Position numbers and translations under genes: made by a program
Shown: one piece after another, positions 1 to 64,000 of the stretch
How positions within the stretch are numbered: position 1 is the stretch's first letter
Layout of the letters: every line of letters begins with the position of its first letter
Source of the DNA: Treponema sp.
GTDB taxonomy: Bacteria > Spirochaetota > Spirochaetia > Treponematales > Treponemataceae
DNA length: 64,000 nt
Assembly: GCA_017469785.1 (NCBI GenBank)
Contig: JAFUFU010000003.1
Coordinates: 53,169-117,168 of the forward strand
Reading direction: 5' to 3'
Notes under the pieces: generated by a model
Told to the model about the DNA's origin: nothing
What the model saw: the letters and a program-made list of their open reading frames with translations, nothing else
Database searches by the model: none

Positions 1-169
1 CAATAATAGAAAAAATCTCGGCTTTCAGAGGAACCTTAGGCACTATGGGATTCCTTTCCCCTTCGTTTTCCAGCATAGCTTGTCGGCGAGCACGGCTCTG
101 GGCGTGGAGCGAATAAAATTCCGCTGAAAAGAGAAAAATCACCATGAAAAGCAAAATTCTTTTCTTCAT
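1..169 (-). CDS. N-terminus of a secreted protein, cut by the window edge
   Basis: An open frame of 56 codons runs from an ATG at 169 to the window edge without a stop. It begins MKKRILLFMVIFLFSA and continues to about residue 24 (LHAQ), a clear signal peptide with a likely cleavage after LHA. The mature part starts with a basic stretch (SRARRQ). The family cannot be told from this fragment. It diverges from the diguanylate cyclase gene at 306. A TATACT -10 box ends seven bases before the start codon, so the message may be leaderless, although the intervening AGGAA could be a weak ribosome site. Confidence 0.6.
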   Translation of the reverse strand, partial: MKKRILLFMVIFLFSAEFYSLHAQSRARRQAMLENEGERNPIVPKVPLKAEIFSII

Positions 170-268
170 TTCCTATAGTATAGCACGCAAGTTTCCTTTT
201 TATATGAATTTGAGCTGTCTTTTTTCTGAAAATTCTTTCATTTTCCTTGATTAAAGATGCGCTATAGT

Positions 269-297
269 TTGTTTTTCTTGCAATGCCATGCTATAAT
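269..297 (+). promoter_or_regulatory. Promoter with -10 next to the start codon
   Basis: TTGTTT (269-274), a 17-base spacer and a perfect TATAAT (292-297) precede the ATG at 306 by only 8 bases. The predicted start of transcription falls at or one or two bases before the ATG, and no Shine-Dalgarno sequence is present. This suggests a leaderless or nearly leaderless mRNA. Confidence 0.6.
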
Positions 298-305
298 TTG
301 ATTTA

Positions 306-2372
306 ATGGCAAAAAAGCTTTTAATTGCTTGTATCTTATTCTCATTCTTTCCGCTGTTCGCGAAGACCGTCAAAGTCGGCTATTATAGGGACAGCGGGAA
401 TTTTATGTCGGGTTTTTCTCCTGGTGACGAACGGACCGGTTATGCATATGAATATATCCAGACGGTCGCCGCTTATGCCGGCTGGGAATGTGAGTATGTT
501 TATGGCGAATGGGACGTTCTTTACCCGGCCCTTCTCGCCGGTGAAATTGATATCCTGTCCGACGTCTCAAAAACACCGGAGCGTGAGGGGCTGCTTCTTT
601 ATCCGGACTATGCGATGGGGCGGGAGACATATTATCTTTATTCCAACGATAAAAACGCAAAGATCAGTCCAGGTGATTTTTCGACATGGAAGGGCAAGAA
701 AATTGCTTTGAATCGGGATTATTATCATTACAGTCTGTTTATGGATTGGCAAAAAAATAAAAATCTCGGATGCGAGTATGTCGTCTTTTCAGGAGACGAT
801 GAGTACTATTCCAAGTTTGAGAATCATGAATTCGATATGCTGCTTGAAATTGACACCGTGGCTGAGCCAAACTGGAACCCAATCATCAGAATCGGTTCCT
901 CTGATTTTTATCTTGCCGTAACGAAATCCCGAAAAGACCTGCTTCTGGAGCTTAATGCCGCCATGGCTGAAATCTTTTCAATGAATCCCTACTACAATAA
1001 CAACTTATGGCTAAAATACTTTACGGATGCTACGGTTGCCAAAAATCTTTCTCAGCGCGAGGACGATTGGCTTAAGGCTCATCCAAAAATCAATGTGGGC
1101 TGCATGGTCGATGATTTGCCATTTGCCGCTTTCAATGATGAAAAAAATAAAGTCGAAGGTCTTGTTGTGGAAATGCTCTCACATTTTTCAGATATGTTTT
1201 CTGACGGCAAGGCTGTTTTTTCATATATGTTTTACGAGGATACGGATCTCATGTTCTCAGACTTGCAGAATGGCCTGATTGATATGATTGTTCCGATGTA
1301 TCGAGATTTGAATTATGCCGAGGATTCAGGATTTATTGTTTCCGAAAAATTCTCAGTGATGTCTGTAGGATATGCGACTAAAAACACCAGGCTGCCAGAG
1401 CAGACCGATTTTATTGCGGTGCCAAAGCGGCTCCGAATGCCTTTTTATATTAAGAGACTGTACCCAAAGGCAAATGTCCGTTTTTACAAGAGTTATGAGG
1501 ACTGTGTGAAAGCGGTTCTGGACGGCGAATGTGATGGCGCTGCCTTCAATACATACAAGATGCAGGGCATCATCAATAAGAATAAAAAGTTCCGCGCGCT
1601 GAATATTCTTGAATTCCCCACTCCCTGTGAGATTTCATTCGTATTCTCCAAAAAAAACAGGGATCTTTTTTCAATGGTGAACAAACTGATTATGCTTGCG
1701 CCCAGCGATAAAATTGACGCCAATACCGATACATACGTCATGAAGGTTCAGGCCTATACAAAGAAGAATTTCTTCATGGAATATTTCCTGTACGTACTCG
1801 GATCTGCACTGGTACTGCTGGCCTTACTTGTAATTATTGTGATTGCTCTCAGACGTGTCCGGGAATACATGTTTTTTGACCCGCTTACCCATCTTCGCAA
1901 CAGGCGTAGCCTAAATTCTATCATTACGAAATTCATTCACAACGCATCAGAAAAAAACGAAGAATTCTCACTGATTCTATTTGATCTGGACGATTTTAAA
2001 TATCTCAATGACACTTATGGCCATGATTTTGGCGATGAGGCTCTTGTGACTGCCGCAAATCTTGTTAAAACCGTCGTAAGAAAGCAGGACCGGGTGTTCA
2101 GATGGGGCGGAGAAGAATTTTTGATTCTTTTTAAGGGCGGTCTTGCTGACGCAAAAATGGTCGCCGAGCGCGTCCGCAGAAAAATCGAAAAAGTCACGCT
2201 AACGCATGATTACGAGCTTGTTCATTTCACATCGACGGCCGGTGTCGCCAGCTATCAGAAAGGCTTGTCTTACATAGATTTGTTCCGTCATGTCGATATT
2301 AACCTTTACAAGGGCAAAAACAATGGGAAAAATCAGGTCGTAGCAGATGCCATTAATATCCGCAAAAGATAA
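306..2372 (+). CDS. Diguanylate cyclase with two tandem periplasmic solute-binding sensor domains
   Basis: Predicted membrane protein that makes cyclic di-GMP in response to a ligand bound outside the inner membrane. A signal peptide (about residues 1-19) is followed by two type-3 solute-binding modules (about 22-245 and 255-490), a transmembrane helix (about 496-518) and a C-terminal GGDEF domain. The active-site loop is GGEEF at 601-605, a catalytically competent variant, and an RxxD inhibitory site (RKQD, 592-595) lies at the usual distance, so product inhibition is expected. No EAL or HD-GYP domain follows. The tandem binding domains resemble those of BvgS-type sensors. The gene stands alone, convergent with the antiporter gene that ends 10 bases further on. 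The ligand is unknown; amino acids are the usual guess for this fold. Confidence 0.9.
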   Translation: MAKKLLIACILFSFFPLFAKTVKVGYYRDSGNFMSGFSPGDERTGYAYEYIQTVAAYAGWECEYVYGEWDVLYPALLAGEIDILSDVSKTPEREGLLLYPDYAMGRETYYLYSNDKNAKISPGDFSTWKGKKIALNRDYYHYSLFMDWQKNKNLGCEYVVFSGDDEYYSKFENHEFDMLLEIDTVAEPNWNPIIRIGSSDFYLAVTKSRKDLLLELNAAMAEIFSMNPYYNNNLWLKYFTDATVAKNLSQREDDWLKAHPKINVGCMVDDLPFAAFNDEKNKVEGLVVEMLSHFSDMFSDGKAVFSYMFYEDTDLMFSDLQNGLIDMIVPMYRDLNYAEDSGFIVSEKFSVMSVGYATKNTRLPEQTDFIAVPKRLRMPFYIKRLYPKANVRFYKSYEDCVKAVLDGECDGAAFNTYKMQGIINKNKKFRALNILEFPTPCEISFVFSKKNRDLFSMVNKLIMLAPSDKIDANTDTYVMKVQAYTKKNFFMEYFLYVLGSALVLLALLVIIVIALRRVREYMFFDPLTHLRNRRSLNSIITKFIHNASEKNEEFSLILFDLDDFKYLNDTYGHDFGDEALVTAANLVKTVVRKQDRVFRWGGEEFLILFKGGLADAKMVAERVRRKIEKVTLTHDYELVHFTSTAGVASYQKGLSYIDLFRHVDINLYKGKNNGKNQVVADAINIRKR

Positions 2373-2381
2373 TCAGAAGTT

Positions 2382-3572
2382 TTAGCGTTGGCAATAAAGA
2401 ATCAGCCATAACTGCGGAAGCACGACAATTGCGAAAAACACGAGGCTTATCCATGTGAAGGTCTTGATGAAGGCAAATGATTTTCCCGGATATTCTCGCG
2501 CATAGAGGCGGAGATTTATAACGCTTGCAAGGCTGCCGATAATCGAGCACAAGCCTGCGCTGTCTAATCCGTATAGCAGTGCCCTTAAATCGGTGGAGAA
2601 GGGGTAAAGAACGATGCTTGCAGGAACGTTTGAAATCACCTGACTGAGAAGAATGCTCCACACATACTCATGACCTGCGACCGATTCAGAAAGAAAGGCT
2701 GAGATTGCCGGGTGACGGCAAATTGACGATGAAAAAGTGAAAAAGCACAGGAATGTGAGCAGAAGCACATAATCTGTTTTGATAAGAATCTTTCGGTCTC
2801 CAATTAAAAGCGTGAGCGTGACCAAAGCGAGTACAAGCGGATAGTAGCGTGTCCTTGATACAATCGACGCGACCACAATCACAAAAAGCAGCAGATACAT
2901 GATTCTACGTTTGTGATGTAATTTTCTGTCAGACTCTGAGACTTCGCTTTCCTGATTTTCCTGGGCGTTTCCAAAAATCATAATCTGATTATTCTCGCTT
3001 TTGCCATGGTCTCTTAAATATAGAATGGAAATGAACAAATATAGAAGAAATACGCTGAAAATCCAAAGGGGAAGCATCATCAGAATAAAATCCGCCGTTG
3101 AGATTCCGCTTTTTGCATAGAGAAAAAGATTCTGCGGGCTGCCGAAGGGCATGAGAAGAGAGCCTCGTATCGCGGCGATGTTTTCGAAAGTGAGGACCGG
3201 AAGAATGTATTTTTCTTTCCCTGCAGCGCGGAACAAAATAATCGTAAGCGGTACGAAAATAATCAGCGAGACATCGTTTGTGACGAACATTGAAGAAAAA
3301 AACACGCAGAATACGAAAAATATTGTCAGCGTTTTTAGTGAAGAAAAATTTTTCGTGCGACGGATTATAGGCGCAAAAATATTCTCGCTTTTAAATCCCT
3401 CCAAAACTGAAAGGAGCATGAAGAGCGTGGCGAGAGTGCGCCAGTTGATGTCTGTCAGCAGTTCTTTTGATGGCGGAGTGATAAAAAGAGAAATAACAGC
3501 TACAAGAAGAGAAAGTGAAAGCATGATATCTTTTTTGAAAAGATTTTTGAGCCAAAGAATGAATCTGTGCAT
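2382..3572 (-). CDS. ArsB/NhaD-superfamily ion transporter
   Basis: Polytopic inner-membrane protein of 396 residues with roughly ten hydrophobic segments. The motifs FVTNDVSLIIFVPLTI and GSLLMPFGSPQNLF are characteristic of the ion-transporter superfamily that includes ArsB, NhaD and the SLC13-like anion carriers. Sequence alone does not separate a sodium/proton antiporter from an anion transporter. A TATATT -10 box lies 6 bases upstream of the ATG with no Shine-Dalgarno sequence, another candidate leaderless start. It is divergent from the adenine methyltransferase gene and convergent with the diguanylate cyclase gene, so it is probably a single-gene unit. Confidence 0.75.
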   Translation of the reverse strand: MHRFILWLKNLFKKDIMLSLSLLVAVISLFITPPSKELLTDINWRTLATLFMLLSVLEGFKSENIFAPIIRRTKNFSSLKTLTIFFVFCVFFSSMFVTNDVSLIIFVPLTIILFRAAGKEKYILPVLTFENIAAIRGSLLMPFGSPQNLFLYAKSGISTADFILMMLPLWIFSVFLLYLFISILYLRDHGKSENNQIMIFGNAQENQESEVSESDRKLHHKRRIMYLLLFVIVVASIVSRTRYYPLVLALVTLTLLIGDRKILIKTDYVLLLTFLCFFTFSSSICRHPAISAFLSESVAGHEYVWSILLSQVISNVPASIVLYPFSTDLRALLYGLDSAGLCSIIGSLASVINLRLYAREYPGKSFAFIKTFTWISLVFFAIVVLPQLWLILYCQR

Positions 3573-3612
3573 GGAAAGAATATAGCATAAAGCGGAATCT
3601 GTGAAAATTCCC

Positions 3613-3642
3613 TTGCTATTTTTAACAAAAATATAGTATACT
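3613..3642 (+). promoter_or_regulatory. Sigma-70-type promoter of the methyltransferase gene
   Basis: TTGCTA (3613-3618), an 18-base spacer and TATACT (3637-3642) lie about 30 bases before the ATG at 3672. Confidence 0.5.
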
Positions 3643-3671
3643 TAATATGATATATTTTAAGGCTCTTGTAA

Positions 3672-4676
3672 ATGAAAGAAAAAGCTCCGCGGAACCGCAC
3701 GCTCACACTGGAAGAAAATGAAATACCTCTCCTCAAAAAAGAACTCCTCTCTATAGAAGCGTTGCGCTCTTTGAGCGGGGAAAAACCGGCTGGACTTGAA
3801 AATTTCCTTAACAAAACGATAAACGCCGATTTGATGGAAGTCCTTCCTCTTCTTCCCGATGAATTCGCCGACCTCATCATCATTGATCCGCCCTATAACC
3901 TTACCAAAGATTTTGGCGGCAAGGTTTTTAACGCCCGGTCGGAAGATGCCTATGACGAATATCTTGCGAGCTGGTTCCCTCTGGTCTGCAAAAAACTCAA
4001 AAAAACAGGCTCCCTTTACATCTGTGGTGACTGGAAATGCACATCCTCATTGCAGCGGGCTGTTCAAAAAGAGCTTACCGTTCTCAATCGAATCACCTGG
4101 CAGAGGGAAAAGGGCAGAGGAGCGGCCTCAAACTGGAAAAACTCCATGGAAGACATCTGGTTTGCGGTCAAGAATCCCGATGATTACTATTTTGATGTAG
4201 AAGCGGTCAAGCAAAAACGGCGGGTGATTGCCCCTTACAAAGAAAACGGTGTTCCAAAAGATTGGGAAGAGAGCGAAAGCGGCAATTTTCGCCTCACTTA
4301 TCCGGGTAATTTCTGGGACGATATTTCCATTCCCTTCTGGTCAATGCCAGAAAACACCGACCATCCCACGCAAAAGTCAGAGAAACTCTATGCCAAGCTG
4401 ATTCTGGCAAGTTCCCGGCCTGGAGACCTGGTTTTTGATCCCTTTTTGGGAAGCGGAACTGCCAGTGTGGTGGCCAAAAAGCTGGGCCGCTCTTTTTTAG
4501 GAGTTGAACTTAGTGAAGAGTATTGCCTCTACGCTCAAAAACGCCTCCTTCGTGCCGAAGATGACAAGTCGATTCAGGGCTATAGCGACGGAGTTTTTTG
4601 GGAGCGGAACACTGGCTCGGCTCAGAAAAAAAACAGACGTGAATTCACGCGGCAGGACGCGGATGTTAATCTGTGA
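3672..4676 (+). CDS. Orphan adenine-specific DNA methyltransferase (beta class)
   Basis: Transfers a methyl group from S-adenosylmethionine to adenine N6 in DNA. The catalytic motif DPPY is at residues 72-75 and the AdoMet-binding motif FLGSGT at 258-263. This order, with the variable target-recognition region between them, defines the beta class, which includes M.HinfI and CcrM. HPTQKSEKLY just before motif I is also typical. No restriction endonuclase gene adjoins it, so it is probably a solitary methyltransferase used in regulation or protection, or a relic of a restriction system. The recognition sequence cannot be read from the protein. The C-terminal 50 residues are polar and poorly conserved in appearance. 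Confidence 0.88.
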   Translation: MKEKAPRNRTLTLEENEIPLLKKELLSIEALRSLSGEKPAGLENFLNKTINADLMEVLPLLPDEFADLIIIDPPYNLTKDFGGKVFNARSEDAYDEYLASWFPLVCKKLKKTGSLYICGDWKCTSSLQRAVQKELTVLNRITWQREKGRGAASNWKNSMEDIWFAVKNPDDYYFDVEAVKQKRRVIAPYKENGVPKDWEESESGNFRLTYPGNFWDDISIPFWSMPENTDHPTQKSEKLYAKLILASSRPGDLVFDPFLGSGTASVVAKKLGRSFLGVELSEEYCLYAQKRLLRAEDDKSIQGYSDGVFWERNTGSAQKKNRREFTRQDADVNL

Positions 4677-4741
4677 CGCTAGTCTAATCTGTAGTTTATT
4701 ATTTTTGTATTTTATCATAAAATAACTTTACGAGGAAAAAA

Positions 4742-6016
4742 ATGGAAAACGCAACAAAATGTATTCACTCTGGCTATGCGCCAAAAAACGGCGAATCTCG
4801 CATGATTCCGATTATTCAGTCTACGACTTTCAAATACGACACTTCCGAAGATATGGGAAAACTTTTTGACCTTGAGGCTTCGGGCTATTTTTACACCCGC
4901 TTGCAGAACCCGACCAACGACATGGTTGCGGGAAAAATCTGTGCTCTTGAAGGCGGAAGCGCGGCCATGCTCACTTCCAGCGGCCAGGCGGCAAACTTCT
5001 TCGCTGCCTTCAATATTGCCCAGAACGGCGACCACATCGTCGCTTCCAGCTCAATTTACGGCGGAACTTTCAATCTTTTCAATGTGACCATGCGCAAAAT
5101 GGGCGTTGATTTTACTTTCATTTCCCCGGACGCAAGTGACGAAGAGATTCAGGCGGCTTTCAAGCCAAATACCAAGGCTGTCTTCGGCGAGACAATCGCA
5201 AATCCTGCCCTCACGGTCTTTGACATCGAGCGATGGGCAAAAATCGCCCACAACAACGGCGTTCCCCTCATCGTGGACAACACTTTTGCCACGCCGATTA
5301 ACTGCCGCCCCTTTGAATGGGGGGCTGATATCGTAACCCACTCAACCACGAAATACATGGACGGCCACGACGCAACGGTCGGCGGTTGTATCGTGGACTC
5401 GGGAAAATTCGACTGGATGGCTCATGCCGAAAAGTTCCCCGGTCTCTGCACTCCTGACGAAAGCTACCACGGAATCACTTATGCTGCCAAATTCGGCAAG
5501 GAAGGTGCTTTCATCACAAAATGCACCGCCCAGCTTATGCGGGATTTCGGCTCGATTCCTTCCCCAATGAATTCATACATGCTCAATCTTGGCTTGGAGT
5601 CGCTCCCTGTCCGCATGAAGCAGCACTGCGCAAACGGTCAGGCCGTAGCGGAATTCCTTTCAAAGCATCCCAATGTTACATCCGTAAACTACCCCGGCCT
5701 TAAAGACAACAAATATTACGCTTTGGCTCAGAAATACATGCCAAACGGTACTTGCGGCGTCGTCAGTTTCTGCATCAAGGGCGGACGAAAAGCGGCTGAG
5801 ACTTTCATGAAGAACCTCAAGCTTGCCATGATTGCGACCCATGTAGCCGATGCCCGCACTTGCGTCCTTCATCCGGCTTCTGCAACTCACCGCCAGCTTA
5901 CCGATGAAGAGCTTGTGGCTTGTGGTGTTGCCCCGGATATGGTTCGCTTTTCATGCGGAATCGAGGCTTCCGAGGACATTATCGCGGATTTAAAGCAGGC
6001 ATTGGATTCAATCTAA
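4742..6016 (+). CDS. metY: O-acetylhomoserine sulfhydrylase
   Basis: PLP enzyme that makes homocysteine from O-acetylhomoserine and sulfide, or methionine directly from methanethiol, in the cytoplasm. The 424-residue length and the whole pattern match the MetY branch of the Cys/Met metabolism family. The PLP lysine is K204 in HSTTKYMDGH, and CIHSGY near the N-terminus and SCGIE near the C-terminus are typical. A good ribosome site (GAGG) precedes the ATG. It appears monocistronic and has no copy of the Rrf2-type operator found further right. It matters for the nitrogenase-like genes because an enzyme of this type can fix methanethiol or sulfide released by C-S cleavage; that link is inference. 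Confidence 0.93.
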   Translation: MENATKCIHSGYAPKNGESRMIPIIQSTTFKYDTSEDMGKLFDLEASGYFYTRLQNPTNDMVAGKICALEGGSAAMLTSSGQAANFFAAFNIAQNGDHIVASSSIYGGTFNLFNVTMRKMGVDFTFISPDASDEEIQAAFKPNTKAVFGETIANPALTVFDIERWAKIAHNNGVPLIVDNTFATPINCRPFEWGADIVTHSTTKYMDGHDATVGGCIVDSGKFDWMAHAEKFPGLCTPDESYHGITYAAKFGKEGAFITKCTAQLMRDFGSIPSPMNSYMLNLGLESLPVRMKQHCANGQAVAEFLSKHPNVTSVNYPGLKDNKYYALAQKYMPNGTCGVVSFCIKGGRKAAETFMKNLKLAMIATHVADARTCVLHPASATHRQLTDEELVACGVAPDMVRFSCGIEASEDIIADLKQALDSI

Positions 6017-6108
6017 TCTTGCTTTTATCTTAATTCTCGCCGATAATATATAGAAGAATTTTTATGGAGGCGCGGAAAGTGCCTCCGTTTGAACATAAGG
6101 ATTTATCC

Positions 6109-7686
6109 ATGAAGAAGATTTTTAAAATCATTTCGGCTTTTTTTTCGGCAGGCATTTTGCTCACAGCTTGTGAACGAATAGATATTGAAGGTATCGGCGA
6201 GCTTAACAAAGTTGTATTGTGGTATAGCCCTTATTCAAGCGATGCTGACCCGCTTCCAATGGATAGTGTTCTCATAGACCACGTTGAAAAGGATTTGGGA
6301 ATTTCACTGGTTGCTGTTCCGCTTCCGCTGGACAAAGCTGAGCAGGAAGCATTGATTATGGATGCTGCTCACAAGAATTCTCTTCCTGATATTTTTATGG
6401 TAAACCGTGACATGCTCACAACTCTCGTAAAAGAAAACTATGTCGCTCGTGTTGACCGCATGTATGAGCTGATGCCGGAAAGAACTGCCCGTATGTACGA
6501 CGAAACGGCAAAAGCGTCTTCTTCTATTGACGGTGTTTCTTACGCGCTTTCTCAGTCCGGTTCAATTGACCGGAACGAGGGCGTGCTTATCCGAAAGGAC
6601 TGGCTTGATAAGCTTGGCTTGCAGGTTCCGGTCACGCTGGATGATTATTACAATGTAATGAAAGCGTTCACTGTCAATGATCCTGACGATGATGGCTTGA
6701 ACAACACCTACGGTTATGGCGGCTTTATCGAAATCCGTGCTGTCGAGGATGGCCTTGGCTGCCGTTTTGCGCCTTTCTTCGGTGCCTTTGGCGTTGAAGG
6801 AACTTTCAATTCATCAAAGAGCAATCCTGGTCTTAACGTCCACAAGCCTGAGTACTTTGAGGCTGTAAAATACTTGGCCCGTCTCGCATCTGAGCGTCTA
6901 ATTGATCCAAAATGGGCGATTTATACAAAAAATGAATTCCGTGATGCCTGGAAGGAAGGCAAATTCGGCATAATGCGTGAACAGAATGCCGCTTTTGCGC
7001 TGGAAGCAAACTACAAAGACTTTGACAAACGTTTCCCGGAAGGGGAATGGATTCTGATTGATCCTCCAGTCGGACCGAAGGGGCACTCATCTGTCGGTGC
7101 TTTCTCTCCTGGATACCGACATTATGCTGTTTCTCGCCGTGCTCAGGAGCTTGGAAAGATTCCGATTATTGCGCGTCTTCTTGAATGGATGAGCACGGAT
7201 GGTTATATCACGGTCGTCTACGGTGAAGAAGCTGTAAACTACATGCTTGATGATGACGGGCACGTCGTCGTCGACGGTCTGCAGGATCCTGCTCTGGCTT
7301 ATACGCAGAAAGCGGCCGCGCCTCTTCTTCAGTTGCGAAATCTTGTTTTCCACAATAGTAATGAAGAGCTTGCAGAACGTTATCCTGCATGGATTTCAAA
7401 GAACGGCAAAGAAATGAATCCTTTTAAGCTGCTGCGTGAAATGCAGAAATGCACATGGACAATTGGTGTCAATATTCCTGGAACTTCAAAAGAACTCAAG
7501 ACCTTCTATGAGGATGGAATTCGTGATTTTGTTGCCGGACGAAGAAAGCTTGAAACATGGGATCTTTGGATAAAGGAATTTGACAGGCTTGGAGGAGCTG
7601 ATTGGGAGCGTCGCTGTCTTTTGTATGCTGACGAAAACGCACTTCTCATGGACAATGTCTATGTTTCTGGAAAGGATGATCAATAA
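6109..7686 (+). CDS. Extracellular solute-binding lipoprotein, family 1 (sugar type)
   Basis: Lipoprotein of about 525 residues that should capture an oligosaccharide or similar solute for an ABC importer. The start at 6109 is preferred over an upstream in-frame ATG at 6064. It follows AAGGAT at the right distance and opens directly into a signal peptide ending in the lipobox LLTAC. The mature protein has the fold-family marks of large Gram-positive-style LipO binding proteins, including the calcium-like stretch DPDDDGLNNTYG. No permease or ATPase gene is nearby, so it must work with components encoded elsewhere. Its TAA overlaps the ATG of the deaminase gene by one base, so the two are co-translated. 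Confidence 0.82.
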   Translation: MKKIFKIISAFFSAGILLTACERIDIEGIGELNKVVLWYSPYSSDADPLPMDSVLIDHVEKDLGISLVAVPLPLDKAEQEALIMDAAHKNSLPDIFMVNRDMLTTLVKENYVARVDRMYELMPERTARMYDETAKASSSIDGVSYALSQSGSIDRNEGVLIRKDWLDKLGLQVPVTLDDYYNVMKAFTVNDPDDDGLNNTYGYGGFIEIRAVEDGLGCRFAPFFGAFGVEGTFNSSKSNPGLNVHKPEYFEAVKYLARLASERLIDPKWAIYTKNEFRDAWKEGKFGIMREQNAAFALEANYKDFDKRFPEGEWILIDPPVGPKGHSSVGAFSPGYRHYAVSRRAQELGKIPIIARLLEWMSTDGYITVVYGEEAVNYMLDDDGHVVVDGLQDPALAYTQKAAAPLLQLRNLVFHNSNEELAERYPAWISKNGKEMNPFKLLREMQKCTWTIGVNIPGTSKELKTFYEDGIRDFVAGRRKLETWDLWIKEFDRLGGADWERRCLLYADENALLMDNVYVSGKDDQ

Positions 7687-8153
7687 TGACAAACGAGGAA
7701 TGCATGAAACGGGCTATCCTGCTCTCTGAGGAGAATGTTCTGAATGGCGGAGGGCCCTTTGCCGCTCTTATCGTAAAAAACGGTGAGATTGTCGCGGAAG
7801 GGACAAACCGTGTCACTGCTGATTTTGACCCTACGGCACATGCTGAGGTAAATGCAATCCGGGCTGCCTGTAAGAAACTTGGAACATTCAATCTGGAAGG
7901 TTATTCTGTATTCACGTCCTGTGAGCCGTGCCCCATGTGTCTTGGCGCAATATATTGGGCTCATCTCTCAAAAATTTACTACGGAAACAACCGTACTGAT
8001 GCAGCTGAAATAGGATTTGACGATGATTTTATCTATCGGGAAATACCCCTGCCTTTGGAAAAGCGTTCTATCCCTATGGAGCAATTGCTTCACGGCGACT
8101 CCATAATTACCTTCAAAAAATGGACCGAAAAATCCGATAAAAAACTTTATTGA
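7686..8153 (+). CDS. Guanine deaminase-like cytidine-deaminase-fold enzyme
   Basis: Zinc-dependent deaminase of 155 residues. The metal and proton-shuttle residues are H52 and E54 in HAEVNAIRA and C82 and C85 in CEPCPMCLGAI. The C-terminal part IGFDDDFIYREI resembles Bacillus-type guanine deaminase (GuaD, about 156 residues) more than tRNA adenosine deaminase TadA, so conversion of guanine to xanthine is the first choice. A general nucleoside deaminase cannot be excluded. The start codon overlaps the stop of the preceding lipoprotein gene by one base, although no functional link between the two is obvious. Confidence 0.8.
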   Translation: MTNEECMKRAILLSEENVLNGGGPFAALIVKNGEIVAEGTNRVTADFDPTAHAEVNAIRAACKKLGTFNLEGYSVFTSCEPCPMCLGAIYWAHLSKIYYGNNRTDAAEIGFDDDFIYREIPLPLEKRSIPMEQLLHGDSIITFKKWTEKSDKKLY

Positions 8154-8177
8154 AACTAAAATCTTCCTTAAATTCTT

Positions 8178-8206
8178 TTGCAAAATACAAAATCTCTTGT
8201 TATAAT
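8178..8206 (+). promoter_or_regulatory. Promoter of the chemoreceptor gene
   Basis: TTGCAA (8178-8183), a 17-base spacer and TATAAT (8201-8206) are followed by a leader of about 45 bases with AGGAG just before the ATG at 8261. Unlike several other genes in this window, this one has a conventional leader. Confidence 0.6.
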
Positions 8207-8260
8207 ATATATGAATAGAAGATTCCGTAGCGTTCTAATACTGTTTTTTCAGGAGTTTAT

Positions 8261-10468
8261 ATGGAAAAAGAAAACGAAACAGCAAGAGGTTTTAAAAGCA
8301 TTCGGACAAAACTTGTTTTAACAACAGGGCTGTGTCTTATCGGCTTGTTAACCGTTTGTTCAATCTTCATCTTGTCCAATGTATCAAAACGATTTCGTGA
8401 AATTTCAAACAATTATCTGCACGAAATGGCTTCTTATTATGCTGAAAGCACAAAGGCAATTGTCGCTCATGAATATGCCACATGCGCGGCTTTAAAAACA
8501 AGTATCGAGCAGATTGACTCAATTCCTGCCTCACAACGTCGTGAATATGTTAACGCGGTTTTGAAGCAGGCTCTCATTGACAATGAAAATTTTGTCGATA
8601 CATGGGTCGTTTATGAGCCGAATGCGCTGGATGGTCTTGATTCTCAATATGTCAATGCCGAAAACCACGATGCGACAGGTCGTTTCATCCCATATTGGAC
8701 CAAAGTCGGCACAACCATTGAATGCACTCCGCTTACTGATTACGAAGACGGCTTTTGGTACACAAATCCTCTCAAAAGCCCGACTGGAATCCTCATTGAC
8801 CCGAACCCATACGAAATCGGTGGAAAAACAATATGGGTCTGTGGTGTCGCCTTCCCGATTCATGATAAAAACGGTCGGGCGATTGGCGTTATCGGTCTTG
8901 ATATGTCCCTGAGCACCCTTGAGTCTCTCTTGAAGCGGGTAAAAGTCTATGAGACAGGCTATCTCTCGCTTATTTCTGATACTGGTCTTGTTGCCGTTGA
9001 AGCAAATTCAGCCAACGAGGGTGAAATCCTGCCTGAATATTCTGATTCTTCAACGTCCCAGCTCTTTGCGACGGGAAAGCGCACTCTTGAGCCATTCGGA
9101 ATGCATGCAACAGTTGATGGAAAAGACCTGCTTAAATATTTCCAGCCTTTCACAGTTGAGGACGCAAAAGAAGTCTGGTTCCTTGGAATGAATGTCAATG
9201 AAAAAGAAATCACGGCTGTGGCACGGCAGGTTTTTGCAATCGTCTTGTCTACTTTTATACTTACGGCTTTTATTATTCTCCTTGTTCTCTTCTTCATTAT
9301 TCGCGGCGTCGTCCATGAAATGAATAAAGGTGTCGCCGCAATGAAAAACATCGCTCAGGGAGATGGGGATTTGACTGTCCGTATGGCGGTTCACACTGAC
9401 AACGAGCTTGGCAAAATGTACAAATTCTTTAATCTCACTATAGAGAAGATTCAGGACTCAATCAGGCAGGTCAAGCAGGTCACTAATAATTTGAGCGAGC
9501 AGGGAGCTGCCCTTGGTGACAGCATGAATGATACGGCTGCAAGTGCAAATGAGATTACCGCAAATATTGATTCTGTGAACAAGCAGGTTCAGCAACAGGG
9601 ACATAATGTCCACGAGGCAAAAGATGCTCTCAGTTCAATCAACGCGAGCGTTAATGAGCTTGTTTCCAACATTCAAAGTCAAAGTTCAAGCGTCGTTGAG
9701 TCTTCTTCTGCCATCGAAGAAATGGTTGCTAATATCCGTTCCGTCACAGGAATCCTTGAAAAGAACGGTGGAACAATCAAGTCGCTTGAAAATTCTTCTG
9801 AAGAAGGACGGGCAAGTATCAATTCTTCTGTTGAGGCTGTCAAGAAAATTCAGGAGCAGTCGGGAACCCTTCTTGAGGCAAGTAAAATCATCCAGTCCAT
9901 CGCAAGCCAGACAAACATGCTGGCCATGAATGCGGCTATTGAGGCGGCTCATGCAGGAGAAAGCGGAAAAGGATTCTCTGTCGTTGCTGATGAAATCCGT
10001 AAACTGGCCGAAGATTCAAACAAGCAGGGTAAAAACATTACCAACAATCTGAAGGTCGTTCTCTCCAGCTTGAAAGATGTATCTGACTCTTCAACGCGAT
10101 TGCAGGAGCAGTTCAACGAAATCTACGAACTTACACAGGCCGTTGCTCGTCAGGAGCTTACCATCATGAACGCCATGCACGAGCAGTCTGAGGGTGGCGA
10201 GCAGATTCTTGAGGCAATCAAGCAGATTCAGGATGTTACGGCAAGCGTCAAAGGCTCTAGCGATGCCATGGAAGATGCAACTGAGGCTGCAAATGTCAAG
10301 ATGGACAATCTTATGCGACTCACCGAAGAAATTACGGCCAGCATGGATGAAATGTCAATCGGCATTGAGTCAATCAACCACTCAATCAATGCCGTAAACG
10401 ACATGACCCATAAAAACACGGAGAGTATCGAGTCTCTCGGAGAAGCTGTCAGCAAGTTTAAGGTGTAG
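8261..10468 (+). CDS. Methyl-accepting chemotaxis protein with dCACHE-type sensor
   Basis: Transmembrane chemoreceptor of 735 residues that signals to CheA/CheW. TM1 lies at about residues 17-39, a double-CACHE-like periplasmic domain at about 45-315 (with the CACHE-typical [11 protein letters not shown] and [19 protein letters not shown]), TM2 at about 322-346, then HAMP and a long cytoplasmic coiled coil. The conserved hairpin tip reads [20 protein letters not shown] and continues into [14 protein letters not shown], the CheA/CheW contact region. Glutamate- and glutamine-rich helices around it should carry methylation sites. The ligand is unknown; dCACHE receptors often bind amino acids or organic acids. 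It is a single-gene unit. Confidence 0.93.
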
Positions 10469-10544
10469 TATACATCTTCAATTTTCGGTATACTGTCCGC
10501 AATAGGTTCTGCCTTTTGCGGATTTTTTATTTTAGGAGCAATAT

Positions 10545-11804
10545 ATGTCACGACGAAGAGTTGTCATAACGGGACTGGGAGTTGTTTCTCCTGTCGGAAA
10601 TACAGTTGAGGAAACTTGGAACAATGTCAAAAACGGAAAATGTGGAATTACAAATATCACTTTGTTTGACCCGAGCCGTATTCCGGTAAAGGTTGCGGGC
10701 GAAGTAAAGGATTTTGACATTACAAAATACGGAATTGATTCAAAAGCCACTCGAAAAATGGCCCGATTCTCAAAATTTTGTCTTGCGGCCAGCGCACAGG
10801 CAATTGCCGATTCCGGTTATACGGGCGAATCATTAAAATCAGAGAAAATGGGTGTGATGGTCGGCTGCTGTTTGGGTGGCATGGATGCAACCGAAGCTGG
10901 CTTTGTCAAATTCTGCGATCCTGCGGCTGGTCCTGACCGGCTTCCTCCTCTTACGACACCGCTCATGATTTCAAATGAAGCCGCCGCAAATGTCAATATC
11001 TATTATGGATTTCAGGGACTATCGTGGACAATCAACACGGCCTGCGCTTCTGGTACTGATTCTCTGGGGCTTGCCACTGATTTGATTCGTTCCGGCCGCT
11101 GTGATGTCATGCTTGCTGGCGGAACAGAGGCGGCAATTACAGAGTTCTCAATCTCCACTTTCGTAAAATTGCAGGCTCTTGCATCAAAATTCAATGACAA
11201 GCCTGAAAAGGCAAGCCGCCCCTTCGACCGTGACCGGGACGGCTTTGTCATGGCGGAAGGTTCTGCCATGTTCATCCTTGAGGGATACGAGCATGCGAAG
11301 GCACGCGGGGCAAAAATCTACGCCGAGGTCGCAGGATTCGGTTCTAGCTGCGACGGTTACCACATCACGGCTCCTCTCCCGGATGGAAGCGGGGCTGCTC
11401 TTGCTGTCAAAGCCGCCCTTGATGATGCCGGCGTTTCTCCAGAGGAAGTGCAGTATTACAATGCTCACGGTACATCGACTCATGCGAATGATGTGGGCGA
11501 GACTGCCATGCTCAAACTGGCCTTCGGCGAAGAAAACGCAAAGAAACTTCATATCTCGTCAACAAAGAGCATGACAGGCCATTTGGTCGGTGCGGCAGGC
11601 GCTATCGAAGCTCTTTTCTGTGTCAAGGCTATCAACGAGGGCTTTATTCCGCCTACAATCAATATTGAGAATCAGGATGTGGAGGGCGGCTGCGATTTGG
11701 ACTACACTCCTAATAAAGGCGTTTCCTGCGAAGTAAATGTGGCCGCCAGTGCGTCCCTCGGATTTGGCGGGCACAACGGCTGCATCATTATCAAAAAAAT
11801 CTAA
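10545..11804 (+). CDS. fabF: 3-oxoacyl-ACP synthase II
   Basis: Condensing enzyme of fatty-acid elongation, joining malonyl-ACP to a growing acyl chain. The catalytic triad is visible: C167 in NTACASGTDS, H308 in NAHGTSTHANDVGE and H346 in KSMTGHLVGAAGA. The 419-residue length and the FDRDRDGFVMAEGS stretch are typical of FabF rather than FabB. AGGAG lies just upstream of the ATG. No other fatty-acid gene is adjacent, so it is probably transcribed on its own here. Confidence 0.95.
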   Translation: MSRRRVVITGLGVVSPVGNTVEETWNNVKNGKCGITNITLFDPSRIPVKVAGEVKDFDITKYGIDSKATRKMARFSKFCLAASAQAIADSGYTGESLKSEKMGVMVGCCLGGMDATEAGFVKFCDPAAGPDRLPPLTTPLMISNEAAANVNIYYGFQGLSWTINTACASGTDSLGLATDLIRSGRCDVMLAGGTEAAITEFSISTFVKLQALASKFNDKPEKASRPFDRDRDGFVMAEGSAMFILEGYEHAKARGAKIYAEVAGFGSSCDGYHITAPLPDGSGAALAVKAALDDAGVSPEEVQYYNAHGTSTHANDVGETAMLKLAFGEENAKKLHISSTKSMTGHLVGAAGAIEALFCVKAINEGFIPPTINIENQDVEGGCDLDYTPNKGVSCEVNVAASASLGFGGHNGCIIIKKI

Positions 11805-11864
11805 AGTTAAAAGTAAAATTGAAAACTGTTGAAATTTGTTGAAAATTTTGCAAAAATAAGGGGT

Positions 11865-13388
11865 ATGAAAAAAATCATATCCTTTTTTTTGTGTTTGGCA
11901 TGTTTCTCAAATATTCTTCTGTCGGCTCAGTCTGTAGGCACGGAATCTTCAAATAATGACGTAACTTTTTCAACTCAGTCTGTAAATTCAGAATCTTCCG
12001 GATGGCTTCATGAAAATGACGGAAAAAAACACTGGTTTACGGCCGTTGGTGGCATGTTGTTTTTCAATCTGGGCTTATCTTCATATAACCGCTGGGTTCT
12101 CGGCTCTGGTTGGGCTCAGACAGGCTGGGATGAGTGGGATCACTTTTGGGAACGGGAAATGAAATACGACCGGGACTGGTACTGGACGAATTTCGTCCTC
12201 CATCCCTATCAGGGAAGCCTTTATTACATGGCATCCCGCGGCTCAAATCTGAATTTTGCCGAATCATTTGCGGTTACCCTTCTTGGCTCTTCTATCTGGG
12301 AGTATTTATGCGAAACAAATGCTCCTTCAACGAATGATATGTTCTATACAACAGTCGGTGCCTTTGCTGTAGGAGAAATGCTCTACAGGCTTTCCCTTGA
12401 AGCCGATGAAGTTTCCAGCTTGTTGGGATTTGCAATTAACCCGATGCGCTTATGGACTCAGGGCTGGACACGGCAAAAACCTCTTGGCTCAACAGGCAAT
12501 ATCCATGAATTGTCCGTAAAATTCGGAGTCGGCTCCGCCCGTACTCATACAGAAATTATAAACGCTCCATATTTTGATAATCGATACAAGCAGACTGAGG
12601 TTTACCCTGTCTACGGTTCTGTGATGCTTTCTGTTGTCTATAACGATCCCTACGGTCACGATTCAAATACACCTTACGAACAGTTTGAGCTTGATTTCGG
12701 TGGTTTTGCTGGTGTCGGTTCTGGTCAGGGAGCAGCTTGTGCCTATGAAGATTTTGATGAAAAGGTGATGTACGACATCCGAATTAACAGCAACGGCATG
12801 CTTTTTGCAAGGAGTCCTAAGGGCTCACTGTTCAAGAATACCGACACGACTATTGGTCTTGCTCTTGAATATAATTTTGACTGGCATCAGTTTTACGAGC
12901 TGTCATCGCTGGGACCTGGCCTTGCGATAAAGCAACGTATCCGCTTTGATTCAGCCAATCTTGAGTGGCAGCTTCATGGCGCATGGAATACTCTCGGTAC
13001 CACGGATTATTATTATTATCACCGGAAAAAAATCAGCGTTCTTACGGATGATGACGGAGTTGTAAGAAATTACAATATCACGACAGGTCCAATGGCTGTT
13101 TTAAAAGCGCGCTATATAACTTCTGGCGGTTCTTCATTCAATTTTTCATTCATGGGATTTGGCATGTATGATTTCTACGACCAGCTCCAGGATGATGTAA
13201 CGGGCTCTTCGGCTGGATGGGAGTGGATTGGACGCGCCGATGCAGGCCTTGAGCTTGCTGTTTCCAAGAAGGTTCGGCTCGGCATCAATGATGAATTCTA
13301 TGTAAAAAGAGCTTTTTATAAAAAAGTTCCTGATGTATTCCAATATGTTAATTCCGGTAGCATATATGCGCGATTACAGCTAAAATAA
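11865..13388 (+). CDS. DUF3943-type outer-membrane-associated protein
   Basis: Exported protein of about 507 residues. Translation most likely starts at the ATG at 11865, which follows AAGGGG and opens into a signal peptide ending LLSAQ; a TTG 36 bases upstream is less likely. Residues about 45-180 carry the marks of DUF3943, including HPYQGSLYYMASRG and TNDMFYTTVGAFAVGEMLYRLS. The rest is rich in alternating aromatic and polar residues, as in beta-barrel proteins. The function of the family is not known. It lies 16 bases before the threonine synthase gene, so the two may share a transcript. Confidence 0.7.
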   Translation: MKKIISFFLCLACFSNILLSAQSVGTESSNNDVTFSTQSVNSESSGWLHENDGKKHWFTAVGGMLFFNLGLSSYNRWVLGSGWAQTGWDEWDHFWEREMKYDRDWYWTNFVLHPYQGSLYYMASRGSNLNFAESFAVTLLGSSIWEYLCETNAPSTNDMFYTTVGAFAVGEMLYRLSLEADEVSSLLGFAINPMRLWTQGWTRQKPLGSTGNIHELSVKFGVGSARTHTEIINAPYFDNRYKQTEVYPVYGSVMLSVVYNDPYGHDSNTPYEQFELDFGGFAGVGSGQGAACAYEDFDEKVMYDIRINSNGMLFARSPKGSLFKNTDTTIGLALEYNFDWHQFYELSSLGPGLAIKQRIRFDSANLEWQLHGAWNTLGTTDYYYYHRKKISVLTDDDGVVRNYNITTGPMAVLKARYITSGGSSFNFSFMGFGMYDFYDQLQDDVTGSSAGWEWIGRADAGLELAVSKKVRLGINDEFYVKRAFYKKVPDVFQYVNSGSIYARLQLK

Positions 13389-13404
13389 ATTTTTGGGGTG
13401 GGAA

Positions 13405-14712
13405 ATGAAATTTACAAGTACGCGAAATCGATCTGTATCAGTGAGCTTTTCTCAGGCGATTCTTGATTGTATGCCTCAGGATGGTGGTCTGTATATTCCG
13501 GAAGAATTTGCCGATTTGCGGAAATGGATTCTTTACATAAATGAAAACACTCCTTTTGCAAGCATAGCTGGAACGCTTACGTCTGCTTGTATCAACAAAG
13601 AGTTTTCTCCTATTATTTGCGAAACAATCGCAACGAAGGCATTCCCTTTCTCACCTAAGGTTCGTCGGCTTGACGAGCGTTTGTTCACCCTTGAATTGTA
13701 TCACACGCCCACTGGTAGCCATAAAGAATTCGGAATTTCCTATCTCGTGAATTGCCTTGAAACGATTCTTACCATGAAGGGCGACACTGCGACTTTCCTT
13801 GATGCAAGTGTCGGTGAGTTGGGGGCAAGTTTGGCCCGGGCAATCCGGGGCAAAAAAAATCTGAAAGCCGTTTTGCTGTATCCCCGTGGTTTTGTCCGTG
13901 GCCTTGTTGAGGAAGATTTTATATGGAACGGCGGAAATGTGCTTCCGATTGAAGTTGAAGGCTCTGAACATACCTGTCACGAAATTGTCAGGGAGATTTT
14001 TAAGAACCGCTCCATAGTAGAAAAATATCATCTCACGGTTGCAAATACGGCGAATATCGGCCGCCTGATGGCGCAGACTTTTTTCTATCCCTATGCATTC
14101 AGCCGTATTAAGAATCAGGTAAATGGCGATATTTTTTATGCAATGCCGTGCGGAAATTATTCAAATTTGGTTGCAGGCTTGTACGGCTGGCGGCTTTCAC
14201 TGCCTCTGAACGGTTTTATCTGCCCGACAACTGATGAAATAAAATTGGATTTGGCTGGAAATTGCGCGATTATGGACAGTATCGTGGATTTGCAGAGTCG
14301 TGGGAGCGCAGACCCTGCAAGCCCATCAAATCTTGAGCGGCTGGAAGAAATTTTCGATACCAATTCTCTTATGCTCAAACATTTTGTATATCCATCGGAT
14401 GTTTCAAAGGAAGAGACCGAAGCCGCATGTCGAAAACTCTTTTTGGACTATAATGTTTATGCGAATAAATCTACGAGCCGGGCTTACGCCTCAATTCTCA
14501 AGCGCAAGGAAGTTTTTGAAGAAGATGACGCCTCTGTCGTGCTGGTTATGCGCGATCATCCTGCGTTGAATTCTGAATATATTCGTCACACTCTTGGAGA
14601 AGCGCCGGAAATGCCGGAGCGTATTATGGAAGCACTCCGGCACACAGAACTCGGCCGCCCTTGCGTTGCATCGCCAGAAGAAGTATTCCTTACAATGGCG
14701 GACGAGCTTTAG
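13405..14712 (+). CDS. thrC: Threonine synthase
   Basis: PLP enzyme converting O-phosphohomoserine to threonine and phosphate. The start at 13405 follows a GGGGTGGG stretch; an in-frame TTG at 13393 lies inside that ribosome site. The N-terminal domain (TSTRNRSVSVSFSQAI, then QDGGLYIPEEF) and the PLP lysine K107 in YHTPTGSHKEFG match the long class of threonine synthases found in enterobacteria and yeast. The usual motif is GPTLAFKDFG, so the lysine context here is somewhat diverged. PCGNYSNLVAG is the phosphate-binding loop. It ends one base before the convergent GH13 gene. No hom or thrB gene is adjacent. Confidence 0.85.
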   Translation: MKFTSTRNRSVSVSFSQAILDCMPQDGGLYIPEEFADLRKWILYINENTPFASIAGTLTSACINKEFSPIICETIATKAFPFSPKVRRLDERLFTLELYHTPTGSHKEFGISYLVNCLETILTMKGDTATFLDASVGELGASLARAIRGKKNLKAVLLYPRGFVRGLVEEDFIWNGGNVLPIEVEGSEHTCHEIVREIFKNRSIVEKYHLTVANTANIGRLMAQTFFYPYAFSRIKNQVNGDIFYAMPCGNYSNLVAGLYGWRLSLPLNGFICPTTDEIKLDLAGNCAIMDSIVDLQSRGSADPASPSNLERLEEIFDTNSLMLKHFVYPSDVSKEETEAACRKLFLDYNVYANKSTSRAYASILKRKEVFEEDDASVVLVMRDHPALNSEYIRHTLGEAPEMPERIMEALRHTELGRPCVASPEEVFLTMADEL

Positions 14713-14713
14713 C

Positions 14714-17700
14714 TTATTTTGCCTTTTTGGCAGCCTTTTCTTTTGGCTTGAACTGATTTACGAATTCATCGCATTTGTACTCAGCCTTTTTCTGGGCGCT
14801 GTTCAATTTCTTGAAAAGCGCTTCGATTGCTTTCTGCTTGGATTCATTCGCTTTCAGCGAGAGGATCGCTTTGTAGAGCTCAAGCGTTGATTCCATCTTT
14901 TCTTTGTTGAACCATCTTGTGCCACCATATTCATTCGCATCGACAAGAAGCCATGAGTCATTGGAAGCCGCGAGTTTCTGTGATACAGCGAGCAGGTCGG
15001 CTTTTGCCGAAGATTCCGTGAGTTTTGGCTGTTCACCCTCTGAGAGTGCAAAGAGTCGGTCAAAAAAGTTATAGGATTCCATGCTGCCAATTGGCGTATT
15101 GCCACTGAACTCTGCAAATTTCCGCTGCAGGCTCCATTTTCTAGCCCAATTGTCTTCTGCCAGCGGTGCCAACAGTGTGTAAACGTAGAGATATATCTCC
15201 TTGTCCGTGACTTTTGAATCTTTTGGAGTTGCGAAAGAAATTGATTTCGGCCGGGCAATTTTGCTGAATACAGGTTTTTCTTTTGAAGCGTCCGCAAGTT
15301 CTTTTTCAAGGGCTGAAAGAATTCTTGAAGAAAGTTTTGCCTTTGAAGAGCTTTTCTTTGCTTTCGCGGCGTTTTCTTCTGAAATCCTTGCCTTCTCTTC
15401 TTCGATTTTGCCTTCCAAATCAGAAATCTTACGTGCGATGCGTGATTTCTGTTCTTCAAGATATTCTTTTTCAGCAAACTCATTCGCAAGGGAATAGAAA
15501 TCTTCAAGCGGCTTTTCGACAAGTTTTTTGATGCTTGCCGGACTTGCTTTTTTCAGATTTGCCGCTTTGAGAGCTTTTGCTTCCATTTTTAATGTGCCGA
15601 GTGCGACACAGAAATCATTTGAAATGACATCGCTGAATGCTTGATAGAGCCTTCTGTAGTGCAAATCCTGCCATGCCATATGAAGGTCTGGCGTTCCTTT
15701 ACCATTTAGGAAGTCGTGAAGCTCTTTGAGGGAGCCATCCACATCTTTTTCCTGTCTGATATCCATGAAGATTTGTGTTTCAAAACCGTTAAGAGCGATG
15801 AACATGCCATGCTCGCAGATATCCTTTGACTTTCGGATGTACCAGAGATTTGAGCGGTCTTCACGGAAAATCATGTAGTAATCATCTTCGCCCAAAAGTC
15901 CGAGTCCTTCTGAAAGGGAACGCGTAACCAGTTTCTTGTCGTTTTCGCCGCTTCCCGTTTTGACCGCATATTCGCATGACTGTTTGATCCAGCCTGTAGC
16001 GCGCTCATATTTGTTGTTGTAGAAGACTACTGAATATTCGTTTCCGCAACGGTTCGAGTATGCGAATACATTTTCGTTTACCGTGCCATTGTCCCAAACA
16101 TCATAGAAGAGGAAATCCTCAACGCCTGCAAAGAGATAGCGTTTTTTAAGGAGGGGGAAAATCTCGCGCTTGTGACGGTCGATGAGATACTGGTCTGGCT
16201 GCTCGTCGCGATAAGCCCGGGTATATTCCATGCCGTATTTTTCTTCAAAGCCTTCGATTTGGCCGTGCCCGAACATTGGGAGCCCAGGCATTGTTGCCAT
16301 AAGGGTTGCGACACCAAAATATTTGTCGCCTTTCCCGAACTGAGCGACGGCAGTTTCCTCGTCAGGGTTGTTCATGAAGTTTACGTATCGTTTGAGAATC
16401 TGTGGGTCAAAGTTGATTGTATTTTTGACCGTCTGACGGTACTTATAGTTCTCTTCTTTTTTGAGCATATTCATGAATGCCGAGTTGTAGACACGGTGCA
16501 TGCCAAGCGTGCGGGTAAAGTAGCCTTCCATCATCCAGAATGCTTCTGCTAGAAGAAGGGTGTCAGGAACTTCTTTTGCGACACGGTCAACGACTTCTCG
16601 CCAAAATTCGTTTGGAATCGCGGCTTCAAACTGCTGTGCCGTAAGAGCGAACTCCGAGCGGGTAGCGATGTCGCCGCCCTTTCCCGGTTCTGGATACCAA
16701 AGTCGCTTGATATGTTTTTTTGCCAAAACCATGGCCGCATCAAATCGGATAATAGGGAAATTTCGTGCTACATGGAGAATTTTTTGCATGACCTCTTCTC
16801 GGGCTTGAGGATTCAAAAAGTCAATTTGGGCAGTATCATTCCATGGCATACCTGTGCCGTCGTTTCCGTGATAGATGTATCTCGTGTCCCCTGTGGCTGT
16901 GTCCACACGCTTGAACACGACGGCGCAGTCTGACTTTGAATAATAATGGTCTTCGAGATATACGGCGACACGACCATCGTGGCTCAGATTTGGACCGTTG
17001 AATGTGTATGAAGGGAATGGACAGTCGCGACGCTGAACGAATAAATCTGGCTTTTCAACAACCCAGCGAGCATCCATACCTGTATGGTTTGGAACCATAT
17101 CACTTGCAAGACGGATTCCACGCTGCCAGAGCCGGCTGCGAAGGTTGGACAGCGCATCCCAGCCACCCAGATTCCATGCAATGTCGTAATCATCGAGAGA
17201 ATAGGCGCTTGCCGCGGCTTCCGGATTGCCGCAAATCTGTTTGATTGTGCGGCTGGCTGGGCTTCGCTCCCAGAGACCGATGAGCCATAAGCCTGTGAAT
17301 CCCTCGTCCCGGAGCAAATCCAGCTCTTCGTCAGGAATCTGGTCAAGGCGGTTGATTTCCCTGTTGTATTTTTTTGAAAGCTGATAGAGCCAGACAAGAA
17401 CGGTTTTTGCCATGAGGACAACTCGCGGCATCCATTCCTGATCTGCACTGAATCGCTCGTATTCCCTCATGAGATAGTCGTAGTTTGGAGGTGCCATGTC
17501 CGCGTCTCCGCCGTTTGTCGGGTGCCAAGCCGCCTTCCACTCTTCTGAAAGCAGATCGCTTCCGCTTAAAAGGCGGCGGAGCCAATAATCCTCGCCTTCA
17601 CCATCACCGGGAACGAGCAAGTCTGCCCAGTGGGTGCGGACATAGTTGAGCTGCTCCTGCAAGTTGTCAGGAGCGTAGTTTACGGGTTCCCGCAGAAATG

Positions 17701-18337
17701 TGATTAAATCATGTCCGAAGGTTCCCCAATAGGGAAGTTTTTTGAAATATGACTGAATCTGAGTCCAAATTGCTGACCAGTCGTATTCTTTGCTCTGTGA
17801 AAGTTTTGAGTCGTCAAAGAGAGAAATGAAAGGCCTGAAAGCCGGGTTCTCGTTATCGAGGTGAAGCATCACCAATTCTTCGAGGGTCTGTTCCATGTTT
17901 GTTCGGACACGACCTGTTTTTCGCTCTGTAAGCTCTGTGTTTAAGTAATCTTCTATTGTAATGTTACCTTTATAGACTTCTGTCGGGGGAAATTCTGCCG
18001 AGAAATCAAGAATCATCTTACGGATGGTTTCTTCTCCGAACGAAGCGTTTAAATCTGAGAGCAGCTCTTTGAAAGCATTGGGGTATTTCTGTCGACGGTA
18101 TGTGTAGCAGGCGAGGTGAAAAATCTCATCCAGCAAGCCCATCGCATTGAGAGTTCCCGCCGATATTTGTGTAAGATTGTGAGCTTTTAGATAGGCGTTA
18201 AATTTTATCTGAAAATCACGAACGGCTTTTATGTTCGCAAGAATTACGTTTCCAGACGATGTGTATAGTGATTGTGAAAAATTACAGGCATCACGGACTG
18301 TTTTCGCTATATGAAATTCGTTGTATGAATAAATCAA
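14714..18337 (-). CDS. Very large GH13 (alpha-amylase family) cytoplasmic protein
   Basis: Glycoside hydrolase family 13 protein of 1207 residues without a signal peptide, so probably cytosolic glycogen or maltodextrin metabolism. Translation appears to start at a TTG preceded by a GGGGG stretch. The catalytic barrel lies in the middle: region I DMVPNHTG near residue 412, the nucleophile in IIRFDAAM near 527, the acid/base glutamate in LLLAEAFW near 595, and region IV written NNPDEE near 655 where FxxNHD is usual. The first 300 or so residues are an extra domain of unknown role. The last 250 include a lysine/glutamate-rich coiled-coil stretch and a final basic tail. It is divergent from the GH77 gene, supporting a joint role in glucan turnover. 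Exact specificity is unclear. Confidence 0.82.
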   Translation of the reverse strand: MIYSYNEFHIAKTVRDACNFSQSLYTSSGNVILANIKAVRDFQIKFNAYLKAHNLTQISAGTLNAMGLLDEIFHLACYTYRRQKYPNAFKELLSDLNASFGEETIRKMILDFSAEFPPTEVYKGNITIEDYLNTELTERKTGRVRTNMEQTLEELVMLHLDNENPAFRPFISLFDDSKLSQSKEYDWSAIWTQIQSYFKKLPYWGTFGHDLITFLREPVNYAPDNLQEQLNYVRTHWADLLVPGDGEGEDYWLRRLLSGSDLLSEEWKAAWHPTNGGDADMAPPNYDYLMREYERFSADQEWMPRVVLMAKTVLVWLYQLSKKYNREINRLDQIPDEELDLLRDEGFTGLWLIGLWERSPASRTIKQICGNPEAAASAYSLDDYDIAWNLGGWDALSNLRSRLWQRGIRLASDMVPNHTGMDARWVVEKPDLFVQRRDCPFPSYTFNGPNLSHDGRVAVYLEDHYYSKSDCAVVFKRVDTATGDTRYIYHGNDGTGMPWNDTAQIDFLNPQAREEVMQKILHVARNFPIIRFDAAMVLAKKHIKRLWYPEPGKGGDIATRSEFALTAQQFEAAIPNEFWREVVDRVAKEVPDTLLLAEAFWMMEGYFTRTLGMHRVYNSAFMNMLKKEENYKYRQTVKNTINFDPQILKRYVNFMNNPDEETAVAQFGKGDKYFGVATLMATMPGLPMFGHGQIEGFEEKYGMEYTRAYRDEQPDQYLIDRHKREIFPLLKKRYLFAGVEDFLFYDVWDNGTVNENVFAYSNRCGNEYSVVFYNNKYERATGWIKQSCEYAVKTGSGENDKKLVTRSLSEGLGLLGEDDYYMIFREDRSNLWYIRKSKDICEHGMFIALNGFETQIFMDIRQEKDVDGSLKELHDFLNGKGTPDLHMAWQDLHYRRLYQAFSDVISNDFCVALGTLKMEAKALKAANLKKASPASIKKLVEKPLEDFYSLANEFAEKEYLEEQKSRIARKISDLEGKIEEEKARISEENAAKAKKSSSKAKLSSRILSALEKELADASKEKPVFSKIARPKSISFATPKDSKVTDKEIYLYVYTLLAPLAEDNWARKWSLQRKFAEFSGNTPIGSMESYNFFDRLFALSEGEQPKLTESSAKADLLAVSQKLAASNDSWLLVDANEYGGTRWFNKEKMESTLELYKAILSLKANESKQKAIEALFKKLNSAQKKAEYKCDEFVNQFKPKEKAAKKAK

Positions 18338-18533
18338 AACAAACCCCCAGATATTTTAAATAGATATTCTTATTATAGCATGTTTCATGAAGTTTGCACG
18401 AGAAAACTTGTTTATTTTAAGAAAAGATACTATTTTCCATAATTTGTGGCAGAAAAGTGAAAAAAATGATACATATTCAGACCTTTTTTTATTCTTTACC
18501 GACTTTTTTCTTTATTATGTGAGTGTTTTGTGT

Positions 18534-18539
18534 TATAAT
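18534..18539 (+). promoter_or_regulatory. -10 box adjacent to the malQ start codon
   Basis: A perfect TATAAT ends 6 bases before the ATG at 18546, and no ribosome site can fit between them. Transcription would begin at the start codon. The -35 region (near 18511) is a weak match. Confidence 0.5.
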
Positions 18540-18545
18540 CAAAAA

Positions 18546-20624
18546 ATGATTGTTAACAAGACTGGTGTTGCCGTTCCATTGTCGGCACTGCGTACAGAAT
18601 CTTCTCCCGTTGTTGGGGAATTCATTTCTCTTATCGAGTTTGCGGATTTTGCATCTAAATCTGGCCTTTCCGTCATACAGCTGCTTCCTGTTCTGGACAC
18701 CGGCATGCAGAGTTCCCCGTATAGTTCTCTTTCTGCTTTTGCCCTTCATCCAATGTACATTCATATTGAATCCCTTGATGAATTTAAAATCTGCTATGAA
18801 AAGGACGCGGCTTTCAAAAAATGCTACGAATCTTATCTCCAGCATAAAAAAGACGAGCGTTTTGACTACGAATTTATCGTCACGACTAAAGATTTCCTTC
18901 TCCGAAAAATATTTTCTCTCCTTGTTCATTCTGCCAGCGAAAAAAATGCAGTGAATATGCGCAAAAAACTCAGCGCATTCATTGCTGAGCATAATGATTG
19001 GCTTCCGTCTTACTGCGTTTATAAATATTTAAAATATAAATTCATGCAGGCAAGCTGGAAGGAATGGGACAAATCTTTTCAGAAGCTCTCAAAAGAGCGT
19101 ATCCTTGAGCTCTGGAACGACAAAAATCTTGAGCAGGACATGCTGTTTTATGCATGGGAGCAGATTATTGCATTCAAGCAGTTTGGTGAGGCCAGCGCTT
19201 ACATCCGTTCTCTTGGAATCGTGCTGAAAGGTGATCTTCCAATTCTCTTGAATGAAGATTCATGCGATGTGTGGTCTTGTCCCGAAGTCTTCAACCAAAA
19301 ACTGAAGGCCGGCTCCCCTCCTGATGGCGAGAATCCCACCGGACAGAACTGGGGATTTCCGTGCTACGACTTTGTTTCTCAAGAAAAAGACAATTTTGCC
19401 TGGTGGAGGCTCCGGATTCGCTTGGCGTCGCTTTTCTTTGACGCTTACCGTCTTGATCACATTCCGGGATTTTTCCGCTTGTGGACAATTCCTGACGGAG
19501 AATCCACTGCGGAAATGGGTCACACGGAGCCTTTTGCGCCTATAAGCGAGTCGCAGCTTTTAAAAGCCGGCTTCTCAAAGGAGCGAATCCGTTGGCTCAG
19601 CCAGCCTCACCTTCCGACAGAAGATTTCATCCGGCTTATCGGTAATCCTGACACAACCAGGGAGATTCTCGGCCTGCTTTGCGACCGTATCGGCTGGGAA
19701 GAGTTATGGCTTTTCAAACCTTCAATCAAAACCGAGGCCGACATCCGGAAAATCAATTTGGACAAGTACGGCATTGACAAGTCAATTCAGGTCGAAATTT
19801 TCAATCGCCTCACTTCATGGTGGAAGAACCGCACTTTGATTGAGGTCTCAAAGAATAAATTTGCTCCCCTCTGGAAATATTATGAGTCTCGGGCATGGAA
19901 TAGCCTTTCACAGGTCGAAAAAGATGTACTAGGCAGGATTTTTTCAGAGACAAATCAAAAGCAAGAGGCTTTATGGGAAACTCAGTCCAAAAAAATCTTT
20001 TCTGCTCTTATCAGCGAGTCCAAAATGACCCCATGCGGTGAAGATTTGGGCGTTTACATTCCCTGCATGGAGCGCGTTCTTGATGAATACGGAATCTGTG
20101 GCCTTAAAGTTATCCGTTGGTGCCGAAAATGGGAAAAATCAAACCAGCCATTTATCAGCCTGCGTTCTTACCGAAAGTACAGCATTGTAACCACCAGCGT
20201 TCACGATTCATCGACGATGCGAGAGTGGTATGATGAAGAAATCCGTCGTATCGGGCGGGCAGCTGACAGTATCGGGCCGAATCAATTCTTTGAGCAGGCT
20301 GATATTGATTCTTTCGGCATAGACTTGAGTACAGTGCATTTTACCCAATCACTTGAACCCAAAACAGCACAGCTTCTCTTCGAGACTTTTGCAAAGACAA
20401 GCGGTGCATGGTTTATTAATCCTGTTCAGGACTGGATGTATCTTGACTCAAAGTATTATGCCGCTGATTCAAAGTCAGAGAGAATCAATGTTCCCGGAAG
20501 CGTTTCAAATTTCAACTGGACGTGGCGAATGCCTGTCGATGTCAAGCAGCTCCTCGAGGACACGGGCCTGAGTGAAAAAATCAAAAGAATCGCGGAAATA
20601 CACGATTCTATAGGCGCTTTCTAG
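18546..20624 (+). CDS. malQ: 4-alpha-glucanotransferase (GH77)
   Basis: Transfers maltosyl or longer units between alpha-1,4-glucans. The family alignment begins with GVAVPLSALRTESS, which places the true start at 18546 rather than at an upstream in-frame start at 18387. The catalytic nucleophile is in YRLDHIPGFFRLW near residue 300, the acid/base in CGEDLGVY near 498, and the third acidic residue in VTTSVHDSSTMR near 553. NPTGQNWGFPCYDF is typical of the family. It diverges from the large GH13 gene across a 208-base region. Its stop overlaps the stop of the convergent radical SAM gene by four bases. Confidence 0.92.
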   Translation: MIVNKTGVAVPLSALRTESSPVVGEFISLIEFADFASKSGLSVIQLLPVLDTGMQSSPYSSLSAFALHPMYIHIESLDEFKICYEKDAAFKKCYESYLQHKKDERFDYEFIVTTKDFLLRKIFSLLVHSASEKNAVNMRKKLSAFIAEHNDWLPSYCVYKYLKYKFMQASWKEWDKSFQKLSKERILELWNDKNLEQDMLFYAWEQIIAFKQFGEASAYIRSLGIVLKGDLPILLNEDSCDVWSCPEVFNQKLKAGSPPDGENPTGQNWGFPCYDFVSQEKDNFAWWRLRIRLASLFFDAYRLDHIPGFFRLWTIPDGESTAEMGHTEPFAPISESQLLKAGFSKERIRWLSQPHLPTEDFIRLIGNPDTTREILGLLCDRIGWEELWLFKPSIKTEADIRKINLDKYGIDKSIQVEIFNRLTSWWKNRTLIEVSKNKFAPLWKYYESRAWNSLSQVEKDVLGRIFSETNQKQEALWETQSKKIFSALISESKMTPCGEDLGVYIPCMERVLDEYGICGLKVIRWCRKWEKSNQPFISLRSYRKYSIVTTSVHDSSTMREWYDEEIRRIGRAADSIGPNQFFEQADIDSFGIDLSTVHFTQSLEPKTAQLLFETFAKTSGAWFINPVQDWMYLDSKYYAADSKSERINVPGSVSNFNWTWRMPVDVKQLLEDTGLSEKIKRIAEIHDSIGAF

Positions 20625-21628
20625 CACCAGCCGAATTTGTGATGCCAGATTGGTCGCGCCAGTTTATAGCTGAATGGTTGTTTCTTCTCAAAATCAGGCA
20701 ACCATTCGGTGTCGGCGCACAAATCCTGATAAAACAGATAGTCAAAGTCGTAGGCTTCGATTAAATCCCTTAAATCATTGTCCTCGCTTTCACTTACGAG
20801 ACGGTTTTCTATAGAAGAAAGGGCTTTTTCCCGCTTGGCAAGGTTTTCTTCGCTATCCTTGAAAGGAACCGGCGTATACTGGCTCATAAGGGAGATGATT
20901 GCTTTTCCATTGGCGTTGCCTTTGAGCCATTCAAGTACGTCGGCGGTCTCGAAGAATCTTCCCGGCAGGAAGAGATGGCGTACAATTACGCCTTGAAAAA
21001 TTTTATCCTTTTCTATGATTTTTCCTTCGATTTCCTTTTTGACTGAGGTGAGTTTTAGAGGATTGTGGGAAATCATCCACTTAATCGCTTCTTTTGCTTT
21101 TTCCGGATAGTCGGCCGCGGCGCAGAGGGAAGAGGACAACTCGGAACTGAGGGTCTTTAAATCCGGAAGCCAGATTGTAACCAGCCCTTCTAGCATTTTA
21201 AGGGATTCGACGGAATCGTATCCGCTTGAATTCCAGCAGATTGGGATTTTAAGCCCGTGTTTTTTTGCTTCAGCCAAACCTTCTGCCAAGGCAGGAATGT
21301 GGTGGCTTCCCGTGACGAGATTGATATTTTCGGCTCCGGCGGCCTCAAGACGAAGGCAGATTTCGGCGAATTCTTCTTTTGAGACGGCCGCTCCCATTCC
21401 CTGCTGGCTTATCTGGTAATTCTGGCAGAAAGCGCATCGCAGGTTGCAGCCGGTCAGGAAAATCGTGCCACTCCCACCGTGGACAGTAATCAGCGGTTCC
21501 TCGCCAAAGTGCAGGCAGGCGACGGCAATGCGGAGCGATTCAGGTTCCTTGCAGAATCCCAGAGAAGAAGCTCTGTTTATGCCGCATTTTCGAGGACATT
21601 GAAGGCAGTTTTCGTAAATTTTTTTCAT
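20621..21628 (-). CDS. PflX-type radical SAM protein (pyruvate formate-lyase activase-like)
   Basis: Radical S-adenosylmethionine protein of 335 residues. The cluster motif CNLRCAFC places the three iron-sulfur ligands at C61, C65 and C68. An N-terminal cysteine group (C8, C11, C15, C26) may bind a further metal or cluster. The overall pattern matches the COG1313 group, related to pyruvate formate-lyase activating enzymes but of unproved function. No glycyl-radical enzyme gene is adjacent. TATAAA lies upstream, with only a weak ribosome site. Confidence 0.82.
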   Translation of the reverse strand: MKKIYENCLQCPRKCGINRASSLGFCKEPESLRIAVACLHFGEEPLITVHGGSGTIFLTGCNLRCAFCQNYQISQQGMGAAVSKEEFAEICLRLEAAGAENINLVTGSHHIPALAEGLAEAKKHGLKIPICWNSSGYDSVESLKMLEGLVTIWLPDLKTLSSELSSSLCAAADYPEKAKEAIKWMISHNPLKLTSVKKEIEGKIIEKDKIFQGVIVRHLFLPGRFFETADVLEWLKGNANGKAIISLMSQYTPVPFKDSEENLAKREKALSSIENRLVSESEDNDLRDLIEAYDFDYLFYQDLCADTEWLPDFEKKQPFSYKLARPIWHHKFGWC

Positions 21629-21660
21629 CTTTGTTTATCTGCTTTTATACGTGCTCAAAA

Positions 21661-22071
21661 TTACGATAAGGCCCCGTTTGCGAGGATTAAGCCCATCATG
21701 TCCTGGAGGGCATCCAAATCGAGAGTTTCTGCTTCATCGTCGACAAAATCCCTCAGTGTTTCCCAATCATCAGCGGTGAGGGCTGAATAATCTGCTTCGG
21801 TGTCAGAGTCACAGAAACTCTGGAAAGCCTTTATCCGGGCGATGTTTTCTTCGCTGGGCTCTTTTTCCAAACTTGGGGAAGGTAAAATGTAGGTGTTGAG
21901 CCAATAATCGCTGATTGAGACTGCAAGAGAGCCGAGATTGCGGTTGTTGTTTGCGAAAAGTTTTGCAATCTGAGAGCAAGCCCGCTTGGCATCGTAGTGG
22001 CCGCCGTTGTTTGCACGGTCGTATTTGATAGCTTTTTGAATGTCTGAAATAAACTTATCTATTGAATTCAT
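21661..22071 (-). CDS. Conserved-looking small acidic protein of unknown function
   Basis: Protein of 136 residues, not recognised. The N-terminal half is mildly basic and helical (FISDIQKAIKYDRANNGGHY), and the C-terminal half is strongly acidic (YSALTADDWETLRDFVDDE and on). There is no signal peptide, transmembrane helix or metal motif. TATAAT lies 6 bases before the ATG with AAGG between them, so the start may be leaderless. It is divergent from the EIIA gene. Codon use looks like that of its neighbours. Confidence 0.6.
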   Translation of the reverse strand: MNSIDKFISDIQKAIKYDRANNGGHYDAKRACSQIAKLFANNNRNLGSLAVSISDYWLNTYILPSPSLEKEPSEENIARIKAFQSFCDSDTEADYSALTADDWETLRDFVDDEAETLDLDALQDMMGLILANGALS

Positions 22072-22117
22072 AGCCTTATTATATCGAAAAAATTGCCCTT
22101 ATGATAGCTTTTTTCAC

Positions 22118-22146
22118 TTGACTTTTGCCGTAAGGAAATTTACACT
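22118..22146 (+). promoter_or_regulatory. Promoter directly abutting the EIIA start codon
   Basis: TTGACT (22118-22123), a 17-base spacer and TACACT (22141-22146) end 6 bases before the ATG at 22153. The spacing predicts transcription from the A of the ATG and so a leaderless message. Confidence 0.65.
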
Positions 22147-22152
22147 TGTTGT

Positions 22153-22599
22153 ATGGACTTAAAAACAGTATTAACACCTGACACAGTTGAATTGCACCTC
22201 AAAGGTAAGACAAAAGAAGAAATTATCGATGAGATGCTTGACATTCTTATCAAGGCTGGAAAAGTAGCAGACAAGGCTACGGCTCGCGAATGTGTGCTTG
22301 ACCGCGAACGCAAAATGTCTACCGGCATGAAGCACGGAATTGCTATTCCGCACGGCAAAACTGACACCGTCGCTGATTTGGTTGCATGTATTGGTATTTC
22401 TGACAATCCGGTTGATTTCGATTCTTTGGATCAGGAGCCATGCCGCATTTTCATCATGACACTTTCACCAATTAACAAAACTGGTCCGCACCTTCAGTTC
22501 TTGGCTGAAGTAAGCCTTCTTTTCAAGAGTGCAGAAAAACGTGCACAAATCTTGAATACTCAGGATAAAGCTGAAGTTATCAAGATTCTTACGGAATAG
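22153..22599 (+). CDS. PTS EIIA domain protein, nitrogen/fructose type
   Basis: Single-domain phosphotransferase EIIA of 148 residues, like PtsN. The phosphorylated histidine is H67 in HGIAIPHGKTD. No sugar-transport subunits (IIB, IIC) are encoded nearby, which favours a regulatory role over sugar uptake. Spirochaetes often carry an incomplete PTS of this kind. The gene has its own promoter and is followed by an intrinsic terminator, so it is a single-gene unit. Confidence 0.88.
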   Translation: MDLKTVLTPDTVELHLKGKTKEEIIDEMLDILIKAGKVADKATARECVLDRERKMSTGMKHGIAIPHGKTDTVADLVACIGISDNPVDFDSLDQEPCRIFIMTLSPINKTGPHLQFLAEVSLLFKSAEKRAQILNTQDKAEVIKILTE

Positions 22600-22623
22600 A
22601 AACTGCTTCTTGTTTTATTTGGG

Positions 22624-22650
22624 TCCCCGTGCTTATGCGGGGATTTTTTG
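22624..22650 (+). terminator. Intrinsic terminator after the EIIA gene
   Basis: TCCCCG and CGGGGA form a hairpin with an eight-base loop, followed by a run of T. Confidence 0.8.
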
Positions 22651-22717
22651 TTTTTGGGGATGAAATTAAAAACCGAAGAAGAGAATTCCCCGCAGAGTTA
22701 AAGTTTTGGAATAGATT

Positions 22718-23137
22718 ATGAAATTAGAGCGTTTGTTTGAAGTAAAAAAACATAAATTATACACGATGTCAGGCGAGGAAATCTCGTTTGAAGGCAAGGC
22801 CTTCCCGGTCAAATGGAGCAATGTTGAAGCTGGTCCGGAAGAATACAATGAAGATTTTCTTGCAAAATTGCGAGACGATTTGAAAGCATTGGAAGATAAA
22901 AACGAATTTGTGTTTATTGAGCCGGTCTTTGACAAGGACGCCGGATGCGAGCAGTTCACTGCCGCCATGAAGCACTGCGCGCGTCGAATCAAGGATTGTC
23001 TTTCGGTAATCGGTTTTGCCATTCCTGATGCGGTTTTTGACCAACGTTCATTTTACGTTGACGAACTTTCAGCGAAACATGGACAGTATTGCTTCTTTTG
23101 CAAGAAAGATGCTGGAAGTGATATTGTTTTATATTAA
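22718..23137 (+). CDS. Hypothetical cytoplasmic protein
   Basis: Protein of 139 residues, not recognised. It has no signal peptide or membrane segment. It opens KLERLFEVKKHKLYTMSGEEI and has five cysteines, two of them as CFFC near the C-terminus, which could be a redox or metal pair. The ribosome site is weak. It lies between the EIIA terminator and the transglycosylase gene and appears to be transcribed alone. Confidence 0.55.
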   Translation: MKLERLFEVKKHKLYTMSGEEISFEGKAFPVKWSNVEAGPEEYNEDFLAKLRDDLKALEDKNEFVFIEPVFDKDAGCEQFTAAMKHCARRIKDCLSVIGFAIPDAVFDQRSFYVDELSAKHGQYCFFCKKDAGSDIVLY

Positions 23138-23267
23138 CCGCGTAATTTTTATAAAAAACTATGATTTTTGCGAAAAAACGTAATAAATGCGGAAAAATCA
23201 GTTAGAAAACACAAAATTCTTTGGAAATTCCATTGACTGAAAATATTTTTTTTGCAATTATTATCGC

Positions 23268-24026
23268 ATGAATTCTTTTAATGCCAAAATTTTCGGTGGA
23301 ACGCTAGCGTTGAGTTCTCTTCTCTTGGCAGTTTGTCTGCTTGTGTTCACGCTTATTCCATCTGCCGCCGAAAAACAAGATGAGCCGGTAAGAGATATTC
23401 CAGATTTTAATATGCTCAATAGCATGGATTTTACAGAGGAATATTTTGCAGAGGCTGGCTTTAAGACAGAATATTCTGATGATTATTCTCCGGAAGATGA
23501 TGAGGGATTGGCTTTGTATCGTCAGCCACAATCTCGCCCTGCTGTCGAATGGTTTTATACGCACGTTACAAGCAATCGTGAAGTTGCCCTTGCAATCCTT
23601 GAGAACGCTGACAAAAACGATATCCCGCTTTCGCTGGCTTTTTCCCTTGCTTACGTTGAAAGCCGCTTTAAGGCGAATGCAGTCAATTCGAACACAAATC
23701 ACACGATTGACAGGGGATTGTTCCAGCTTAACAGCGCGTCATTCCCAAAACTTACAGAGGGTGAATTTTTTGATCCGAAAGTGAGCGCAAAATACGGAAT
23801 GAGCCACCTGCGTTATTGCATGGACATCGCTGGAAACGAAATTACAGCGCTTGCCATGTACAATGCCGGTACTTCCCGCGTCAAGCAGAATAAGACGCCT
23901 CAGCATACGCTCAACTATGTGGCAAAAATCTCGAATTATCGCGTTCATCTCGAAAGCAAATTTTCAACGGAAGTCCTTGCTTTCTATTCAACGGGTTCGG
24001 GAAACACTGTTTTGGCCAAGAAATAA
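23268..24026 (+). CDS. Lytic transglycosylase (SLT domain)
   Basis: Periplasmic murein-cleaving enzyme of 252 residues. An N-terminal signal or anchor helix (about residues 10-33) precedes a linker and an SLT domain at about 105-235. The catalytic glutamate is E131 in AYVESRF, followed by the typical DRGLFQLN and ALAMYNAGTSRV motifs. TTGACT at 23233-23238 and an AT-rich -10 region near 23256-23264 put the transcription start close to the ATG, so the leader is very short or absent. Confidence 0.87.
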   Translation: MNSFNAKIFGGTLALSSLLLAVCLLVFTLIPSAAEKQDEPVRDIPDFNMLNSMDFTEEYFAEAGFKTEYSDDYSPEDDEGLALYRQPQSRPAVEWFYTHVTSNREVALAILENADKNDIPLSLAFSLAYVESRFKANAVNSNTNHTIDRGLFQLNSASFPKLTEGEFFDPKVSAKYGMSHLRYCMDIAGNEITALAMYNAGTSRVKQNKTPQHTLNYVAKISNYRVHLESKFSTEVLAFYSTGSGNTVLAKK

Positions 24027-24028
24027 TC

Positions 24029-24203
24029 CACAGATTTACACAGATACGACACAGATTATATAAAAAAATGAGGCTTCCAGACAAGCACGAAAACGCAAGT
24101 GCTTGCGTGGAGAACCTCATTTTTTTTGCAATATCTACCTAAGATAATACTTGTTGCAGAAAAAACTATCCGCGTTTATCTGCGAAAATCCACGTCTAAT
24201 TAA
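24029..24203. repeat. Small element with imperfect inverted ends (CACAGAT / ATCTGCG type)
   Basis: The left end carries two CACAGAT units (near 24033-24056). The right end carries ATCTGCGAAAATCCACG (near 24178-24195), whose reverse complement has the same CGTGGAT and CGCAGAT pattern. A terminator-like hairpin sits between the ends. A similar pair lies at 27107-27178. No open reading frame is present, so this looks like a non-coding repeat of miniature-element type. Confidence 0.4.
24064..24128. terminator. Long hairpin with T-runs on both strands
   Basis: AAATGAGG at about 24067 pairs with CCTCATTT at about 24115, and AAGCAC pairs with GTGCTT inside it. A run of eight T follows on the + strand and a run of A precedes it, so it can terminate transcription from both sides. 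Confidence 0.75.
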
Positions 24204-24206
24204 TTC

Positions 24207-24248
24207 CTAATTTTCTTTCTTGGGGCGACGACCGCAGCATTTGCACTT
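24207..24248 (-). pseudogene. Diverged second copy of the thyX 3' end
   Basis: Read on the minus strand this stretch encodes KCKCCGRRPKKEN followed by TAG. The intact gene ends TKCCGRRPKKQ, so nine consecutive residues match. The codons differ at several third positions (for example TGC for TGT, CCC for CCG), so it is not a recent copy. It lies 100 bases beyond the real stop codon, across a palindromic element. It looks like the leftover 3' end of a different thyX allele. Confidence 0.65.
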
Positions 24249-24250
24249 TT

Positions 24251-24350
24251 ATGCGCCAACCTCCTGTTGTCGCAAAAAGTGGCCGAGTTTTGTCGCAACG
24301 AAGTTGCTTAGCCAAAACTCGCTGGGCTTTTAGCCACATCCTTGTGGCTA
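24251..24350. repeat. Multi-hairpin palindromic element ending at the thyX stop codon
   Basis: Three nested or consecutive hairpins are visible: CGAGTTTTG (24284-24292) with CAAAACTCG (24313-24321); inside it GCAAC (24295-24299) with GTTGC (24303-24307); and TAGCCAC (24331-24337) with GTGGCTA (24344-24350). The last arm contains the thyX TAG. The GGCCGAGTTTT core also occurs in the element at 48117-48216. Confidence 0.6.
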
Positions 24351-25013
24351 TTGTTTTTTCGGGCGGCGACCACAGCATTTCGTTTCGGTGCAGAAGCCTG
24401 TAACATCGCACTTGGGAACGAAAAGATTCTCGCAAATCCACTTCCACTCTTCTGAATAGTCGCTCAATGCTTTTTTGATTTCGTTGGCCATATTTCGGAT
24501 TTCGATGTAGGCTCTTGTGCACAGGCGCTGATTCATGAGATTTATCATGTTGCGGAGATTCCGCTTGTCCACGATTTTAGTCATCATGCCCAGGGGAAGG
24601 ATGTTCGCCGCGTCTTCCTTTGAGACGCCTTTTTCCATGAGGACGGCATAGCTTTTTCGAATCTGCTCCATGCAGTCTTCGTAAGCCTTTTTTGCCTCTG
24701 CTGACTTTGCGGCGGTGGGCGGAAGGTAGTAGTCGAATTTCTCGCAGTTTACATAGCGGGTTGATTCCTGCAGGCGGGTTGGGCCTCCGCCGATGTGGGT
24801 GTAATACTCGCGGATGGCGCGGGCAGAGTAGCCTTCTATGCAAAGCTCAATGTCCACATATTCAAGGACGCGGCCGTGTCCGCTGGTGATGCAGTCTTTT
24901 GCCCGCTTGATGTTCTTTTCCGCTGAGTCAATAGGGCTGTTCCAGCAAACTCCCGCCATCTTGCCAATTTTCTGCAAGGGGAATTTGTCTGTTGTGTCAA
25001 AGATTTGAATCAT
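24348..25013 (-). CDS. thyX: Flavin-dependent thymidylate synthase
   Basis: Makes dTMP from dUMP with FAD, NADPH and methylenetetrahydrofolate. The 221-residue length and the C-terminal half (GMMTKIVDKRNLRNMINLMN, then ICENLFVPKC) match ThyX. The usual RHRxxSxNExSxR signature is altered: this region reads THIGGGPTRLQESTRYV, keeping only the final ESxR part. I recall the same form in a group of anaerobe ThyX proteins, so it is probably functional. Near the C-terminus is a CCGRRPKK tail. The TAG stop is part of a palindrome, and a diverged copy of the last codons lies downstream. Confidence 0.82.
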   Translation of the reverse strand: MIQIFDTTDKFPLQKIGKMAGVCWNSPIDSAEKNIKRAKDCITSGHGRVLEYVDIELCIEGYSARAIREYYTHIGGGPTRLQESTRYVNCEKFDYYLPPTAAKSAEAKKAYEDCMEQIRKSYAVLMEKGVSKEDAANILPLGMMTKIVDKRNLRNMINLMNQRLCTRAYIEIRNMANEIKKALSDYSEEWKWICENLFVPKCDVTGFCTETKCCGRRPKKQ

Positions 25014-25021
25014 AATTTATT

Positions 25022-25178
25022 CCTAAATATTTCTCACAGAGGACACAGAGTTCACAGAGAGATTTTCATAATACGAAAGTCTGTAGCTCAAAAAAATCGC
25101 TAAATAAAGGACTTGATTGTGATTTTTTCTTCTGAGAGAATGAAATCTCTGTGTCCTCTCTCGCTCTGTGAGGAATTT
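25022..25178. repeat. Inverted repeat with CACAGAG units
   Basis: The left arm near 25032-25060 has three CACAGAG units (CTCACAGAGGACACAGAG, then TTCACAGAGAG). The right arm near 25144-25173 is its approximate reverse complement (CTCTGTGTCCTCTC, then GCTCTGTGAGG). About 80 AT-rich bases lie between them. No gene is present; it fills the gap between thyX and the band-7 gene. Confidence 0.5.
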
Positions 25179-25183
25179 ATATT

Positions 25184-26098
25184 TTATTTCTTTGCCTCTG
25201 GCAGTGTTACGATTGTGCCGGCGGCTGTTAACGGGACATATTCGGGAACCTGACGGCCGTCCCATTTCTTTGCTTTTTCAAGCTCGATTTCAAGCTCCTT
25301 GAGTTTGATTTCGACCTGATAGTTCTGGGCGACCTTTGCGTTGTAGTAGGCAAGGGCATCGGCCTCGACCCGCTTTGCCTCGGCGGCTTTCTGGGCTTTA
25401 ATCAGCTCTCCTTCGGCGGTCTGCTCGGCGGCCTTTTTCTGAGCCTCTGCCTCGGCGACCTGCTTCTGGGCGTTGGTTTCGGCCAGCTTCAAATCCTGCT
25501 CGGCCTGACGAACCTGCTGGGTGCGGTTCATGGTTTCCTTGATGTTCTTGTCAAAGTCGTCGCTCCAGTCCCAGTTTGAGATTGTGAGCTGGGTGACTTC
25601 GATGGGGTATTCGGCAAGTTTTTCCTTGAGGGCAAGGCTGACATCGCTGGTGATTTTATCCTGATTTTCCACAAGCTCGTAGATTGAGTATTTTCCCACT
25701 GATTCTTTTACGCTGGCAACAAGGCTTCTGGTAATTGCGTTTTCAAGGATTGATTCGCTGTATTTTTTTACCGCGTCCATGATTTTGGCTCCGTCGTAGC
25801 GGTAGAAAACCGTGATCTGAGAGCCGACGGTCTGCATGTCCTTTGTGATTGCGCCGTCCTTTCCCACAGAGAAATTGACATTCATGCCTTTTGGAACGAT
25901 TGAGTATTTTTTAATGACGCTGACAAAGGGCGGATGAAAGTGCATTCCCGGCTCCAGAACTTCGCCTGTGACCTCGCCCAGCATGACCTGAACGCCTCGC
26001 TCATTGGGGGCGACAACTGAATATGATTCGTAAGCCGTGAGGACAAGAAGAGCCAGCACGATGATAGTGACCAGAGATTTTTTCGCGATTTTCTTCAT
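25184..26098 (-). CDS. SPFH/band-7 (prohibitin-like) membrane protein
   Basis: Protein of 304 residues with one N-terminal transmembrane anchor (about 8-28), a band-7 domain (about 25-190) and a long alanine/glutamate/lysine-rich coiled coil (about 190-275). This is the layout of prohibitin and HflC-type scaffolds of membrane microdomains. PNERGVQVMLGEV at the domain start is typical. There is no adjacent protease gene such as ftsH or nfeD. AAAGGAG precedes the ATG. It is divergent from the lipid kinase gene. Confidence 0.85.
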   Translation of the reverse strand: MKKIAKKSLVTIIVLALLVLTAYESYSVVAPNERGVQVMLGEVTGEVLEPGMHFHPPFVSVIKKYSIVPKGMNVNFSVGKDGAITKDMQTVGSQITVFYRYDGAKIMDAVKKYSESILENAITRSLVASVKESVGKYSIYELVENQDKITSDVSLALKEKLAEYPIEVTQLTISNWDWSDDFDKNIKETMNRTQQVRQAEQDLKLAETNAQKQVAEAEAQKKAAEQTAEGELIKAQKAAEAKRVEADALAYYNAKVAQNYQVEIKLKELEIELEKAKKWDGRQVPEYVPLTAAGTIVTLPEAKK

Positions 26099-26140
26099 AA
26101 AGGAACTCCTTTAAAGTAATAGTATAAATATAGTAAAGAT

Positions 26141-26168
26141 TGCTGAAAAAGCAAAGATGGATTAAAAT
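26141..26168 (+). promoter_or_regulatory. Promoter abutting the lipid kinase start codon
   Basis: TTGCTG (26141-26146), a 16-base spacer and TAAAAT (26163-26168) end 6 bases before the ATG at 26175, with only A and T between. A leaderless message is predicted. Confidence 0.5.
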
Positions 26169-26174
26169 AATTTT

Positions 26175-27101
26175 ATGTATCATTTCATCGTAAATGTCCA
26201 CGGGGGGAGCGGAAAGGCTTTTCTCAAATGGAATAAAATCCGCGCGTTGTTGAACGAAAAACATGTTGAATTTAAAGTGCGCGTTCCTCAGGGCGTGGGG
26301 GATGCCTCACGAATCGCCAGGGAAATCTCGGAACTGCCCGAAGATGACATCAGAATCGTGGTGGTTGGCGGTGACGGAACCATTAACGAGGTTTTGAACG
26401 GAATCACGGATTTTTCCCGCGTTAAACTTGGGCTTATCCCCACCGGAAGCGGCAATGATTTTACCCGCGGGCTTAAACTTCCCCGCCACAATCCAAAAAA
26501 GGCTCTGGACATTGTTTTGAACTCAAAGGGCGACAAAAAAATCGACTTGGGAAGGAGCACCGTGCTTTCTACCGGGGATTCGCGGATTTTTGGAATCAGC
26601 TCTGGTTTTGGCTTGGACGCAATCGTGGGAACTGGAATCAACGAGGCGAAAATCAAAAAAATCCTCAACTGGCTGCATTTGGGAAAGTTGAGTTATGCCG
26701 TCCTTACGATTCAAACGCTTTTTACGATGAAGACTTATGAGGTCAGCCTTTCTTTTGACGGAGAGGAGCCGATGAAATTCAACAAGCTGATTTTCCTCGC
26801 TGCCATGAATTTTAAGGCAGAGGGGGGCGGCGTTCCCATGTCTCCGAAGGCCCGGGGGGATGACGGAGAACTTTCGGTTTGTATGGCGGCGGGCGTTCCC
26901 AAAATCCTCACTTTCTTTAAATTTCCACTTTTGTGCATGGGACTTCACGGAAAATCAAAGGGATTTTATCTTCGTAACTGTAAGACTTTGGAATTGCGCT
27001 CAAATGAAAAAAGCATCCTTCACACTGACGGAGAGCTTGTGGGGAATGTTGACAGCGTGAAATTTGAAGTTTTGCCAGGAAAACTTGCGGTTTTGGTTTA
27101 A
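26175..27101 (+). CDS. Diacylglycerol/lipid kinase family protein (YegS/DgkB type)
   Basis: Soluble lipid kinase-like protein of 308 residues that should phosphorylate diacylglycerol or a related lipid with ATP. The nucleotide-binding signature GGDGTINEVLNG starts at residue 65, followed by the typical IPTGSGNDFTRGL. The C-terminal HTDGE is also conserved in this family. It is a single-gene unit, with a repeat element following. Confidence 0.88.
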   Translation: MYHFIVNVHGGSGKAFLKWNKIRALLNEKHVEFKVRVPQGVGDASRIAREISELPEDDIRIVVVGGDGTINEVLNGITDFSRVKLGLIPTGSGNDFTRGLKLPRHNPKKALDIVLNSKGDKKIDLGRSTVLSTGDSRIFGISSGFGLDAIVGTGINEAKIKKILNWLHLGKLSYAVLTIQTLFTMKTYEVSLSFDGEEPMKFNKLIFLAAMNFKAEGGGVPMSPKARGDDGELSVCMAAGVPKILTFFKFPLLCMGLHGKSKGFYLRNCKTLELRSNEKSILHTDGELVGNVDSVKFEVLPGKLAVLV

Positions 27102-27106
27102 AATTG

Positions 27107-27178
27107 ACGCGGACGAAGGCAGATGCACACAGATGAATTAGTTAAAAATATCCGCGTTAATCTGCGTAAATCCGCGTC
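27107..27178. repeat. Inverted-repeat element, GACGCGGA ends
   Basis: GACGCGGA-N6-CAGAT at the left end pairs with ATCTG-N6-TCCGCGTC at the right end, separated by about 35 bases. The internal CACACAGATGAATTAG and ATCCGCG resemble the element at 24029-24203. No coding capacity. Confidence 0.55.
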
Positions 27179-27184
27179 TGAAAT

Positions 27185-27256
27185 TTATTTCATTAGTTTA
27201 GCGTATTTCTGGGCGAGCCGTTTAGATTTGACAGCCGCCAAGCCACAGTAGTTCGC
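27185..27256 (-). pseudogene. Diverged second copy of the purB 3' end
   Basis: On the minus strand these bases encode 23 residues ending in a TAA, from ANYCGLAAVKSKRLAQKY to AKLMK. The intact purB ends ANYCGLAAVKSKRLAQKY then KELIK: 20 of 23 residues are the same, yet many codons differ at the third base. It lies directly downstream of the intact gene, across a palindromic spacer. It is best explained as the tail of a different purB allele left behind after recombination. Confidence 0.75.
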
Positions 27257-27258
27257 CT

Positions 27259-27331
27259 GAGAATTTTCGCAAGAAAATTCTCGTTACGAATTATTGCGGT
27301 TGTTATCAAGACATACTTTCTTATTTGATAA
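27259..27331. repeat. Palindromic spacer between the two purB 3' ends
   Basis: GAGAATTTTC (27259-27268) pairs with GAAAATTCTC (27273-27282). TTATCAA (27303-27309) pairs with TTGATAA (27325-27331), across the purB stop codon. CGAATTATTGCGG at 27287-27299 is the exact reverse complement of purB codons at 27379-27391. Confidence 0.55.
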
Positions 27332-28742
27332 GTTCCTTGTATTTCTGAGCTAATCGCTTTGATTTTACAGCCGCAAGTCCGCAATAATTCGCCGGATTCT
27401 CAAAGAAGGTTGCCGGATTTTCGATTCCCAGTTTTTCGAGCTGGGCGGTGATTTTTGCGAAGGCTTCCTCGTGCGTTTTGAGGACTTCAAAGAAAGTCTT
27501 GCCAGATTTTTCGGCTTCCAGGGTGATTTTTCGGATAACTTCGTGGCCGTCGTTGACTCCGGCTTCTCCCAAGAGAATGTAAGCTGGCTCAGCGAGGACT
27601 CCGCCCTTGACCTTTCCGCCGGCTCCCTGAAGGTTTCTTGCCATTCCTTCTTTATCGGCCTGCAAGCCCTTTACGACAGAATTCATGCGGGCGACTGCCA
27701 TCGTAAAGCCTGAAACATAGTCTGCGATGAAGCGCTGGCTTGCCGAATTCGTAAGGTCGCGCTGGTGCTCTGAAATTTGATCCATGTAGAATGTGATGAC
27801 GCGGGGACACATTGCCTTCCACAAAGATTTGACATGCTCGCTGTTCCATGGGTTTCGTTTTTGCGGCATTGTCGAAGAGCCGACCTGAGTTGATGCAAAA
27901 TACTCGAAAACCTCACCGATTTCGCTTCGCTGCAAGTTGCGCAAATCGTCTGCCAGGTTTGCGATGATTCCGAATGCAACGTTCATCTCCAAAAGAAGGC
28001 GGAGGACATGCTCCGGCTCAACAAGCTGGTTTGAATATTCAGAAGGTTTAAGTCCCAAGAATTCCGTGTAGATTCGCTCAAGCTCTTCCGGGTCTTTTAC
28101 AATCATTGAAGGACCGTTGTAGCTTCCTACCGGGCCAGCCAGTTTTCCCACCAAATCATTTGAAAGTTCTTCGATGCGGAGGATTGATTTTCCAAGGCGG
28201 GCGACGAATTCTGCGATGCTCCAGCCGAAAGTGATTGGAACCGCGTGCTGACCGTGAGTTCGTCCGACCTGCGGAGTGGCACATTCCCGCTCGGCGATTT
28301 CGCAAAGATATTTTTCAAGCTGCTTCAATTCTGGAAGAACGACATTTTTTGTGACATCTCTCATTCGGCAGCTCAAGGCTGTGTCCAAAATATCCACTGA
28401 AGTTGCTCCCAAATGAATGAGAGGCCCGATTTCGGCATTGACTTTTGTTTTCATTACATTGACGAGGGCGCGGATATTGTGCTTTGTTTTTTCTTCCTCG
28501 GCGTAAACTTCTTCCGGGTCGATGTTGCTAGCCACATCGTCAAGAGTTTTAGCCAGCTCGTCAGTCAAAGAACCGCGAACTTTGAGATGGGCCTTAACCA
28601 AAGCCGCCTCACATTTTGCGCAAGAGCGGATTGAAGCCTGCTCGCTGATATACTGTGAAAGTCCGTCAAAAGCCGCTTTTTCTGAAAGTGAATAGCGGTG
28701 GTCGATACAAGAGAGATTCTCAAAAATGTTTCGTGTTTCCAT
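27321..28742 (-). CDS. purB: Adenylosuccinate lyase
   Basis: Fumarase/aspartase-superfamily lyase of 473 residues acting twice in purine synthesis: on SAICAR, and on adenylosuccinate to give AMP and fumarate. The superfamily signature is GSSTMPQKRNPWNSEH, and the histidine-bearing GRTHGQHAVPITFG is also present. A TATAAT box lies 7 bases before the ATG without a ribosome site, so this start also looks leaderless. The stop codon lies in a hairpin arm, and a diverged second copy of the last 23 codons follows. No other purine gene is adjacent. Confidence 0.93.
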   Translation of the reverse strand: METRNIFENLSCIDHRYSLSEKAAFDGLSQYISEQASIRSCAKCEAALVKAHLKVRGSLTDELAKTLDDVASNIDPEEVYAEEEKTKHNIRALVNVMKTKVNAEIGPLIHLGATSVDILDTALSCRMRDVTKNVVLPELKQLEKYLCEIAERECATPQVGRTHGQHAVPITFGWSIAEFVARLGKSILRIEELSNDLVGKLAGPVGSYNGPSMIVKDPEELERIYTEFLGLKPSEYSNQLVEPEHVLRLLLEMNVAFGIIANLADDLRNLQRSEIGEVFEYFASTQVGSSTMPQKRNPWNSEHVKSLWKAMCPRVITFYMDQISEHQRDLTNSASQRFIADYVSGFTMAVARMNSVVKGLQADKEGMARNLQGAGGKVKGGVLAEPAYILLGEAGVNDGHEVIRKITLEAEKSGKTFFEVLKTHEEAFAKITAQLEKLGIENPATFFENPANYCGLAAVKSKRLAQKYKELIK

Positions 28743-28780
28743 AAATAGAATTATAGCGAAAAGCAGAAAGAGTGAGAAGT

Positions 28781-29464
28781 TCAGCCCGAAATCATTTCCT
28801 CGGTAAAATCTTCCGCATTGCCCTCCCAGACTAATTTTCCCGCTTTAATAAGAATGATTTTATCGCTCACGGCCTTTGCCTCGCTTATGTCGTGAGTGAC
28901 CATTATTCCCGTAAAGCCGAATTCCTTTTGAAGAGAACGGATTTCTGCGGCAAGTTTTTTCCGCAAGGGGGCGTCAAGGGCGGAAAGTGGCTCGTCAAAA
29001 AGAATAAGTTTTGGTTTGACAATCAATGTGCGGGCAAGAGCCACTCTCTGCGCTTCTCCGCCCGAAAGTGTCTCCGGGGCGCGGGGACCGAATCCTTCAA
29101 GGTTGAATTTCTTCAAAAAATCAGCGGCTTTTTCCCTGCTTTCCTTTTTTTTCATTCCGGCGCAGCGAAGACCGTATGCTACATTGTCGTCCACCCGGAG
29201 ATGATTGAAAAGATTTGCTTTTTGAAAGACCATTCCCACACCCCGCTTGGCAGGCTTTTCTTTTGTGATGTCTTTTCCGTCAAGGGTTATTTTTGTTTCC
29301 GGAGCCGGTCTTTCAAGACCTGCAATCAGACGGAGCAGGGTGGATTTTCCGCTTCCGCTGGGGCCTACGATTGAAGTCATGGTGTTCTTCGGGCAGGATA
29401 GGGACAAATCAAGGTGAAAATCTTCCCAGTCCAGCTTTACATTATCAGCAGAAAAATATTCCAT
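28781..29464 (-). CDS. thiQ: Thiamine ABC transporter ATPase
   Basis: ATP-binding subunit of a thiamine/TPP importer. The start at 29464 (MEYFSADNV) follows GAGGA; an upstream in-frame start at 29521 would overlap the permease gene. Walker A GPSGSGKST is at residues 34-42, the signature is LSGGEAQRVALAR and Walker B ILFDEPLSALD. The gene begins 11 bases after the permease stop and ends the three-gene operon. The protein family alone would also allow iron or phosphonate transport; the TPP riboswitch before the operon points to thiamine. Confidence 0.85.
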   Translation of the reverse strand: MEYFSADNVKLDWEDFHLDLSLSCPKNTMTSIVGPSGSGKSTLLRLIAGLERPAPETKITLDGKDITKEKPAKRGVGMVFQKANLFNHLRVDDNVAYGLRCAGMKKKESREKAADFLKKFNLEGFGPRAPETLSGGEAQRVALARTLIVKPKLILFDEPLSALDAPLRKKLAAEIRSLQKEFGFTGIMVTHDISEAKAVSDKIILIKAGKLVWEGNAEDFTEEMISG

Positions 29465-29475
29465 AAAATCCTCGC

Positions 29476-30939
29476 TTATTTTTCTTTGAGCCGGTTTGCG
29501 GCTGCAAAAACAATGGCACAAATCATGCCGAGAGTCACACCTGCGGCGCAGGCTTCATGAAAACGATAGGCTCCTGCAAGCCGGTATGTGAACAAAGAAA
29601 GAGTTGAGAAATTTGGAAGCGCGAGCACAAGGGGGAGCGTCGTGTCTCCTGCGCTCAGGGCAAAAGAGAATCCTGCGGCGCTTAAAATTCCCCGCCATGC
29701 TGACGGCAGATAAATTCTGAAAAGTAAATCGCGTCTTTTGGGACTTAGGATTCTGGAAGCATCAATGGTTTCCTGACTGATTTTTGACAGCGATGCGTAT
29801 ATTTGTCTGAAAGCAAGGGGAAAGGCTATGAAGCTTTGTGCCGCAATCAGGTGAAAGACATTGCCACGCTTGACAAGCATTGTTATTATCACTCCGAGGA
29901 TTACGGCTGAAATTGCCATCGGAATCATGGGAATAAGTTTCAGTATTGTTATCCGTCCTTCCGAGTCAACCGTTCTGACAAAACTTGCATAGAAAAAGGC
30001 AAGGATAACGCAGAAAAGGGCCGTTGCCGATGCAACGAGAATCGTGTTTCTGAGGGAAGGTAAAAAAGTCCGCATTTTCAGCACATGTATGATTGTTTCA
30101 ATGGTGAGAGGGTTTTTCGCAGAAGAAAATGCATTGTAGAGAATTGATGCGAGGGGAGAAGCAAAAAATAGAAGAATTAAGAGAAAGACGATAAATGCAA
30201 AAAATCGTTCGGCTGGAGCCTTGATTTGTGCTGTGCCGGTATGCCTGTAAAACGAGATTCCCCGATTGGAAGAGGCTTTCTTTTCAAGAAGATTGTGGAG
30301 AAAAACAAAAAAACAGGCGAGAAGCGTTTCGCTGATGGCAAGCCGTGCAGTTTCTGAAAAATTAAGGGTAGCCCGTGCTGATTTGTAGATTTCGACTTCA
30401 AGGGTAGTACAGCCGATGCCTCCGAAAAGCAAGATTATAAGGAAGCTGAAAAAACAATAGAGGAAAACGAGCATGAATGAAGAGATAATTGCCGGCAAAA
30501 GCTGAAAAATCGTGACTGTGCGGAAAATTCTCAATTCATCGGCACCCAAAAGACGGGCGGCTTCACTTTCGCCAGGGGGAATCCGTCCCCATGCGTCGTG
30601 GATACTGGACATGACCAATGGAAAATTGTAGAAGCCCTGCGCAATCACAATTCCTGTAAAAGAATATAAAAAAGTAACCGGGGACTTATCAAGGCCAAGC
30701 AGGAATTTTAATAATGTGTTCAGCGTGCCGGACATTCCGAAAAAAGACACGAAGCCAAGGGCAAGGAGAAGAGACGGAAGACAAAGTGGAATCGCTGACA
30801 GAGAAAGAAGCAAGTGTTTGCCGATAAAATTTCTGTTAGCAGTGAAAAATGCGCATGAGATACCGATGATGAGCGCAATCACCGTGGAACAGAATGCCTG
30901 AAGCACGGTGAAGGCGCTGACTGAAATTACTGAGAACAC
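29476..30939 (-). CDS. thiP: Thiamine ABC transporter permease, double domain
   Basis: Inner-membrane permease of 487 residues formed by two fused BPD-type permease modules with about twelve transmembrane helices. The EAA-like loops appear twice: ESEAARLLGADELRIFRTV in the first half and TIDASRILSPKRRDLLFRIY in the second. This fused form is typical of ThiP and of ferric-type permeases. It starts 3 bases after the stop of the binding-protein gene. Confidence 0.85.
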   Translation of the reverse strand: MFSVISVSAFTVLQAFCSTVIALIIGISCAFFTANRNFIGKHLLLSLSAIPLCLPSLLLALGFVSFFGMSGTLNTLLKFLLGLDKSPVTFLYSFTGIVIAQGFYNFPLVMSSIHDAWGRIPPGESEAARLLGADELRIFRTVTIFQLLPAIISSFMLVFLYCFFSFLIILLFGGIGCTTLEVEIYKSARATLNFSETARLAISETLLACFFVFLHNLLEKKASSNRGISFYRHTGTAQIKAPAERFFAFIVFLLILLFFASPLASILYNAFSSAKNPLTIETIIHVLKMRTFLPSLRNTILVASATALFCVILAFFYASFVRTVDSEGRITILKLIPMIPMAISAVILGVIITMLVKRGNVFHLIAAQSFIAFPLAFRQIYASLSKISQETIDASRILSPKRRDLLFRIYLPSAWRGILSAAGFSFALSAGDTTLPLVLALPNFSTLSLFTYRLAGAYRFHEACAAGVTLGMICAIVFAAANRLKEK

Positions 30940-30942
30940 GCG

Positions 30943-31971
30943 TTATTTGAGAAGGGAAGCAACTGTTTCTGCTGCTTTGTTGAGAGTTGAAACGTCAATC
31001 GAGAGTGTTTTTGCAGGAAAGACCGCCGATTCCCGGTAACATTCAGGAAGCAGGACAGAATTGTTCACAGGATACATCCATTGGGTAAGGGGAAGAACAT
31101 TTTGAGCCTCTTCGCTGATAAGGAAATCCATGAATTTTTTTGCGCCTTCTTCGTTTTTGGCATTTCTGAGGATTCCTGCTCCTTCTACCTGCATTATATG
31201 ACCTTCTTCAAAAATCAGTGCTTTATAGTAGTTGATTTTATCATATTCAAGGTTTGCGGCAGGACTTGTTGTGTAGCTGATGACAAGCGGAGCCTCATTG
31301 TTTGTGAAAAGACCATAGCCTGCGCTCCAGCCTGGTGCCATTGTAAGGATGTTATCTTTGAGGGATGTCCAGTAGTCGTTGAAAGCCTGTTCTTCAGGAA
31401 ATACGGCTTTTGTCCATGCGACGAAACCAAGCCCTGGAGTGCTTGTGCGTGGATCCATGAGGATAATCTTGTTTTTATAGATAGGATTTGTCAAATCTGT
31501 CAGGGATTTTGGTTCGGGAAGATTTGATTTTGTATTGAAAATAAGCGCGAAGTGGCTGTAGTCATATGGAATGAGCTTGTCCTGAGTTCCAAGCTGATTC
31601 TGCAAGTCAGGATTGATGATGATGTCTGCGTCTTTTGGGCGGTATGATTTAAGAATGTCTGCGTTGAGGGCTTGTTTTGCCGTGTTATTGTCGATGCCGA
31701 GGATAACGTCGGCCTGAACATTGTCTTTTTCGAGGATTGCCCTGCTTAAGAGCTGAACTCCGTCACCGCAATCTACGAATGTTGCTTTGAGACCTGTTGC
31801 CTTCTCGAATTTCTCGGCGATTTCTGGACCGGCGCCCCATTCGGCGACGAAACTGTCATAGGTGTAGATGATGACTTCTTTTGAGCGATTGTCATCGGTT
31901 GTCTTGTGACAGCCTAAAAATAAAGAAGATGCCAATAAAATAGGATAAAAAATGTAGATAGACTTTTTCAT
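30943..31971 (-). CDS. thiB: Thiamine-binding lipoprotein of an ABC importer
   Basis: Periplasmic-face binding protein of 342 residues with a lipoprotein signal (lipobox LFLGC). The mature start EVIIYTYDSFVAEWGAGPE matches thiamine/TPP-binding proteins of the TbpA type. It is the first gene of the thiBPQ operon. Its ribosome site GGAGGAAG is the 3' edge of the TPP riboswitch, so TPP binding should block translation initiation. Confidence 0.88.
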   Translation of the reverse strand: MKKSIYIFYPILLASSLFLGCHKTTDDNRSKEVIIYTYDSFVAEWGAGPEIAEKFEKATGLKATFVDCGDGVQLLSRAILEKDNVQADVILGIDNNTAKQALNADILKSYRPKDADIIINPDLQNQLGTQDKLIPYDYSHFALIFNTKSNLPEPKSLTDLTNPIYKNKIILMDPRTSTPGLGFVAWTKAVFPEEQAFNDYWTSLKDNILTMAPGWSAGYGLFTNNEAPLVISYTTSPAANLEYDKINYYKALIFEEGHIMQVEGAGILRNAKNEEGAKKFMDFLISEEAQNVLPLTQWMYPVNNSVLLPECYRESAVFPAKTLSIDVSTLNKAAETVASLLK

Positions 31972-31973
31972 GT

Positions 31974-32063
31974 CTTCCTCCGCCGGTATTATCCGGATCA
32001 GGTTGGAGTTTCATGCGAAACTCTGCGGGTATAATCTCAGCTCTGTTCTAAGAGCACCCCGGA
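31974..32063 (-). ncRNA. TPP riboswitch (THI element)
   Basis: On the minus strand the conserved aptamer segments appear in order: GGGGTGC at the 5' side, CTGAGA followed by ACCC, then AACCTGATCCGGATAATACC and GGCGGAGGAAG. These are the invariant parts of the thiamine pyrophosphate aptamer. The 3' end is also the ribosome site of thiB, whose ATG follows at 31971, so control is probably at translation initiation. No separate terminator is seen. Confidence 0.95.
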
Positions 32064-32071
32064 TAGAAAGT

Positions 32072-32100
32072 ATTATAACGTTATGCGTTTGGAAGGGCAA
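32072..32100 (-). promoter_or_regulatory. Promoter of the thiBPQ operon
   Basis: Read on the minus strand: TTGCCC (32100-32095), a 17-base spacer and TATAAT (32077-32072), placing the transcript start just before the riboswitch. Confidence 0.65.
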
Positions 32101-32305
32101 TGCAGGGCGTTGCGGGGACTTCCGCGGAAAAATCACAGATTTTTCCGAGACTCACTAAAAACTCACCTCGTGAGTTTTTGCCCTGCTTCGCAGTGCCGTT
32201 CGCTACCTGCGAACTACCGGGTCTTAGGGGCTGTGCCCCTAGGAGAAGGGGTAGCGGAAGACCGCGCAGCGGGCTGTAGCGAGGGGAAGGCATTCCCCTC
32301 CTTCT
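32101..32305. repeat. Chain of short palindromes, structured intergenic element
   Basis: A 375-base gap between the riboswitch and the decarboxylase gene is largely filled by consecutive hairpins. GGAAAAATC (32126-32134) pairs with GATTTTTCC (32138-32146); AAAAACTCA (32157-32165) with TGAGTTTTT (32171-32179); AGGGGC with GCCCCT (32226-32240); and GAGGGGAA (32281-32288) with TTCCCCTC (32293-32300). There is no convincing gene. The first hairpin and its flanks recur inverted at 33656-33686, and the G/C-rich part resembles 39195-39270. Confidence 0.6.
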
Positions 32306-32440
32306 AAAAAAAATCAAAAAAAATCCTTAAAAAGTATAGACCATATCGAAGATTTCCTTTATATTCGCTTTTACATCATTATTATTTTGCTGCCATGCAA
32401 GGATTTTGACTTGCGGAATCACAGTTTTAGGTGGTATTTC

Positions 32441-33610
32441 ATGTTCAATCGTGAGGACTACATTTCTGATTCAGAATGGAATCGATTTCTTGAGTTTTCA
32501 AAGGATTTGGAGACTCCGAATGTTGTGATTAATCTCAAACAGATTAAGTACAATTTTATCAAACTGCGTGATTCGTTCCCTTACGCTCACATTTATTACG
32601 CAATCAAATCAAACCCTGGCGAACCAGTCTTAAAGATGCTCGCCGATCTTGGCTCAAATTTCGATGTCGCTTCCCGCTATGAGCTTGATAAAATCATGGC
32701 TCTTGGCGTAAATGGCGACCGTCTTTCTTATGGCAACACAATAAAAAAAGCCAGGGACATTAAATATTTCTACGAAAAAGGCGTGCGCATGTTCGCCACT
32801 GACTCAAAGGACGACCTCAAGGCAATCGCTGAGAACGCTCCTGGCAGCCGCATTTACGTGCGCATGTTAATGGAAAACACCCAGAGTGCGGACTGGCCTC
32901 TTTCCCGCAAATTCGGCTGTCACCCGGACATGGCCTACGATTTGCTTGTTATGGCTCGGGATTTAGGGCTCACTCCCTATGGCGTTTCTTTCCATGTAGG
33001 AAGCCAGCAGCGGGATATCGGTGCATGGAACGACGCAATCGCAAAGGCCTCTTATTTGTTCTCATCCCTCGAGGAAGAAGAGGGCATCCGCCTTTCAATG
33101 ATTAACATGGGCGGCGGTTTCCCGGCTCACTACATCCAGCCAGCCAACGAACTTGAAACTTACGCCTCAGAAATCACCCGCTACCTGCACGATGACTTCG
33201 GAGACGAAATCCCTATGATTATCTTGGAGCCAGGCCGCTCTTTGGTGGGCGACTGCGGAATCCTTACCAGCGAAGTAATCCTCGTAAGCCGCAAGAACAA
33301 CACCGCCCTGCAGCGATGGGTCTATCAGGATTCTGGAAAATTCAACGGTCTTATCGAAACTCTGGATGAAGCCGTAAAATATCCGGTCATCTCTTCAAAG
33401 GATGGCCCCGGCGTAAAAGAAGGGGAAGTAATTCTGGCCGGCCCCACCTGCGACAGCGCGGACATCATGTACGAGGACATCAAATACAAGCTGCCCCTCT
33501 CCCTTAAAGCAGGTGACAAGCTCTACTGGCTCACCACGGGAGCCTACACCAGCACCTACGCCAGCGTAGAGTTCAACGGCTTCCCGCCAATTAAAACATA
33601 CTTCATGTAG
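32441..33610 (+). CDS. Ornithine/diaminopimelate-type decarboxylase (fold III PLP)
   Basis: PLP decarboxylase of about 389 residues with the alanine-racemase-type fold. The start at 32441 follows AGGTGG; an in-frame start at 32387 lacks a ribosome site. The PLP lysine is K56 in YYAIKSNPG, the phosphate-binding glycines are in NMGGGFPAHY, and the catalytic cysteine region is GPTCDSADIMYED, as in eukaryotic-type ornithine decarboxylases. Ornithine or lysine is the likely substrate, giving putrescine or cadaverine. It stands alone, flanked by inverted copies of a 31-base palindromic repeat. Confidence 0.85.
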   Translation: MFNREDYISDSEWNRFLEFSKDLETPNVVINLKQIKYNFIKLRDSFPYAHIYYAIKSNPGEPVLKMLADLGSNFDVASRYELDKIMALGVNGDRLSYGNTIKKARDIKYFYEKGVRMFATDSKDDLKAIAENAPGSRIYVRMLMENTQSADWPLSRKFGCHPDMAYDLLVMARDLGLTPYGVSFHVGSQQRDIGAWNDAIAKASYLFSSLEEEEGIRLSMINMGGGFPAHYIQPANELETYASEITRYLHDDFGDEIPMIILEPGRSLVGDCGILTSEVILVSRKNNTALQRWVYQDSGKFNGLIETLDEAVKYPVISSKDGPGVKEGEVILAGPTCDSADIMYEDIKYKLPLSLKAGDKLYWLTTGAYTSTYASVEFNGFPPIKTYFM

Positions 33611-33714
33611 GGAGCGACCCCGAAGGGGGCAAAAGTCGTGAGACGACTTTTGAGCGAGTCTCGGAAAAATCTGTGATTTTTCCGCGTCAGGGAGCGACGG
33701 CGAAGGGGGGCAAT
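33611..33714. repeat. Palindromic element after the decarboxylase gene
   Basis: AAAAGTCGT and ACGACTTTT form a hairpin near 33631-33651. GGAAAAATC with GATTTTTCC forms another near 33663-33683. GGGAGCGAC...CGAAGGGGG occurs twice (near 33610 and 33690), framing the element. Bases 33656-33686 are the exact reverse complement of 32123-32153. Confidence 0.65.
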
Positions 33715-34884
33715 TTAATTGAAAACTTTTGCCAGCCGCTCCAGTGCCTCCTGTAAAAGCGGGCGGGGAGTGGCTATATTTATCCTCTGATAATTTTCGC
33801 CCTCGCTTCCGAACATGGTTCCGCGGTCGAGCCAGACTTTCGCCTTATTCACGATGATGTCGTCAAGCTGGGCGTCGCTGTAGCCGTATGCCGAAAAATC
33901 AAGCCAGATTAAATATGTGCCCTCAGGCTCAATCAAGCGCACGCGGGGGAGCCTTTCTTTGAGAAAATTGCGCAAGAAGGCAAGGTTTTCTGCCAGATGC
34001 GCTTTGAGAGCGGTCAGCCATTCTTTTCCCTGCTCGTAGGCGGCCTGTGCGGCGACAAAGCCCATGAGACTTGGCTCATCATAGCCGGTTTTGTCCCGCT
34101 CGTCGTGGAATTTTTTCTTCAGCGCGGGATTTTGGATAAAATTCGTGGAGAATTGAAGGCCTGCCAGATTGAAAGTCTTGCTGGCAGAGGTTGAAACCAC
34201 GCAATTCCATGCCGCTTCTTTTGAAATCGTCGAATAAACTATGTGCTTGTGGGGCGGAATTATAAAATCATTGTGAATTTCGTCCGCAAAAACGATGACA
34301 TTGTGGCGCAGGCAGATTTCTGAAAGCTTTGTAAGCTCCTCGCGCGTCCAGACCCTGCCCACCGGATTGTGGGGGCTGCAGAGAATGAAAAGTTTTACCT
34401 GATTGTCGATGATTTTCTGCTCGAAGTCGGCGAAATCAATCTGCCACTTTCCGTCTTTTTCAAAGAGAGAAGAAGTTACCAGCTTGCGTTTGTTTGCCTC
34501 AATCATGTTTTTGAAGGGATAATAGACCGGCGTTTGAATGAGCACGGCCTGGCCTTCGCTGCTAAAAGCCTTGATTGCGCAGGCAATGGCGAAAACCACT
34601 CCAGGAGTTGTGACAATCCAGCGGCGTTCTATGTCAAAATCATGCTCTTCTTTCATCCATTTTGCCACGGCATCGTAAAAACGCTGGTCGGGAACGGAAT
34701 AGCCGAAAATGCCGTGATTGATTTTTTCGTGCAGGGCTTCAAGAATCGCCGGAGCTGTGGGAAAGTCCATGTCGGCGACCCAAAGTGAAAGCACGTCGGC
34801 GGGTTTCCCTCGCGCGACGGCAAGGTCATATTTTATGGCGTTGGTGTTTTTGCGGTCGGTAATTTTGTTAAAATTGTAAGTCAT
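33715..34884 (-). CDS. C-S lyase / aminotransferase of the MalY-PatB type
   Basis: PLP enzyme of 389 residues that should cleave cystathionine or S-alkylcysteines by beta-elimination, releasing a thiol, pyruvate and ammonia. The PLP lysine is K236 in STSASKTFNLAGLQ, and SPHNPVGRVWT and FADEIHNDF are the other cofactor-binding motifs. Two Rrf2-type operators lie just upstream (34905-34923 and a weaker one at 34943-34961), so it belongs to the same regulon as the nitrogenase-like genes. It is transcribed alone. A pure aminotransferase cannot be excluded. Confidence 0.87.
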   Translation of the reverse strand: MTYNFNKITDRKNTNAIKYDLAVARGKPADVLSLWVADMDFPTAPAILEALHEKINHGIFGYSVPDQRFYDAVAKWMKEEHDFDIERRWIVTTPGVVFAIACAIKAFSSEGQAVLIQTPVYYPFKNMIEANKRKLVTSSLFEKDGKWQIDFADFEQKIIDNQVKLFILCSPHNPVGRVWTREELTKLSEICLRHNVIVFADEIHNDFIIPPHKHIVYSTISKEAAWNCVVSTSASKTFNLAGLQFSTNFIQNPALKKKFHDERDKTGYDEPSLMGFVAAQAAYEQGKEWLTALKAHLAENLAFLRNFLKERLPRVRLIEPEGTYLIWLDFSAYGYSDAQLDDIIVNKAKVWLDRGTMFGSEGENYQRINIATPRPLLQEALERLAKVFN

Positions 34885-34904
34885 CTGAGTCTCCTGAAAA
34901 TAAA

Positions 34905-34923
34905 ACCTAGTGAATTGCTAGGT
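34905..34923. promoter_or_regulatory. Rrf2-type operator before the malY/patB-like gene
   Basis: ACCTAGTGAATTGCTAGGT, a perfect ACCTA-N9-TAGGT palindrome placed just after the likely -10 (TAAACT on the minus strand). Confidence 0.8.
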
Positions 34924-34942
34924 AATAGTTTATCTTAATTTT

Positions 34943-34961
34943 ACCTATTTGGTCAATGGGG
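34943..34961. promoter_or_regulatory. Second, weaker Rrf2-type site
   Basis: On the minus strand CCCCATTGACCAAATAGGT, two mismatches from the consensus, overlapping the likely -35 box TTGACC. It closely resembles the site at 40975-40993. Confidence 0.5.
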
Positions 34962-34986
34962 AAAAGTGGGCTCAGATGATTTTCCC

Positions 34987-37527
34987 TTAATTCATTTTGA
35001 CGAATTCATAGCCAGCTTCTTCGATTGCGGCTTTGACTTTTCCTTCATCGACTCTTGCTCCCTCTTTCAGGGTGACTGTCGCCTTTTTCTGCTCGTGGCT
35101 TGCGCTCGCTGACTCCACGCCATCCAAGGCTTCCAGTGCTTTTTTGACATGCATTTCGCAGTGCTGGCACATCATTCCATTGATTTCGATTGTTTTTTCC
35201 ATTTCTGACTCCTTATGGTTAATTTTGTTTTTGTGCATTTTGAAAAAATTGAGGCGGAGGGCGTTTGTGACCACGCAGAAACTCGACAGGCTCATTGCCG
35301 CCGCCCCGAACATGGGATTGAGCTTCCAGCCCAAAGCCGCCGTAAAGACTCCTGCAGCAAGGGGGATTCCAATCACATTGTAGAAGAAAGCCCAGAAAAG
35401 ATTTTCGTGAATGTTTTTCAGCGTTGCCCGGCTCAGGCGGATTGCAGCCGGAACATCTGAAAGTCGGCTTTTCATCAGAACGATGTCCGCCGCATCGATT
35501 GCCACATCAGTTCCTGCTCCGATGGCTATTCCAATGTCAGCACGGGTAAGGGCCGGCGCGTCGTTGATTCCGTCTCCCACCATGGCAACACTGCCGTTTT
35601 TCTGCAAATCCCGAATCACGCTTTCCTTTCCGTCGGGGAGAACGCCAGCAACCACTTGGTCAAGTCCAGCTTGCTTTCCGATTGCCTGAGCTGTTTTTTC
35701 ATTGTCGCCCGTGAGCATGACCACGCGGATTCCCATTTCCTGCAATTCTTTTACGGCACGGGGACTGTCTTCTTTGATAGTGTCTGCCACCGCGATTATG
35801 CCGAGGATTTTTCCGTCACAGGCAAAAAAGAGAGGCGTTTTGCCCGATTCTGCAAGGGCGGTCGCTTTTTCTTCCATTTTCATTCCGGCGAAAGTCGGAA
35901 TCTCATTTTGCATTTCTTTTATGAAATCCAGCTTTCCTCCGGCAAGAACTTTTCCGTCCAGCCTTGCTTTAAGTCCCTTTCCGCTCAAAGCCTCAAAATC
36001 AGTCACATCTTTTGCCTTAAGATTTTTTTCCTCTGCTTTCTGAACGATTGCTTTTGCCAAGGGATGCTCGCTCTTTTTTTCAAGGGCATAGGAAAGAGAG
36101 AGAAGTTCTTCCTCGCTCACTCCTTCTGCAGGAAAAATATCCGTGACGCGGGGAGAGCCTTCTGTAATCGTGCCGGTTTTGTCCAGGGCGACGATGTTGA
36201 TTTTTCCCGCCGCTTCAAGGCTTGCCGAAGTTTTGAACAAAATGCCGTTTTTGGCTCCCATGCCGTTTCCCACCATGATTGCCACCGGGGTGGCAAGTCC
36301 CAAAGCACAGGGGCAGCTGATTACGAGAACCGCCACAGCACGAGTGAGGCTTGTTCCCACATCGGCTCCCAAAAGAGACCAGACGATGAATGTAAGAAGA
36401 GCGATGGAAATCACAAGAGGAACGAAAATGCCTGAAACCTTGTCGGCGATTTTTGCAATGGGGGCTTTCGTTGCCGCCGCGTCGCTTACCATCTGAATAA
36501 TCTGAGAAAGAGTCGTGTCTTCGCCCACCCGCACGGCCTGACATTTTAAAAATCCAGAAGTGTTGGTCGTGGCAGCCGAAACCTTATCCCCCTCCGCCTT
36601 ATCCACTGGAATGCTTTCGCCAGTGAGGGCAGATTCGTTTACCGCGCTGCTTCCTTCAAGCACTATTCCGTCCACTGGAATATTTTCACCGGGGCGCACG
36701 AGGAAAACATCACCTTTTTTAACGCTTTCAATGGGCACGGTCTTTTCTTCGCCATTTTCGACAATGACCGCTGTTTTTGGCGCGAGCTTCATCAGTCCTT
36801 TTAAGGCATCGGTCGTCTTTCCCTTTGATTTTGCCTCCAGCGTTTTTCCCACGGTAATCAGCGTGAGAATCATGGCCGCCGTCTCAAAATAAAATTCGTG
36901 CATGTAATTCATGACGGCTTCTTCATTCCCTGCGACCACAGCTCCTGTCATGGCAAAAATAGCCCAGACACTGTAAATAAAAGCCGAGGCCGAGCCTAGG
37001 GCCACCAGAGTATCCATGTTGGGCGCCCTGTGCAAAAGGGATTTAAATCCGCTCACAAAGAATTTCTGGTTTATAATCATGACGATTGCAGAAAGCAAAA
37101 GCTGAACCAGGCCCATTGCCACATGATTTCCATCGAAAAAAGAAGGCAGAGGCCAATTCCACATCATGTGCCCCATAGAGACATACATGAGCGGAAGTAA
37201 GAATACAATAGAAGAAAGAAGCCGTTTTATGAGAAGGGGGCTTTCCCGGTCGCGGAGGGCTTCTTCGGCATTTGAAGATTGCCCCTTTTGCCCGCTAGAA
37301 TTCTTTGAAGAAGAGTCTGATTTTGCCTGAGATTTTAGGCTTGCTCCGTAGCCCGCATTGACCACGGCTTCAATAATTGCCTCGTCGCTGGCATTTCCTT
37401 CGATTCCCATGGAATTTGTCAGAAGACTCACCGAGCAGGAAGTAACACCCGCCACCTTTGAGACCGCCTTTTCCACACGAGCCGAACAAGCCGCGCAAGA
37501 CATTCCTGTTACATTAAATTGCTTCAT
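34987..37527 (-). CDS. copA: Copper-exporting P1B-ATPase with a C-terminal CopZ-like domain
   Basis: ATP-driven Cu(I) exporter of 846 residues. An N-terminal HMA domain ([13 protein letters not shown] from residue 8) is followed by the transmembrane region, the metal-site CPC in [13 protein letters not shown] near 403, the phosphorylated aspartate in DKTGTITEG near 449 and [11 protein letters not shown] near 651. Unusually, a second HMA domain is fused at the C-terminus, beginning at residue 776 ([20 protein letters not shown]), like a complete CopZ chaperone. An excellent ribosome site lies in frame just before that methionine, so a separate chaperone may also be made. No copY or csoR gene is adjacent. 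Confidence 0.93.
35200..35214 (-). promoter_or_regulatory. Internal ribosome site and start codon for a CopZ-like product
   Basis: On the minus strand AAGGAGT (35214-35208) precedes an in-frame ATG (35202-35200) by six bases. Translation from here would give a 71-residue protein with the CopZ-like GMMCQHC motif, ending at the same stop as copA. Confidence 0.6.
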
Positions 37528-37610
37528 AATTTTCCCTGACTGTTTCTTTTATAAATATAATAAATTTTTTTCTTTTCAACAGTGATTTTGTCACATAAAA
37601 GCAGAAGGCT

Positions 37611-39011
37611 TTAGTCTACGACCTTGACCTGTCCGCGAACCATTCCCATCCAGCATGTGTACTGGAAAGTTCCGGCTTTTTCCGGCGTGAATTCAATCAC
37701 ATTCCTGCCATAGCCCATTTCGTAGGAAAAGCCGAAATCCCGGAAAATCATCTTGTAGTTACAGCCGTTGAGGGCATTTTCCGAAGCTTCAATTTCCCAA
37801 TGAAGTGGAATTCCTTTTTTTACGGTAATCGCAGGGTAACGGTAGGGATTGAGGGTGGATTTTACAATTTGCTTTCCATCCATCATTTCAATTTTTCTTC
37901 CGTCCTGCGATTTTTCTTCACCTTTAGGACTGGACTTCTGCTCCAAATCCTGCAATACGAGTTTTTTTTCTCCGCCCGATAGATTCTTGCCGCCAAAATT
38001 CCAGCCGCCCAAAGCAAAACCCTGAGACATCATCGAAAGAGCCATGGCCACGACGATGACTGCACCGATTTTCATAACGGCCTCCTTATATTTTTTTCCA
38101 AGAATTGAGACAAAAGAGCCAAGCGCGAGCATAAGAGGCGTGGTTCCAAGACTGAAAGCAAGCATGGAAAACGCGCCTGAAAGAGGATTTGCCGCTGCCA
38201 GTGAGACAATCCACATGGCCTGTAAAGGACCGCAGGGCATAAATCCGTTTAAAAATCCGACGATAAAAGGTCTTGCATTCTTGACCTGAGCCGAAGAGAC
38301 TTTCCCTGCAAGAAAAGCCGGCAAGTGCGGTGTGAATCGGCGCAGAAAAGGGAAAATCCCTAAAAGTGAGATTCCCATAAAAAGCATGAAAAGGCCTGCT
38401 ATAATCTTCAAGATTCCCTGTAAGGAAAAAGGAAGGGCAAGTCCGTCAGATTTTCCTCCGCTAAGGAAAAATCCTGCCGTACCGAGCGCAAGTCCAATCA
38501 GCGTGTAAGAAGTTACCCGTCCAAGATTGTAAAAAAGCGGCTGAAAAATCTTCCTTCCGACTTTCTTGTTGTGATTGTCAGGCAGACTTTGAGATAAATT
38601 TATTCCCCCGCACATTGCCAGGCAATGCACTGATGTTAAAAGACCGGTCACAAACAAAAGACCGTAACTCATTTTTGACGAAGCCAGAGAAGAAGGAACC
38701 AGAATGTTCAGCAGGCCTGTATTTTGTAAAATCATAAAAAGAAGCGCGATAAGGACAAGATAGAAAATCCCTGAAAAAAGCCGGCTTTTGCCTTGCTTTT
38801 CAAGCACTTTGTAGCCGAGCTTTTCGATTTCTTCTTTTATTTCGTCAAGGCTGATAAGGCTTTCATCAAAAGAAAGCCCCGCTTCTCCTTTTTCCCAGCT
38901 TACATTTGCGCTCAGAACGCCCCTAAGCTTTTGCAGCCGCCTTTGGATTTTTGACTGGCAGTTGATGCAGGTCATTCCGCCAATCTTAATCATTGTTTTA
39001 GCGGTATTCAT
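37611..39011 (-). CDS. HMA - DsbD/UreH-like membrane domain - cupredoxin fusion
   Basis: Membrane protein of about 466 residues. The start at 39011 follows AGGAG; upstream in-frame codons to 39086 lack a ribosome site and overlap an operator. An N-terminal HMA domain has GMTCINC at residues 12-18. It is followed by about seven transmembrane helices of the DsbD_2/SafE (UreH-like) type with TSVHCLAMCGGI and GFLNGFMPCGPLQAMW, and a C-terminal cupredoxin-like domain with possible copper ligands in YTCWMGMVRG. The layout suggests copper handling at the membrane. A Rrf2-type operator 52 bases upstream places it in the sulfur regulon rather than a copper regulon, although copA follows. Confidence 0.82.
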   Translation of the reverse strand: MNTAKTMIKIGGMTCINCQSKIQRRLQKLRGVLSANVSWEKGEAGLSFDESLISLDEIKEEIEKLGYKVLEKQGKSRLFSGIFYLVLIALLFMILQNTGLLNILVPSSLASSKMSYGLLFVTGLLTSVHCLAMCGGINLSQSLPDNHNKKVGRKIFQPLFYNLGRVTSYTLIGLALGTAGFFLSGGKSDGLALPFSLQGILKIIAGLFMLFMGISLLGIFPFLRRFTPHLPAFLAGKVSSAQVKNARPFIVGFLNGFMPCGPLQAMWIVSLAAANPLSGAFSMLAFSLGTTPLMLALGSFVSILGKKYKEAVMKIGAVIVVAMALSMMSQGFALGGWNFGGKNLSGGEKKLVLQDLEQKSSPKGEEKSQDGRKIEMMDGKQIVKSTLNPYRYPAITVKKGIPLHWEIEASENALNGCNYKMIFRDFGFSYEMGYGRNVIEFTPEKAGTFQYTCWMGMVRGQVKVVD

Positions 39012-39062
39012 AATATCTCCTAAAAAAACGGATAAAACATTGTTGTGTGCAATTAAAGAACT

Positions 39063-39081
39063 ACCTATTAAACAGCTAGGC
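39063..39081. promoter_or_regulatory. Rrf2-type operator before the HMA-DsbD fusion gene
   Basis: ACCTATTAAACAGCTAGGC, one mismatch at the last base of ACCTA-N9-TAGGT. Confidence 0.65.
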
Positions 39082-39194
39082 TGCACTAAGGATACAAGTT
39101 ATCCATGGATTTTTTTAGGAAATTTAGATAAGAAGAGCTGAAATACAACTTCTTATTGCTTCCGTACCTGCTGTGGCCTTTGCGGTCACTGGGG

Positions 39195-39270
39195 GGGCGT
39201 TACGGGGGTAGCCCCCGTAGAATGGGGTGTGACGCAACGAAGTGCGGCACAGGGGAAAGGCTTTTCCCCT
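39195..39270. repeat. G/C-rich palindromic element at the stop of the metB-like gene
   Basis: ACGGGGG and CCCCCGT pair at 39202-39218; AGGGGAAA and TTTTCCCCT pair at 39251-39270, ending at the last base of the convergent gene's stop codon. The order of parts (G-run hairpin, TAGAA-GGGG, then GGGGAA-hairpin) matches the element at 32221-32300. No T-run follows, so it is not an ordinary terminator. Confidence 0.5.
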
Positions 39271-40436
39271 TATCCTATTGCCTGCTCTAAATCCTGAATC
39301 AAGTCTTCTGAGTTTTCAATACCCACGCTCAGGCGCAAGAGGGTATTCGTGATTCCCCTGGCATTTCGCTCTTCTTCTGGCACATCCACATGGGTTTGGG
39401 TGGCGGGATAGGTAATCAGGGTGTCCACTCCGCCAAGACTTTCGGCAAAGTGAATGACTTTTACGCTTTTTAAGACCCGTTCAACGGTTTCCACGGAATC
39501 CACATAGAAAGAAATCATGCTGCCAAAGCCTTTTGCCTGTTTTTTGCTGATTTCATAGCCCTTGCTCTGGGGAAGGCCGGGGAAGAGGATTCCTTTGACA
39601 CGGGGATTTTTCTGCAGGGCGTCGACGATTTTGAGGGCGTTTTCACAGTGACGCTCCATGCGGACGGCCAGAGTTTTGATTCCCCGCACGAGAAGGAAGG
39701 AGTCAAAGGCGGGAAGGGCAGAGCCTGTGGTTTTCGTGATGATTTCAAGATTTTCGGCGATTTTTTTATTGTTCGTGGTGACAAAGCCCGCCAGCGTGTC
39801 GTTGTGGCCGCAGAGGAATTTTGTTCCGCTCTGGACAACTATGTCTGCTCCGAGGGAAAGGGGCTGCTGCAAATATGGCGTGAGGAAGGTGTTGTCTACT
39901 ATTAAAAGAGCGCCTATTGAGCGAGCATATTCTGCCGTGAGGGCAATGTCCGTGACTTTCATCAGGGGATTTCCCGGAGTCTCGACGAAGATGATTTTCG
40001 TGTTCTCTTTTTTTGCTGATTTTATGTTCTCAATGTCCGAAGTGTCCACATAACTCGTCTCAAAGCCAAGTTTTTGCCCGATTGTGTTTAAAAATCGCTC
40101 CGTGCCGCCGTAAAGGTCGTCCGAGCAGATGACATGAAAGACCTGGCCTTTTTTTTCGTTCAAGATGATTGCGTCGAAGAGGGCGGTGATTGCCGCAAGG
40201 CCGCAGTTAAAGGCAAAGCCGAATTCAGCTCCGTCCAGACTTGCGACGAGTTTTTCAAGATGGTCGCGCGTCGGGTTTTTGAGCCGGGAATAATCGTAGC
40301 CTGTGGATTTTCCCAGTTCTGGGTGGGCGAAGGTCGCCGACTGGTAGATGGGAAGGGCGATTGCTCCCGTTTTGTCATTTGCCTCGTAATCAGGCTTTCC
40401 TGTGACACAAAGAGTGTCGATTTTGTATTCAGCCAT
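39270..40436 (-). CDS. Cystathionine gamma-lyase / gamma-synthase family enzyme
   Basis: PLP enzyme of the Cys/Met metabolism family, 388 residues. The PLP lysine is K206 in QSGTKFLCGHNDTLAG, and YSRLKNPTRDHLE and YPATQTHVDVPEEE are family motifs. Gamma-lyase (cystathionine to cysteine) and gamma-synthase activities cannot be separated by eye. It starts 11 bases after the stop of the Rrf2 regulator gene, so they form one operon. This mirrors CymR of Bacillus, which controls cysteine-forming genes of this class. Its place in the operon is the strongest clue that the regulator senses sulfur status. Confidence 0.88.
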   Translation of the reverse strand: MAEYKIDTLCVTGKPDYEANDKTGAIALPIYQSATFAHPELGKSTGYDYSRLKNPTRDHLEKLVASLDGAEFGFAFNCGLAAITALFDAIILNEKKGQVFHVICSDDLYGGTERFLNTIGQKLGFETSYVDTSDIENIKSAKKENTKIIFVETPGNPLMKVTDIALTAEYARSIGALLIVDNTFLTPYLQQPLSLGADIVVQSGTKFLCGHNDTLAGFVTTNNKKIAENLEIITKTTGSALPAFDSFLLVRGIKTLAVRMERHCENALKIVDALQKNPRVKGILFPGLPQSKGYEISKKQAKGFGSMISFYVDSVETVERVLKSVKVIHFAESLGGVDTLITYPATQTHVDVPEEERNARGITNTLLRLSVGIENSEDLIQDLEQAIG

Positions 40437-40447
40437 TTTTTCCTCTT

Positions 40448-40873
40448 TTAGATGAAATAGTCGTAGCCGTTGAACTGACGGTTTTTTTCTGCGATATGCT
40501 CCAGTGTGTTTGAATCCACGAAATTGTTGATTACATCGTTGAATTCATTCCAAAAATCATCGTTGCCCACGGAACTGAGAGTGTTTGATTCGCTTGGGGA
40601 GCGGGGATTTAAATCTCCTTCCATTGCCCGAAGAATTTCTCCCACCGTGTAGTCCTCTGCTTTTTTTGCCAGCTTGTAGCCGCCGTTGTTTCCCCTAAGA
40701 CCGATTACAAGCCCTGACTTACTGAGCTGAATGAGAATCTGCTCCAGATATTTTGTGGAAAGATTATGCCGGTGGGAAAGAAGCTTGAGGGGAATGAATT
40801 TGTCCTGCTCGCTTTCGGCAAGTTCCGTCATGATGAGAAGAGCATACTGTCCTTTTGTCGAAATTTTTAGCAT
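40448..40873 (-). CDS. Rrf2-family repressor, cluster-less CymR-like
   Basis: Winged-helix DNA-binding protein of 141 residues. The N-terminal MLKISTKGQYALLIMTELA and the wing GLRGNNGGYKLAKK are characteristic of Rrf2. There is no cysteine in the whole protein, so it cannot bind an iron-sulfur cluster like IscR or NsrR. It resembles CymR, which senses sulfur status through a protein partner (CysK in Bacillus). Its own promoter carries two copies of the operator that recurs across the next 20 kb, suggesting autoregulation. It is divergent from nifH across 186 bases containing four operators. Confidence 0.88.
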   Translation of the reverse strand: MLKISTKGQYALLIMTELAESEQDKFIPLKLLSHRHNLSTKYLEQILIQLSKSGLVIGLRGNNGGYKLAKKAEDYTVGEILRAMEGDLNPRSPSESNTLSSVGNDDFWNEFNDVINNFVDSNTLEHIAEKNRQFNGYDYFI

Positions 40874-40899
40874 CTGATTCTTCCTGTTGAAAAAATAAA

Positions 40900-40918
40900 A
40901 CCTATCTTTTAACTAGGT
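40900..40918. promoter_or_regulatory. Rrf2-type operator 1 of the rrf2-nifH interval
   Basis: ACCTATCTTTTAACTAGGT, a perfect match, placed just downstream of the predicted start of the rrf2 transcript. Confidence 0.8.
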
Positions 40919-40925
40919 AATGGTC

Positions 40926-40954
40926 ATAATAACAGGTTTAACCTAGTTTTGCAA
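40926..40954 (-). promoter_or_regulatory. Promoter of the rrf2-metB-like operon
   Basis: On the minus strand TTGCAA (40954-40949), a 17-base spacer and TATTAT (40931-40926). The -35 box lies inside operator 2. Confidence 0.6.
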
Positions 40955-40959
40955 TAGGT
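40941..40959. promoter_or_regulatory. Rrf2-type operator 2 of the rrf2-nifH interval
   Basis: ACCTAGTTTTGCAATAGGT, a perfect match covering the -35 box of the rrf2 promoter. Confidence 0.8.
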
Positions 40960-40974
40960 AAAAATTTTACAACT

Positions 40975-40993
40975 ACCCATTGACATAGTAGGT
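40975..40993. promoter_or_regulatory. Rrf2-type operator 3, over the nifH -35 box
   Basis: ACCCATTGACATAGTAGGT, one mismatch; it contains the TTGACA -35 box (40980-40985) of the nifH-like gene. Confidence 0.75.
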
Positions 40994-41008
40994 AATAATC
41001 ATAATAAT
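40980..41008 (+). promoter_or_regulatory. Promoter of the nifH-like gene
   Basis: TTGACA (40980-40985) and an AT-rich -10 region (41002-41008) lie between operators 3 and 4, so repressor bound at either would block RNA polymerase. Confidence 0.6.
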
Positions 41009-41014
41009 ACGATT

Positions 41015-41033
41015 ACCTATTGAATAACTAGGT
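41015..41033. promoter_or_regulatory. Rrf2-type operator 4, at the nifH transcript start
   Basis: ACCTATTGAATAACTAGGT, a perfect match covering the predicted transcription start. An AAGGGG ribosome site follows before the ATG at 41060. Confidence 0.8.
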
Positions 41034-41041
41034 AATTATAA

Positions 41042-42519
<1,478 letters not shown>

Positions 42520-42539
42520 AAACGCTCCCTAAAATCAGC

Positions 42540-42917
42540 TTAGCTCTCAAGAACGGCGACGGCTTCAATCTCGACCAGCGCGTTTTTCGGCAAGGCGGCG
42601 ACTTCAAAGCAGCTGCGGGCGGGTTTTGAGATGAAATATTTTTCGTAGACAGCGTTAAAGGCTGCAAAGTCGGCGATGTTCTTTAAAAAGCAGGTTGTTT
42701 TAACGACTTTTGAAAAGTCCGTGCCGGCTGTCTTTAAGATTTCACCGAGATTTTTGATTGCCTGCTCGGCCTGCTCCTCGATTCCGCTTCCTTCGATTGC
42801 ACCAGTCTTCGGGTTCAAGGGGATTTGCCCTGAAGTGTAGACAAATCCGTTTGCGACGATTGCCTGTGAATAAGGTCCGATTGCCTCTGGGGCAGATTTT
42901 GTTTCGATTGTGTTCAT
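42540..42917 (-). CDS. ridA: RidA-type enamine/imine deaminase
   Basis: Hydrolyses reactive enamines such as 2-aminoacrylate released by PLP enzymes. The 125-residue length, the substrate-binding arginine R101 in KPARSCFEVA and the ending VEIEAVA match the RidA subgroup; GPYSQA and YTSGQIPL are family hallmarks. It has its own promoter overlapped by a perfect Rrf2-type operator. Its presence beside cystathionine gamma-lyase-like and MalY-like genes makes sense, because beta-elimination of cysteine derivatives makes 2-aminoacrylate. Downstream in the same operon is the radical SAM gene. Confidence 0.92.
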   Translation of the reverse strand: MNTIETKSAPEAIGPYSQAIVANGFVYTSGQIPLNPKTGAIEGSGIEEQAEQAIKNLGEILKTAGTDFSKVVKTTCFLKNIADFAAFNAVYEKYFISKPARSCFEVAALPKNALVEIEAVAVLES

Positions 42918-42936
42918 TTGTTGTGGTCTCCTTATT

Positions 42937-42955
42937 ACCTATTGACAAAATAGGT
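42937..42955. promoter_or_regulatory. Rrf2-type operator of ridA (and perhaps of the PNPOx gene)
   Basis: ACCTATTGACAAAATAGGT, a perfect match. On the minus strand it overlaps the -10 (42952-42947) of a promoter whose -35 TTGACA is at 42976-42971. On the plus strand it contains a TTGACA that could serve the divergent gene at 43044. Confidence 0.8.
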
Positions 42956-43043
42956 TGTTTTAAAGTAGTTTGTCAAGACTTTATGACGCTCTGGCAGATA
43001 AATATATCCTTTGCGTGGGCGGACAGTACACAGGAGTAAAAAA

Positions 43044-43436
43044 ATGAGCAAATTACTGGATTCAATCAAAAAGGCTGGTGTGTTTTTCGTGGCGACGGCG
43101 GACGGGGATGAGCCTCATGTCAGACCGTTCGGCGCAGTCGAAGAAATTGACGGCAAAATCTACCTCGTGACGGGGAACAAAAAAGCCGTTTTCCGTCAGC
43201 TCATCGCAAATCCGAAAATCGAATTCGCCGGAATTTACGAGGACGGCTCGTGGATTCGCGTTTCGGGAAGAGTTCGCAGGACAGACGACATCAAACTCAA
43301 AGAAAAATACCTTGAACTTCGACCGACATTGCAGAAAATCTACAAAGCCGATGACGGCATTTTCGAGGTCTTTGAGCTCGTCGAGCCGGTCGGCTACATT
43401 TATAGCGGAACGAATGTAACAAAAATCGAGGGGTAA
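43044..43436 (+). CDS. Pyridoxamine 5'-phosphate oxidase-fold flavoprotein
   Basis: Small protein of 130 residues with the split-barrel FMN-binding fold. The start at 43044 follows AGGAG; an in-frame start at 43011 is less likely. VATADGDEPHVRPFGA and IYLVTGNKKAVFRQL are typical of the flavin-binding half. The substrate is unknown; such proteins often reduce or bind flavins or F420. It is divergent from ridA and shares its operator region. A truncated paralogue of its first 44 codons lies at 53947-54081. A strong terminator follows. Confidence 0.8.
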   Translation: MSKLLDSIKKAGVFFVATADGDEPHVRPFGAVEEIDGKIYLVTGNKKAVFRQLIANPKIEFAGIYEDGSWIRVSGRVRRTDDIKLKEKYLELRPTLQKIYKADDGIFEVFELVEPVGYIYSGTNVTKIEG

Positions 43437-43480
43437 CCCCTGACTTGTTTTTTTGATAAAATTTTAATCAGTGCCTTGTG

Positions 43481-43546
43481 CGGACTGCTGAAAGACTGCA
43501 ACATCCTCCTCAACGGAAAAGTCTTTCGACAGTCCGTTTTTCTTTT
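43481..43546 (+). terminator. Long-stem terminator after the PNPOx-like gene
   Basis: CGGACTG and AGACT on the left pair with AGTCT and CAGTCCG on the right, with a small internal mismatch, followed by TTTTTC. Confidence 0.8.
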
Positions 43547-43619
43547 CGGCTTTTCCATAAAAAAATCCTATAACTCTCATAAAAAAAATGTATTAGGCGT
43601 AAGTTTTGAAATTTAATAT

Positions 43620-43638
43620 ACCTACTACATCGCTAGGT
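43620..43638. promoter_or_regulatory. Rrf2-type operator of the first ABC - nifDK operon
   Basis: ACCTACTACATCGCTAGGT, a perfect match. A TAATAT -10 box (43614-43619) directly precedes it, and GAGGAGG lies 10 bases before the ATG at 43662. Confidence 0.8.
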
Positions 43639-43661
43639 TTTAAGCCTGCGAGGAGGTATTT

Positions 43662-44474
43662 ATGAAAAAAAATCTTTTGAAAATCGCTTCTGTCGCCACC
43701 CTTTCTCTTGTCTTGGCTTTTGGTATGCTTTCCTGCAAAAAAGAAAAATCTGATGTAAAGACTGTCATCGTCGGCACAGGCTCGGACAGCAAGCTTTACT
43801 GTTATCTGGACGAAAAAGGAGAGCTTGCGGGCTTTGAGATTGATGTAATGAAGGCGATTGACGAGCTTTTGCCCCAGTACAAATTTGAATTTCAGACCTT
43901 CGACTTTAAAAACATTCTTCTCGCACTCTCTGCAGGAAAAATCGACATCGGCGCTCACATGTACGAGTCTAATCCTGAGCGACGAAAAAATTATCTTTTC
44001 ACTGAGTACGGTTACAATGACTTCTCAAAATACATTGTTGTTTTGAAAGACAATACTGAAGTTCACTCGCTTAAGGATTTGGTAGGAAAGACAGCTCAGG
44101 CTTCAACAGGTTCTGCAACAGGTGCAATTCTTCAGCACTGGAACGAGGATCATCCGAACGAGCAGATTAACGCTGTTTTGACAGGTTCACTTACAACAGA
44201 GCAGATTGTTGCGGCAATGAAGAACGGAACTTACGATGCTTACTTTACGAACATTCCGAGCTTCAACCAGACACAGAAAGAATACGGCGGAATCTTCCGT
44301 CTCGTAGAGGAACCGATTTCTACATCTCCTTCATATTTCATCTTCAATCTGGACAATCCACAGCTCAAGGCTGACGTTGACGGCGCACTCAAACAGCTCA
44401 TTGATTCCGGTGAACTTGCAAAAATCGCTATCCGCGACCTGGGTTCTGACACCACGAAGAACATCAACAAATAA
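43662..44474 (+). CDS. Polar amino-acid-type ABC binding lipoprotein (importer 1)
   Basis: Family-3 solute-binding protein of 270 residues with a lipoprotein signal (lipobox GMLSC). The core GEIDVMKAIDELLPQ-type motif appears here as GFEIDVMKAIDELLPQY, and KIDIGAHMYESNPERRKNY is the second typical segment. Proteins of this type bind polar amino acids including cystine and S-substituted cysteines. It opens an operon of binding protein, two permeases, an ATPase and then the first NifDK-like pair. The operator just upstream ties the whole unit to sulfur control. The ligand is inferred only from context. Confidence 0.88.
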   Translation: MKKNLLKIASVATLSLVLAFGMLSCKKEKSDVKTVIVGTGSDSKLYCYLDEKGELAGFEIDVMKAIDELLPQYKFEFQTFDFKNILLALSAGKIDIGAHMYESNPERRKNYLFTEYGYNDFSKYIVVLKDNTEVHSLKDLVGKTAQASTGSATGAILQHWNEDHPNEQINAVLTGSLTTEQIVAAMKNGTYDAYFTNIPSFNQTQKEYGGIFRLVEEPISTSPSYFIFNLDNPQLKADVDGALKQLIDSGELAKIAIRDLGSDTTKNINK

Positions 44475-44480
44475 AAGCGT

Positions 44481-45191
44481 ATGGGTGAATTCTTTTCATG
44501 GCAGCGGCTAATCACGAATTTTCCGATTCTGATTGTTAAGCTGCCAATTACATTTGAAATCGTGGCAGTTGCGTTTTCGTTCGGATTCGTACTTGCGCTT
44601 CTGATTGCGACTGCCCGGATAAAAAAGATTCCCGTGCTGAATCAGATTCTGACTGTTTTCATTTCTTTTGAAAGGGGAACGCCGCTTCTGGTTCAGATGC
44701 TTGTGGTCTATTACGCGCTGCCGATTCTGCTGTATTCGCTTTTTGGAATCGACACGCGCCGCTGGGAAAAAATCATTTTCGTGGACCTTGCCTTGATTTT
44801 GAATCAGGGTGTGTTCTTGGGAGAGATTTTCCGCGGGGCAATCCTTTCGATTCCGCGCGGTCAGAGGGAAGCGGCCCTTGCCTGCGGGTTCAGTGATTTC
44901 AATGCCTTTGTGAAGGTTGTTCTTCCACAGGCGGCTCGGGTTGCTCTTCCTGCAACGGGACTTACGCTCATCGGGCTTTTTCAGGAAACTTCGCTTGTCT
45001 TTATGATTGGCGTGATTGACATTATCGGGCGGGCTTCGGCTCTTGGAGCTACGACCGGGCACAATCTTGAGAGCTATCTGATCATTGCATTCCTTTTCGT
45101 GATGATAAACTTTGCGCTTACGGCAATCACCACGAAAATCGATAAAAATCTGACTTACGGCGCAAAATCCGTAAGAACGGGGGCAGCATGA
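44481..45191 (+). CDS. ABC importer 1 permease, HisM/YecS type (first)
   Basis: Inner-membrane permease of 236 residues with about five transmembrane helices. The ATPase-docking EAA loop is FRGAILSIPRGQREAALACG. It starts 6 bases after the binding-protein gene and overlaps the next permease gene by four bases (ATGA), so the two are translationally coupled. Two different permeases form the heterodimeric channel of this importer. Confidence 0.87.
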   Translation: MGEFFSWQRLITNFPILIVKLPITFEIVAVAFSFGFVLALLIATARIKKIPVLNQILTVFISFERGTPLLVQMLVVYYALPILLYSLFGIDTRRWEKIIFVDLALILNQGVFLGEIFRGAILSIPRGQREAALACGFSDFNAFVKVVLPQAARVALPATGLTLIGLFQETSLVFMIGVIDIIGRASALGATTGHNLESYLIIAFLFVMINFALTAITTKIDKNLTYGAKSVRTGAA

Positions 45192-45850
45192 AATTCAGTT
45201 TTGAATACTTGTGGAAATGTCTGCTTTCGGGCGTGGTCTTTATTCCTGTCACGCTCAAACTTGCTCTCATTCCGCTTGCGATTGCCCTCGTGCTTGGAAC
45301 TCTTATTGCCCTTGCACGGATTTTCAAGATTCCTGTGGTCGAAAAAGTCTTCAAAATTTTTGTTGCGATTTATTCGGGAATCCCTGTCATGGTAACGCTG
45401 CTTATCTTCCATCTGATTTACCTAAGCTGTTTTAAGCCGGGAAAAAACGGAACGATGCTGCTCGCGTATTTCACTTTTACGCTCGGACGAACGATTATCG
45501 TGAGCGAGTCTGTGCGAGGTGCGTTTCTTTCGATTCCAAAAGGTCAGTATGAGGCGGCTTATGCGTGCGGACTTTCGACTTTCCAGACTTTGAGGAAAAT
45601 CGTCATTCCGCAGATGATTCCTGTTGCGCTTCCGACACTTACGAACAACACGCTCGGTTCCATAAAAAATACTTCTATTGTAATGGTTCTTGGAATTGTG
45701 GATGTTCTGAACGGATCGACCATTCCGTGTGCGGACACTTACAGTTATGTCGAAGGCTATGTGGCGGCGGCAATCATCTATTGGGCAGTGAACGCGGTTG
45801 TGGAATTCCTGCTCGTGCGGCTTGAAAAACATTTAGCGAAAAAAAGGTGA
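45188..45850 (+). CDS. ABC importer 1 permease (second)
   Basis: Permease of 220 residues with the EAA loop [20 protein letters not shown]. It overlaps the previous gene by four bases and is followed five bases later by the ATPase gene. It is the second half of the channel of the same polar amino-acid-type importer. Confidence 0.87.
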
Positions 45851-45855
45851 TTTCT

Positions 45856-46614
45856 ATGATTAAAGTTGAGCATGTGAAAAAGAATTTCGGTCATCTCGAA
45901 GTTTTGCATGATGTGTCGCTCACGGTCGATGACGGAAATGTAATCGTCATTCTCGGACCGAGTGGCAGCGGAAAAACAACGCTCCTGCGCACGATAAATT
46001 TTCTGGAGCGGGCGGACAAAGGCACTCTTACAATCGGTGACACGACAATTGATTTGCACGGCGCAAAGAAAAAGGATGTGCTTGCAGTCCGAAGAAAAAC
46101 GGCGATGGTTTTCCAGAATTACAATCTTTTTGCAAACAAGACTGCGCTTGAAAATATCGTCGAGGCACTGGTTACGGGACATGGAGTTCCGAGGGCGCAG
46201 GCAGTTGAGCGTGCAAAGCTGGAACTTGAAAAAGTCGGACTTAGTGATAAAGAAAATTATTATCCGAGCCAGCTTTCAGGCGGTCAGCAGCAGCGGGTGG
46301 GAATAGCGAGGGCGGTGGCCTTGGATGCGGAGGTGATTCTCTTCGATGAGCCGACCAGTGCCCTTGACCCGGAACTTGTAGGGGAAACTCTCGCCTTGAT
46401 TAAGCAGGTCGCGAAGGAAGGGCACACCATGATTGTCGTGACTCATGAAATGAGCTTTGCCGAAGAAGTGGCGGACAAAGTTGTATTCATGGACGGCGGT
46501 TATGTCGTTGAAGAAGGAAATCCGAAGGATATTTTTTATTATCCGAAAGAAGAGCGGACGAAACAATTCCTGCGAAGGATTCTTCCGCCGACTGATTTAT
46601 CATCAAATCTATAG
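45856..46614 (+). CDS. ABC importer 1 ATPase, GlnQ/HisP type
   Basis: ATP-binding subunit of 252 residues. Translation probably starts at the ATG at 45856 after AAGGTG, rather than at an in-frame GTG at 45847 that overlaps the permease gene. Walker [10 protein letters not shown] is at 34-42, the signature [13 protein letters not shown] and Walker [15 protein letters not shown]. It closes importer 1 and is followed, 26 bases later, by the first NifD-like gene. Confidence 0.9.
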
Positions 46615-46640
46615 TAAGCATAAAAAAAGAAGAGGATTTT

Positions 46641-48122
46641 ATGGCGAAACAGATTCAGGACACAATCCGGGACAGCCATCCGAGTTTTGCGGATGTGCAG
46701 GTCGGAGAATCGCAGTCTTTGCGTGAAAAAGCGCAGAAGCACTGTCTGAAAAATGCGCACAGGACTTTTGAACAGGGCATCCAGTGCGTACAGGTAAACA
46801 GCATGAATGCGCTCGTGAGTTTGCAGGACACGGTGATGGTGATTCATTCGCCGCTGGGCTGCTCAGGCTGTGCCGCGTTCGGTGCGATTGACCGTTTGAA
46901 TGTTTACAAGCATCACCGTGGACGTGATGATGCTCCCGACAGCCATGTCATTTCTACGGCTCTCGGCGAAAAAGAAGTCATTTTGGGCGGAGAAAAACGC
47001 CTCGAAGAAACAATCAAAAAGGCAGTTGAACGCTACAATCCGAAAATCGTGTTCATTTTGTCGTCGTGCGCGGCGGCAATCATCGGAGACGACATTGATG
47101 CGGTTGCAGAGCGTATGGAAAAAAGATACCGCCGCATCGAAGGAAAGGACATTCTTTTTGCTCCGGTTCACTGCGAGGGCTTTAAAAGCCGGAACCACGC
47201 CACGGGCTACGATTTGGCTCTTGCCACCCTCCAAAATTATGTAATCCGCGAGGCTCGCCCTCCCAAGCAGAAAGGGCTTATCAATCTTTTTGCGACACAT
47301 TCTTTAAGCTGGGCTGACCAGCAGGAAATGAAGCGGATGCTCAAGGCAATCGGGCTTGAAGCGAACATTCTGCCCTACAACGCTTCGTATGAAGACATCA
47401 TGAAAATCCCTGCGGCTGAATATAATATCTCTGTCTGCCAGATTTTCGGCGACGAATACATTAAATTTCTGAACGAAAAATACGGCATTCCCTACGCGGT
47501 AACTTGTATGCCAATCGGAACGAGAAGCACAAACCGCTGGCTCAGGGCGATTGCAAAACTTGCGGGCAAGGAAAAGGAAGCGGAGGCATTTATTGAATCA
47601 GAAAGCGCCACCGTAGCAGAGGAAGTCGAAGCCATCAGGAAAAAGACGGACGGACTTCGAGCCTGCCTTACTGCTGGAACAGGGCGAGGATTTGCGGCGG
47701 CAACGCTCATCGGAGACTACGGCATGAAGCTTCTCTGTATGCACACTCCTTACTACGATGAGGCCTACATCGATGACTTCAAGCGGCTGGAAGAGCTTCA
47801 CGGCTCGGACTTTCTTGTGAACATTGCGGACATGCAGCCCTACGAGCAGGTCAATCTCCTTAAAAAATTCAAGCCCGATGTCTTTATCGGCATGTCTAAC
47901 TGGGTGAGCCGCCTGGGAATTCCTTCCCTCCACATTCTTGACTCAAAGCGACCGACCTTCGGCTACAGGGGAGTTCTTTATCTGGGGCGAAAAATCGAAG
48001 ATGCGCTGGACAACAACAACTTCAACAAGAATCTCTCGCAATTTTCAAAGAACGCTTACCGCGAGGAATGGTACAAAAAAGACGCGTTCAGTTATTTGCA
48101 GATGCCGGAGGATGCGTTATAG
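46641..48122 (+). CDS. NifD-like nitrogenase-family catalytic subunit, pair 1
   Basis: Alpha-subunit homologue of 493 residues in the nitrogenase superfamily. Aligned by eye to NifD, the P-cluster cysteines are C49, C74 and C143 (C62, C88 and C154 in Azotobacter). The cofactor ligands are C266 in SVCQIFGDEYI and H431 in SLHILDSKRP (C275 and H442). The spacings agree within a few residues. The positions of Q191 and H195, needed for N2 reduction, read H186 and Y190 in GFKSRNHATGYD. So it probably holds a large metal cluster but acts on something other than N2. GAGGA precedes the ATG. It follows importer 1 in one operon. The nearest characterised relative by logic is methylthio-alkane reductase MarD; CfbD and BchN types fit less well because they lack the cofactor ligands. 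Confidence 0.88.
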   Translation: MAKQIQDTIRDSHPSFADVQVGESQSLREKAQKHCLKNAHRTFEQGIQCVQVNSMNALVSLQDTVMVIHSPLGCSGCAAFGAIDRLNVYKHHRGRDDAPDSHVISTALGEKEVILGGEKRLEETIKKAVERYNPKIVFILSSCAAAIIGDDIDAVAERMEKRYRRIEGKDILFAPVHCEGFKSRNHATGYDLALATLQNYVIREARPPKQKGLINLFATHSLSWADQQEMKRMLKAIGLEANILPYNASYEDIMKIPAAEYNISVCQIFGDEYIKFLNEKYGIPYAVTCMPIGTRSTNRWLRAIAKLAGKEKEAEAFIESESATVAEEVEAIRKKTDGLRACLTAGTGRGFAAATLIGDYGMKLLCMHTPYYDEAYIDDFKRLEELHGSDFLVNIADMQPYEQVNLLKKFKPDVFIGMSNWVSRLGIPSLHILDSKRPTFGYRGVLYLGRKIEDALDNNNFNKNLSQFSKNAYREEWYKKDAFSYLQMPEDAL

Positions 48123-48216
48123 AAAGCACATCCATGTACTTTCTATAACGGCCGAGTTTTTGTCGGTGACAAAAACTCGCGAATTCGTTGCATCCATGCA
48201 ACGCCACTAGCGTGGT
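48117..48216. repeat. Multi-hairpin element between nifD-like 1 and nifK-like 1
   Basis: TTATAGAAAG (48117-48126, containing the TAG stop) pairs with CTTTCTATAA (48139-48148). CGAGTTTTTGTC (48153-48164) pairs with GACAAAAACTCG (48168-48179). CGTTGCAT with ATGCAACG forms a tight hairpin at 48186-48203. The second pair of genes has only 15 bases at this place, so the element is an insertion. Its GGCCGAGTTTT core is shared with the element at 24251-24350. Confidence 0.65.
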
Positions 48217-48235
48217 GCTAATTAAGGAGTAAATA

Positions 48236-49501
48236 ATGGAAAAATGTATAGAACGACCACGAAATTTATGCTCGCTGCACGGTGCGCTTGATGTAATCGG
48301 GAACATTTACCGCGCGATTCCGATTCTCCACGCAAGTCCCGGATGCTCGATGCAGGCTTCCAACAAAACGAACCTGTATTACCTCGGCGGATATCACGGA
48401 CTTCCCAGCTCCAACGCCTATGAAAAGGAAGTCGTCTTCGGCGGAACAAAACGTCTTGGAGAGACAATCAAAGGAAGCCTCGAAATTATGGACGGAGACT
48501 ATTACGCTGTCCTTACAGGCTGCTCAATGGGAATCAACGGCGACGATGTTGAAAGCGTCATCTCGAAATTTGAAGATTCGCCCTATCCGCTCACAAGCAT
48601 CGACACGGCGGGATTCCGCGGTGACACTTACACCGGCTACAACATGGCGCTTCTTGCGACGGTAAAAGCTCTCGCCAGAAAGACAAAGACTGATTCACGC
48701 CTCGTGAACATCTACGGACAGCCGCCAAGCTCGGACATCACCCTGCGCGGTGACTTTGAAGAAATCACACGGATTCTTTCAAAAATCGGCGTAAAGGCAA
48801 ACACATTCTTTATCCGCCGGGACGGAATCCAGCAGTTCAAAAACTCAGGAAATGCCGCGCTCAACATCAATCTTTCTCCGTGGCTTGCAAAAAATGTAGA
48901 CACCTACTACAAGCAGAACTTCGGAATCGAAACGCTCACTTTGAACGGCTGGCCGGTCGGTCCGAAAGATACGGCTGTCTTTTTGCGCACGGTCGGCAAA
49001 GCCCTCGGCATTGATCCGAAAGTCATCGAAAAGGCTGTAAAAGAAGAAGAACTGTATGTATATGAGTACTTGGATTCACTGTTCGGAAACTTTGAGCGGC
49101 ACCGCTTCATTCTGGTGGGAGAAAGCGCAAAGGCTCTGGGACTTGCCCGCTTCCTCGTGAACGTGCATGGTCATATTCCGCTTGCAGTGATTCTGACCGA
49201 TTCAGTGCATGAAAAAGAGCGGGAAATAATCCGCGAAGAGATTCAGAACCTTGACTGTTCACGAAAAGCTGACGTCTATTTTGAAAATGATGTGTACGAC
49301 ATCGAGCAGATTGCAAAAAAATATGAAGGCCGCGCAACCCTTTTCATGGGAAGTTCCTACGAAAAGAAAATCGCGCAGAAGCTCGGCGCATTCTTTGCAA
49401 TCACTTCAAATCCGTGTCTCGACAAGGAGATTTTGAACCGCTCGCATATCGGCACTCACGGCTGCATTTCGCTCGTAGAGGATTTGTATAACCACTTCTA
49501 A
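48236..49501 (+). CDS. NifK-like nitrogenase-family beta subunit, pair 1
   Basis: Beta-subunit homologue of 421 residues. Three cysteines, C12, C37 and C96, sit with spacings of 25 and 59, matching the P-cluster ligands of NifK (C70, C95 and C153, spacings 25 and 58). The motifs are HASPGCSMQ and LTGCSMGINGDD. The long N-terminal extension of NifK is absent, as usual for short nitrogenase-like proteins. It forms the heterotetramer with the preceding NifD-like protein. AAGGAG precedes the ATG. The next gene begins after a further operator at 49513-49531. Confidence 0.88.
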   Translation: MEKCIERPRNLCSLHGALDVIGNIYRAIPILHASPGCSMQASNKTNLYYLGGYHGLPSSNAYEKEVVFGGTKRLGETIKGSLEIMDGDYYAVLTGCSMGINGDDVESVISKFEDSPYPLTSIDTAGFRGDTYTGYNMALLATVKALARKTKTDSRLVNIYGQPPSSDITLRGDFEEITRILSKIGVKANTFFIRRDGIQQFKNSGNAALNINLSPWLAKNVDTYYKQNFGIETLTLNGWPVGPKDTAVFLRTVGKALGIDPKVIEKAVKEEELYVYEYLDSLFGNFERHRFILVGESAKALGLARFLVNVHGHIPLAVILTDSVHEKEREIIREEIQNLDCSRKADVYFENDVYDIEQIAKKYEGRATLFMGSSYEKKIAQKLGAFFAITSNPCLDKEILNRSHIGTHGCISLVEDLYNHF

Positions 49502-49512
49502 TTATCCGAAAA

Positions 49513-49531
49513 ATCTACTATATTGATAGGT
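49513..49531. promoter_or_regulatory. Rrf2-type operator before importer 2
   Basis: ATCTACTATATTGATAGGT, one mismatch. It covers a possible TATATT -10 box and ends two bases before the ATG at 49534, so bound repressor would also hide the translation start region. Confidence 0.6.
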
Positions 49532-49533
49532 AT

Positions 49534-50193
49534 ATGGATTTTGCGTTTATTCAAAAAGTGATTCCGATGTACAGAGAGGCGGCTCTTTTGACGCTTCAAC
49601 TGGCTGTCGTCGGAATCCTTTTGTCTTTTATGCTTGGACTTGCGTGCGCGCTCGTCAAATATTTTAAAATTCCTGTGTTGCGGCGGATTGTAGGTGCTTA
49701 TATCGAGCTTTCGCGCAACACGCCGCTTTTGATTCAGCTCTTTTTCCTGTATTTTGCCTTTCCCCGCATGGGAATCAAACTCACTTCGGTTCAGTGCGCT
49801 GTAATCGGCCTTACTTTTCTTGGCGGAAGCTACATGGAAGAGACGTTCCGTGCCGCACTTGAATCTGTCTCACGGATTCAGATTGAAAGCGCGCAGTGCA
49901 TCGGCCTTACCCGCCGTCAGGTCACTCAGTATGTAATTCTTCCGCAGGCTGTTTCAGTCTCGATTCCCGGATTCTGTGCGAATGTAATGTTTTTGATAAA
50001 GGAAACTTCGGTCTTTTCAGCCGTTGCTCTTGCAGATTTGATGTATGTGGCGAAGGATTTAATCGGATTGTACTACAAGACAGACGAAGCCCTTACATTG
50101 CTCTGCGTTTCATATTTTATCCTGCTTCTTCCTGTTTCAGTGATTGCGGCATTTGCCGAAAGGAGACTGCGTTATGCTCAGTTCGGAAACTAG
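49534..50193 (+). CDS. ABC importer 2 permease (first)
   Basis: Polar amino-acid-type permease of 219 residues with about five transmembrane helices. The EAA loop is FRAALESVSRIQIESAQCIG. It lies 32 bases after the NifK-like gene and overlaps the next permease gene by 20 bases. With the next three genes it forms a second, complete importer of the same class as importer 1. Confidence 0.86.
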   Translation: MDFAFIQKVIPMYREAALLTLQLAVVGILLSFMLGLACALVKYFKIPVLRRIVGAYIELSRNTPLLIQLFFLYFAFPRMGIKLTSVQCAVIGLTFLGGSYMEETFRAALESVSRIQIESAQCIGLTRRQVTQYVILPQAVSVSIPGFCANVMFLIKETSVFSAVALADLMYVAKDLIGLYYKTDEALTLLCVSYFILLLPVSVIAAFAERRLRYAQFGN

Positions 50194-50881
50194 TGTTGAT
50201 ATGATAAACGCAATCATTACAGCGTTCGGCGTACTCACAAAAGGAACGAATTTCATCCGTCTGCTCGGCGGTCTGTGGGTTACAGTCTGGATTGCCCTTG
50301 TTTCAGTCGTCTTTTCAATCGTACTCGGAATCCTGTTCGGTATGCTTATGACGCTCAAAAACCGTGCAATCAAAATCATAAGTAAAATCTACCTCGAAAT
50401 CATGAGGATTATGCCTCAGATGGTTCTTCTTTTTATGGCATATTACGGACTTACGCGGGCTTTCAACATTTCCCTGAGCGGCGAGGCGGCAAGCATTCTT
50501 GTTTTCACTCTCTGGGGAACCGCCGAAATGGGTGATCTCGTGCGCGGCTCACTCGAAAGCGTTCCGAAACATCAGTATGAAAGCGGACGGGCAATCGGCC
50601 TTACTGAGCGGCAGGTGTTTTTCTACATAATCATTCCGCAGACTTTGCGCAGCCTGATTCCGCTTTCCATGAACCTGATTACCCGCATGATAAAGACAAC
50701 TTCGCTTGTCGTGTTTGTCGGTGTAATCGAAGTCGTAAAAATCGGTCAGCAAATCATCGAAGCAAACCGTCTTACAATTCCGACTGCAAGCATCGCGGTC
50801 TATTTTGTAATTTTCATGATGTATTTTTTTGTCTGCTGGATTTTGAATCTCGGCGCAAAAAAACTTGAACAGACGCTGTAG
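50174..50881 (+). CDS. ABC importer 2 permease (second)
   Basis: Permease of about 235 residues. The ATG at 50174 follows AAAGGAG and is preferred to an in-frame start at 50144. The EAA loop is VRGSLESVPKHQYESGRAIG. It overlaps the previous gene and is followed ten bases later by the ATPase gene. The C-terminal helix is rich in aromatic residues. Confidence 0.85.
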   Translation: MLSSETSVDMINAIITAFGVLTKGTNFIRLLGGLWVTVWIALVSVVFSIVLGILFGMLMTLKNRAIKIISKIYLEIMRIMPQMVLLFMAYYGLTRAFNISLSGEAASILVFTLWGTAEMGDLVRGSLESVPKHQYESGRAIGLTERQVFFYIIIPQTLRSLIPLSMNLITRMIKTTSLVVFVGVIEVVKIGQQIIEANRLTIPTASIAVYFVIFMMYFFVCWILNLGAKKLEQTL

Positions 50882-50891
50882 GAGAAAAAAC

Positions 50892-51644
50892 ATGGCACTT
50901 TTGGAAATTAAAAATATAAAAAAATCTTTCGGCGAAAACGAAATCTTAAAAGGAATCTCGCTCAATGTTGAAAAGGGTGAAGTCATCGTCATTCTGGGCC
51001 CGAGCGGCTGTGGAAAATCAACCTTGCTCCGCTGCATTAACGGACTTGAGACGATTCAGGGCGGTGAAATCTTTCTCGACGGCGAACTGATTTCAAACCG
51101 TCAGAAAGACATGCACTTGATCCGCCAGAAAATCGGCATGGTCTTCCAGAGCTACGACCTTTTTCCGCACCTCAATGTAATGAAAAATCTCCTGCTCGGC
51201 CCGAAACACGCGCACGAACTGAACCTTGACATGAAGGAAGTTCAGAAAGAAGCCGAAATGTGGCTTGAGCGGGTCGGTCTTTTGGACAAAAAGAATTCAT
51301 ACCCGCGCGAGCTTTCCGGCGGACAAAAACAGCGTGTTGCAATCGTGCGAATGTTGTGCCTGCACCCGGAAGTCATGCTTTTTGACGAGGTAACTGCTGC
51401 CCTCGACCCGGAAATGGTCCGTGAAGTCCTCGATGTTATGATGAATCTTGCAAACGATGGAAAAACAATGCTTATCGTCACACATCAGATGCAGTTTGCC
51501 CGTGCCGTTGCCGACAAAATCGTCTTTATGGACGGCGGTGAAATCGTAGAAGTCAGCACTCCTGAAGAATTCTGGACGAATCCAAAGACAGAACGCGCAA
51601 AAAAATTCCTGAGCAACTTTGAATTCGAAGCAAGAAGAAAATAA
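50892..51644 (+). CDS. ABC importer 2 ATPase, GlnQ type
   Basis: ATPase of 250 residues. The start at 50892 follows AGGAG. Walker A GPSGCGKST is at 36-44, the signature LSGGQKQRVAIVR and Walker B VMLFDEVTAALDPE. Note the valine where proline is usual (DEVTAALD), seen in some members. It completes the core of importer 2; the binding protein is encoded next from its own promoter. Confidence 0.9.
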   Translation: MALLEIKNIKKSFGENEILKGISLNVEKGEVIVILGPSGCGKSTLLRCINGLETIQGGEIFLDGELISNRQKDMHLIRQKIGMVFQSYDLFPHLNVMKNLLLGPKHAHELNLDMKEVQKEAEMWLERVGLLDKKNSYPRELSGGQKQRVAIVRMLCLHPEVMLFDEVTAALDPEMVREVLDVMMNLANDGKTMLIVTHQMQFARAVADKIVFMDGGEIVEVSTPEEFWTNPKTERAKKFLSNFEFEARRK

Positions 51645-51649
51645 GAAAA

Positions 51650-51668
51650 TACTATTGACATAGTAGGT
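51650..51668. promoter_or_regulatory. Rrf2-type operator and promoter of the importer 2 binding protein
   Basis: TACTATTGACATAGTAGGT, imperfect in the left arm. It contains the -35 TTGACA (51655-51660); an 18-base spacer leads to TATAAC (51679-51684). A further AGTAGGT half-site follows in the spacer. Confidence 0.65.
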
Positions 51669-51715
51669 AAGTAGGTTGTATAACAGTGTCATCTTAAAAA
51701 CAACGAGGTGACTCT

Positions 51716-52546
51716 ATGAGAAAATCTATCAAAACTATTATCGCTCTTTCGCTTGTCGCACTTGCGGCAGCTTCTGCATTTGCAAAACCAAAGGTAAAAT
51801 ACCGCACTGTCGAGCAGATTAAAAAGAGCAAGACAATCAAAATTGCCGTATTCAGTGACAAAAAACCGTTCGGATATGTTGACGAGTATGGCAAGTATCA
51901 GGGCTACGATGTTTACTTCGGCGACCGCATTGCAAAAGACCTGGGCGTAAAAGTAAAGTATGTTCCTGTTGAGGCTGCAGCCCGCGTTGAAGTTCTTGAA
52001 ACCGGCAAGGTTGACCTTGTTCTCGCAAACTTCACTGTAACACCGGCTCGTGCTGAAAAAGTTGATTTCGCACTTCCTTACATGAAATGTGCTCTCGGCG
52101 TTGTTTCAAACGACAAAGACCTTATCACAAAACCGGAAGATTTGAACGGAAAGACATTGATTGTTTCAAAAGGAACAACTGCTGAAACATATTTCACTGA
52201 GAACTATCCTCAGGTAAATCTTTTGAAATTCGACCAGTATTCAGAAGCTTACAATGCCCTCCTCGACGGACGTGGTGCAGGACTTTCTACAGACAACACT
52301 GAAGTTCTTGCATGGGCAATCGAAAACCCTGGCTTCTCAGTCGGAATCGAATCTCTCGGTTCTCTTGATACAATCGCTCCAGCAGTTACAAAAGGCAACG
52401 AATCGCTTTTGAACTGGCTCAACGATGAAATCAAAACTCTCGGAAAAGAAAACTTCTTCCATGCTGATTATGAAGCAACTCTCCGTGCCGTTTACGGTCC
52501 GAAATCTGATGCAGACTCTCTCGTAGTAGAGGGCGGTCAGCTGTAA
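51716..52546 (+). CDS. ABC importer 2 binding protein (family 3)
   Basis: Periplasmic binding protein of 276 residues with a cleavable signal peptide (ALAAASAFA), not a lipoprotein. IKIAVFSDKKPFGYVDEYGKY and VDLVLANFTVTPARAEKVDF are the type-3 signature regions; the pattern resembles cysteine/cystine or PEB1-type binding proteins. It has its own regulated promoter, so it can be made in excess over the membrane parts, as is common. A terminator follows. Confidence 0.88.
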   Translation: MRKSIKTIIALSLVALAAASAFAKPKVKYRTVEQIKKSKTIKIAVFSDKKPFGYVDEYGKYQGYDVYFGDRIAKDLGVKVKYVPVEAAARVEVLETGKVDLVLANFTVTPARAEKVDFALPYMKCALGVVSNDKDLITKPEDLNGKTLIVSKGTTAETYFTENYPQVNLLKFDQYSEAYNALLDGRGAGLSTDNTEVLAWAIENPGFSVGIESLGSLDTIAPAVTKGNESLLNWLNDEIKTLGKENFFHADYEATLRAVYGPKSDADSLVVEGGQL

Positions 52547-52558
52547 AAGATCCCTTTT

Positions 52559-52590
52559 AATCCCGCTGGTACACTTCCGGCGGGATTTTT
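52559..52590 (+). terminator. Terminator after importer 2
   Basis: AATCCCGC and GCGGGATT pair across a loop of about a dozen bases, followed by a T-run. Confidence 0.8.
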
Positions 52591-52607
52591 CATTTACATC
52601 ATTTACA

Positions 52608-53957
52608 ATGTTTCACAAATCCAAAACCGTTGACATGACGGAGGGGGCGATTCTCCCTCAAATCATTGCTTTTGCGCTTCCGCTCTTTGTGGGAAATCTT
52701 TTTCAGCAGCTTTACAATACGACTGACTGTTTTGTTGTGGGAAAATTCCTCGGTCGTGATGCGCTTGCGGCAATAGGGGCTTCCTCTCAGTTTGTGTTCA
52801 CGGTAATCGGCTTTTTCAACGGCTTTTCGACGGGCGCGCAGGTTGTGATTTCCCAGTCTTTCGGGGCAAAAAATATCCGGCGGATGCAGGGCGCGATTCA
52901 CACGGCGATTGCAAGTGCTTTTGTCATCAGCGCGTTTATGACCGTGTTCGGTATTTTTGTTTCTCCTCTTGTACTCCGTGCGATTTCCGTTCCTCAAGAT
53001 GTTTTTGATCTGGCGGATTCCTATCTGCGCATTTATTTTTCGGGAATTGCATTTCTGATTCTTTACAATGTCGGTTCGGGAATCCTTCGTGCGCTGGGCG
53101 ATTCCAGGCGGCCGTTTTATTTTCTTGTCTTTTCATCGGTGGTAAATATTGCGCTTGACCTGCTTTTCGTCCTCGGTTTGGGCTTGGGAATCAGAGGGGC
53201 GGCATGGGCGACAGTGATTTCTGAAGGCATCTCGATTGTGCCCGTCTTTTTTGTGCTGATGCGGGGCGACGAACTGTTTCGTGTCAGAATCAAAAATCTT
53301 AAAATTGACATTGTTATCCTCAAAGAAATTTTACGTATCGGACTTCCAGGTGCGATTGCATCTTCCCTTACGGCATTTTCAAACACTTTTATCCAGAAAT
53401 ATGTGAATCTGTTTACTTCGTCCTGTGCGGCAGGGTGGGCTGTTTTTGTGCGGCTTGACCAGTTCATGCAGACTGCGATGATGAGCATAGCTTTTTCGGC
53501 AATGACTTTTGTGAGCCAGAATTTCGGGGCAAGTAAAACTGAGCGTATCAGACAGGGAATAAAATCTTCGCTTTCACTGAAGCTTGTTTTTATCGCTTTT
53601 CTCGCGTTAATGCTGTTTATTTTTGCCGGATCTTTGACTTCGATTTTTATAGATGATGAAGAATCAATACGCTATGGTTCGATTTTCATCAGGTGTACGG
53701 CACCGTTTTATCTTCTTTGTGCCGTCTGTATGTTTTTCGCACAGGTTCTGCGCGGGCTTGGGGATTCTCTTGCGCCTACAATCATTACATTTTCAGGATT
53801 CGTTGTTTTGCGCCAGACTTTTCTGTTCATTGCTACACGGCTCACGCCAAGCTTTTATGTCGTGTCGATGGCATATCCCGTCGTGTGGATTTTTACCTCA
53901 ACGACGATGACATGCTATTACAGGTTCAGATATTCAAAGTTTGAGCTTAAAGCTTAA
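52608..53957 (+). CDS. MATE-family efflux transporter
   Basis: Inner-membrane antiporter of 449 residues with about twelve transmembrane helices in two related halves. The N-terminal half has ALPLFVGNLFQQLYNTTDCF and GKFLGRDALAAIGAS, typical MATE motifs. Substrates of these pumps are cationic drugs or metabolites. No Rrf2-type operator precedes it and a terminator separates it from importer 2, so it may be only a neighbour. Its end overlaps a remnant gene on the other strand by 11 bases. Confidence 0.88.
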   Translation: MFHKSKTVDMTEGAILPQIIAFALPLFVGNLFQQLYNTTDCFVVGKFLGRDALAAIGASSQFVFTVIGFFNGFSTGAQVVISQSFGAKNIRRMQGAIHTAIASAFVISAFMTVFGIFVSPLVLRAISVPQDVFDLADSYLRIYFSGIAFLILYNVGSGILRALGDSRRPFYFLVFSSVVNIALDLLFVLGLGLGIRGAAWATVISEGISIVPVFFVLMRGDELFRVRIKNLKIDIVILKEILRIGLPGAIASSLTAFSNTFIQKYVNLFTSSCAAGWAVFVRLDQFMQTAMMSIAFSAMTFVSQNFGASKTERIRQGIKSSLSLKLVFIAFLALMLFIFAGSLTSIFIDDEESIRYGSIFIRCTAPFYLLCAVCMFFAQVLRGLGDSLAPTIITFSGFVVLRQTFLFIATRLTPSFYVVSMAYPVVWIFTSTTMTCYYRFRYSKFELKA

Positions 53958-54081
53958 TGATTTCAGCTCCTTTGTGGATTTCTGCGATTGCACCGAACGG
54001 ACGGACATGAGGTGTATCCCCTTCAGCAGTGGCGATGTAAAAAACGCCGGCTCTTTTTACTTCATCTAACAATTTGCTCAT
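53947..54081 (-). pseudogene. Truncated paralogue of the PNPOx-like gene
   Basis: Read on the minus strand from the ATG at 54081: 44 codons beginning MSKLLDEVKRAGVFYIATAE and continuing GDTPHVRPFGAIAEI, then a divergent tail and TAA. The intact gene at 43044 begins MSKLLDSIKKAGVFFVATAD and continues GDEPHVRPFGAVEEI. About two thirds of the protein, including the second half of the flavin site, is missing. An ACCTAT half of the Rrf2 operator lies upstream at 54107. It is the remains of a duplicated gene, cut at the end of the MATE gene. Confidence 0.75.
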
Positions 54082-54133
54082 AGCATGCTTCTTATATTTT
54101 TATATTACCTATGAGATTAAGCAATACTATTTT

Positions 54134-54175
54134 CTGATAGCTTCAATAGGATGTTTATATTTCCTGATGGTTACG
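54134..54175 (+). promoter_or_regulatory. Shared upstream motif, copy A (CTGATAG-ATAG-TTATATTT)
   Basis: CTGATAGCTTCAATAGGA, then TTTATATTTCC and a GAT...TTAC tail. The same order occurs at 55043-55085 and 61124-61166. Here it ends ten bases before the TTGACA -35 box, the position expected for an activator site. Confidence 0.5.
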
Positions 54176-54183
54176 CTCTTTTG

Positions 54184-54212
54184 TTGACAGCTGATGAGAT
54201 TCTGACTAATAT
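54184..54212 (+). promoter_or_regulatory. Promoter of the GNAT gene
   Basis: A perfect TTGACA (54184-54189), a 17-base spacer and TAATAT (54207-54212), with the operator starting two bases later. Confidence 0.75.
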
Positions 54213-54214
54213 TT

Positions 54215-54233
54215 CCCTATTATTCTACTAGGT
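54215..54233. promoter_or_regulatory. Rrf2-type operator of the GNAT gene
   Basis: CCCTATTATTCTACTAGGT, one mismatch at the first base, placed over the transcription start. Confidence 0.7.
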
Positions 54234-54249
54234 AATAAAGGGGGCTTAT

Positions 54250-54774
54250 ATGGCATTTTCAGCAGGAATTACAAAAATACGACATGCAGGGGCCGGTGAT
54301 GTCCGGAAAATTGCGGAAATCGAAGGAAAATGTTTTCCTGTTGAAGAAGCGGCTTCTTTGGAATCAATTGAAAAGCGCGTGAAAGCCTTTCCGAATCATT
54401 TCTGGCTTTTATTTGACTGTGATGAAACGGGCGGAGAAAGGGAACTCATTTCATTTATCAACGGACTCGTGACGAATCAAAAAGACTTGTGCGATGAAAT
54501 GTATGACGATGCTTCAATCCATGATGAAAACGGCGAATGGCAGATGATTTTCGGCGTGGACACTGCTCCTGAATTTCAGCACAAAGGATTTGCTTCTCAA
54601 GTGATGCAGCAGGTTATTTCTGATTCAAAGCGTGACGGACGAAAGGGAATCGTCCTTACATGCAAAGAAAAACTCCGCACATTTTACGAAAAATTCGGAT
54701 TTGTAAGCGAAGGTGTCTCTTCTTCTACACACGGCGGCGTAGTCTGGCTCCAGATGCGCCTTATATTCGGCTGA
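54250..54774 (+). CDS. GNAT-family N-acetyltransferase
   Basis: Acetyl-CoA-dependent N-acetyltransferase of 174 residues. The acetyl-CoA pyrophosphate loop is PEFQHKGFASQVMQQ, and LTCKEKLRTFYEKFGF is the typical motif B. The pattern resembles arylalkylamine-type acetyltransferases. In Bacillus, GNAT enzymes of the ytm and yxe operons acetylate S-alkylcysteines for sulfur salvage; the present gene shares its operator with cystine-type importers, so a similar substrate is a reasonable inference. It is a single-gene unit with a strong terminator. Confidence 0.85.
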   Translation: MAFSAGITKIRHAGAGDVRKIAEIEGKCFPVEEAASLESIEKRVKAFPNHFWLLFDCDETGGERELISFINGLVTNQKDLCDEMYDDASIHDENGEWQMIFGVDTAPEFQHKGFASQVMQQVISDSKRDGRKGIVLTCKEKLRTFYEKFGFVSEGVSSSTHGGVVWLQMRLIFG

Positions 54775-54825
54775 TAATCAGCTGATCCTGTCATTTCAAT
54801 TTTCCAAACACATTTAAAAAAAACA

Positions 54826-54868
54826 AGCACTGGGTTAAGGAGGTATAATTCAGAACCCAGTGCTCTTT
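54826..54868 (+). terminator. Terminator after the GNAT gene
   Basis: AGCACTGGGTT (54826-54836) pairs perfectly with AACCCAGTGCT (54854-54864), followed by CTTTT. The loop carries AAGGAGG. The remaining bases to 55168 hold only AT-rich promoter sequence. Confidence 0.8.
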
Positions 54869-55042
54869 TGGTAAGTTTTTTTGGTTTTCTATTTTGAGTT
54901 CTGGAAGAGGCACAGATACTTTTCAAAAAAGAAACGTTTGTCTCGCGAGAACCTACCGATGAAAGTTATAAAATATTTTTCAAATCCTTGCTAATACTTT
55001 TTCTCGATAGCATTTATAAATTTTTCAGATACATATTTTTTC

Positions 55043-55085
55043 CTGATAGCTTGCATAGAAATTTTATATTTCTCACGATTTTACA
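55043..55085 (+). promoter_or_regulatory. Shared upstream motif, copy B
   Basis: CTGATAGCTTGCATAGAA, then TTTTATATTTCTCACGATTT. It is nearly identical to copy C at 61124-61166. Related TTTTTC-GATA units precede it at about 55000 and 55021. A TTTACA -35 box (55080-55085) is at its end. Confidence 0.5.
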
Positions 55086-55097
55086 ATTCTGATATAA

Positions 55098-55116
55098 ACA
55101 TAGTATACCAGTAGGT
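55098..55116. promoter_or_regulatory. Rrf2-type operator of the SsuABC - nifDK pair 2 operon
   Basis: ACATAGTATACCAGTAGGT, one mismatch (A for C at position 3). It overlaps the likely -10 box TATACC (55104-55109), 18 bases after TTTACA. Confidence 0.7.
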
Positions 55117-55168
55117 AATAGCTTTCGTTTGACGGGAGCATCTAACAAAATCGTATGGAGGAAAAACT

Positions 55169-55300
55169 ATGAAGTTAAGTGATTTAGAAAAAAAGATTCA
55201 GGAAAAGGTTCACGACTTTTTAGAAATGATGGCGTTAGGTGCTTCTGCCTGTCAATTGTCAGCTCACAATACTCTCACGACATTTTATGCATATTATTGA
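55169..55300 (+). CDS. Small 43-residue protein at the head of the second operon
   Basis: An ATG 8 bases after a strong GGAGG opens 43 codons: MKLSDLEKKIQEKVHDFLEM, then a segment with the single cysteine (GASACQLSAHN) and a tyrosine-rich end (FYAYY). The N-terminal half is a charged amphipathic helix. It is the first reading frame of the transcript, 30 bases before the ATPase gene. No family is recognised. It could be a small partner protein, a leader peptide that couples translation, or the remnant of a larger gene. The good ribosome site argues that it is translated. Confidence 0.5.
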   Translation: MKLSDLEKKIQEKVHDFLEMMALGASACQLSAHNTLTTFYAYY

Positions 55301-55330
55301 TTCATAAAGATGTTGTAAAAGAGGTAAAAG

Positions 55331-56146
55331 ATGAGCGATGCAGTCATAGAGATAAAAAATCTTTCTTTGTCTTATAAATCTGAGAACACGACTTACGAAG
55401 CGTTGCGGAATATCAACCTGACGATAAACCGCGGTGAATTCATCTGTATTGTCGGTTCCAGCGGATGCGGTAAAAGTACTTTGCTTTCTGTTTTGGAAGG
55501 TCTGAATCTTCCGACTTCCGGCAGTGTAAAAATAAACGGACAGGAAGTTACTGGTCCTGGTGTTGAAAGGGCCGTAGTTTTTCAAAGCTATTCACTTTTT
55601 CCGTGGATGACCGCATTGGAAAATGTTGCTTTTGCCGTGCGTGAAAATTCGAGAAAAACAACAAAGATTACCAAAAGGGAATCTTTTGACATTGCGCGTA
55701 CTTTTTTGCGCCGTGTTGATTTGACTGCTTTTGAAGATAAGTTGCCGGGTGAACTTTCAGGCGGTATGCAGCAGCGTGTTGCAATTGCCCGTGCGATGGC
55801 GTGTAACCCTGAGATTCTTTTGATGGATGAACCTTTCGGTGCTTTGGATACCAAGATTCGAGATAATTTGCAGGGGCTTATTCTCAAACTTTGGGGCGAG
55901 GAAGAGAAAAAAAAGACCGTCGTATTTGTAACCCATGACTTGAATGAAGCCGTTCTGCTTGCGGACAGAATCGTATTTATGATTCCAAAGCAGATTTATT
56001 CAATAGTAAATATCAATCTGCCGAGACCTCATTCTCATCCGTCGGTAAAGGAAAGTCCCGAGTATAAAGAATTATATCAGAAGCTGCTGAGACTTTTTTA
56101 CAATGATAGTTCTGAATTGATTTATGATGAGGGGGCAAATATATGA
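55331..56146 (+). CDS. SsuB/TauB-type ABC ATPase (importer 3)
   Basis: ATPase of 271 residues for a nitrate/sulfonate/taurine-class importer. Walker A GSSGCGKST is at 42-50, the signature LSGGMQQRVAIARA and Walker B ILLMDEPFGALDTK. The FQSYSLFPWMTALENV and FGALDTKIRDNL segments are characteristic of the SsuB/TauB/NrtD group, unlike the GlnQ-type ATPases of importers 1 and 2. It overlaps the permease gene by four bases (ATGA). Confidence 0.88.
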   Translation: MSDAVIEIKNLSLSYKSENTTYEALRNINLTINRGEFICIVGSSGCGKSTLLSVLEGLNLPTSGSVKINGQEVTGPGVERAVVFQSYSLFPWMTALENVAFAVRENSRKTTKITKRESFDIARTFLRRVDLTAFEDKLPGELSGGMQQRVAIARAMACNPEILLMDEPFGALDTKIRDNLQGLILKLWGEEEKKKTVVFVTHDLNEAVLLADRIVFMIPKQIYSIVNINLPRPHSHPSVKESPEYKELYQKLLRLFYNDSSELIYDEGANI

Positions 56147-57096
56147 GCACTAACAGAATAGCAGAAAAATGGTCAATCAAATCAGTTCTTTTCAATTTGC
56201 CGAATCTGCTTTTTATTGCGACATTGCTTTGTTTTTTGTTGCCGAGTAAATATGCAACAGAGATGCGTATTGGACTTAAGAGTGCTTTTGCATTTATTGT
56301 TGTTCTTGCCCTCGTGGAGATTGTTTTTTTAATCAAACTTCAAAATCCTCGGAAAAGATGTTCTGTACTTGATGTTTACGCATTTATCTTTGGGGTCCTG
56401 CTTGTTTGGGAACTGTGTGTCTCTCGTCTAAATCTGCTGCCTTATGTGTTCATTCCTGCTCCTGAAAATGTGTTTAATGTGTTCATTCAGGACTGGAAGA
56501 CAGTTCTTTTGGGATTTTTTAATTCTATGTTTTTGATTTTTGTCGGAATGTCTGTCGCTATGGTTGCTGCTGTAATTCTAGGTACATTGGTCGGCTGGAA
56601 CAAAAGGCTTGCAAGTACGATATATCCGATTGCCAAGGCTGTTTCAACGGTTCCTGCGCTTATTTATACACCGTACATAGTATTGATTATGCCGAACTTC
56701 AAGCTTGCTTCTTTGTTCGTTATTTTTCTCAGTAATTTCTGGAGTACATTTATGGGCTCAATCAATAATACAGCTTTTGTTGAGGAGCGCATCATAAATT
56801 CTGCCCGTGTACTCAATCTTTCAACTCCAGTTATTTTGTTCAGAATTATAATTCCGTTCAATTTGCCCCGCATTATAAACAGCCTTCCGATTCATCTTTC
56901 TTCTTCGCTTATGACGCTTACGGTTGCAGAAATGCTTGGCGCGAACAGCGGCATGGGATATTTTGTTCGTCTGGCACTAAACTTTGCGAATTATACAAAG
57001 GCTATTGCCGGAATTATCTTTATTGGAATCGTTGTTACCTTGTTGAATCTTATTATTGATGCGGCAAAAAAGCGATTCATTAAGTGGAATTATTAA
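56143..57096 (+). CDS. SsuC/TauC-type ABC permease (importer 3)
   Basis: Permease of 317 residues with about seven transmembrane helices; the first two (about residues 20-65) are additional to the usual SsuC core. The core opens FIPAPENVFNVF, as in SsuC and TauC, and the docking loop lies in VEERIINSARVLNLSTPVIL. It follows the ATPase gene with a four-base overlap and precedes the binding-protein gene by 45 bases. Confidence 0.86.
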   Translation: MSTNRIAEKWSIKSVLFNLPNLLFIATLLCFLLPSKYATEMRIGLKSAFAFIVVLALVEIVFLIKLQNPRKRCSVLDVYAFIFGVLLVWELCVSRLNLLPYVFIPAPENVFNVFIQDWKTVLLGFFNSMFLIFVGMSVAMVAAVILGTLVGWNKRLASTIYPIAKAVSTVPALIYTPYIVLIMPNFKLASLFVIFLSNFWSTFMGSINNTAFVEERIINSARVLNLSTPVILFRIIIPFNLPRIINSLPIHLSSSLMTLTVAEMLGANSGMGYFVRLALNFANYTKAIAGIIFIGIVVTLLNLIIDAAKKRFIKWNY

Positions 57097-57141
57097 AAAT
57101 TTAAATTATAGGGGAAACCCTAAAAAAAATAAGGAGCATTT

Positions 57142-58245
57142 ATGAAAAAATCAGTAAAAAAAGTGTTGTTCACACTCTCCGCAGGAATTGCCGTTTTGTT
57201 TGCAACGGCATGTTCAAAAAAAACGGCAAGCGTTAAATATACGCTGAATCTTGCAAGGTCAGTTTCTGAAACGGCAGGAAATCCGCTCATTTTGATTTCA
57301 AATGAAAACAATTTTTATGCGGATAATGGACTTGAACTTCAGTTTACTGGTGTTGAAAGAGCTGGTGCTACAGAGGCCGTCAGTATTGGTAAAATGGACG
57401 GACAGTATTTGTACCTTGTTCCACCGCTGGCAGAGGGCGGACAGGGAGCTAATATTACAATCCTTGCAGGTTCGGTTTCTGGTGGAAAGGCTGTTCTTGC
57501 ACGCAAAGAAGTTGTTGATAAACTGAGAAATGTCAATGACTGGAAAGGTGCAAAAATCGGTCTTAAGCTATATGCAATTCCGGATATGATTATCAAAAGT
57601 GCTCTGAGTGAGGATTATGGATTCGATTTGGAAAAAGATGTCGAGTTCAAATATTATGACGGAGACGAAACTACAGTTGCCGCACTTCGAAAGGGCCTTA
57701 TTGATGTAGGTACAACATCAAGTTCTTATGTTGAGGTCGCAAAATCTCTTGGAGTTGAATATTTGTTCCCTCTGACAAAATTGAAACCTAACTATGTCTG
57801 TTGTCGTCAATCCGTTAATACAAAACGCCTTGAAGAGGACAGAGAGGCATTCAAGATTCTTGTTAAAGGTGAAATCCTTGCCTATAAAACTTACAAAACA
57901 GACGAAAAACTGGCTGTTTCAATCTTTTCTTCGGCTATCGGACAGACTGAGGAATGGACTTATGATTATCTGTACAATACTGAGACTAATCAGGAAATAA
58001 ACTTCAATCCAGACCCTAACTACAACGGAACGCTTGGCGTTTATACAATTTTACAGAATTCCGGCTACATCGAGAACGGAAGACCTTTAAATGAATTCTT
58101 CAATATTGAACTGTATGCTGAGGTTCTCAAGGAAGTCATTGCAGAAAATCCTAACGATCCTTTCTACAAGGATATGTGGTCATTCTTCGTTAAAAATAAC
58201 AATAAATACCCTAACTTCAGCTCAACATATAGTTCTACAATCTGA
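57142..58245 (+). CDS. SsuA/NMT1-type binding lipoprotein (importer 3)
   Basis: Binding protein of 367 residues with a lipobox (LFATAC). The pattern LNLARSVSETAGNPLILISN and VGTTSSSYVEVAKSLGVEYL fits the NMT1/SsuA class that binds sulfonates, taurine, nitrate or thiamine precursors. Given the sulfur regulon, a sulfonate or other organosulfur anion is the first guess. It is 35 bases before the second NifD-like gene, so import and reduction are encoded on one transcript. Confidence 0.86.
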   Translation: MKKSVKKVLFTLSAGIAVLFATACSKKTASVKYTLNLARSVSETAGNPLILISNENNFYADNGLELQFTGVERAGATEAVSIGKMDGQYLYLVPPLAEGGQGANITILAGSVSGGKAVLARKEVVDKLRNVNDWKGAKIGLKLYAIPDMIIKSALSEDYGFDLEKDVEFKYYDGDETTVAALRKGLIDVGTTSSSYVEVAKSLGVEYLFPLTKLKPNYVCCRQSVNTKRLEEDREAFKILVKGEILAYKTYKTDEKLAVSIFSSAIGQTEEWTYDYLYNTETNQEINFNPDPNYNGTLGVYTILQNSGYIENGRPLNEFFNIELYAEVLKEVIAENPNDPFYKDMWSFFVKNNNKYPNFSSTYSSTI

Positions 58246-58280
58246 CATAGCGTGAGACAAGATAAGAAGAGGTAAAAAAA

Positions 58281-59750
58281 ATGGTTGAGAAACAGATTCC
58301 TGAGACTATTCGTGACACGCATCCTGGTTTTGTTGATGCGACTGTTGGAACATACGAAGAAATAAAAGGAAAAATAGAAAAAAAATGTCTTAAAAACGCG
58401 CACAGAAAGTTTGCGCAGGGCATTCAGTGTCTGCAATATAACAGCGTAAATGTACTTTTAAGTCTGCAAGATACGGTAATGGTCGTTCATTCACCGCTTG
58501 GTTGTGCTGCATGTGGTGCGCTCCGTGGAATAGAGCGGCTTAATGTCTATAAACATCACATGGGACAAGCTGATGCTAAAGAAAGCCGCATCATTTCTAC
58601 GGCATTAGGTGAAAAAGAAGTCATTCTAGGTGGAGAAACCAGGCTTAAAGAGACGATTGATGAAGCTGTTGCAAGACACCATCCGAAAATCGTATTTATT
58701 CTTTCAAGCTGTGCCGCCGCAATTATCGGTGATGACATAGACGCAGTCGCAGAAAAAATTGAGAAGAAATATAAGTCGGAAGGAATCTTGTTTGCTCCCG
58801 TTCATTGTGAGGGTTTCAAAGCAAAAAATCATGCCACAGGATATGACCTCGCACTTGCTACGATTCAAAACTATGTCATTCGGTTGGCGCGTCCGCCGAA
58901 AAAAAAGGGACTTATCAATTTATTCACACCTCATACTGTAAGTTATGCAGATCAGCTTGAGATGAAAAGAATGCTTAAGGCTATCGGCCTTGATGCAAAT
59001 GTCATGCCGTATAATGCGACTTATCAGGATATTATGAACATTCCTGCTGCTGAATACAATATTTCGGTTTGTCAGATTTATGCTGATGATTATATGCGCT
59101 TCCTCAAGGAAAAATACGGAATACCGTTCGCCAAAACATGTATGCCGGTTGGAACCAGAAGCACTGACCTTTGGTTGCGTTCGATTGCAAAAATTGCTGG
59201 AAAAGAAAAGGAGGCTGAGGAATTCATAGCAAGGGAACGCGCAGCCGTCATGGATGAGATTAACGAGATAAAAAAGAAAACTCAGGGTCTGAAAGCATTC
59301 ATAACGGCTGGAACAGGCCGAGGTTTTGCTGCGGCAACAATAATCGGTGACTATGGTATGAAACTTCTTGCAATGCACACACCGTATTATGAGGATGCTT
59401 ACATCGATGACTTTAAACTCATTGAAGAACTTCATGGCTCCGGATTTTTAATCAATGTAGCAGAAATTCAGCCGTATCAGCAGGTAAATCTTGTCAAAAA
59501 ATACAATCCTGATATTTTCATCGGGCTTTCAATCTGGACATCCCGTCTTGGCATCAATACAACACATATCCTTGACCCGAAAAGATTTACTTTCGGATAT
59601 CGCGGAGCATTGTATTTGGGAAGAAAAATATCAGATGCGCTTTCCAACAATAATTTCAACAGAAAGCTTTCAAAGCATACACGCCTTCCATACCGAGACA
59701 GCTGGTTTGAAGACGATGCGTTTAAATATGTCGAATTTCCAGAAGAGTAG
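58281..59750 (+). CDS. NifD-like nitrogenase-family catalytic subunit, pair 2
   Basis: Alpha-subunit homologue of 489 residues, a close paralogue of the protein at 46641. P-cluster cysteines align as C50, C75 and C144; the cofactor ligands as C264 in SVCQIYADDYM and H429 in TTHILDPKRF. Its counterpart of alpha-His195 is again tyrosine (FKAKNHATGYD). Differences from pair 1 lie around the cluster approaches, for example SPLGCAACGALRG against SPLGCSGCAAFGA, which could tune substrate choice. It follows the SsuABC-type importer. Like pair 1 it has no Fe protein gene of its own and should use the NifH-like protein at 41060. Confidence 0.88.
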   Translation: MVEKQIPETIRDTHPGFVDATVGTYEEIKGKIEKKCLKNAHRKFAQGIQCLQYNSVNVLLSLQDTVMVVHSPLGCAACGALRGIERLNVYKHHMGQADAKESRIISTALGEKEVILGGETRLKETIDEAVARHHPKIVFILSSCAAAIIGDDIDAVAEKIEKKYKSEGILFAPVHCEGFKAKNHATGYDLALATIQNYVIRLARPPKKKGLINLFTPHTVSYADQLEMKRMLKAIGLDANVMPYNATYQDIMNIPAAEYNISVCQIYADDYMRFLKEKYGIPFAKTCMPVGTRSTDLWLRSIAKIAGKEKEAEEFIARERAAVMDEINEIKKKTQGLKAFITAGTGRGFAAATIIGDYGMKLLAMHTPYYEDAYIDDFKLIEELHGSGFLINVAEIQPYQQVNLVKKYNPDIFIGLSIWTSRLGINTTHILDPKRFTFGYRGALYLGRKISDALSNNNFNRKLSKHTRLPYRDSWFEDDAFKYVEFPEE

Positions 59751-59765
59751 AGAAGGGGTACTTAT

Positions 59766-61031
59766 ATGAAACATTGTATTGAGCGACCGAGAGAATTCTG
59801 TTCGCTTAACGGAGCTATTGATGTCGTCGGAAATATTTACAGGGCAATTCCGATAATTCATGCCAGTGCTGGATGTAGTCTTCAAGCTGCAAACATGACG
59901 AATTTGTATTATTTGGGCGGATATCACGGACTTCCCAGTTCAAACTGTTATGAAAAGGAAGTCGTTTTCGGAGGAACACAGCGGCTTCGTGAGACAATAC
60001 AGGGAAGTCTGGATGTTATGGACGGCGATATATATGCTGTCCTGACAGGATGTTCCATGAGCATAAACGGTGATGATGTTGAGAGTATAGTCAGTGAGTT
60101 CAAGGATGCTCCATATCCTGTCGTGACTATTGATTCAGGTGGATTTAGGGGTGATACATACTACGGATATCAACTTGCATTGCTCAAACTGATACAAACA
60201 CTTGCAAAAAAAACGGAACGGGATCCTTTGCTCGTAAATTTGTACGGTCAGGTACCTAGCACTGATTTTACTTTGCGGGGTGATCTTGAAGAAATCGCCA
60301 GAATTCTGAGTAAAATTGGTGTAAAAGTGAATACATTTTTCATCGAACAAGACGGAATTCAACAGCTGAAGAATTCTGGAAATGCGGCACTCAACATAAA
60401 TCTTTCACCGTGGATTGGCAAGAATATCGATGCGTATTATAAGACTGCATTTGGAATCGAGACGCTTGAATACAATGGCTGGCCGGTAGGTCCGACTGCT
60501 GTTGCTGATTTTTTACGAAAAGTTGGTGATAAACTTGGAATTGATAAAAATCAGGTTGAAAAGGCGATTGCAGACGAAGAAAAATATGCATATCAATACT
60601 TTGATTCTCTTATGGGTGATTTTGAGAGACATCGATTTATTCTTGTCGGAGAAACAACCGTTGCTTTGGGAGCGCTGCGTTTTCTTGTAAATGATTATGG
60701 ACACATACCGCTTGTCGTCATTTTTACAGATACCGTTCCAGACAATAAAAAAGCTGTGATAGAAGATGAGGTTCGTGCGCTTGAGTATAACGAAAATGTA
60801 GACATCTATTTTGAGGATGATAATCATAATATCGAGCAAATTGCGCTCAAATATAAAGAACGACTCACTGTTGTACTAGGAAGCAGTTATGAAAAGCCTC
60901 TTGCTAAAAAAGTCGGAACTTTCTTTGTGAATGTTTCGGCGCCTTGTCTTGATAAAAAGACATTGAATAAGTCCCATATTGGAATTCGTGGTTGCATTAC
61001 CTTCATCGAAGATATGTATAATCACTACTGA
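59766..61031 (+). CDS. NifK-like nitrogenase-family beta subunit, pair 2
   Basis: Beta-subunit homologue of 421 residues, exactly the length of its paralogue at 48236. Cysteines C12, C37 and C96 match the P-cluster positions (HASAGCSLQ, LTGCSMSINGDD). It starts 15 bases after the NifD-like gene, with no palindromic insert, showing the ancestral spacing of the pair. An intrinsic terminator follows, ending the operon of small ORF, importer 3 and reductase 2. Confidence 0.88.
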   Translation: MKHCIERPREFCSLNGAIDVVGNIYRAIPIIHASAGCSLQAANMTNLYYLGGYHGLPSSNCYEKEVVFGGTQRLRETIQGSLDVMDGDIYAVLTGCSMSINGDDVESIVSEFKDAPYPVVTIDSGGFRGDTYYGYQLALLKLIQTLAKKTERDPLLVNLYGQVPSTDFTLRGDLEEIARILSKIGVKVNTFFIEQDGIQQLKNSGNAALNINLSPWIGKNIDAYYKTAFGIETLEYNGWPVGPTAVADFLRKVGDKLGIDKNQVEKAIADEEKYAYQYFDSLMGDFERHRFILVGETTVALGALRFLVNDYGHIPLVVIFTDTVPDNKKAVIEDEVRALEYNENVDIYFEDDNHNIEQIALKYKERLTVVLGSSYEKPLAKKVGTFFVNVSAPCLDKKTLNKSHIGIRGCITFIEDMYNHY

Positions 61032-61047
61032 TAAAAAACTTAAACTG

Positions 61048-61084
61048 AAGGCGCATTTTGATTTTTCAAATGTGCCTTTTTTCT
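61048..61084 (+). terminator. Terminator after nifK-like 2
   Basis: AAGGCGCATTT (61048-61058) pairs with AAATGTGCCTT (61068-61078), followed by a T-run. Confidence 0.8.
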
Positions 61085-61123
61085 TTTAGAAAATTACCTC
61101 ACTTTGCAAACTAATATTTTTTT

Positions 61124-61166
61124 CTGATACCTCCCATAGAAATTTTATATTTTTCACGATTTTACA
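61124..61166 (+). promoter_or_regulatory. Shared upstream motif, copy C
   Basis: CTGATACCTCCCATAGAA, then TTTTATATTTTTCACGATTT, matching copy B at almost every base. A TTTACA -35 box (61161-61166) follows at the same place. Confidence 0.5.
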
Positions 61167-61178
61167 ATTTTGATATAA

Positions 61179-61197
61179 ACATAGCATAACAGTAGGT
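61179..61197. promoter_or_regulatory. Rrf2-type operator of the tandem binding-protein operon
   Basis: ACATAGCATAACAGTAGGT, one mismatch, at the same distance from the TTTACA box as at 55098, overlapping a CATAAC -10. Confidence 0.7.
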
Positions 61198-61290
61198 AAT
61201 ACGGAGGTTCAAAATAATTATACGACATAAACGAATTTCTGGATTCCGAACATAACAAATCAATTTCAAAAAACAGAGGAGAAACAGTCT

Positions 61291-62214
61291 ATGAAAAAAC
61301 CATCGCTTTTATCAAAACATTTGCTGAAAATTGCGCTCGTGCTTCTTTCACCCATGCTGATTTCGGTGCTTTCGTGCAATGGTAAAAAAGAATCTGGTGC
61401 GAAAGTAGAGGTTAGAAAAATTACGGTTGCGGTTCGACAGGATTATATTCCGTATGCCTATGTCGATGAAAGCGGAAAATTAACAGGCTATGAATATGAT
61501 ATTCTCCGTGCAGCAGAAAAATTTCTTCCTCAGTATAAATTTGAATATTTTGCAACTGGACAGGAAGACGCTTTGCTTGGTCTTGAAACTGGTAGAAACC
61601 AGATTGTTGTGAGCGGTTTGTTCTCCAATCCGACTCGTGTAGCGAAATATGGAATCCCAAAAAATCCTGAGAGTGCGACTGTCACCGGATTTTATGTGAA
61701 CGCAAAATACAAGGACAAATTGCAGGGCTGGAACAAAGAGGACGGCTATTCTGATATTTTTTACAACAACCTGAAAGTTGCTCCGATTTTTGGTGCTGGT
61801 GGAATTCTTGGAATTGCAGAGGAATACAACAGAAAAAACCCAGATCGAAAAATTTCGTATGAGACTGGCTCAACTAGGATTCCGAGCACTGAGTTTTTTG
61901 CGTGGGTACTAGAGGGGCGCTATGATGCTGTTCTTGGAAATGAATCAAGTTTCTGGCAGACCTACAACCTTGATGGAAAAATCAATTCTAGTGGTACACC
62001 AGATCCGAATTACAAAGACAAGCTTATTTTTGTTCCGACTTACAGCATTGGTGTGTGGCCGTTCTTCAACAAAAACGAAACACAGCTTATCGAGGACTAC
62101 AACAAGGCTTTTGAGGAATTGTATAAAAATGGCACTGTAAAGACTCTTCAGGAAAAATATTTTGGAAAAGAAGTTCTTTCTGGACTTCGTGAACATGAAA
62201 AGATTCGCTTCTGA
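61291..62214 (+). CDS. ABC importer 4 binding lipoprotein (first of a tandem pair)
   Basis: Family-3 binding protein of 307 residues with a lipobox (VLSCNGKK). The binding-core segments are VRQDYIPYAYVDESGKLTGY and ALLGLETGRNQIVVSGLF. A leader of about 90 bases precedes it, with GAGGAG before the ATG; a GGAGG at 61203 has no usable start codon after it. It is the first gene of an operon with a paralogous binding protein and a permease. Spacing to the next gene is 26 bases. Confidence 0.87.
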   Translation: MKKPSLLSKHLLKIALVLLSPMLISVLSCNGKKESGAKVEVRKITVAVRQDYIPYAYVDESGKLTGYEYDILRAAEKFLPQYKFEYFATGQEDALLGLETGRNQIVVSGLFSNPTRVAKYGIPKNPESATVTGFYVNAKYKDKLQGWNKEDGYSDIFYNNLKVAPIFGAGGILGIAEEYNRKNPDRKISYETGSTRIPSTEFFAWVLEGRYDAVLGNESSFWQTYNLDGKINSSGTPDPNYKDKLIFVPTYSIGVWPFFNKNETQLIEDYNKAFEELYKNGTVKTLQEKYFGKEVLSGLREHEKIRF

Positions 62215-62240
62215 TTCAAACTACATAATGAGGTACAAAT

Positions 62241-63131
62241 ATGAAAAAAATAGTCATAAAAATTACTGCGATACTGTCTATATTGTTTGCTTTTTCTTCA
62301 TGCAATAAGAAATCTTCAAAAGATATTACCCGCAAAGTTACCGTGGCATTAAATCAGGCCTATGTGCCGTATGCCTATGTTGATGAGAATGGAAAAATCA
62401 CGGGTTATGAATACGATGTTCTTCGTGAAGTTGAAAAGCTTCTCCCGAAATATAAATTCACCTATGTTTCTACTTCTCAGGAAGATGCTCTTCTTGGTCT
62501 TGAAACCGGACGAAACGACATAGTTTTGAGCGGAATGTTTAAAAATCCTGTTCGAGCAGAAAAGTATGGAATTCCGAAAAATCCTGAATGTGCGACTGTT
62601 ACTGGATTTTTTGTAAATGCTGCATATAAGGACAAGCTGAAAGGTTGGAACAAAGAAAGCGGTTATTCTGACATCGTTGAAAATAATCTTCGGCTCGGAC
62701 CAGTGAATTCTGCGACTGGATTGTACGGAATCGTCCTTGAATACAATGAAAAAAATCCGGATAAGCAGCTGCAATTTACCACTGTAACTCAAAATATCCC
62801 GAACACTGAAATGTTTGCATGGGTTCTTGACGGCCGGTACGATGCGTTTATCTTTAATGAACCGTCATTTTGGCTGACATATAACAGCGATGCAAATATT
62901 ACTCCTAATGGAGTGCCGAATCCTACCTATAAAGACAAGCTTGTTTTTGTTCCGACTTACAGCATTGGTGTGTGGCCGTTCTTCAACAAAAATGATACTG
63001 AGCTTATCGAGGACTACAACAAGGCTTTTGAGGAATTGTATAAAAACGGCACGATTGCAAAGATTCAGGACAAATACTTCAGCAAAGATGTTCTTTCGTT
63101 GCTCCGAGAGCATGAGAAGGTTCGCTTTTAG
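62241..63131 (+). CDS. ABC importer 4 binding lipoprotein (second of a tandem pair)
   Basis: Binding protein of 296 residues with a lipobox (AFSSCNKK), a tandem duplicate of the preceding gene. Both share YVPYAYVDENGK-type and LLGLETGRN segments. The DNA for the last quarter is nearly identical between the two genes, while the middle has diverged, which suggests recent gene conversion of the 3' part. The diverged middle should form the ligand pocket, so the two proteins may feed different solutes to one permease. Confidence 0.87.
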   Translation: MKKIVIKITAILSILFAFSSCNKKSSKDITRKVTVALNQAYVPYAYVDENGKITGYEYDVLREVEKLLPKYKFTYVSTSQEDALLGLETGRNDIVLSGMFKNPVRAEKYGIPKNPECATVTGFFVNAAYKDKLKGWNKESGYSDIVENNLRLGPVNSATGLYGIVLEYNEKNPDKQLQFTTVTQNIPNTEMFAWVLDGRYDAFIFNEPSFWLTYNSDANITPNGVPNPTYKDKLVFVPTYSIGVWPFFNKNDTELIEDYNKAFEELYKNGTIAKIQDKYFSKDVLSLLREHEKVRF

Positions 63132-63161
63132 AAAACAAAATAAGAAACAAAAGGAGTCGGT

Positions 63162-63854
63162 ATGAACAGAGAGTTTTCATTCGAAATTATTCCGAAACTT
63201 GCGCTGACATTTCTGCCTTTCTTGAAAGTGACGCTTCTGACACTTCTTCTGGCTCTTATTTTCGGGACGATAATTGCAACCGTTCTTGTAAAACTTCGTC
63301 TGAGCAAGAGAAAATTACTGAATACCATTGCATATACATATATTGCTGCGATTCGTTGTACGCCTGCCGTTATTCTGATTTTCATAGTGTTTTACGGGCT
63401 TCCGTTTTTGCTTCAGCTGATTGGAATTGACATCATTGCTTTTCCGAGGATTTTTTTCATCACGGTCGCATTGTCGATTTCTTTTTCAGCAACTTTTTCG
63501 GAAGTTATGCGAACTTCTTATCTTGCCGTGAACAAAGGTCAGACTGAGGCGGCCATCGCACTTGGATTATCTGGATTTCAGGCTTTTTATCGTATCGTTC
63601 TTCCGCAGGCATTTGTGTATGCGCTTCCAAACTTCGGCAATTCTCTGATTATGCTTTTTAAGGAGACTTCGCTTGCATATACGATTGGCGTGGTTGATTT
63701 GATGGGAAAAATGAACCTTTACATTTCCTACAAACATGGAAGAAATGGTCTTGAGGCCTACATTACGGTTGGGTTGATTTATTGGGTGTTCGTTCTGCTT
63801 TTTGAGCGAATCTTTACGCTGCTTGATAAGAAAAATTCAAGGGGGCTGAGATGA
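63162..63854 (+). CDS. ABC importer 4 permease
   Basis: Polar amino-acid-type permease of 230 residues with about five transmembrane helices and the docking loop SYLAVNKGQTEAAIALG. AAAGGAG precedes the ATG. Only one permease is visible and no ATPase follows within the window, so the rest of importer 4 lies beyond 64000 or is shared. Confidence 0.86.
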   Translation: MNREFSFEIIPKLALTFLPFLKVTLLTLLLALIFGTIIATVLVKLRLSKRKLLNTIAYTYIAAIRCTPAVILIFIVFYGLPFLLQLIGIDIIAFPRIFFITVALSISFSATFSEVMRTSYLAVNKGQTEAAIALGLSGFQAFYRIVLPQAFVYALPNFGNSLIMLFKETSLAYTIGVVDLMGKMNLYISYKHGRNGLEAYITVGLIYWVFVLLFERIFTLLDKKNSRGLR

Positions 63855-64000
63855 ACTTTTAATCCGTTTCTGATAATTTCATCTCAGTGAGAGTTTGGGA
63901 CTATTTCGCCAAACAGATGTCATGAGCAGCGATGAGAAATTTAACGGGTGTTTCTCATGGCTGTTTATGGCAGTCACTAAGAAGCCATTCTGCAAAACAA
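63855..64000. other. Non-coding end of the window with a hairpin
   Basis: No reading frame of note. ATGAGAAA and TTTCTCAT pair near 63931-63959 with a nine-base loop. No T-run follows, so it is not clearly a terminator. The sequence may belong to a leader of the next gene. Confidence 0.3.

Follow-up and report, generated by a model that had tools for sequence, protein, structure and literature searches.

Gene content and operators of the locus

The window, as the whole analysed stretch of 64,000 nucleotides is called here, comes from a rumen-type Treponema, a gut spirochaete (genome of 3.24 Mb, 97% complete). One NifH, two NifD/NifK-like pairs, four ABC importers and a CymR-like Rrf2 regulator are encoded in it, and each pair (D_A-K_A and D_B-K_B) is co-directional with its own ABC importer. 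The genes are given below with coordinates and strand.

4742..6016, +, MetY-type O-acetylhomoserine sulfhydrylase (TIGR01326, 569 bits, cut-off 495)
33715..34884, -, PatB-family C-S lyase (TIGR04350, 475 bits, cut-off 340), exact operator at its promoter
39270..40436, -, cystathionine gamma-lyase/synthase-type PLP enzyme (best NCBIfam match NF005810, 438.8 bits, below the cut-off of 594)
40448..40873, -, Rrf2-family regulator, CymR/IscR-like (PF02082; best equivalog CymR, NF047409, 111 bits, below the cut-off of 195)
41060..41911, +, NifH-like Fe protein (TIGR01287, 456.8 bits, cut-off 394.35)
43662..46614, +, ABC importer A, amino-acid/cystine type (binding protein, two permeases, ATPase)
46641..48122, +, D_A, NifD-like putative catalytic subunit (PF00148)
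48236..49501, +, K_A, NifK-like subunit (PF00148), all three P-cluster cysteines
49534..52546, +, ABC importer B, amino-acid/cystine type (two permeases, ATPase, binding protein)
52608..53957, +, MATE-family transporter (TIGR00797, 233.7 bits, cut-off 147.4)
54250..54774, +, GNAT acetyltransferase
55331..58245, +, ABC importer C, SsuBCA/NMT1-like
58281..59750, +, D_B, paralogue of D_A (~70% identical; PF00148), same ligand set (Cys264, His429)
59766..61031, +, K_B, paralogue of K_A (~67% identical; PF00148)
61291..63854, +, ABC importer D (two binding proteins, one permease, remainder past the contig end)

The gene content claimed in the preliminary description of this DNA (one NifH-like gene, two NifD/NifK-like pairs, four ABC importers) is confirmed by the coordinates and by the TIGR01287 and PF00148 scores, the latter being 211-261 bits for the two pairs at a cut-off of 28.6. 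A PLP sulfur enzyme of the kind that it mentioned is likewise present, at 39270..40436. Importer D is incomplete because the window ends where the contig ends. The PLP enzyme gene at 39270..40436 lies downstream of the Rrf2 gene.

The same description had placed these genes under one operator, which the counts bear out. A 19-bp dyad, ACCTA-N9-TAGGT, occurs in six exact copies in the window (0.01 expected) and in 13 copies when up to one mismatch is allowed (0.43 expected). The principal sites, together with a promoter-like site, are the following.

34905..34923, exact, patB promoter
40900..40918, exact, Rrf2/nifH intergenic region
40941..40959, exact, Rrf2/nifH intergenic region
40975..40993, one mismatch, overlapping the -35 element of the nifH promoter-like site
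40980..41008, +, promoter-like TTGACA-17-AATAAT before nifH (11/12 consensus matches)
41015..41033, exact, Rrf2/nifH intergenic region
42937..42955, exact, RidA/PNPOx
43620..43638, exact, upstream of importer A-D_A-K_A
49513..49531, one mismatch, before importer B
51658, second operator-like site in the importer B region
54215, operator-like site with one mismatch, before the GNAT gene
55098..55116, one mismatch, upstream of importer C-D_B-K_B
61179..61197, one mismatch, upstream of importer D

In the whole genome, 12 exact dyads were found against none for the reversed control pattern, and nine of them lie at sulfur or nitrogenase-like genes. The dyad-linked genes include cysK, sufS, patB and nifB. 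Among 13 genomes, the exact dyad was not clearly above the control in four (G191, G368, G374 and G383). Promoter-like sites show no excess across the entire region (11 found, 11.4 expected). The Rrf2 protein scores below the cut-off for CymR, though this is its best equivalog match; nevertheless, a sulfur regulon is indicated by the dyad sequences. The earlier proposal that reductases are wired to importers under a sulfur regulon in a spirochaete is supported.

Relation of the pairs to Mar, nitrogenase and Isr

Among the solved enzymes, D_A is nearest to MarD (218 bits, next 137) and K_A to MarK (234 bits, next 59.5), both from the MarBHDK system of Rhodospirillum rubrum (PDB 9fmg/9d9u; PMC12552129). 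In profile searches, Nif or Vnf models came top for all four subunits; BchB was second for K_B (84.5 vs 94.3 bits), and CfbD was weak for all four. Placement with the Cfb or Bch proteins (DPOR, CfbCD), which the preliminary description had held incompatible with its proposal, is ruled out, since the Nif/Vnf models score highest.

The cluster ligands of nitrogenase are largely kept. D_A has Cys49, Cys74 and Cys143 for the P-cluster, Cys266 for the cofactor and His431 in the column of NifD His442, an assignment checked by profile alignment; Cys266 and His431 align with nitrogenase Cys275 and His442 in three alignments. All four cysteines are also kept in D_B, where the cofactor-ligand equivalents are Cys264 and His429, and K_A and K_B have cysteine in all three MarK P-cluster columns. 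When the relatives are included, all 21 window-type D proteins have the P-cluster cysteines and a histidine in the His442 column, and 20 of the 21 keep the cofactor cysteine. The Loop I residues Arg428-His429 of MarD, considered a possible hallmark of Mar (PMC12552129), are found in none of the 21 window-type rows, compared with 22 of 22 Mar-type rows. Furthermore, Mar Trp195 is replaced by His or Cys in the window clade, and the stretch around His375 is shorter. The window pairs share with Mar the best match of both subunits, the six P-cluster cysteines, the equivalent of cofactor Cys270, a separate NifB/MarB and a sulfur role. They differ in forming a separate clade with a histidine in the nitrogenase Loop II column, and in sharing operons with importers. 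As judged from these alignments, the window pairs appear to hold their metal cluster in the manner of nitrogenase, unlike Mar. Because the active-site residues differ, Mar chemistry is not simply transferable to them.

Trees were built from 56 of 85 D rows (surplus NifD/NifE rows, near-duplicates and the D protein of contig C28 were left out), from 50 of 67 K rows, and jointly from 26 D and 18 K rows picked to span the clades. Mar and the window clade together are separated from Nif with support of 100/100 in the D tree, and equally in the K tree. The window clade is separate from Mar in the D tree (100/99; Mar clade 99/92) and in the joint tree (100/99; Mar clade 98/96). In the best rooted joint tree, it is sister to Mar (95/94 in the D half, 98/99 in the K half). 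However, the AU test rejected neither the window clade with Nif (p 0.076) nor Mar with Nif (p 0.153), and in the D tree the long Nif and window branches were flagged as meeting. Both pairs are, by sequence, closest to Mar yet not Mar, because Arg428-His429 is absent and they branch outside the MarD clade. The Mar link of the preliminary description therefore stands for the nearest enzyme of known function and falls for membership.

The main rival explanation is that the pairs are Nfa-type (group IV-A) nitrogenases, fixing N2 with an Fe-only cluster. The kept equivalents of Cys275 and His442 and the unrejected tree with the window clade beside Nif count in its favour. Endomicrobium proavitum has no nif-like genes other than Nfa and is reported to fix 15N2, and the ligands required for this are predicted to be present in NfaD (PMC9147875; PMC11257099). 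NfaHDK is described there from E. proavitum and as NflDK1 of Heliophilum (PMC9147875). Compared by description, Nfa and the window clade have in common a group IV pair, genomes without NifEN and N2-type ligands said to be kept, but Nfa is a reported or predicted N2 fixer (PMC9147875). NfaD may even belong to the same clade as the window pairs. In contrast, all 22 NifD rows have Gln191 and His195 of nitrogenase, where the 21 window-type rows have His/Tyr (14 rows) or Cys/Phe (seven rows). Moreover, no NifEN-type pair was seen among the D/K genes of the 97% complete genome and no NifV over the cut-off, one NifH is common to several paralogues, and the pairs stand in a sulfur regulon with importers. 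Nitrogen fixation is thus considered unlikely.

Isr offers a second comparison. IsrBHDK of Rhodobacter capsulatus is joined to SsuCAB, works with that importer and NflHDK, and is proposed to cleave a C-S bond reductively (PMC11423573). A sulfonate reductase of this kind, freeing sulfite, would fit the SsuBCA-like importer C. In addition, a Treponema relative has an Isr-like locus with SsuABC beside an exact dyad that precedes a pair of MetY and sulfite-reductase genes, and the Isr ligand pattern was found in locus L096. Nevertheless, IsrD lacks Cys275, His442 and two P-cluster cysteines, keeping one (PMC11423573), whereas the window D proteins have the equivalents, and with all four cysteines kept in D_A and D_B their membership in Isr is ruled out. 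Isr also works with a BciD-like radical SAM protein and is taken to free sulfite (PMC11423573), whereas the genome of the window yielded no PF01077 sulfite reductase, which 11 of 14 controls have. Sulfonate-to-sulfite chemistry is less likely here for that reason, and we regard it as quite improbable for both pairs.

Accompanying genes in this genome and its relatives

Besides the NifH of the window, no second one of this type turned up in the genome, and one such NifH and one NifB occur in each of 13 genomes; the NifB protein is below the NCBIfam equivalog cut-off for NifB. The preliminary description had counted two such reductases, which is incomplete. Contig C54 of the same genome carries a Mar-like D/K pair and a cut MarK-like gene, and contig C28 an unrelated H-D-K set. 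Mar-type pairs with Arg-His share islands with window-type pairs. It also knew of no described system with two such reductases each joined to its own importer, but the design has precedents. In the case of Isr, a single reductase is linked to the importer SsuCAB (PMC11423573), and one NifH-like gene serves several NflDK in Heliophilum (PMC9147875). Related single systems, namely Mar and the isethionate reductase with SsuCAB, are already known.

PF00148 proteins were found in 64 of 392 Spirochaetota genomes. The neighbourhood count covers 33 units: 22 of these 64 genomes together with G392, the plasmid of Chlorohelix and nine other contigs from Treponema. Copies were left out, namely L019 (of G306), L020 (of G286) and L026 (of G392), and two short contigs stand outside the count: L021, with D-K-MATE at the contig edge and no importer visible, and L027, with an importer before a cut D gene. 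An importer lies in the same operon in 14 of 15 window-type modules, and the association of importer A with D_A-K_A is conserved. L016 and L025 were counted with partial importers, being cut by contig edges; L025 has only the downstream SsuCB-like one. The single module without an importer, in G232, starts at a piece edge, and the preceding piece ends with four importer genes. ABC importers are common, therefore adjacency alone is weak evidence at any single locus. Co-divergence of the importer C binding protein with the adjoining reductase was ruled out: in six genomes, ssuA pairs are 32-49% identical whatever the reductase (ssuB pairs 72-87%, ssuC pairs 58-72%).

One or both pairs could also be NifEN-like scaffolds that assemble the cofactor for Mar-type pairs at other sites of the genome. 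A single NifB and a single NifH are shared by several D/K pairs, and the window D proteins score about equally against NifE and NifD profiles. The NifE rows, however, group with NifD and away from the window clade in the D and joint trees; the pairs have a complete P-cluster set and travel with importers, and the cluster reported in Mar is the [Fe8S9C] precursor in unprocessed form (PMC12552129). A scaffold role is hardly credible on this evidence.

Proposed sulfur scavenging and its evolutionary meaning

Bacillus subtilis has the CymR regulon and a ytmI-type operon of importer and monooxygenase genes, and its monooxygenases depend on oxygen. The Rrf2 regulator, amino-acid-type importer, GNAT and PLP sulfur enzymes recur in the window, with nitrogenase-like reductases in place of the monooxygenases. 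From their sequences, it is likely that the two D/K pairs form the catalytic parts of two reductases that act on organic sulfur compounds and need no oxygen. As to substrate and reaction, we infer that oxygen-free organosulfur scavenging by reductive C-S cleavage is most likely. The exact dyad near the Isr-like locus of the Treponema relative also speaks for it.

Upon sulfur shortage, the CymR-like Rrf2 protein would leave the dyads, and importers A (amino-acid type) and C (SsuBCA type) would bring in different organosulfur compounds. NifH would deliver ATP-driven electrons via the P-cluster to the [Fe8S9C] cluster, presumably a NifB product with Cys266 and His431 as its ligands in D_A, and Cys264 and His429 in D_B. 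A C-S bond would then be cut, and MetY, CysK and similar PLP enzymes would fix the thiol or sulfide that is freed, with MetY (4742..6016) as its likely acceptor. A thiol or sulfide is the probable product, given that no gene for a PF01077 sulfite reductase turned up. For pair A, the type of importer and the GNAT gene nearby prompt the guess that the substrate is an S-alkyl amino acid.

The pairs might instead reduce another bond of an imported compound, as in sulfoxides, selenium compounds or nitrogen-containing groups, sulfur being incidental. Importers A and B are general amino-acid types, and C-S cleavage is a predicted reaction. Cysteine and methionine genes belong to the regulon, however, and C-S cleavage has been reported or inferred for both characterised relatives with a sulfur role, Mar and Isr. 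We hold this alternative to be very unlikely.

If C-S cleavage is the reaction, its performance without oxygen by nitrogenase relatives extends to gut spirochaetes, as a modular import-and-reduce system. Tentatively, the window pairs may represent a third [Fe8S9C]-cluster reductase beside nitrogenase and Mar: a sulfur scavenger of the Mar lineage with the nitrogenase-type Loop II histidine ligand. Its odds are lowered since the rooting is not firm. If true, one NifH and one NifB would supply a set of interchangeable reductases, many of which come with an importer of their own; and should the window clade be Nfa, group IV-A, which is reported to fix N2, would have to be seen as a sulfur family instead.

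The ancestral cluster histidine could not be inferred because nitrogenase and Mar use different loops (PMC12552129); a clade next to Mar with a nitrogenase-type histidine is the missing comparison. With nitrogenase outside and Mar as sister, as in the best tree, the nitrogenase-type ligand would be the simplest ancestral state and would precede both, although the AU test rejects neither rival tree. The nitrogenase cofactor pocket could therefore have begun in C-S chemistry.

As for mobile elements, viral contigs contained neither window-type relatives nor an NfaD sequence, and NfaD was likewise missing from the plasmid collection. Of the four plasmid records, those of Candidatus Chlorohelix and Treponema saccharophilum carry Mar- or C54-like genes; the remaining two are Nostoc matches at 26% identity.

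Gene layout of the island and its operator

One NifH-like gene, two NifD/NifK-like pairs and four ABC importers under a shared operator had been read in this DNA in the preliminary description, and gene calls and counts of the operator dyad confirm this arrangement. The genome of the Treponema sp. spans 3.24 Mb and is 97% complete. The window makes up the right-hand 64 kb of contig C59, which terminates at the window end. Leftmost lie a PLP enzyme and a CymR/IscR-like Rrf2 regulator (both on the minus strand), followed by NifH, a radical SAM protein and RidA (minus strand), and a PNPOx-like protein. The radical SAM protein scores above the cut-off of TIGR04038 and slightly under that of TIGR04100. 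Importer A, composed of a binding protein, two permeases and an ATPase, precedes the first pair, D_A and K_A. To the right of K_A come importer B, a MATE transporter, a GNAT protein, the SsuBCA-like importer C and the second pair, D_B and K_B; importer D, rightmost, is truncated where the contig stops. The two D proteins are about 70% identical and the two K proteins about 67%. The NifH shares 99% identity with its counterpart in Treponema saccharophilum (L079). Searches with D_A located relatives at 14 loci, solely on Treponema or spirochaete contigs, including those of T. bryantii B25 and of assemblies from the ruminant gut. At one locus (L026, 10001-11454), D_A is split over two frames by a frameshift or an assembly error.

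The dyad ACCTA-N9-TAGGT was first spotted by reading intergenic stretches. The window holds six exact copies (0.01 in shuffles) and 13 when one mismatch is allowed (0.43 in shuffles). Genome-wide, the exact dyad occurs 12 times and the reversed control pattern never; nine of the 12 are located at sulfur or nitrogenase-like genes.

Exact dyads in the Treponema sp. genome
Three: intergenic region between Rrf2 and nifH
One: upstream of importer A-D_A-K_A
One: upstream of patB (C-S lyase)
Two: upstream of nifB
One: upstream of cysK, which another Rrf2 follows
One: upstream of sufS
Remaining three: upstream of RidA/PNPOx, a GST-like gene and an FGE-sulfatase-domain gene

The GST-like (L080, 1501-2778) and FGE-sulfatase-domain (L082, 1501-2411) proteins, each with an exact dyad upstream, are likely members of the regulon. 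Before nifH, the -35 element of a promoter-like TTGACA-17-AATAAT is overlapped by a near-exact dyad, a placement expected of a repressor site. We infer that the dyad is bound by the Rrf2 protein of the window. T. bryantii B25 has D_A-K_A as well as a Mar-type and a C54-type pair, and in the genome presumed to be that of this strain, eight of the nine exact dyads lie within 42 kb of the island; in four of 13 genomes (G191, G368, G374 and G383), the exact dyad shows no clear excess over the control. A one-mismatch copy (39063-39081) lies where a gene (37611-39086) predicted to encode a membrane protein begins; this gene adjoins that of a P-type ATPase carrying heavy-metal domains (34987-37527). 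Metal handling is possibly tied to the sulfur regulon through this copy.

Identity and ligands of the D and K proteins

Compared with solved structures, D_A matched best the MarD subunit of methylthio-alkane reductase (Mar; 218 bits, next best 137) and K_A matched MarK (234 bits, next best 59.5). Mar is a described C-S-cleaving relative of nitrogenase. In this enzyme, the P-cluster cysteines are Cys66, 91 and 158 of MarD and Cys32, 56 and 121 of MarK, the cofactor ligands are Cys270 and His429, and Arg428-His429 on the MarD-specific Loop I is proposed as the Mar hallmark (PMC12552129). Across 85 aligned D proteins, Arg-His, Trp195 and Phe199 are present in 22/22 Mar-type rows. Loop I is missing in all 21 rows of the clade of D_A and D_B (hereafter the window type), with His (14) or Cys (7) at position 195 and Tyr or Phe at position 199. 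All 22 NifD rows have Gln and His at those two positions, and the other 20 rows comprise NifE-like proteins and one from contig C28 of the same genome. The types were defined by loop motifs, and independent support comes from the agreement of residues 195 and 199 and of the trees.

The cofactor cysteine is present in 20 of the 21 window-type rows, the remaining one having a gap. The motif H-[IV]-L-D-x-K-R-x-T occupies the column of NifD His442 (residue roles of NifD after PMC9641968), with NifD-like spacing (H..D...P..G[FY].G) in most rows. MarD lacks this histidine, and its region is not full length. The placement agrees between two MAFFT modes and a profile-profile alignment, and points to His431 of D_A and His429 of D_B as the likely second cluster ligands. 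Judged from the alignments, both proteins combine the cysteines required in Mar with the ligand pattern of nitrogenase, and their substrate pocket resembles neither. Isethionate reductase (Isr) with SsuCAB is another described C-S-cleaving relative; it is reported to lack most cluster ligands (PMC11423573), whereas the window D proteins have them, and an assignment of the pairs to Isr was ruled out on this ground.

The D tree (56 rows) separates Mar and the window type from NifD and NifE at 100/100, with a window clade at 100/99 and a Mar clade at 99/92, under a program warning that long Nif and window branches meet. The K tree parts the same two blocks at 100/100; its window clade is supported at 99/100, and Mar K is unresolved. 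In a joint tree rooted between the D and K halves, the D half sets NifD and NifE against the window (100/99) and Mar (98/96) types at 95/94. The K half places the window type as sister to Mar at 98/99, its own clade reaching only 87/82. AU tests rejected neither the grouping of window with Nif (p 0.076) nor that of Mar with Nif (p 0.153); the branching order of the joint tree is therefore a best estimate and not settled. Under this order, or with the window type outermost, the Loop II histidine would most simply be ancestral and the Loop I arrangement of Mar derived. If window and Nif types are sisters, the histidine could be shared and derived. In PMC12552129, the ancestral cluster-holding histidine could not be inferred. 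The window clade splits into the kind found in the window and a second kind, with about 47% identity between them. The clade may coincide with Nfa (group IV-A), of which Endomicrobium proavitum NfaDK is reported to fix N2 (PMC9147875, PMC11257099, PMC8399215); this point and the branching order at the root are the least secure of the analysis.

The preliminary description had the pairs scavenging organosulfur compounds like Mar. The sulfur regulon, the importer link and the proximity to Mar support this view; the separate clade without the Arg-His loop of Mar does not.

Proposed route of sulfur acquisition

Sulfur shortage would relieve Rrf2 repression, and the importers would take up different organosulfur compounds. 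NifH and ATP would then push electrons via the P-cluster to an [Fe8S9C] cluster, which NifB would make without NifEN and without homocitrate. No NifEN pair was seen among the D/K genes of the genome, and no NifV scored above cut-off. The C-S bond would be reduced and the resulting thiol or sulfide caught by MetY (two matches above cut-off in the genome), CysK or PLP lyases. No PF01077 sulfite reductase was found in the genome, and 11/14 control genomes have one; its lack favours a thiol or sulfide over sulfite as the product. In the phylum sample, PF01077 occurs in two genomes of the same genus, one of them the carrier of an Isr-like locus. This locus (L096, 9442-16475 and flanks) comprises NifH, a ligand-poor D, K and SsuABC, and an exact dyad (11603-11621) lies upstream of MetY and the PF01077 sulfite reductase, which come after the Isr-like H-D-K set.

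Modules in relatives and other loci

Gene neighbourhoods were tallied over 33 genomes or contigs. An importer gene shares the operon in 14/15 window-type modules, 4/8 second-kind modules, 9/11 Mar-type pairs and 8/21 pairs of the type found on contig C54; the latter are frequently accompanied by cysK instead. Linkage to an importer is thus a strong rule in the window type and a weak one in the C54 type. Exactly one window-type NifH and, at the thresholds used, one NifB were found in 13/13 genomes, along with two or more D/K pairs. Heliophilum is described as having a single nifH-like gene and five NflDK pairs (PMC9147875).

The same genome also encodes a Mar-like pair (contig C54) in which Arg-His is present, two cysK, an SsuABC set and a NifB (NifB as top match, 283 bits, under the 344 cut-off). 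An additional MarK-like gene is truncated by a contig start. On contig C28 (L010, 6352-12517), a second H-D-K set lies beside a siderophore-type (FecBCD-like) importer. Its D lacks the cofactor cysteine and its K retains one of three P-cluster cysteines, losses which indicate a different group; NifH of this kind was additionally present in 4 of the 13 genomes.

The openly accessible literature that was consulted, PMC8674449 and PMC7483759 included, yielded no description of such systems in Treponema. Published accounts mention scattered group-IV genes adjoining cysteine synthase in a termite spirochaete, possibly sulfur-related (PMC13067680), and Mar-like group IV-A genes close to methyl-sulfur clusters (PMC10418091).

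GNAT-ssuBCA is followed by D_B-K_B in the window and by a Mar-type pair in the T. saccharophilum plasmid pTS2, which suggests that reductases were swapped behind one importer. The sulfur island of pTS2 (L079, 3317-22313), a 382-kb plasmid, consists of MetY, cysK, NifB-like, NifH, a C54-type pair, ssuBCA and the Mar-type pair, and lies near a type I-C CRISPR locus. The system can thus occupy a separate replicon. On a 375-kb plasmid of Candidatus Chlorohelix (Chloroflexota), MetY and an ABC importer accompany a nifB-nifX-nifH-D-K operon of the Mar type (L078, 172-10707).
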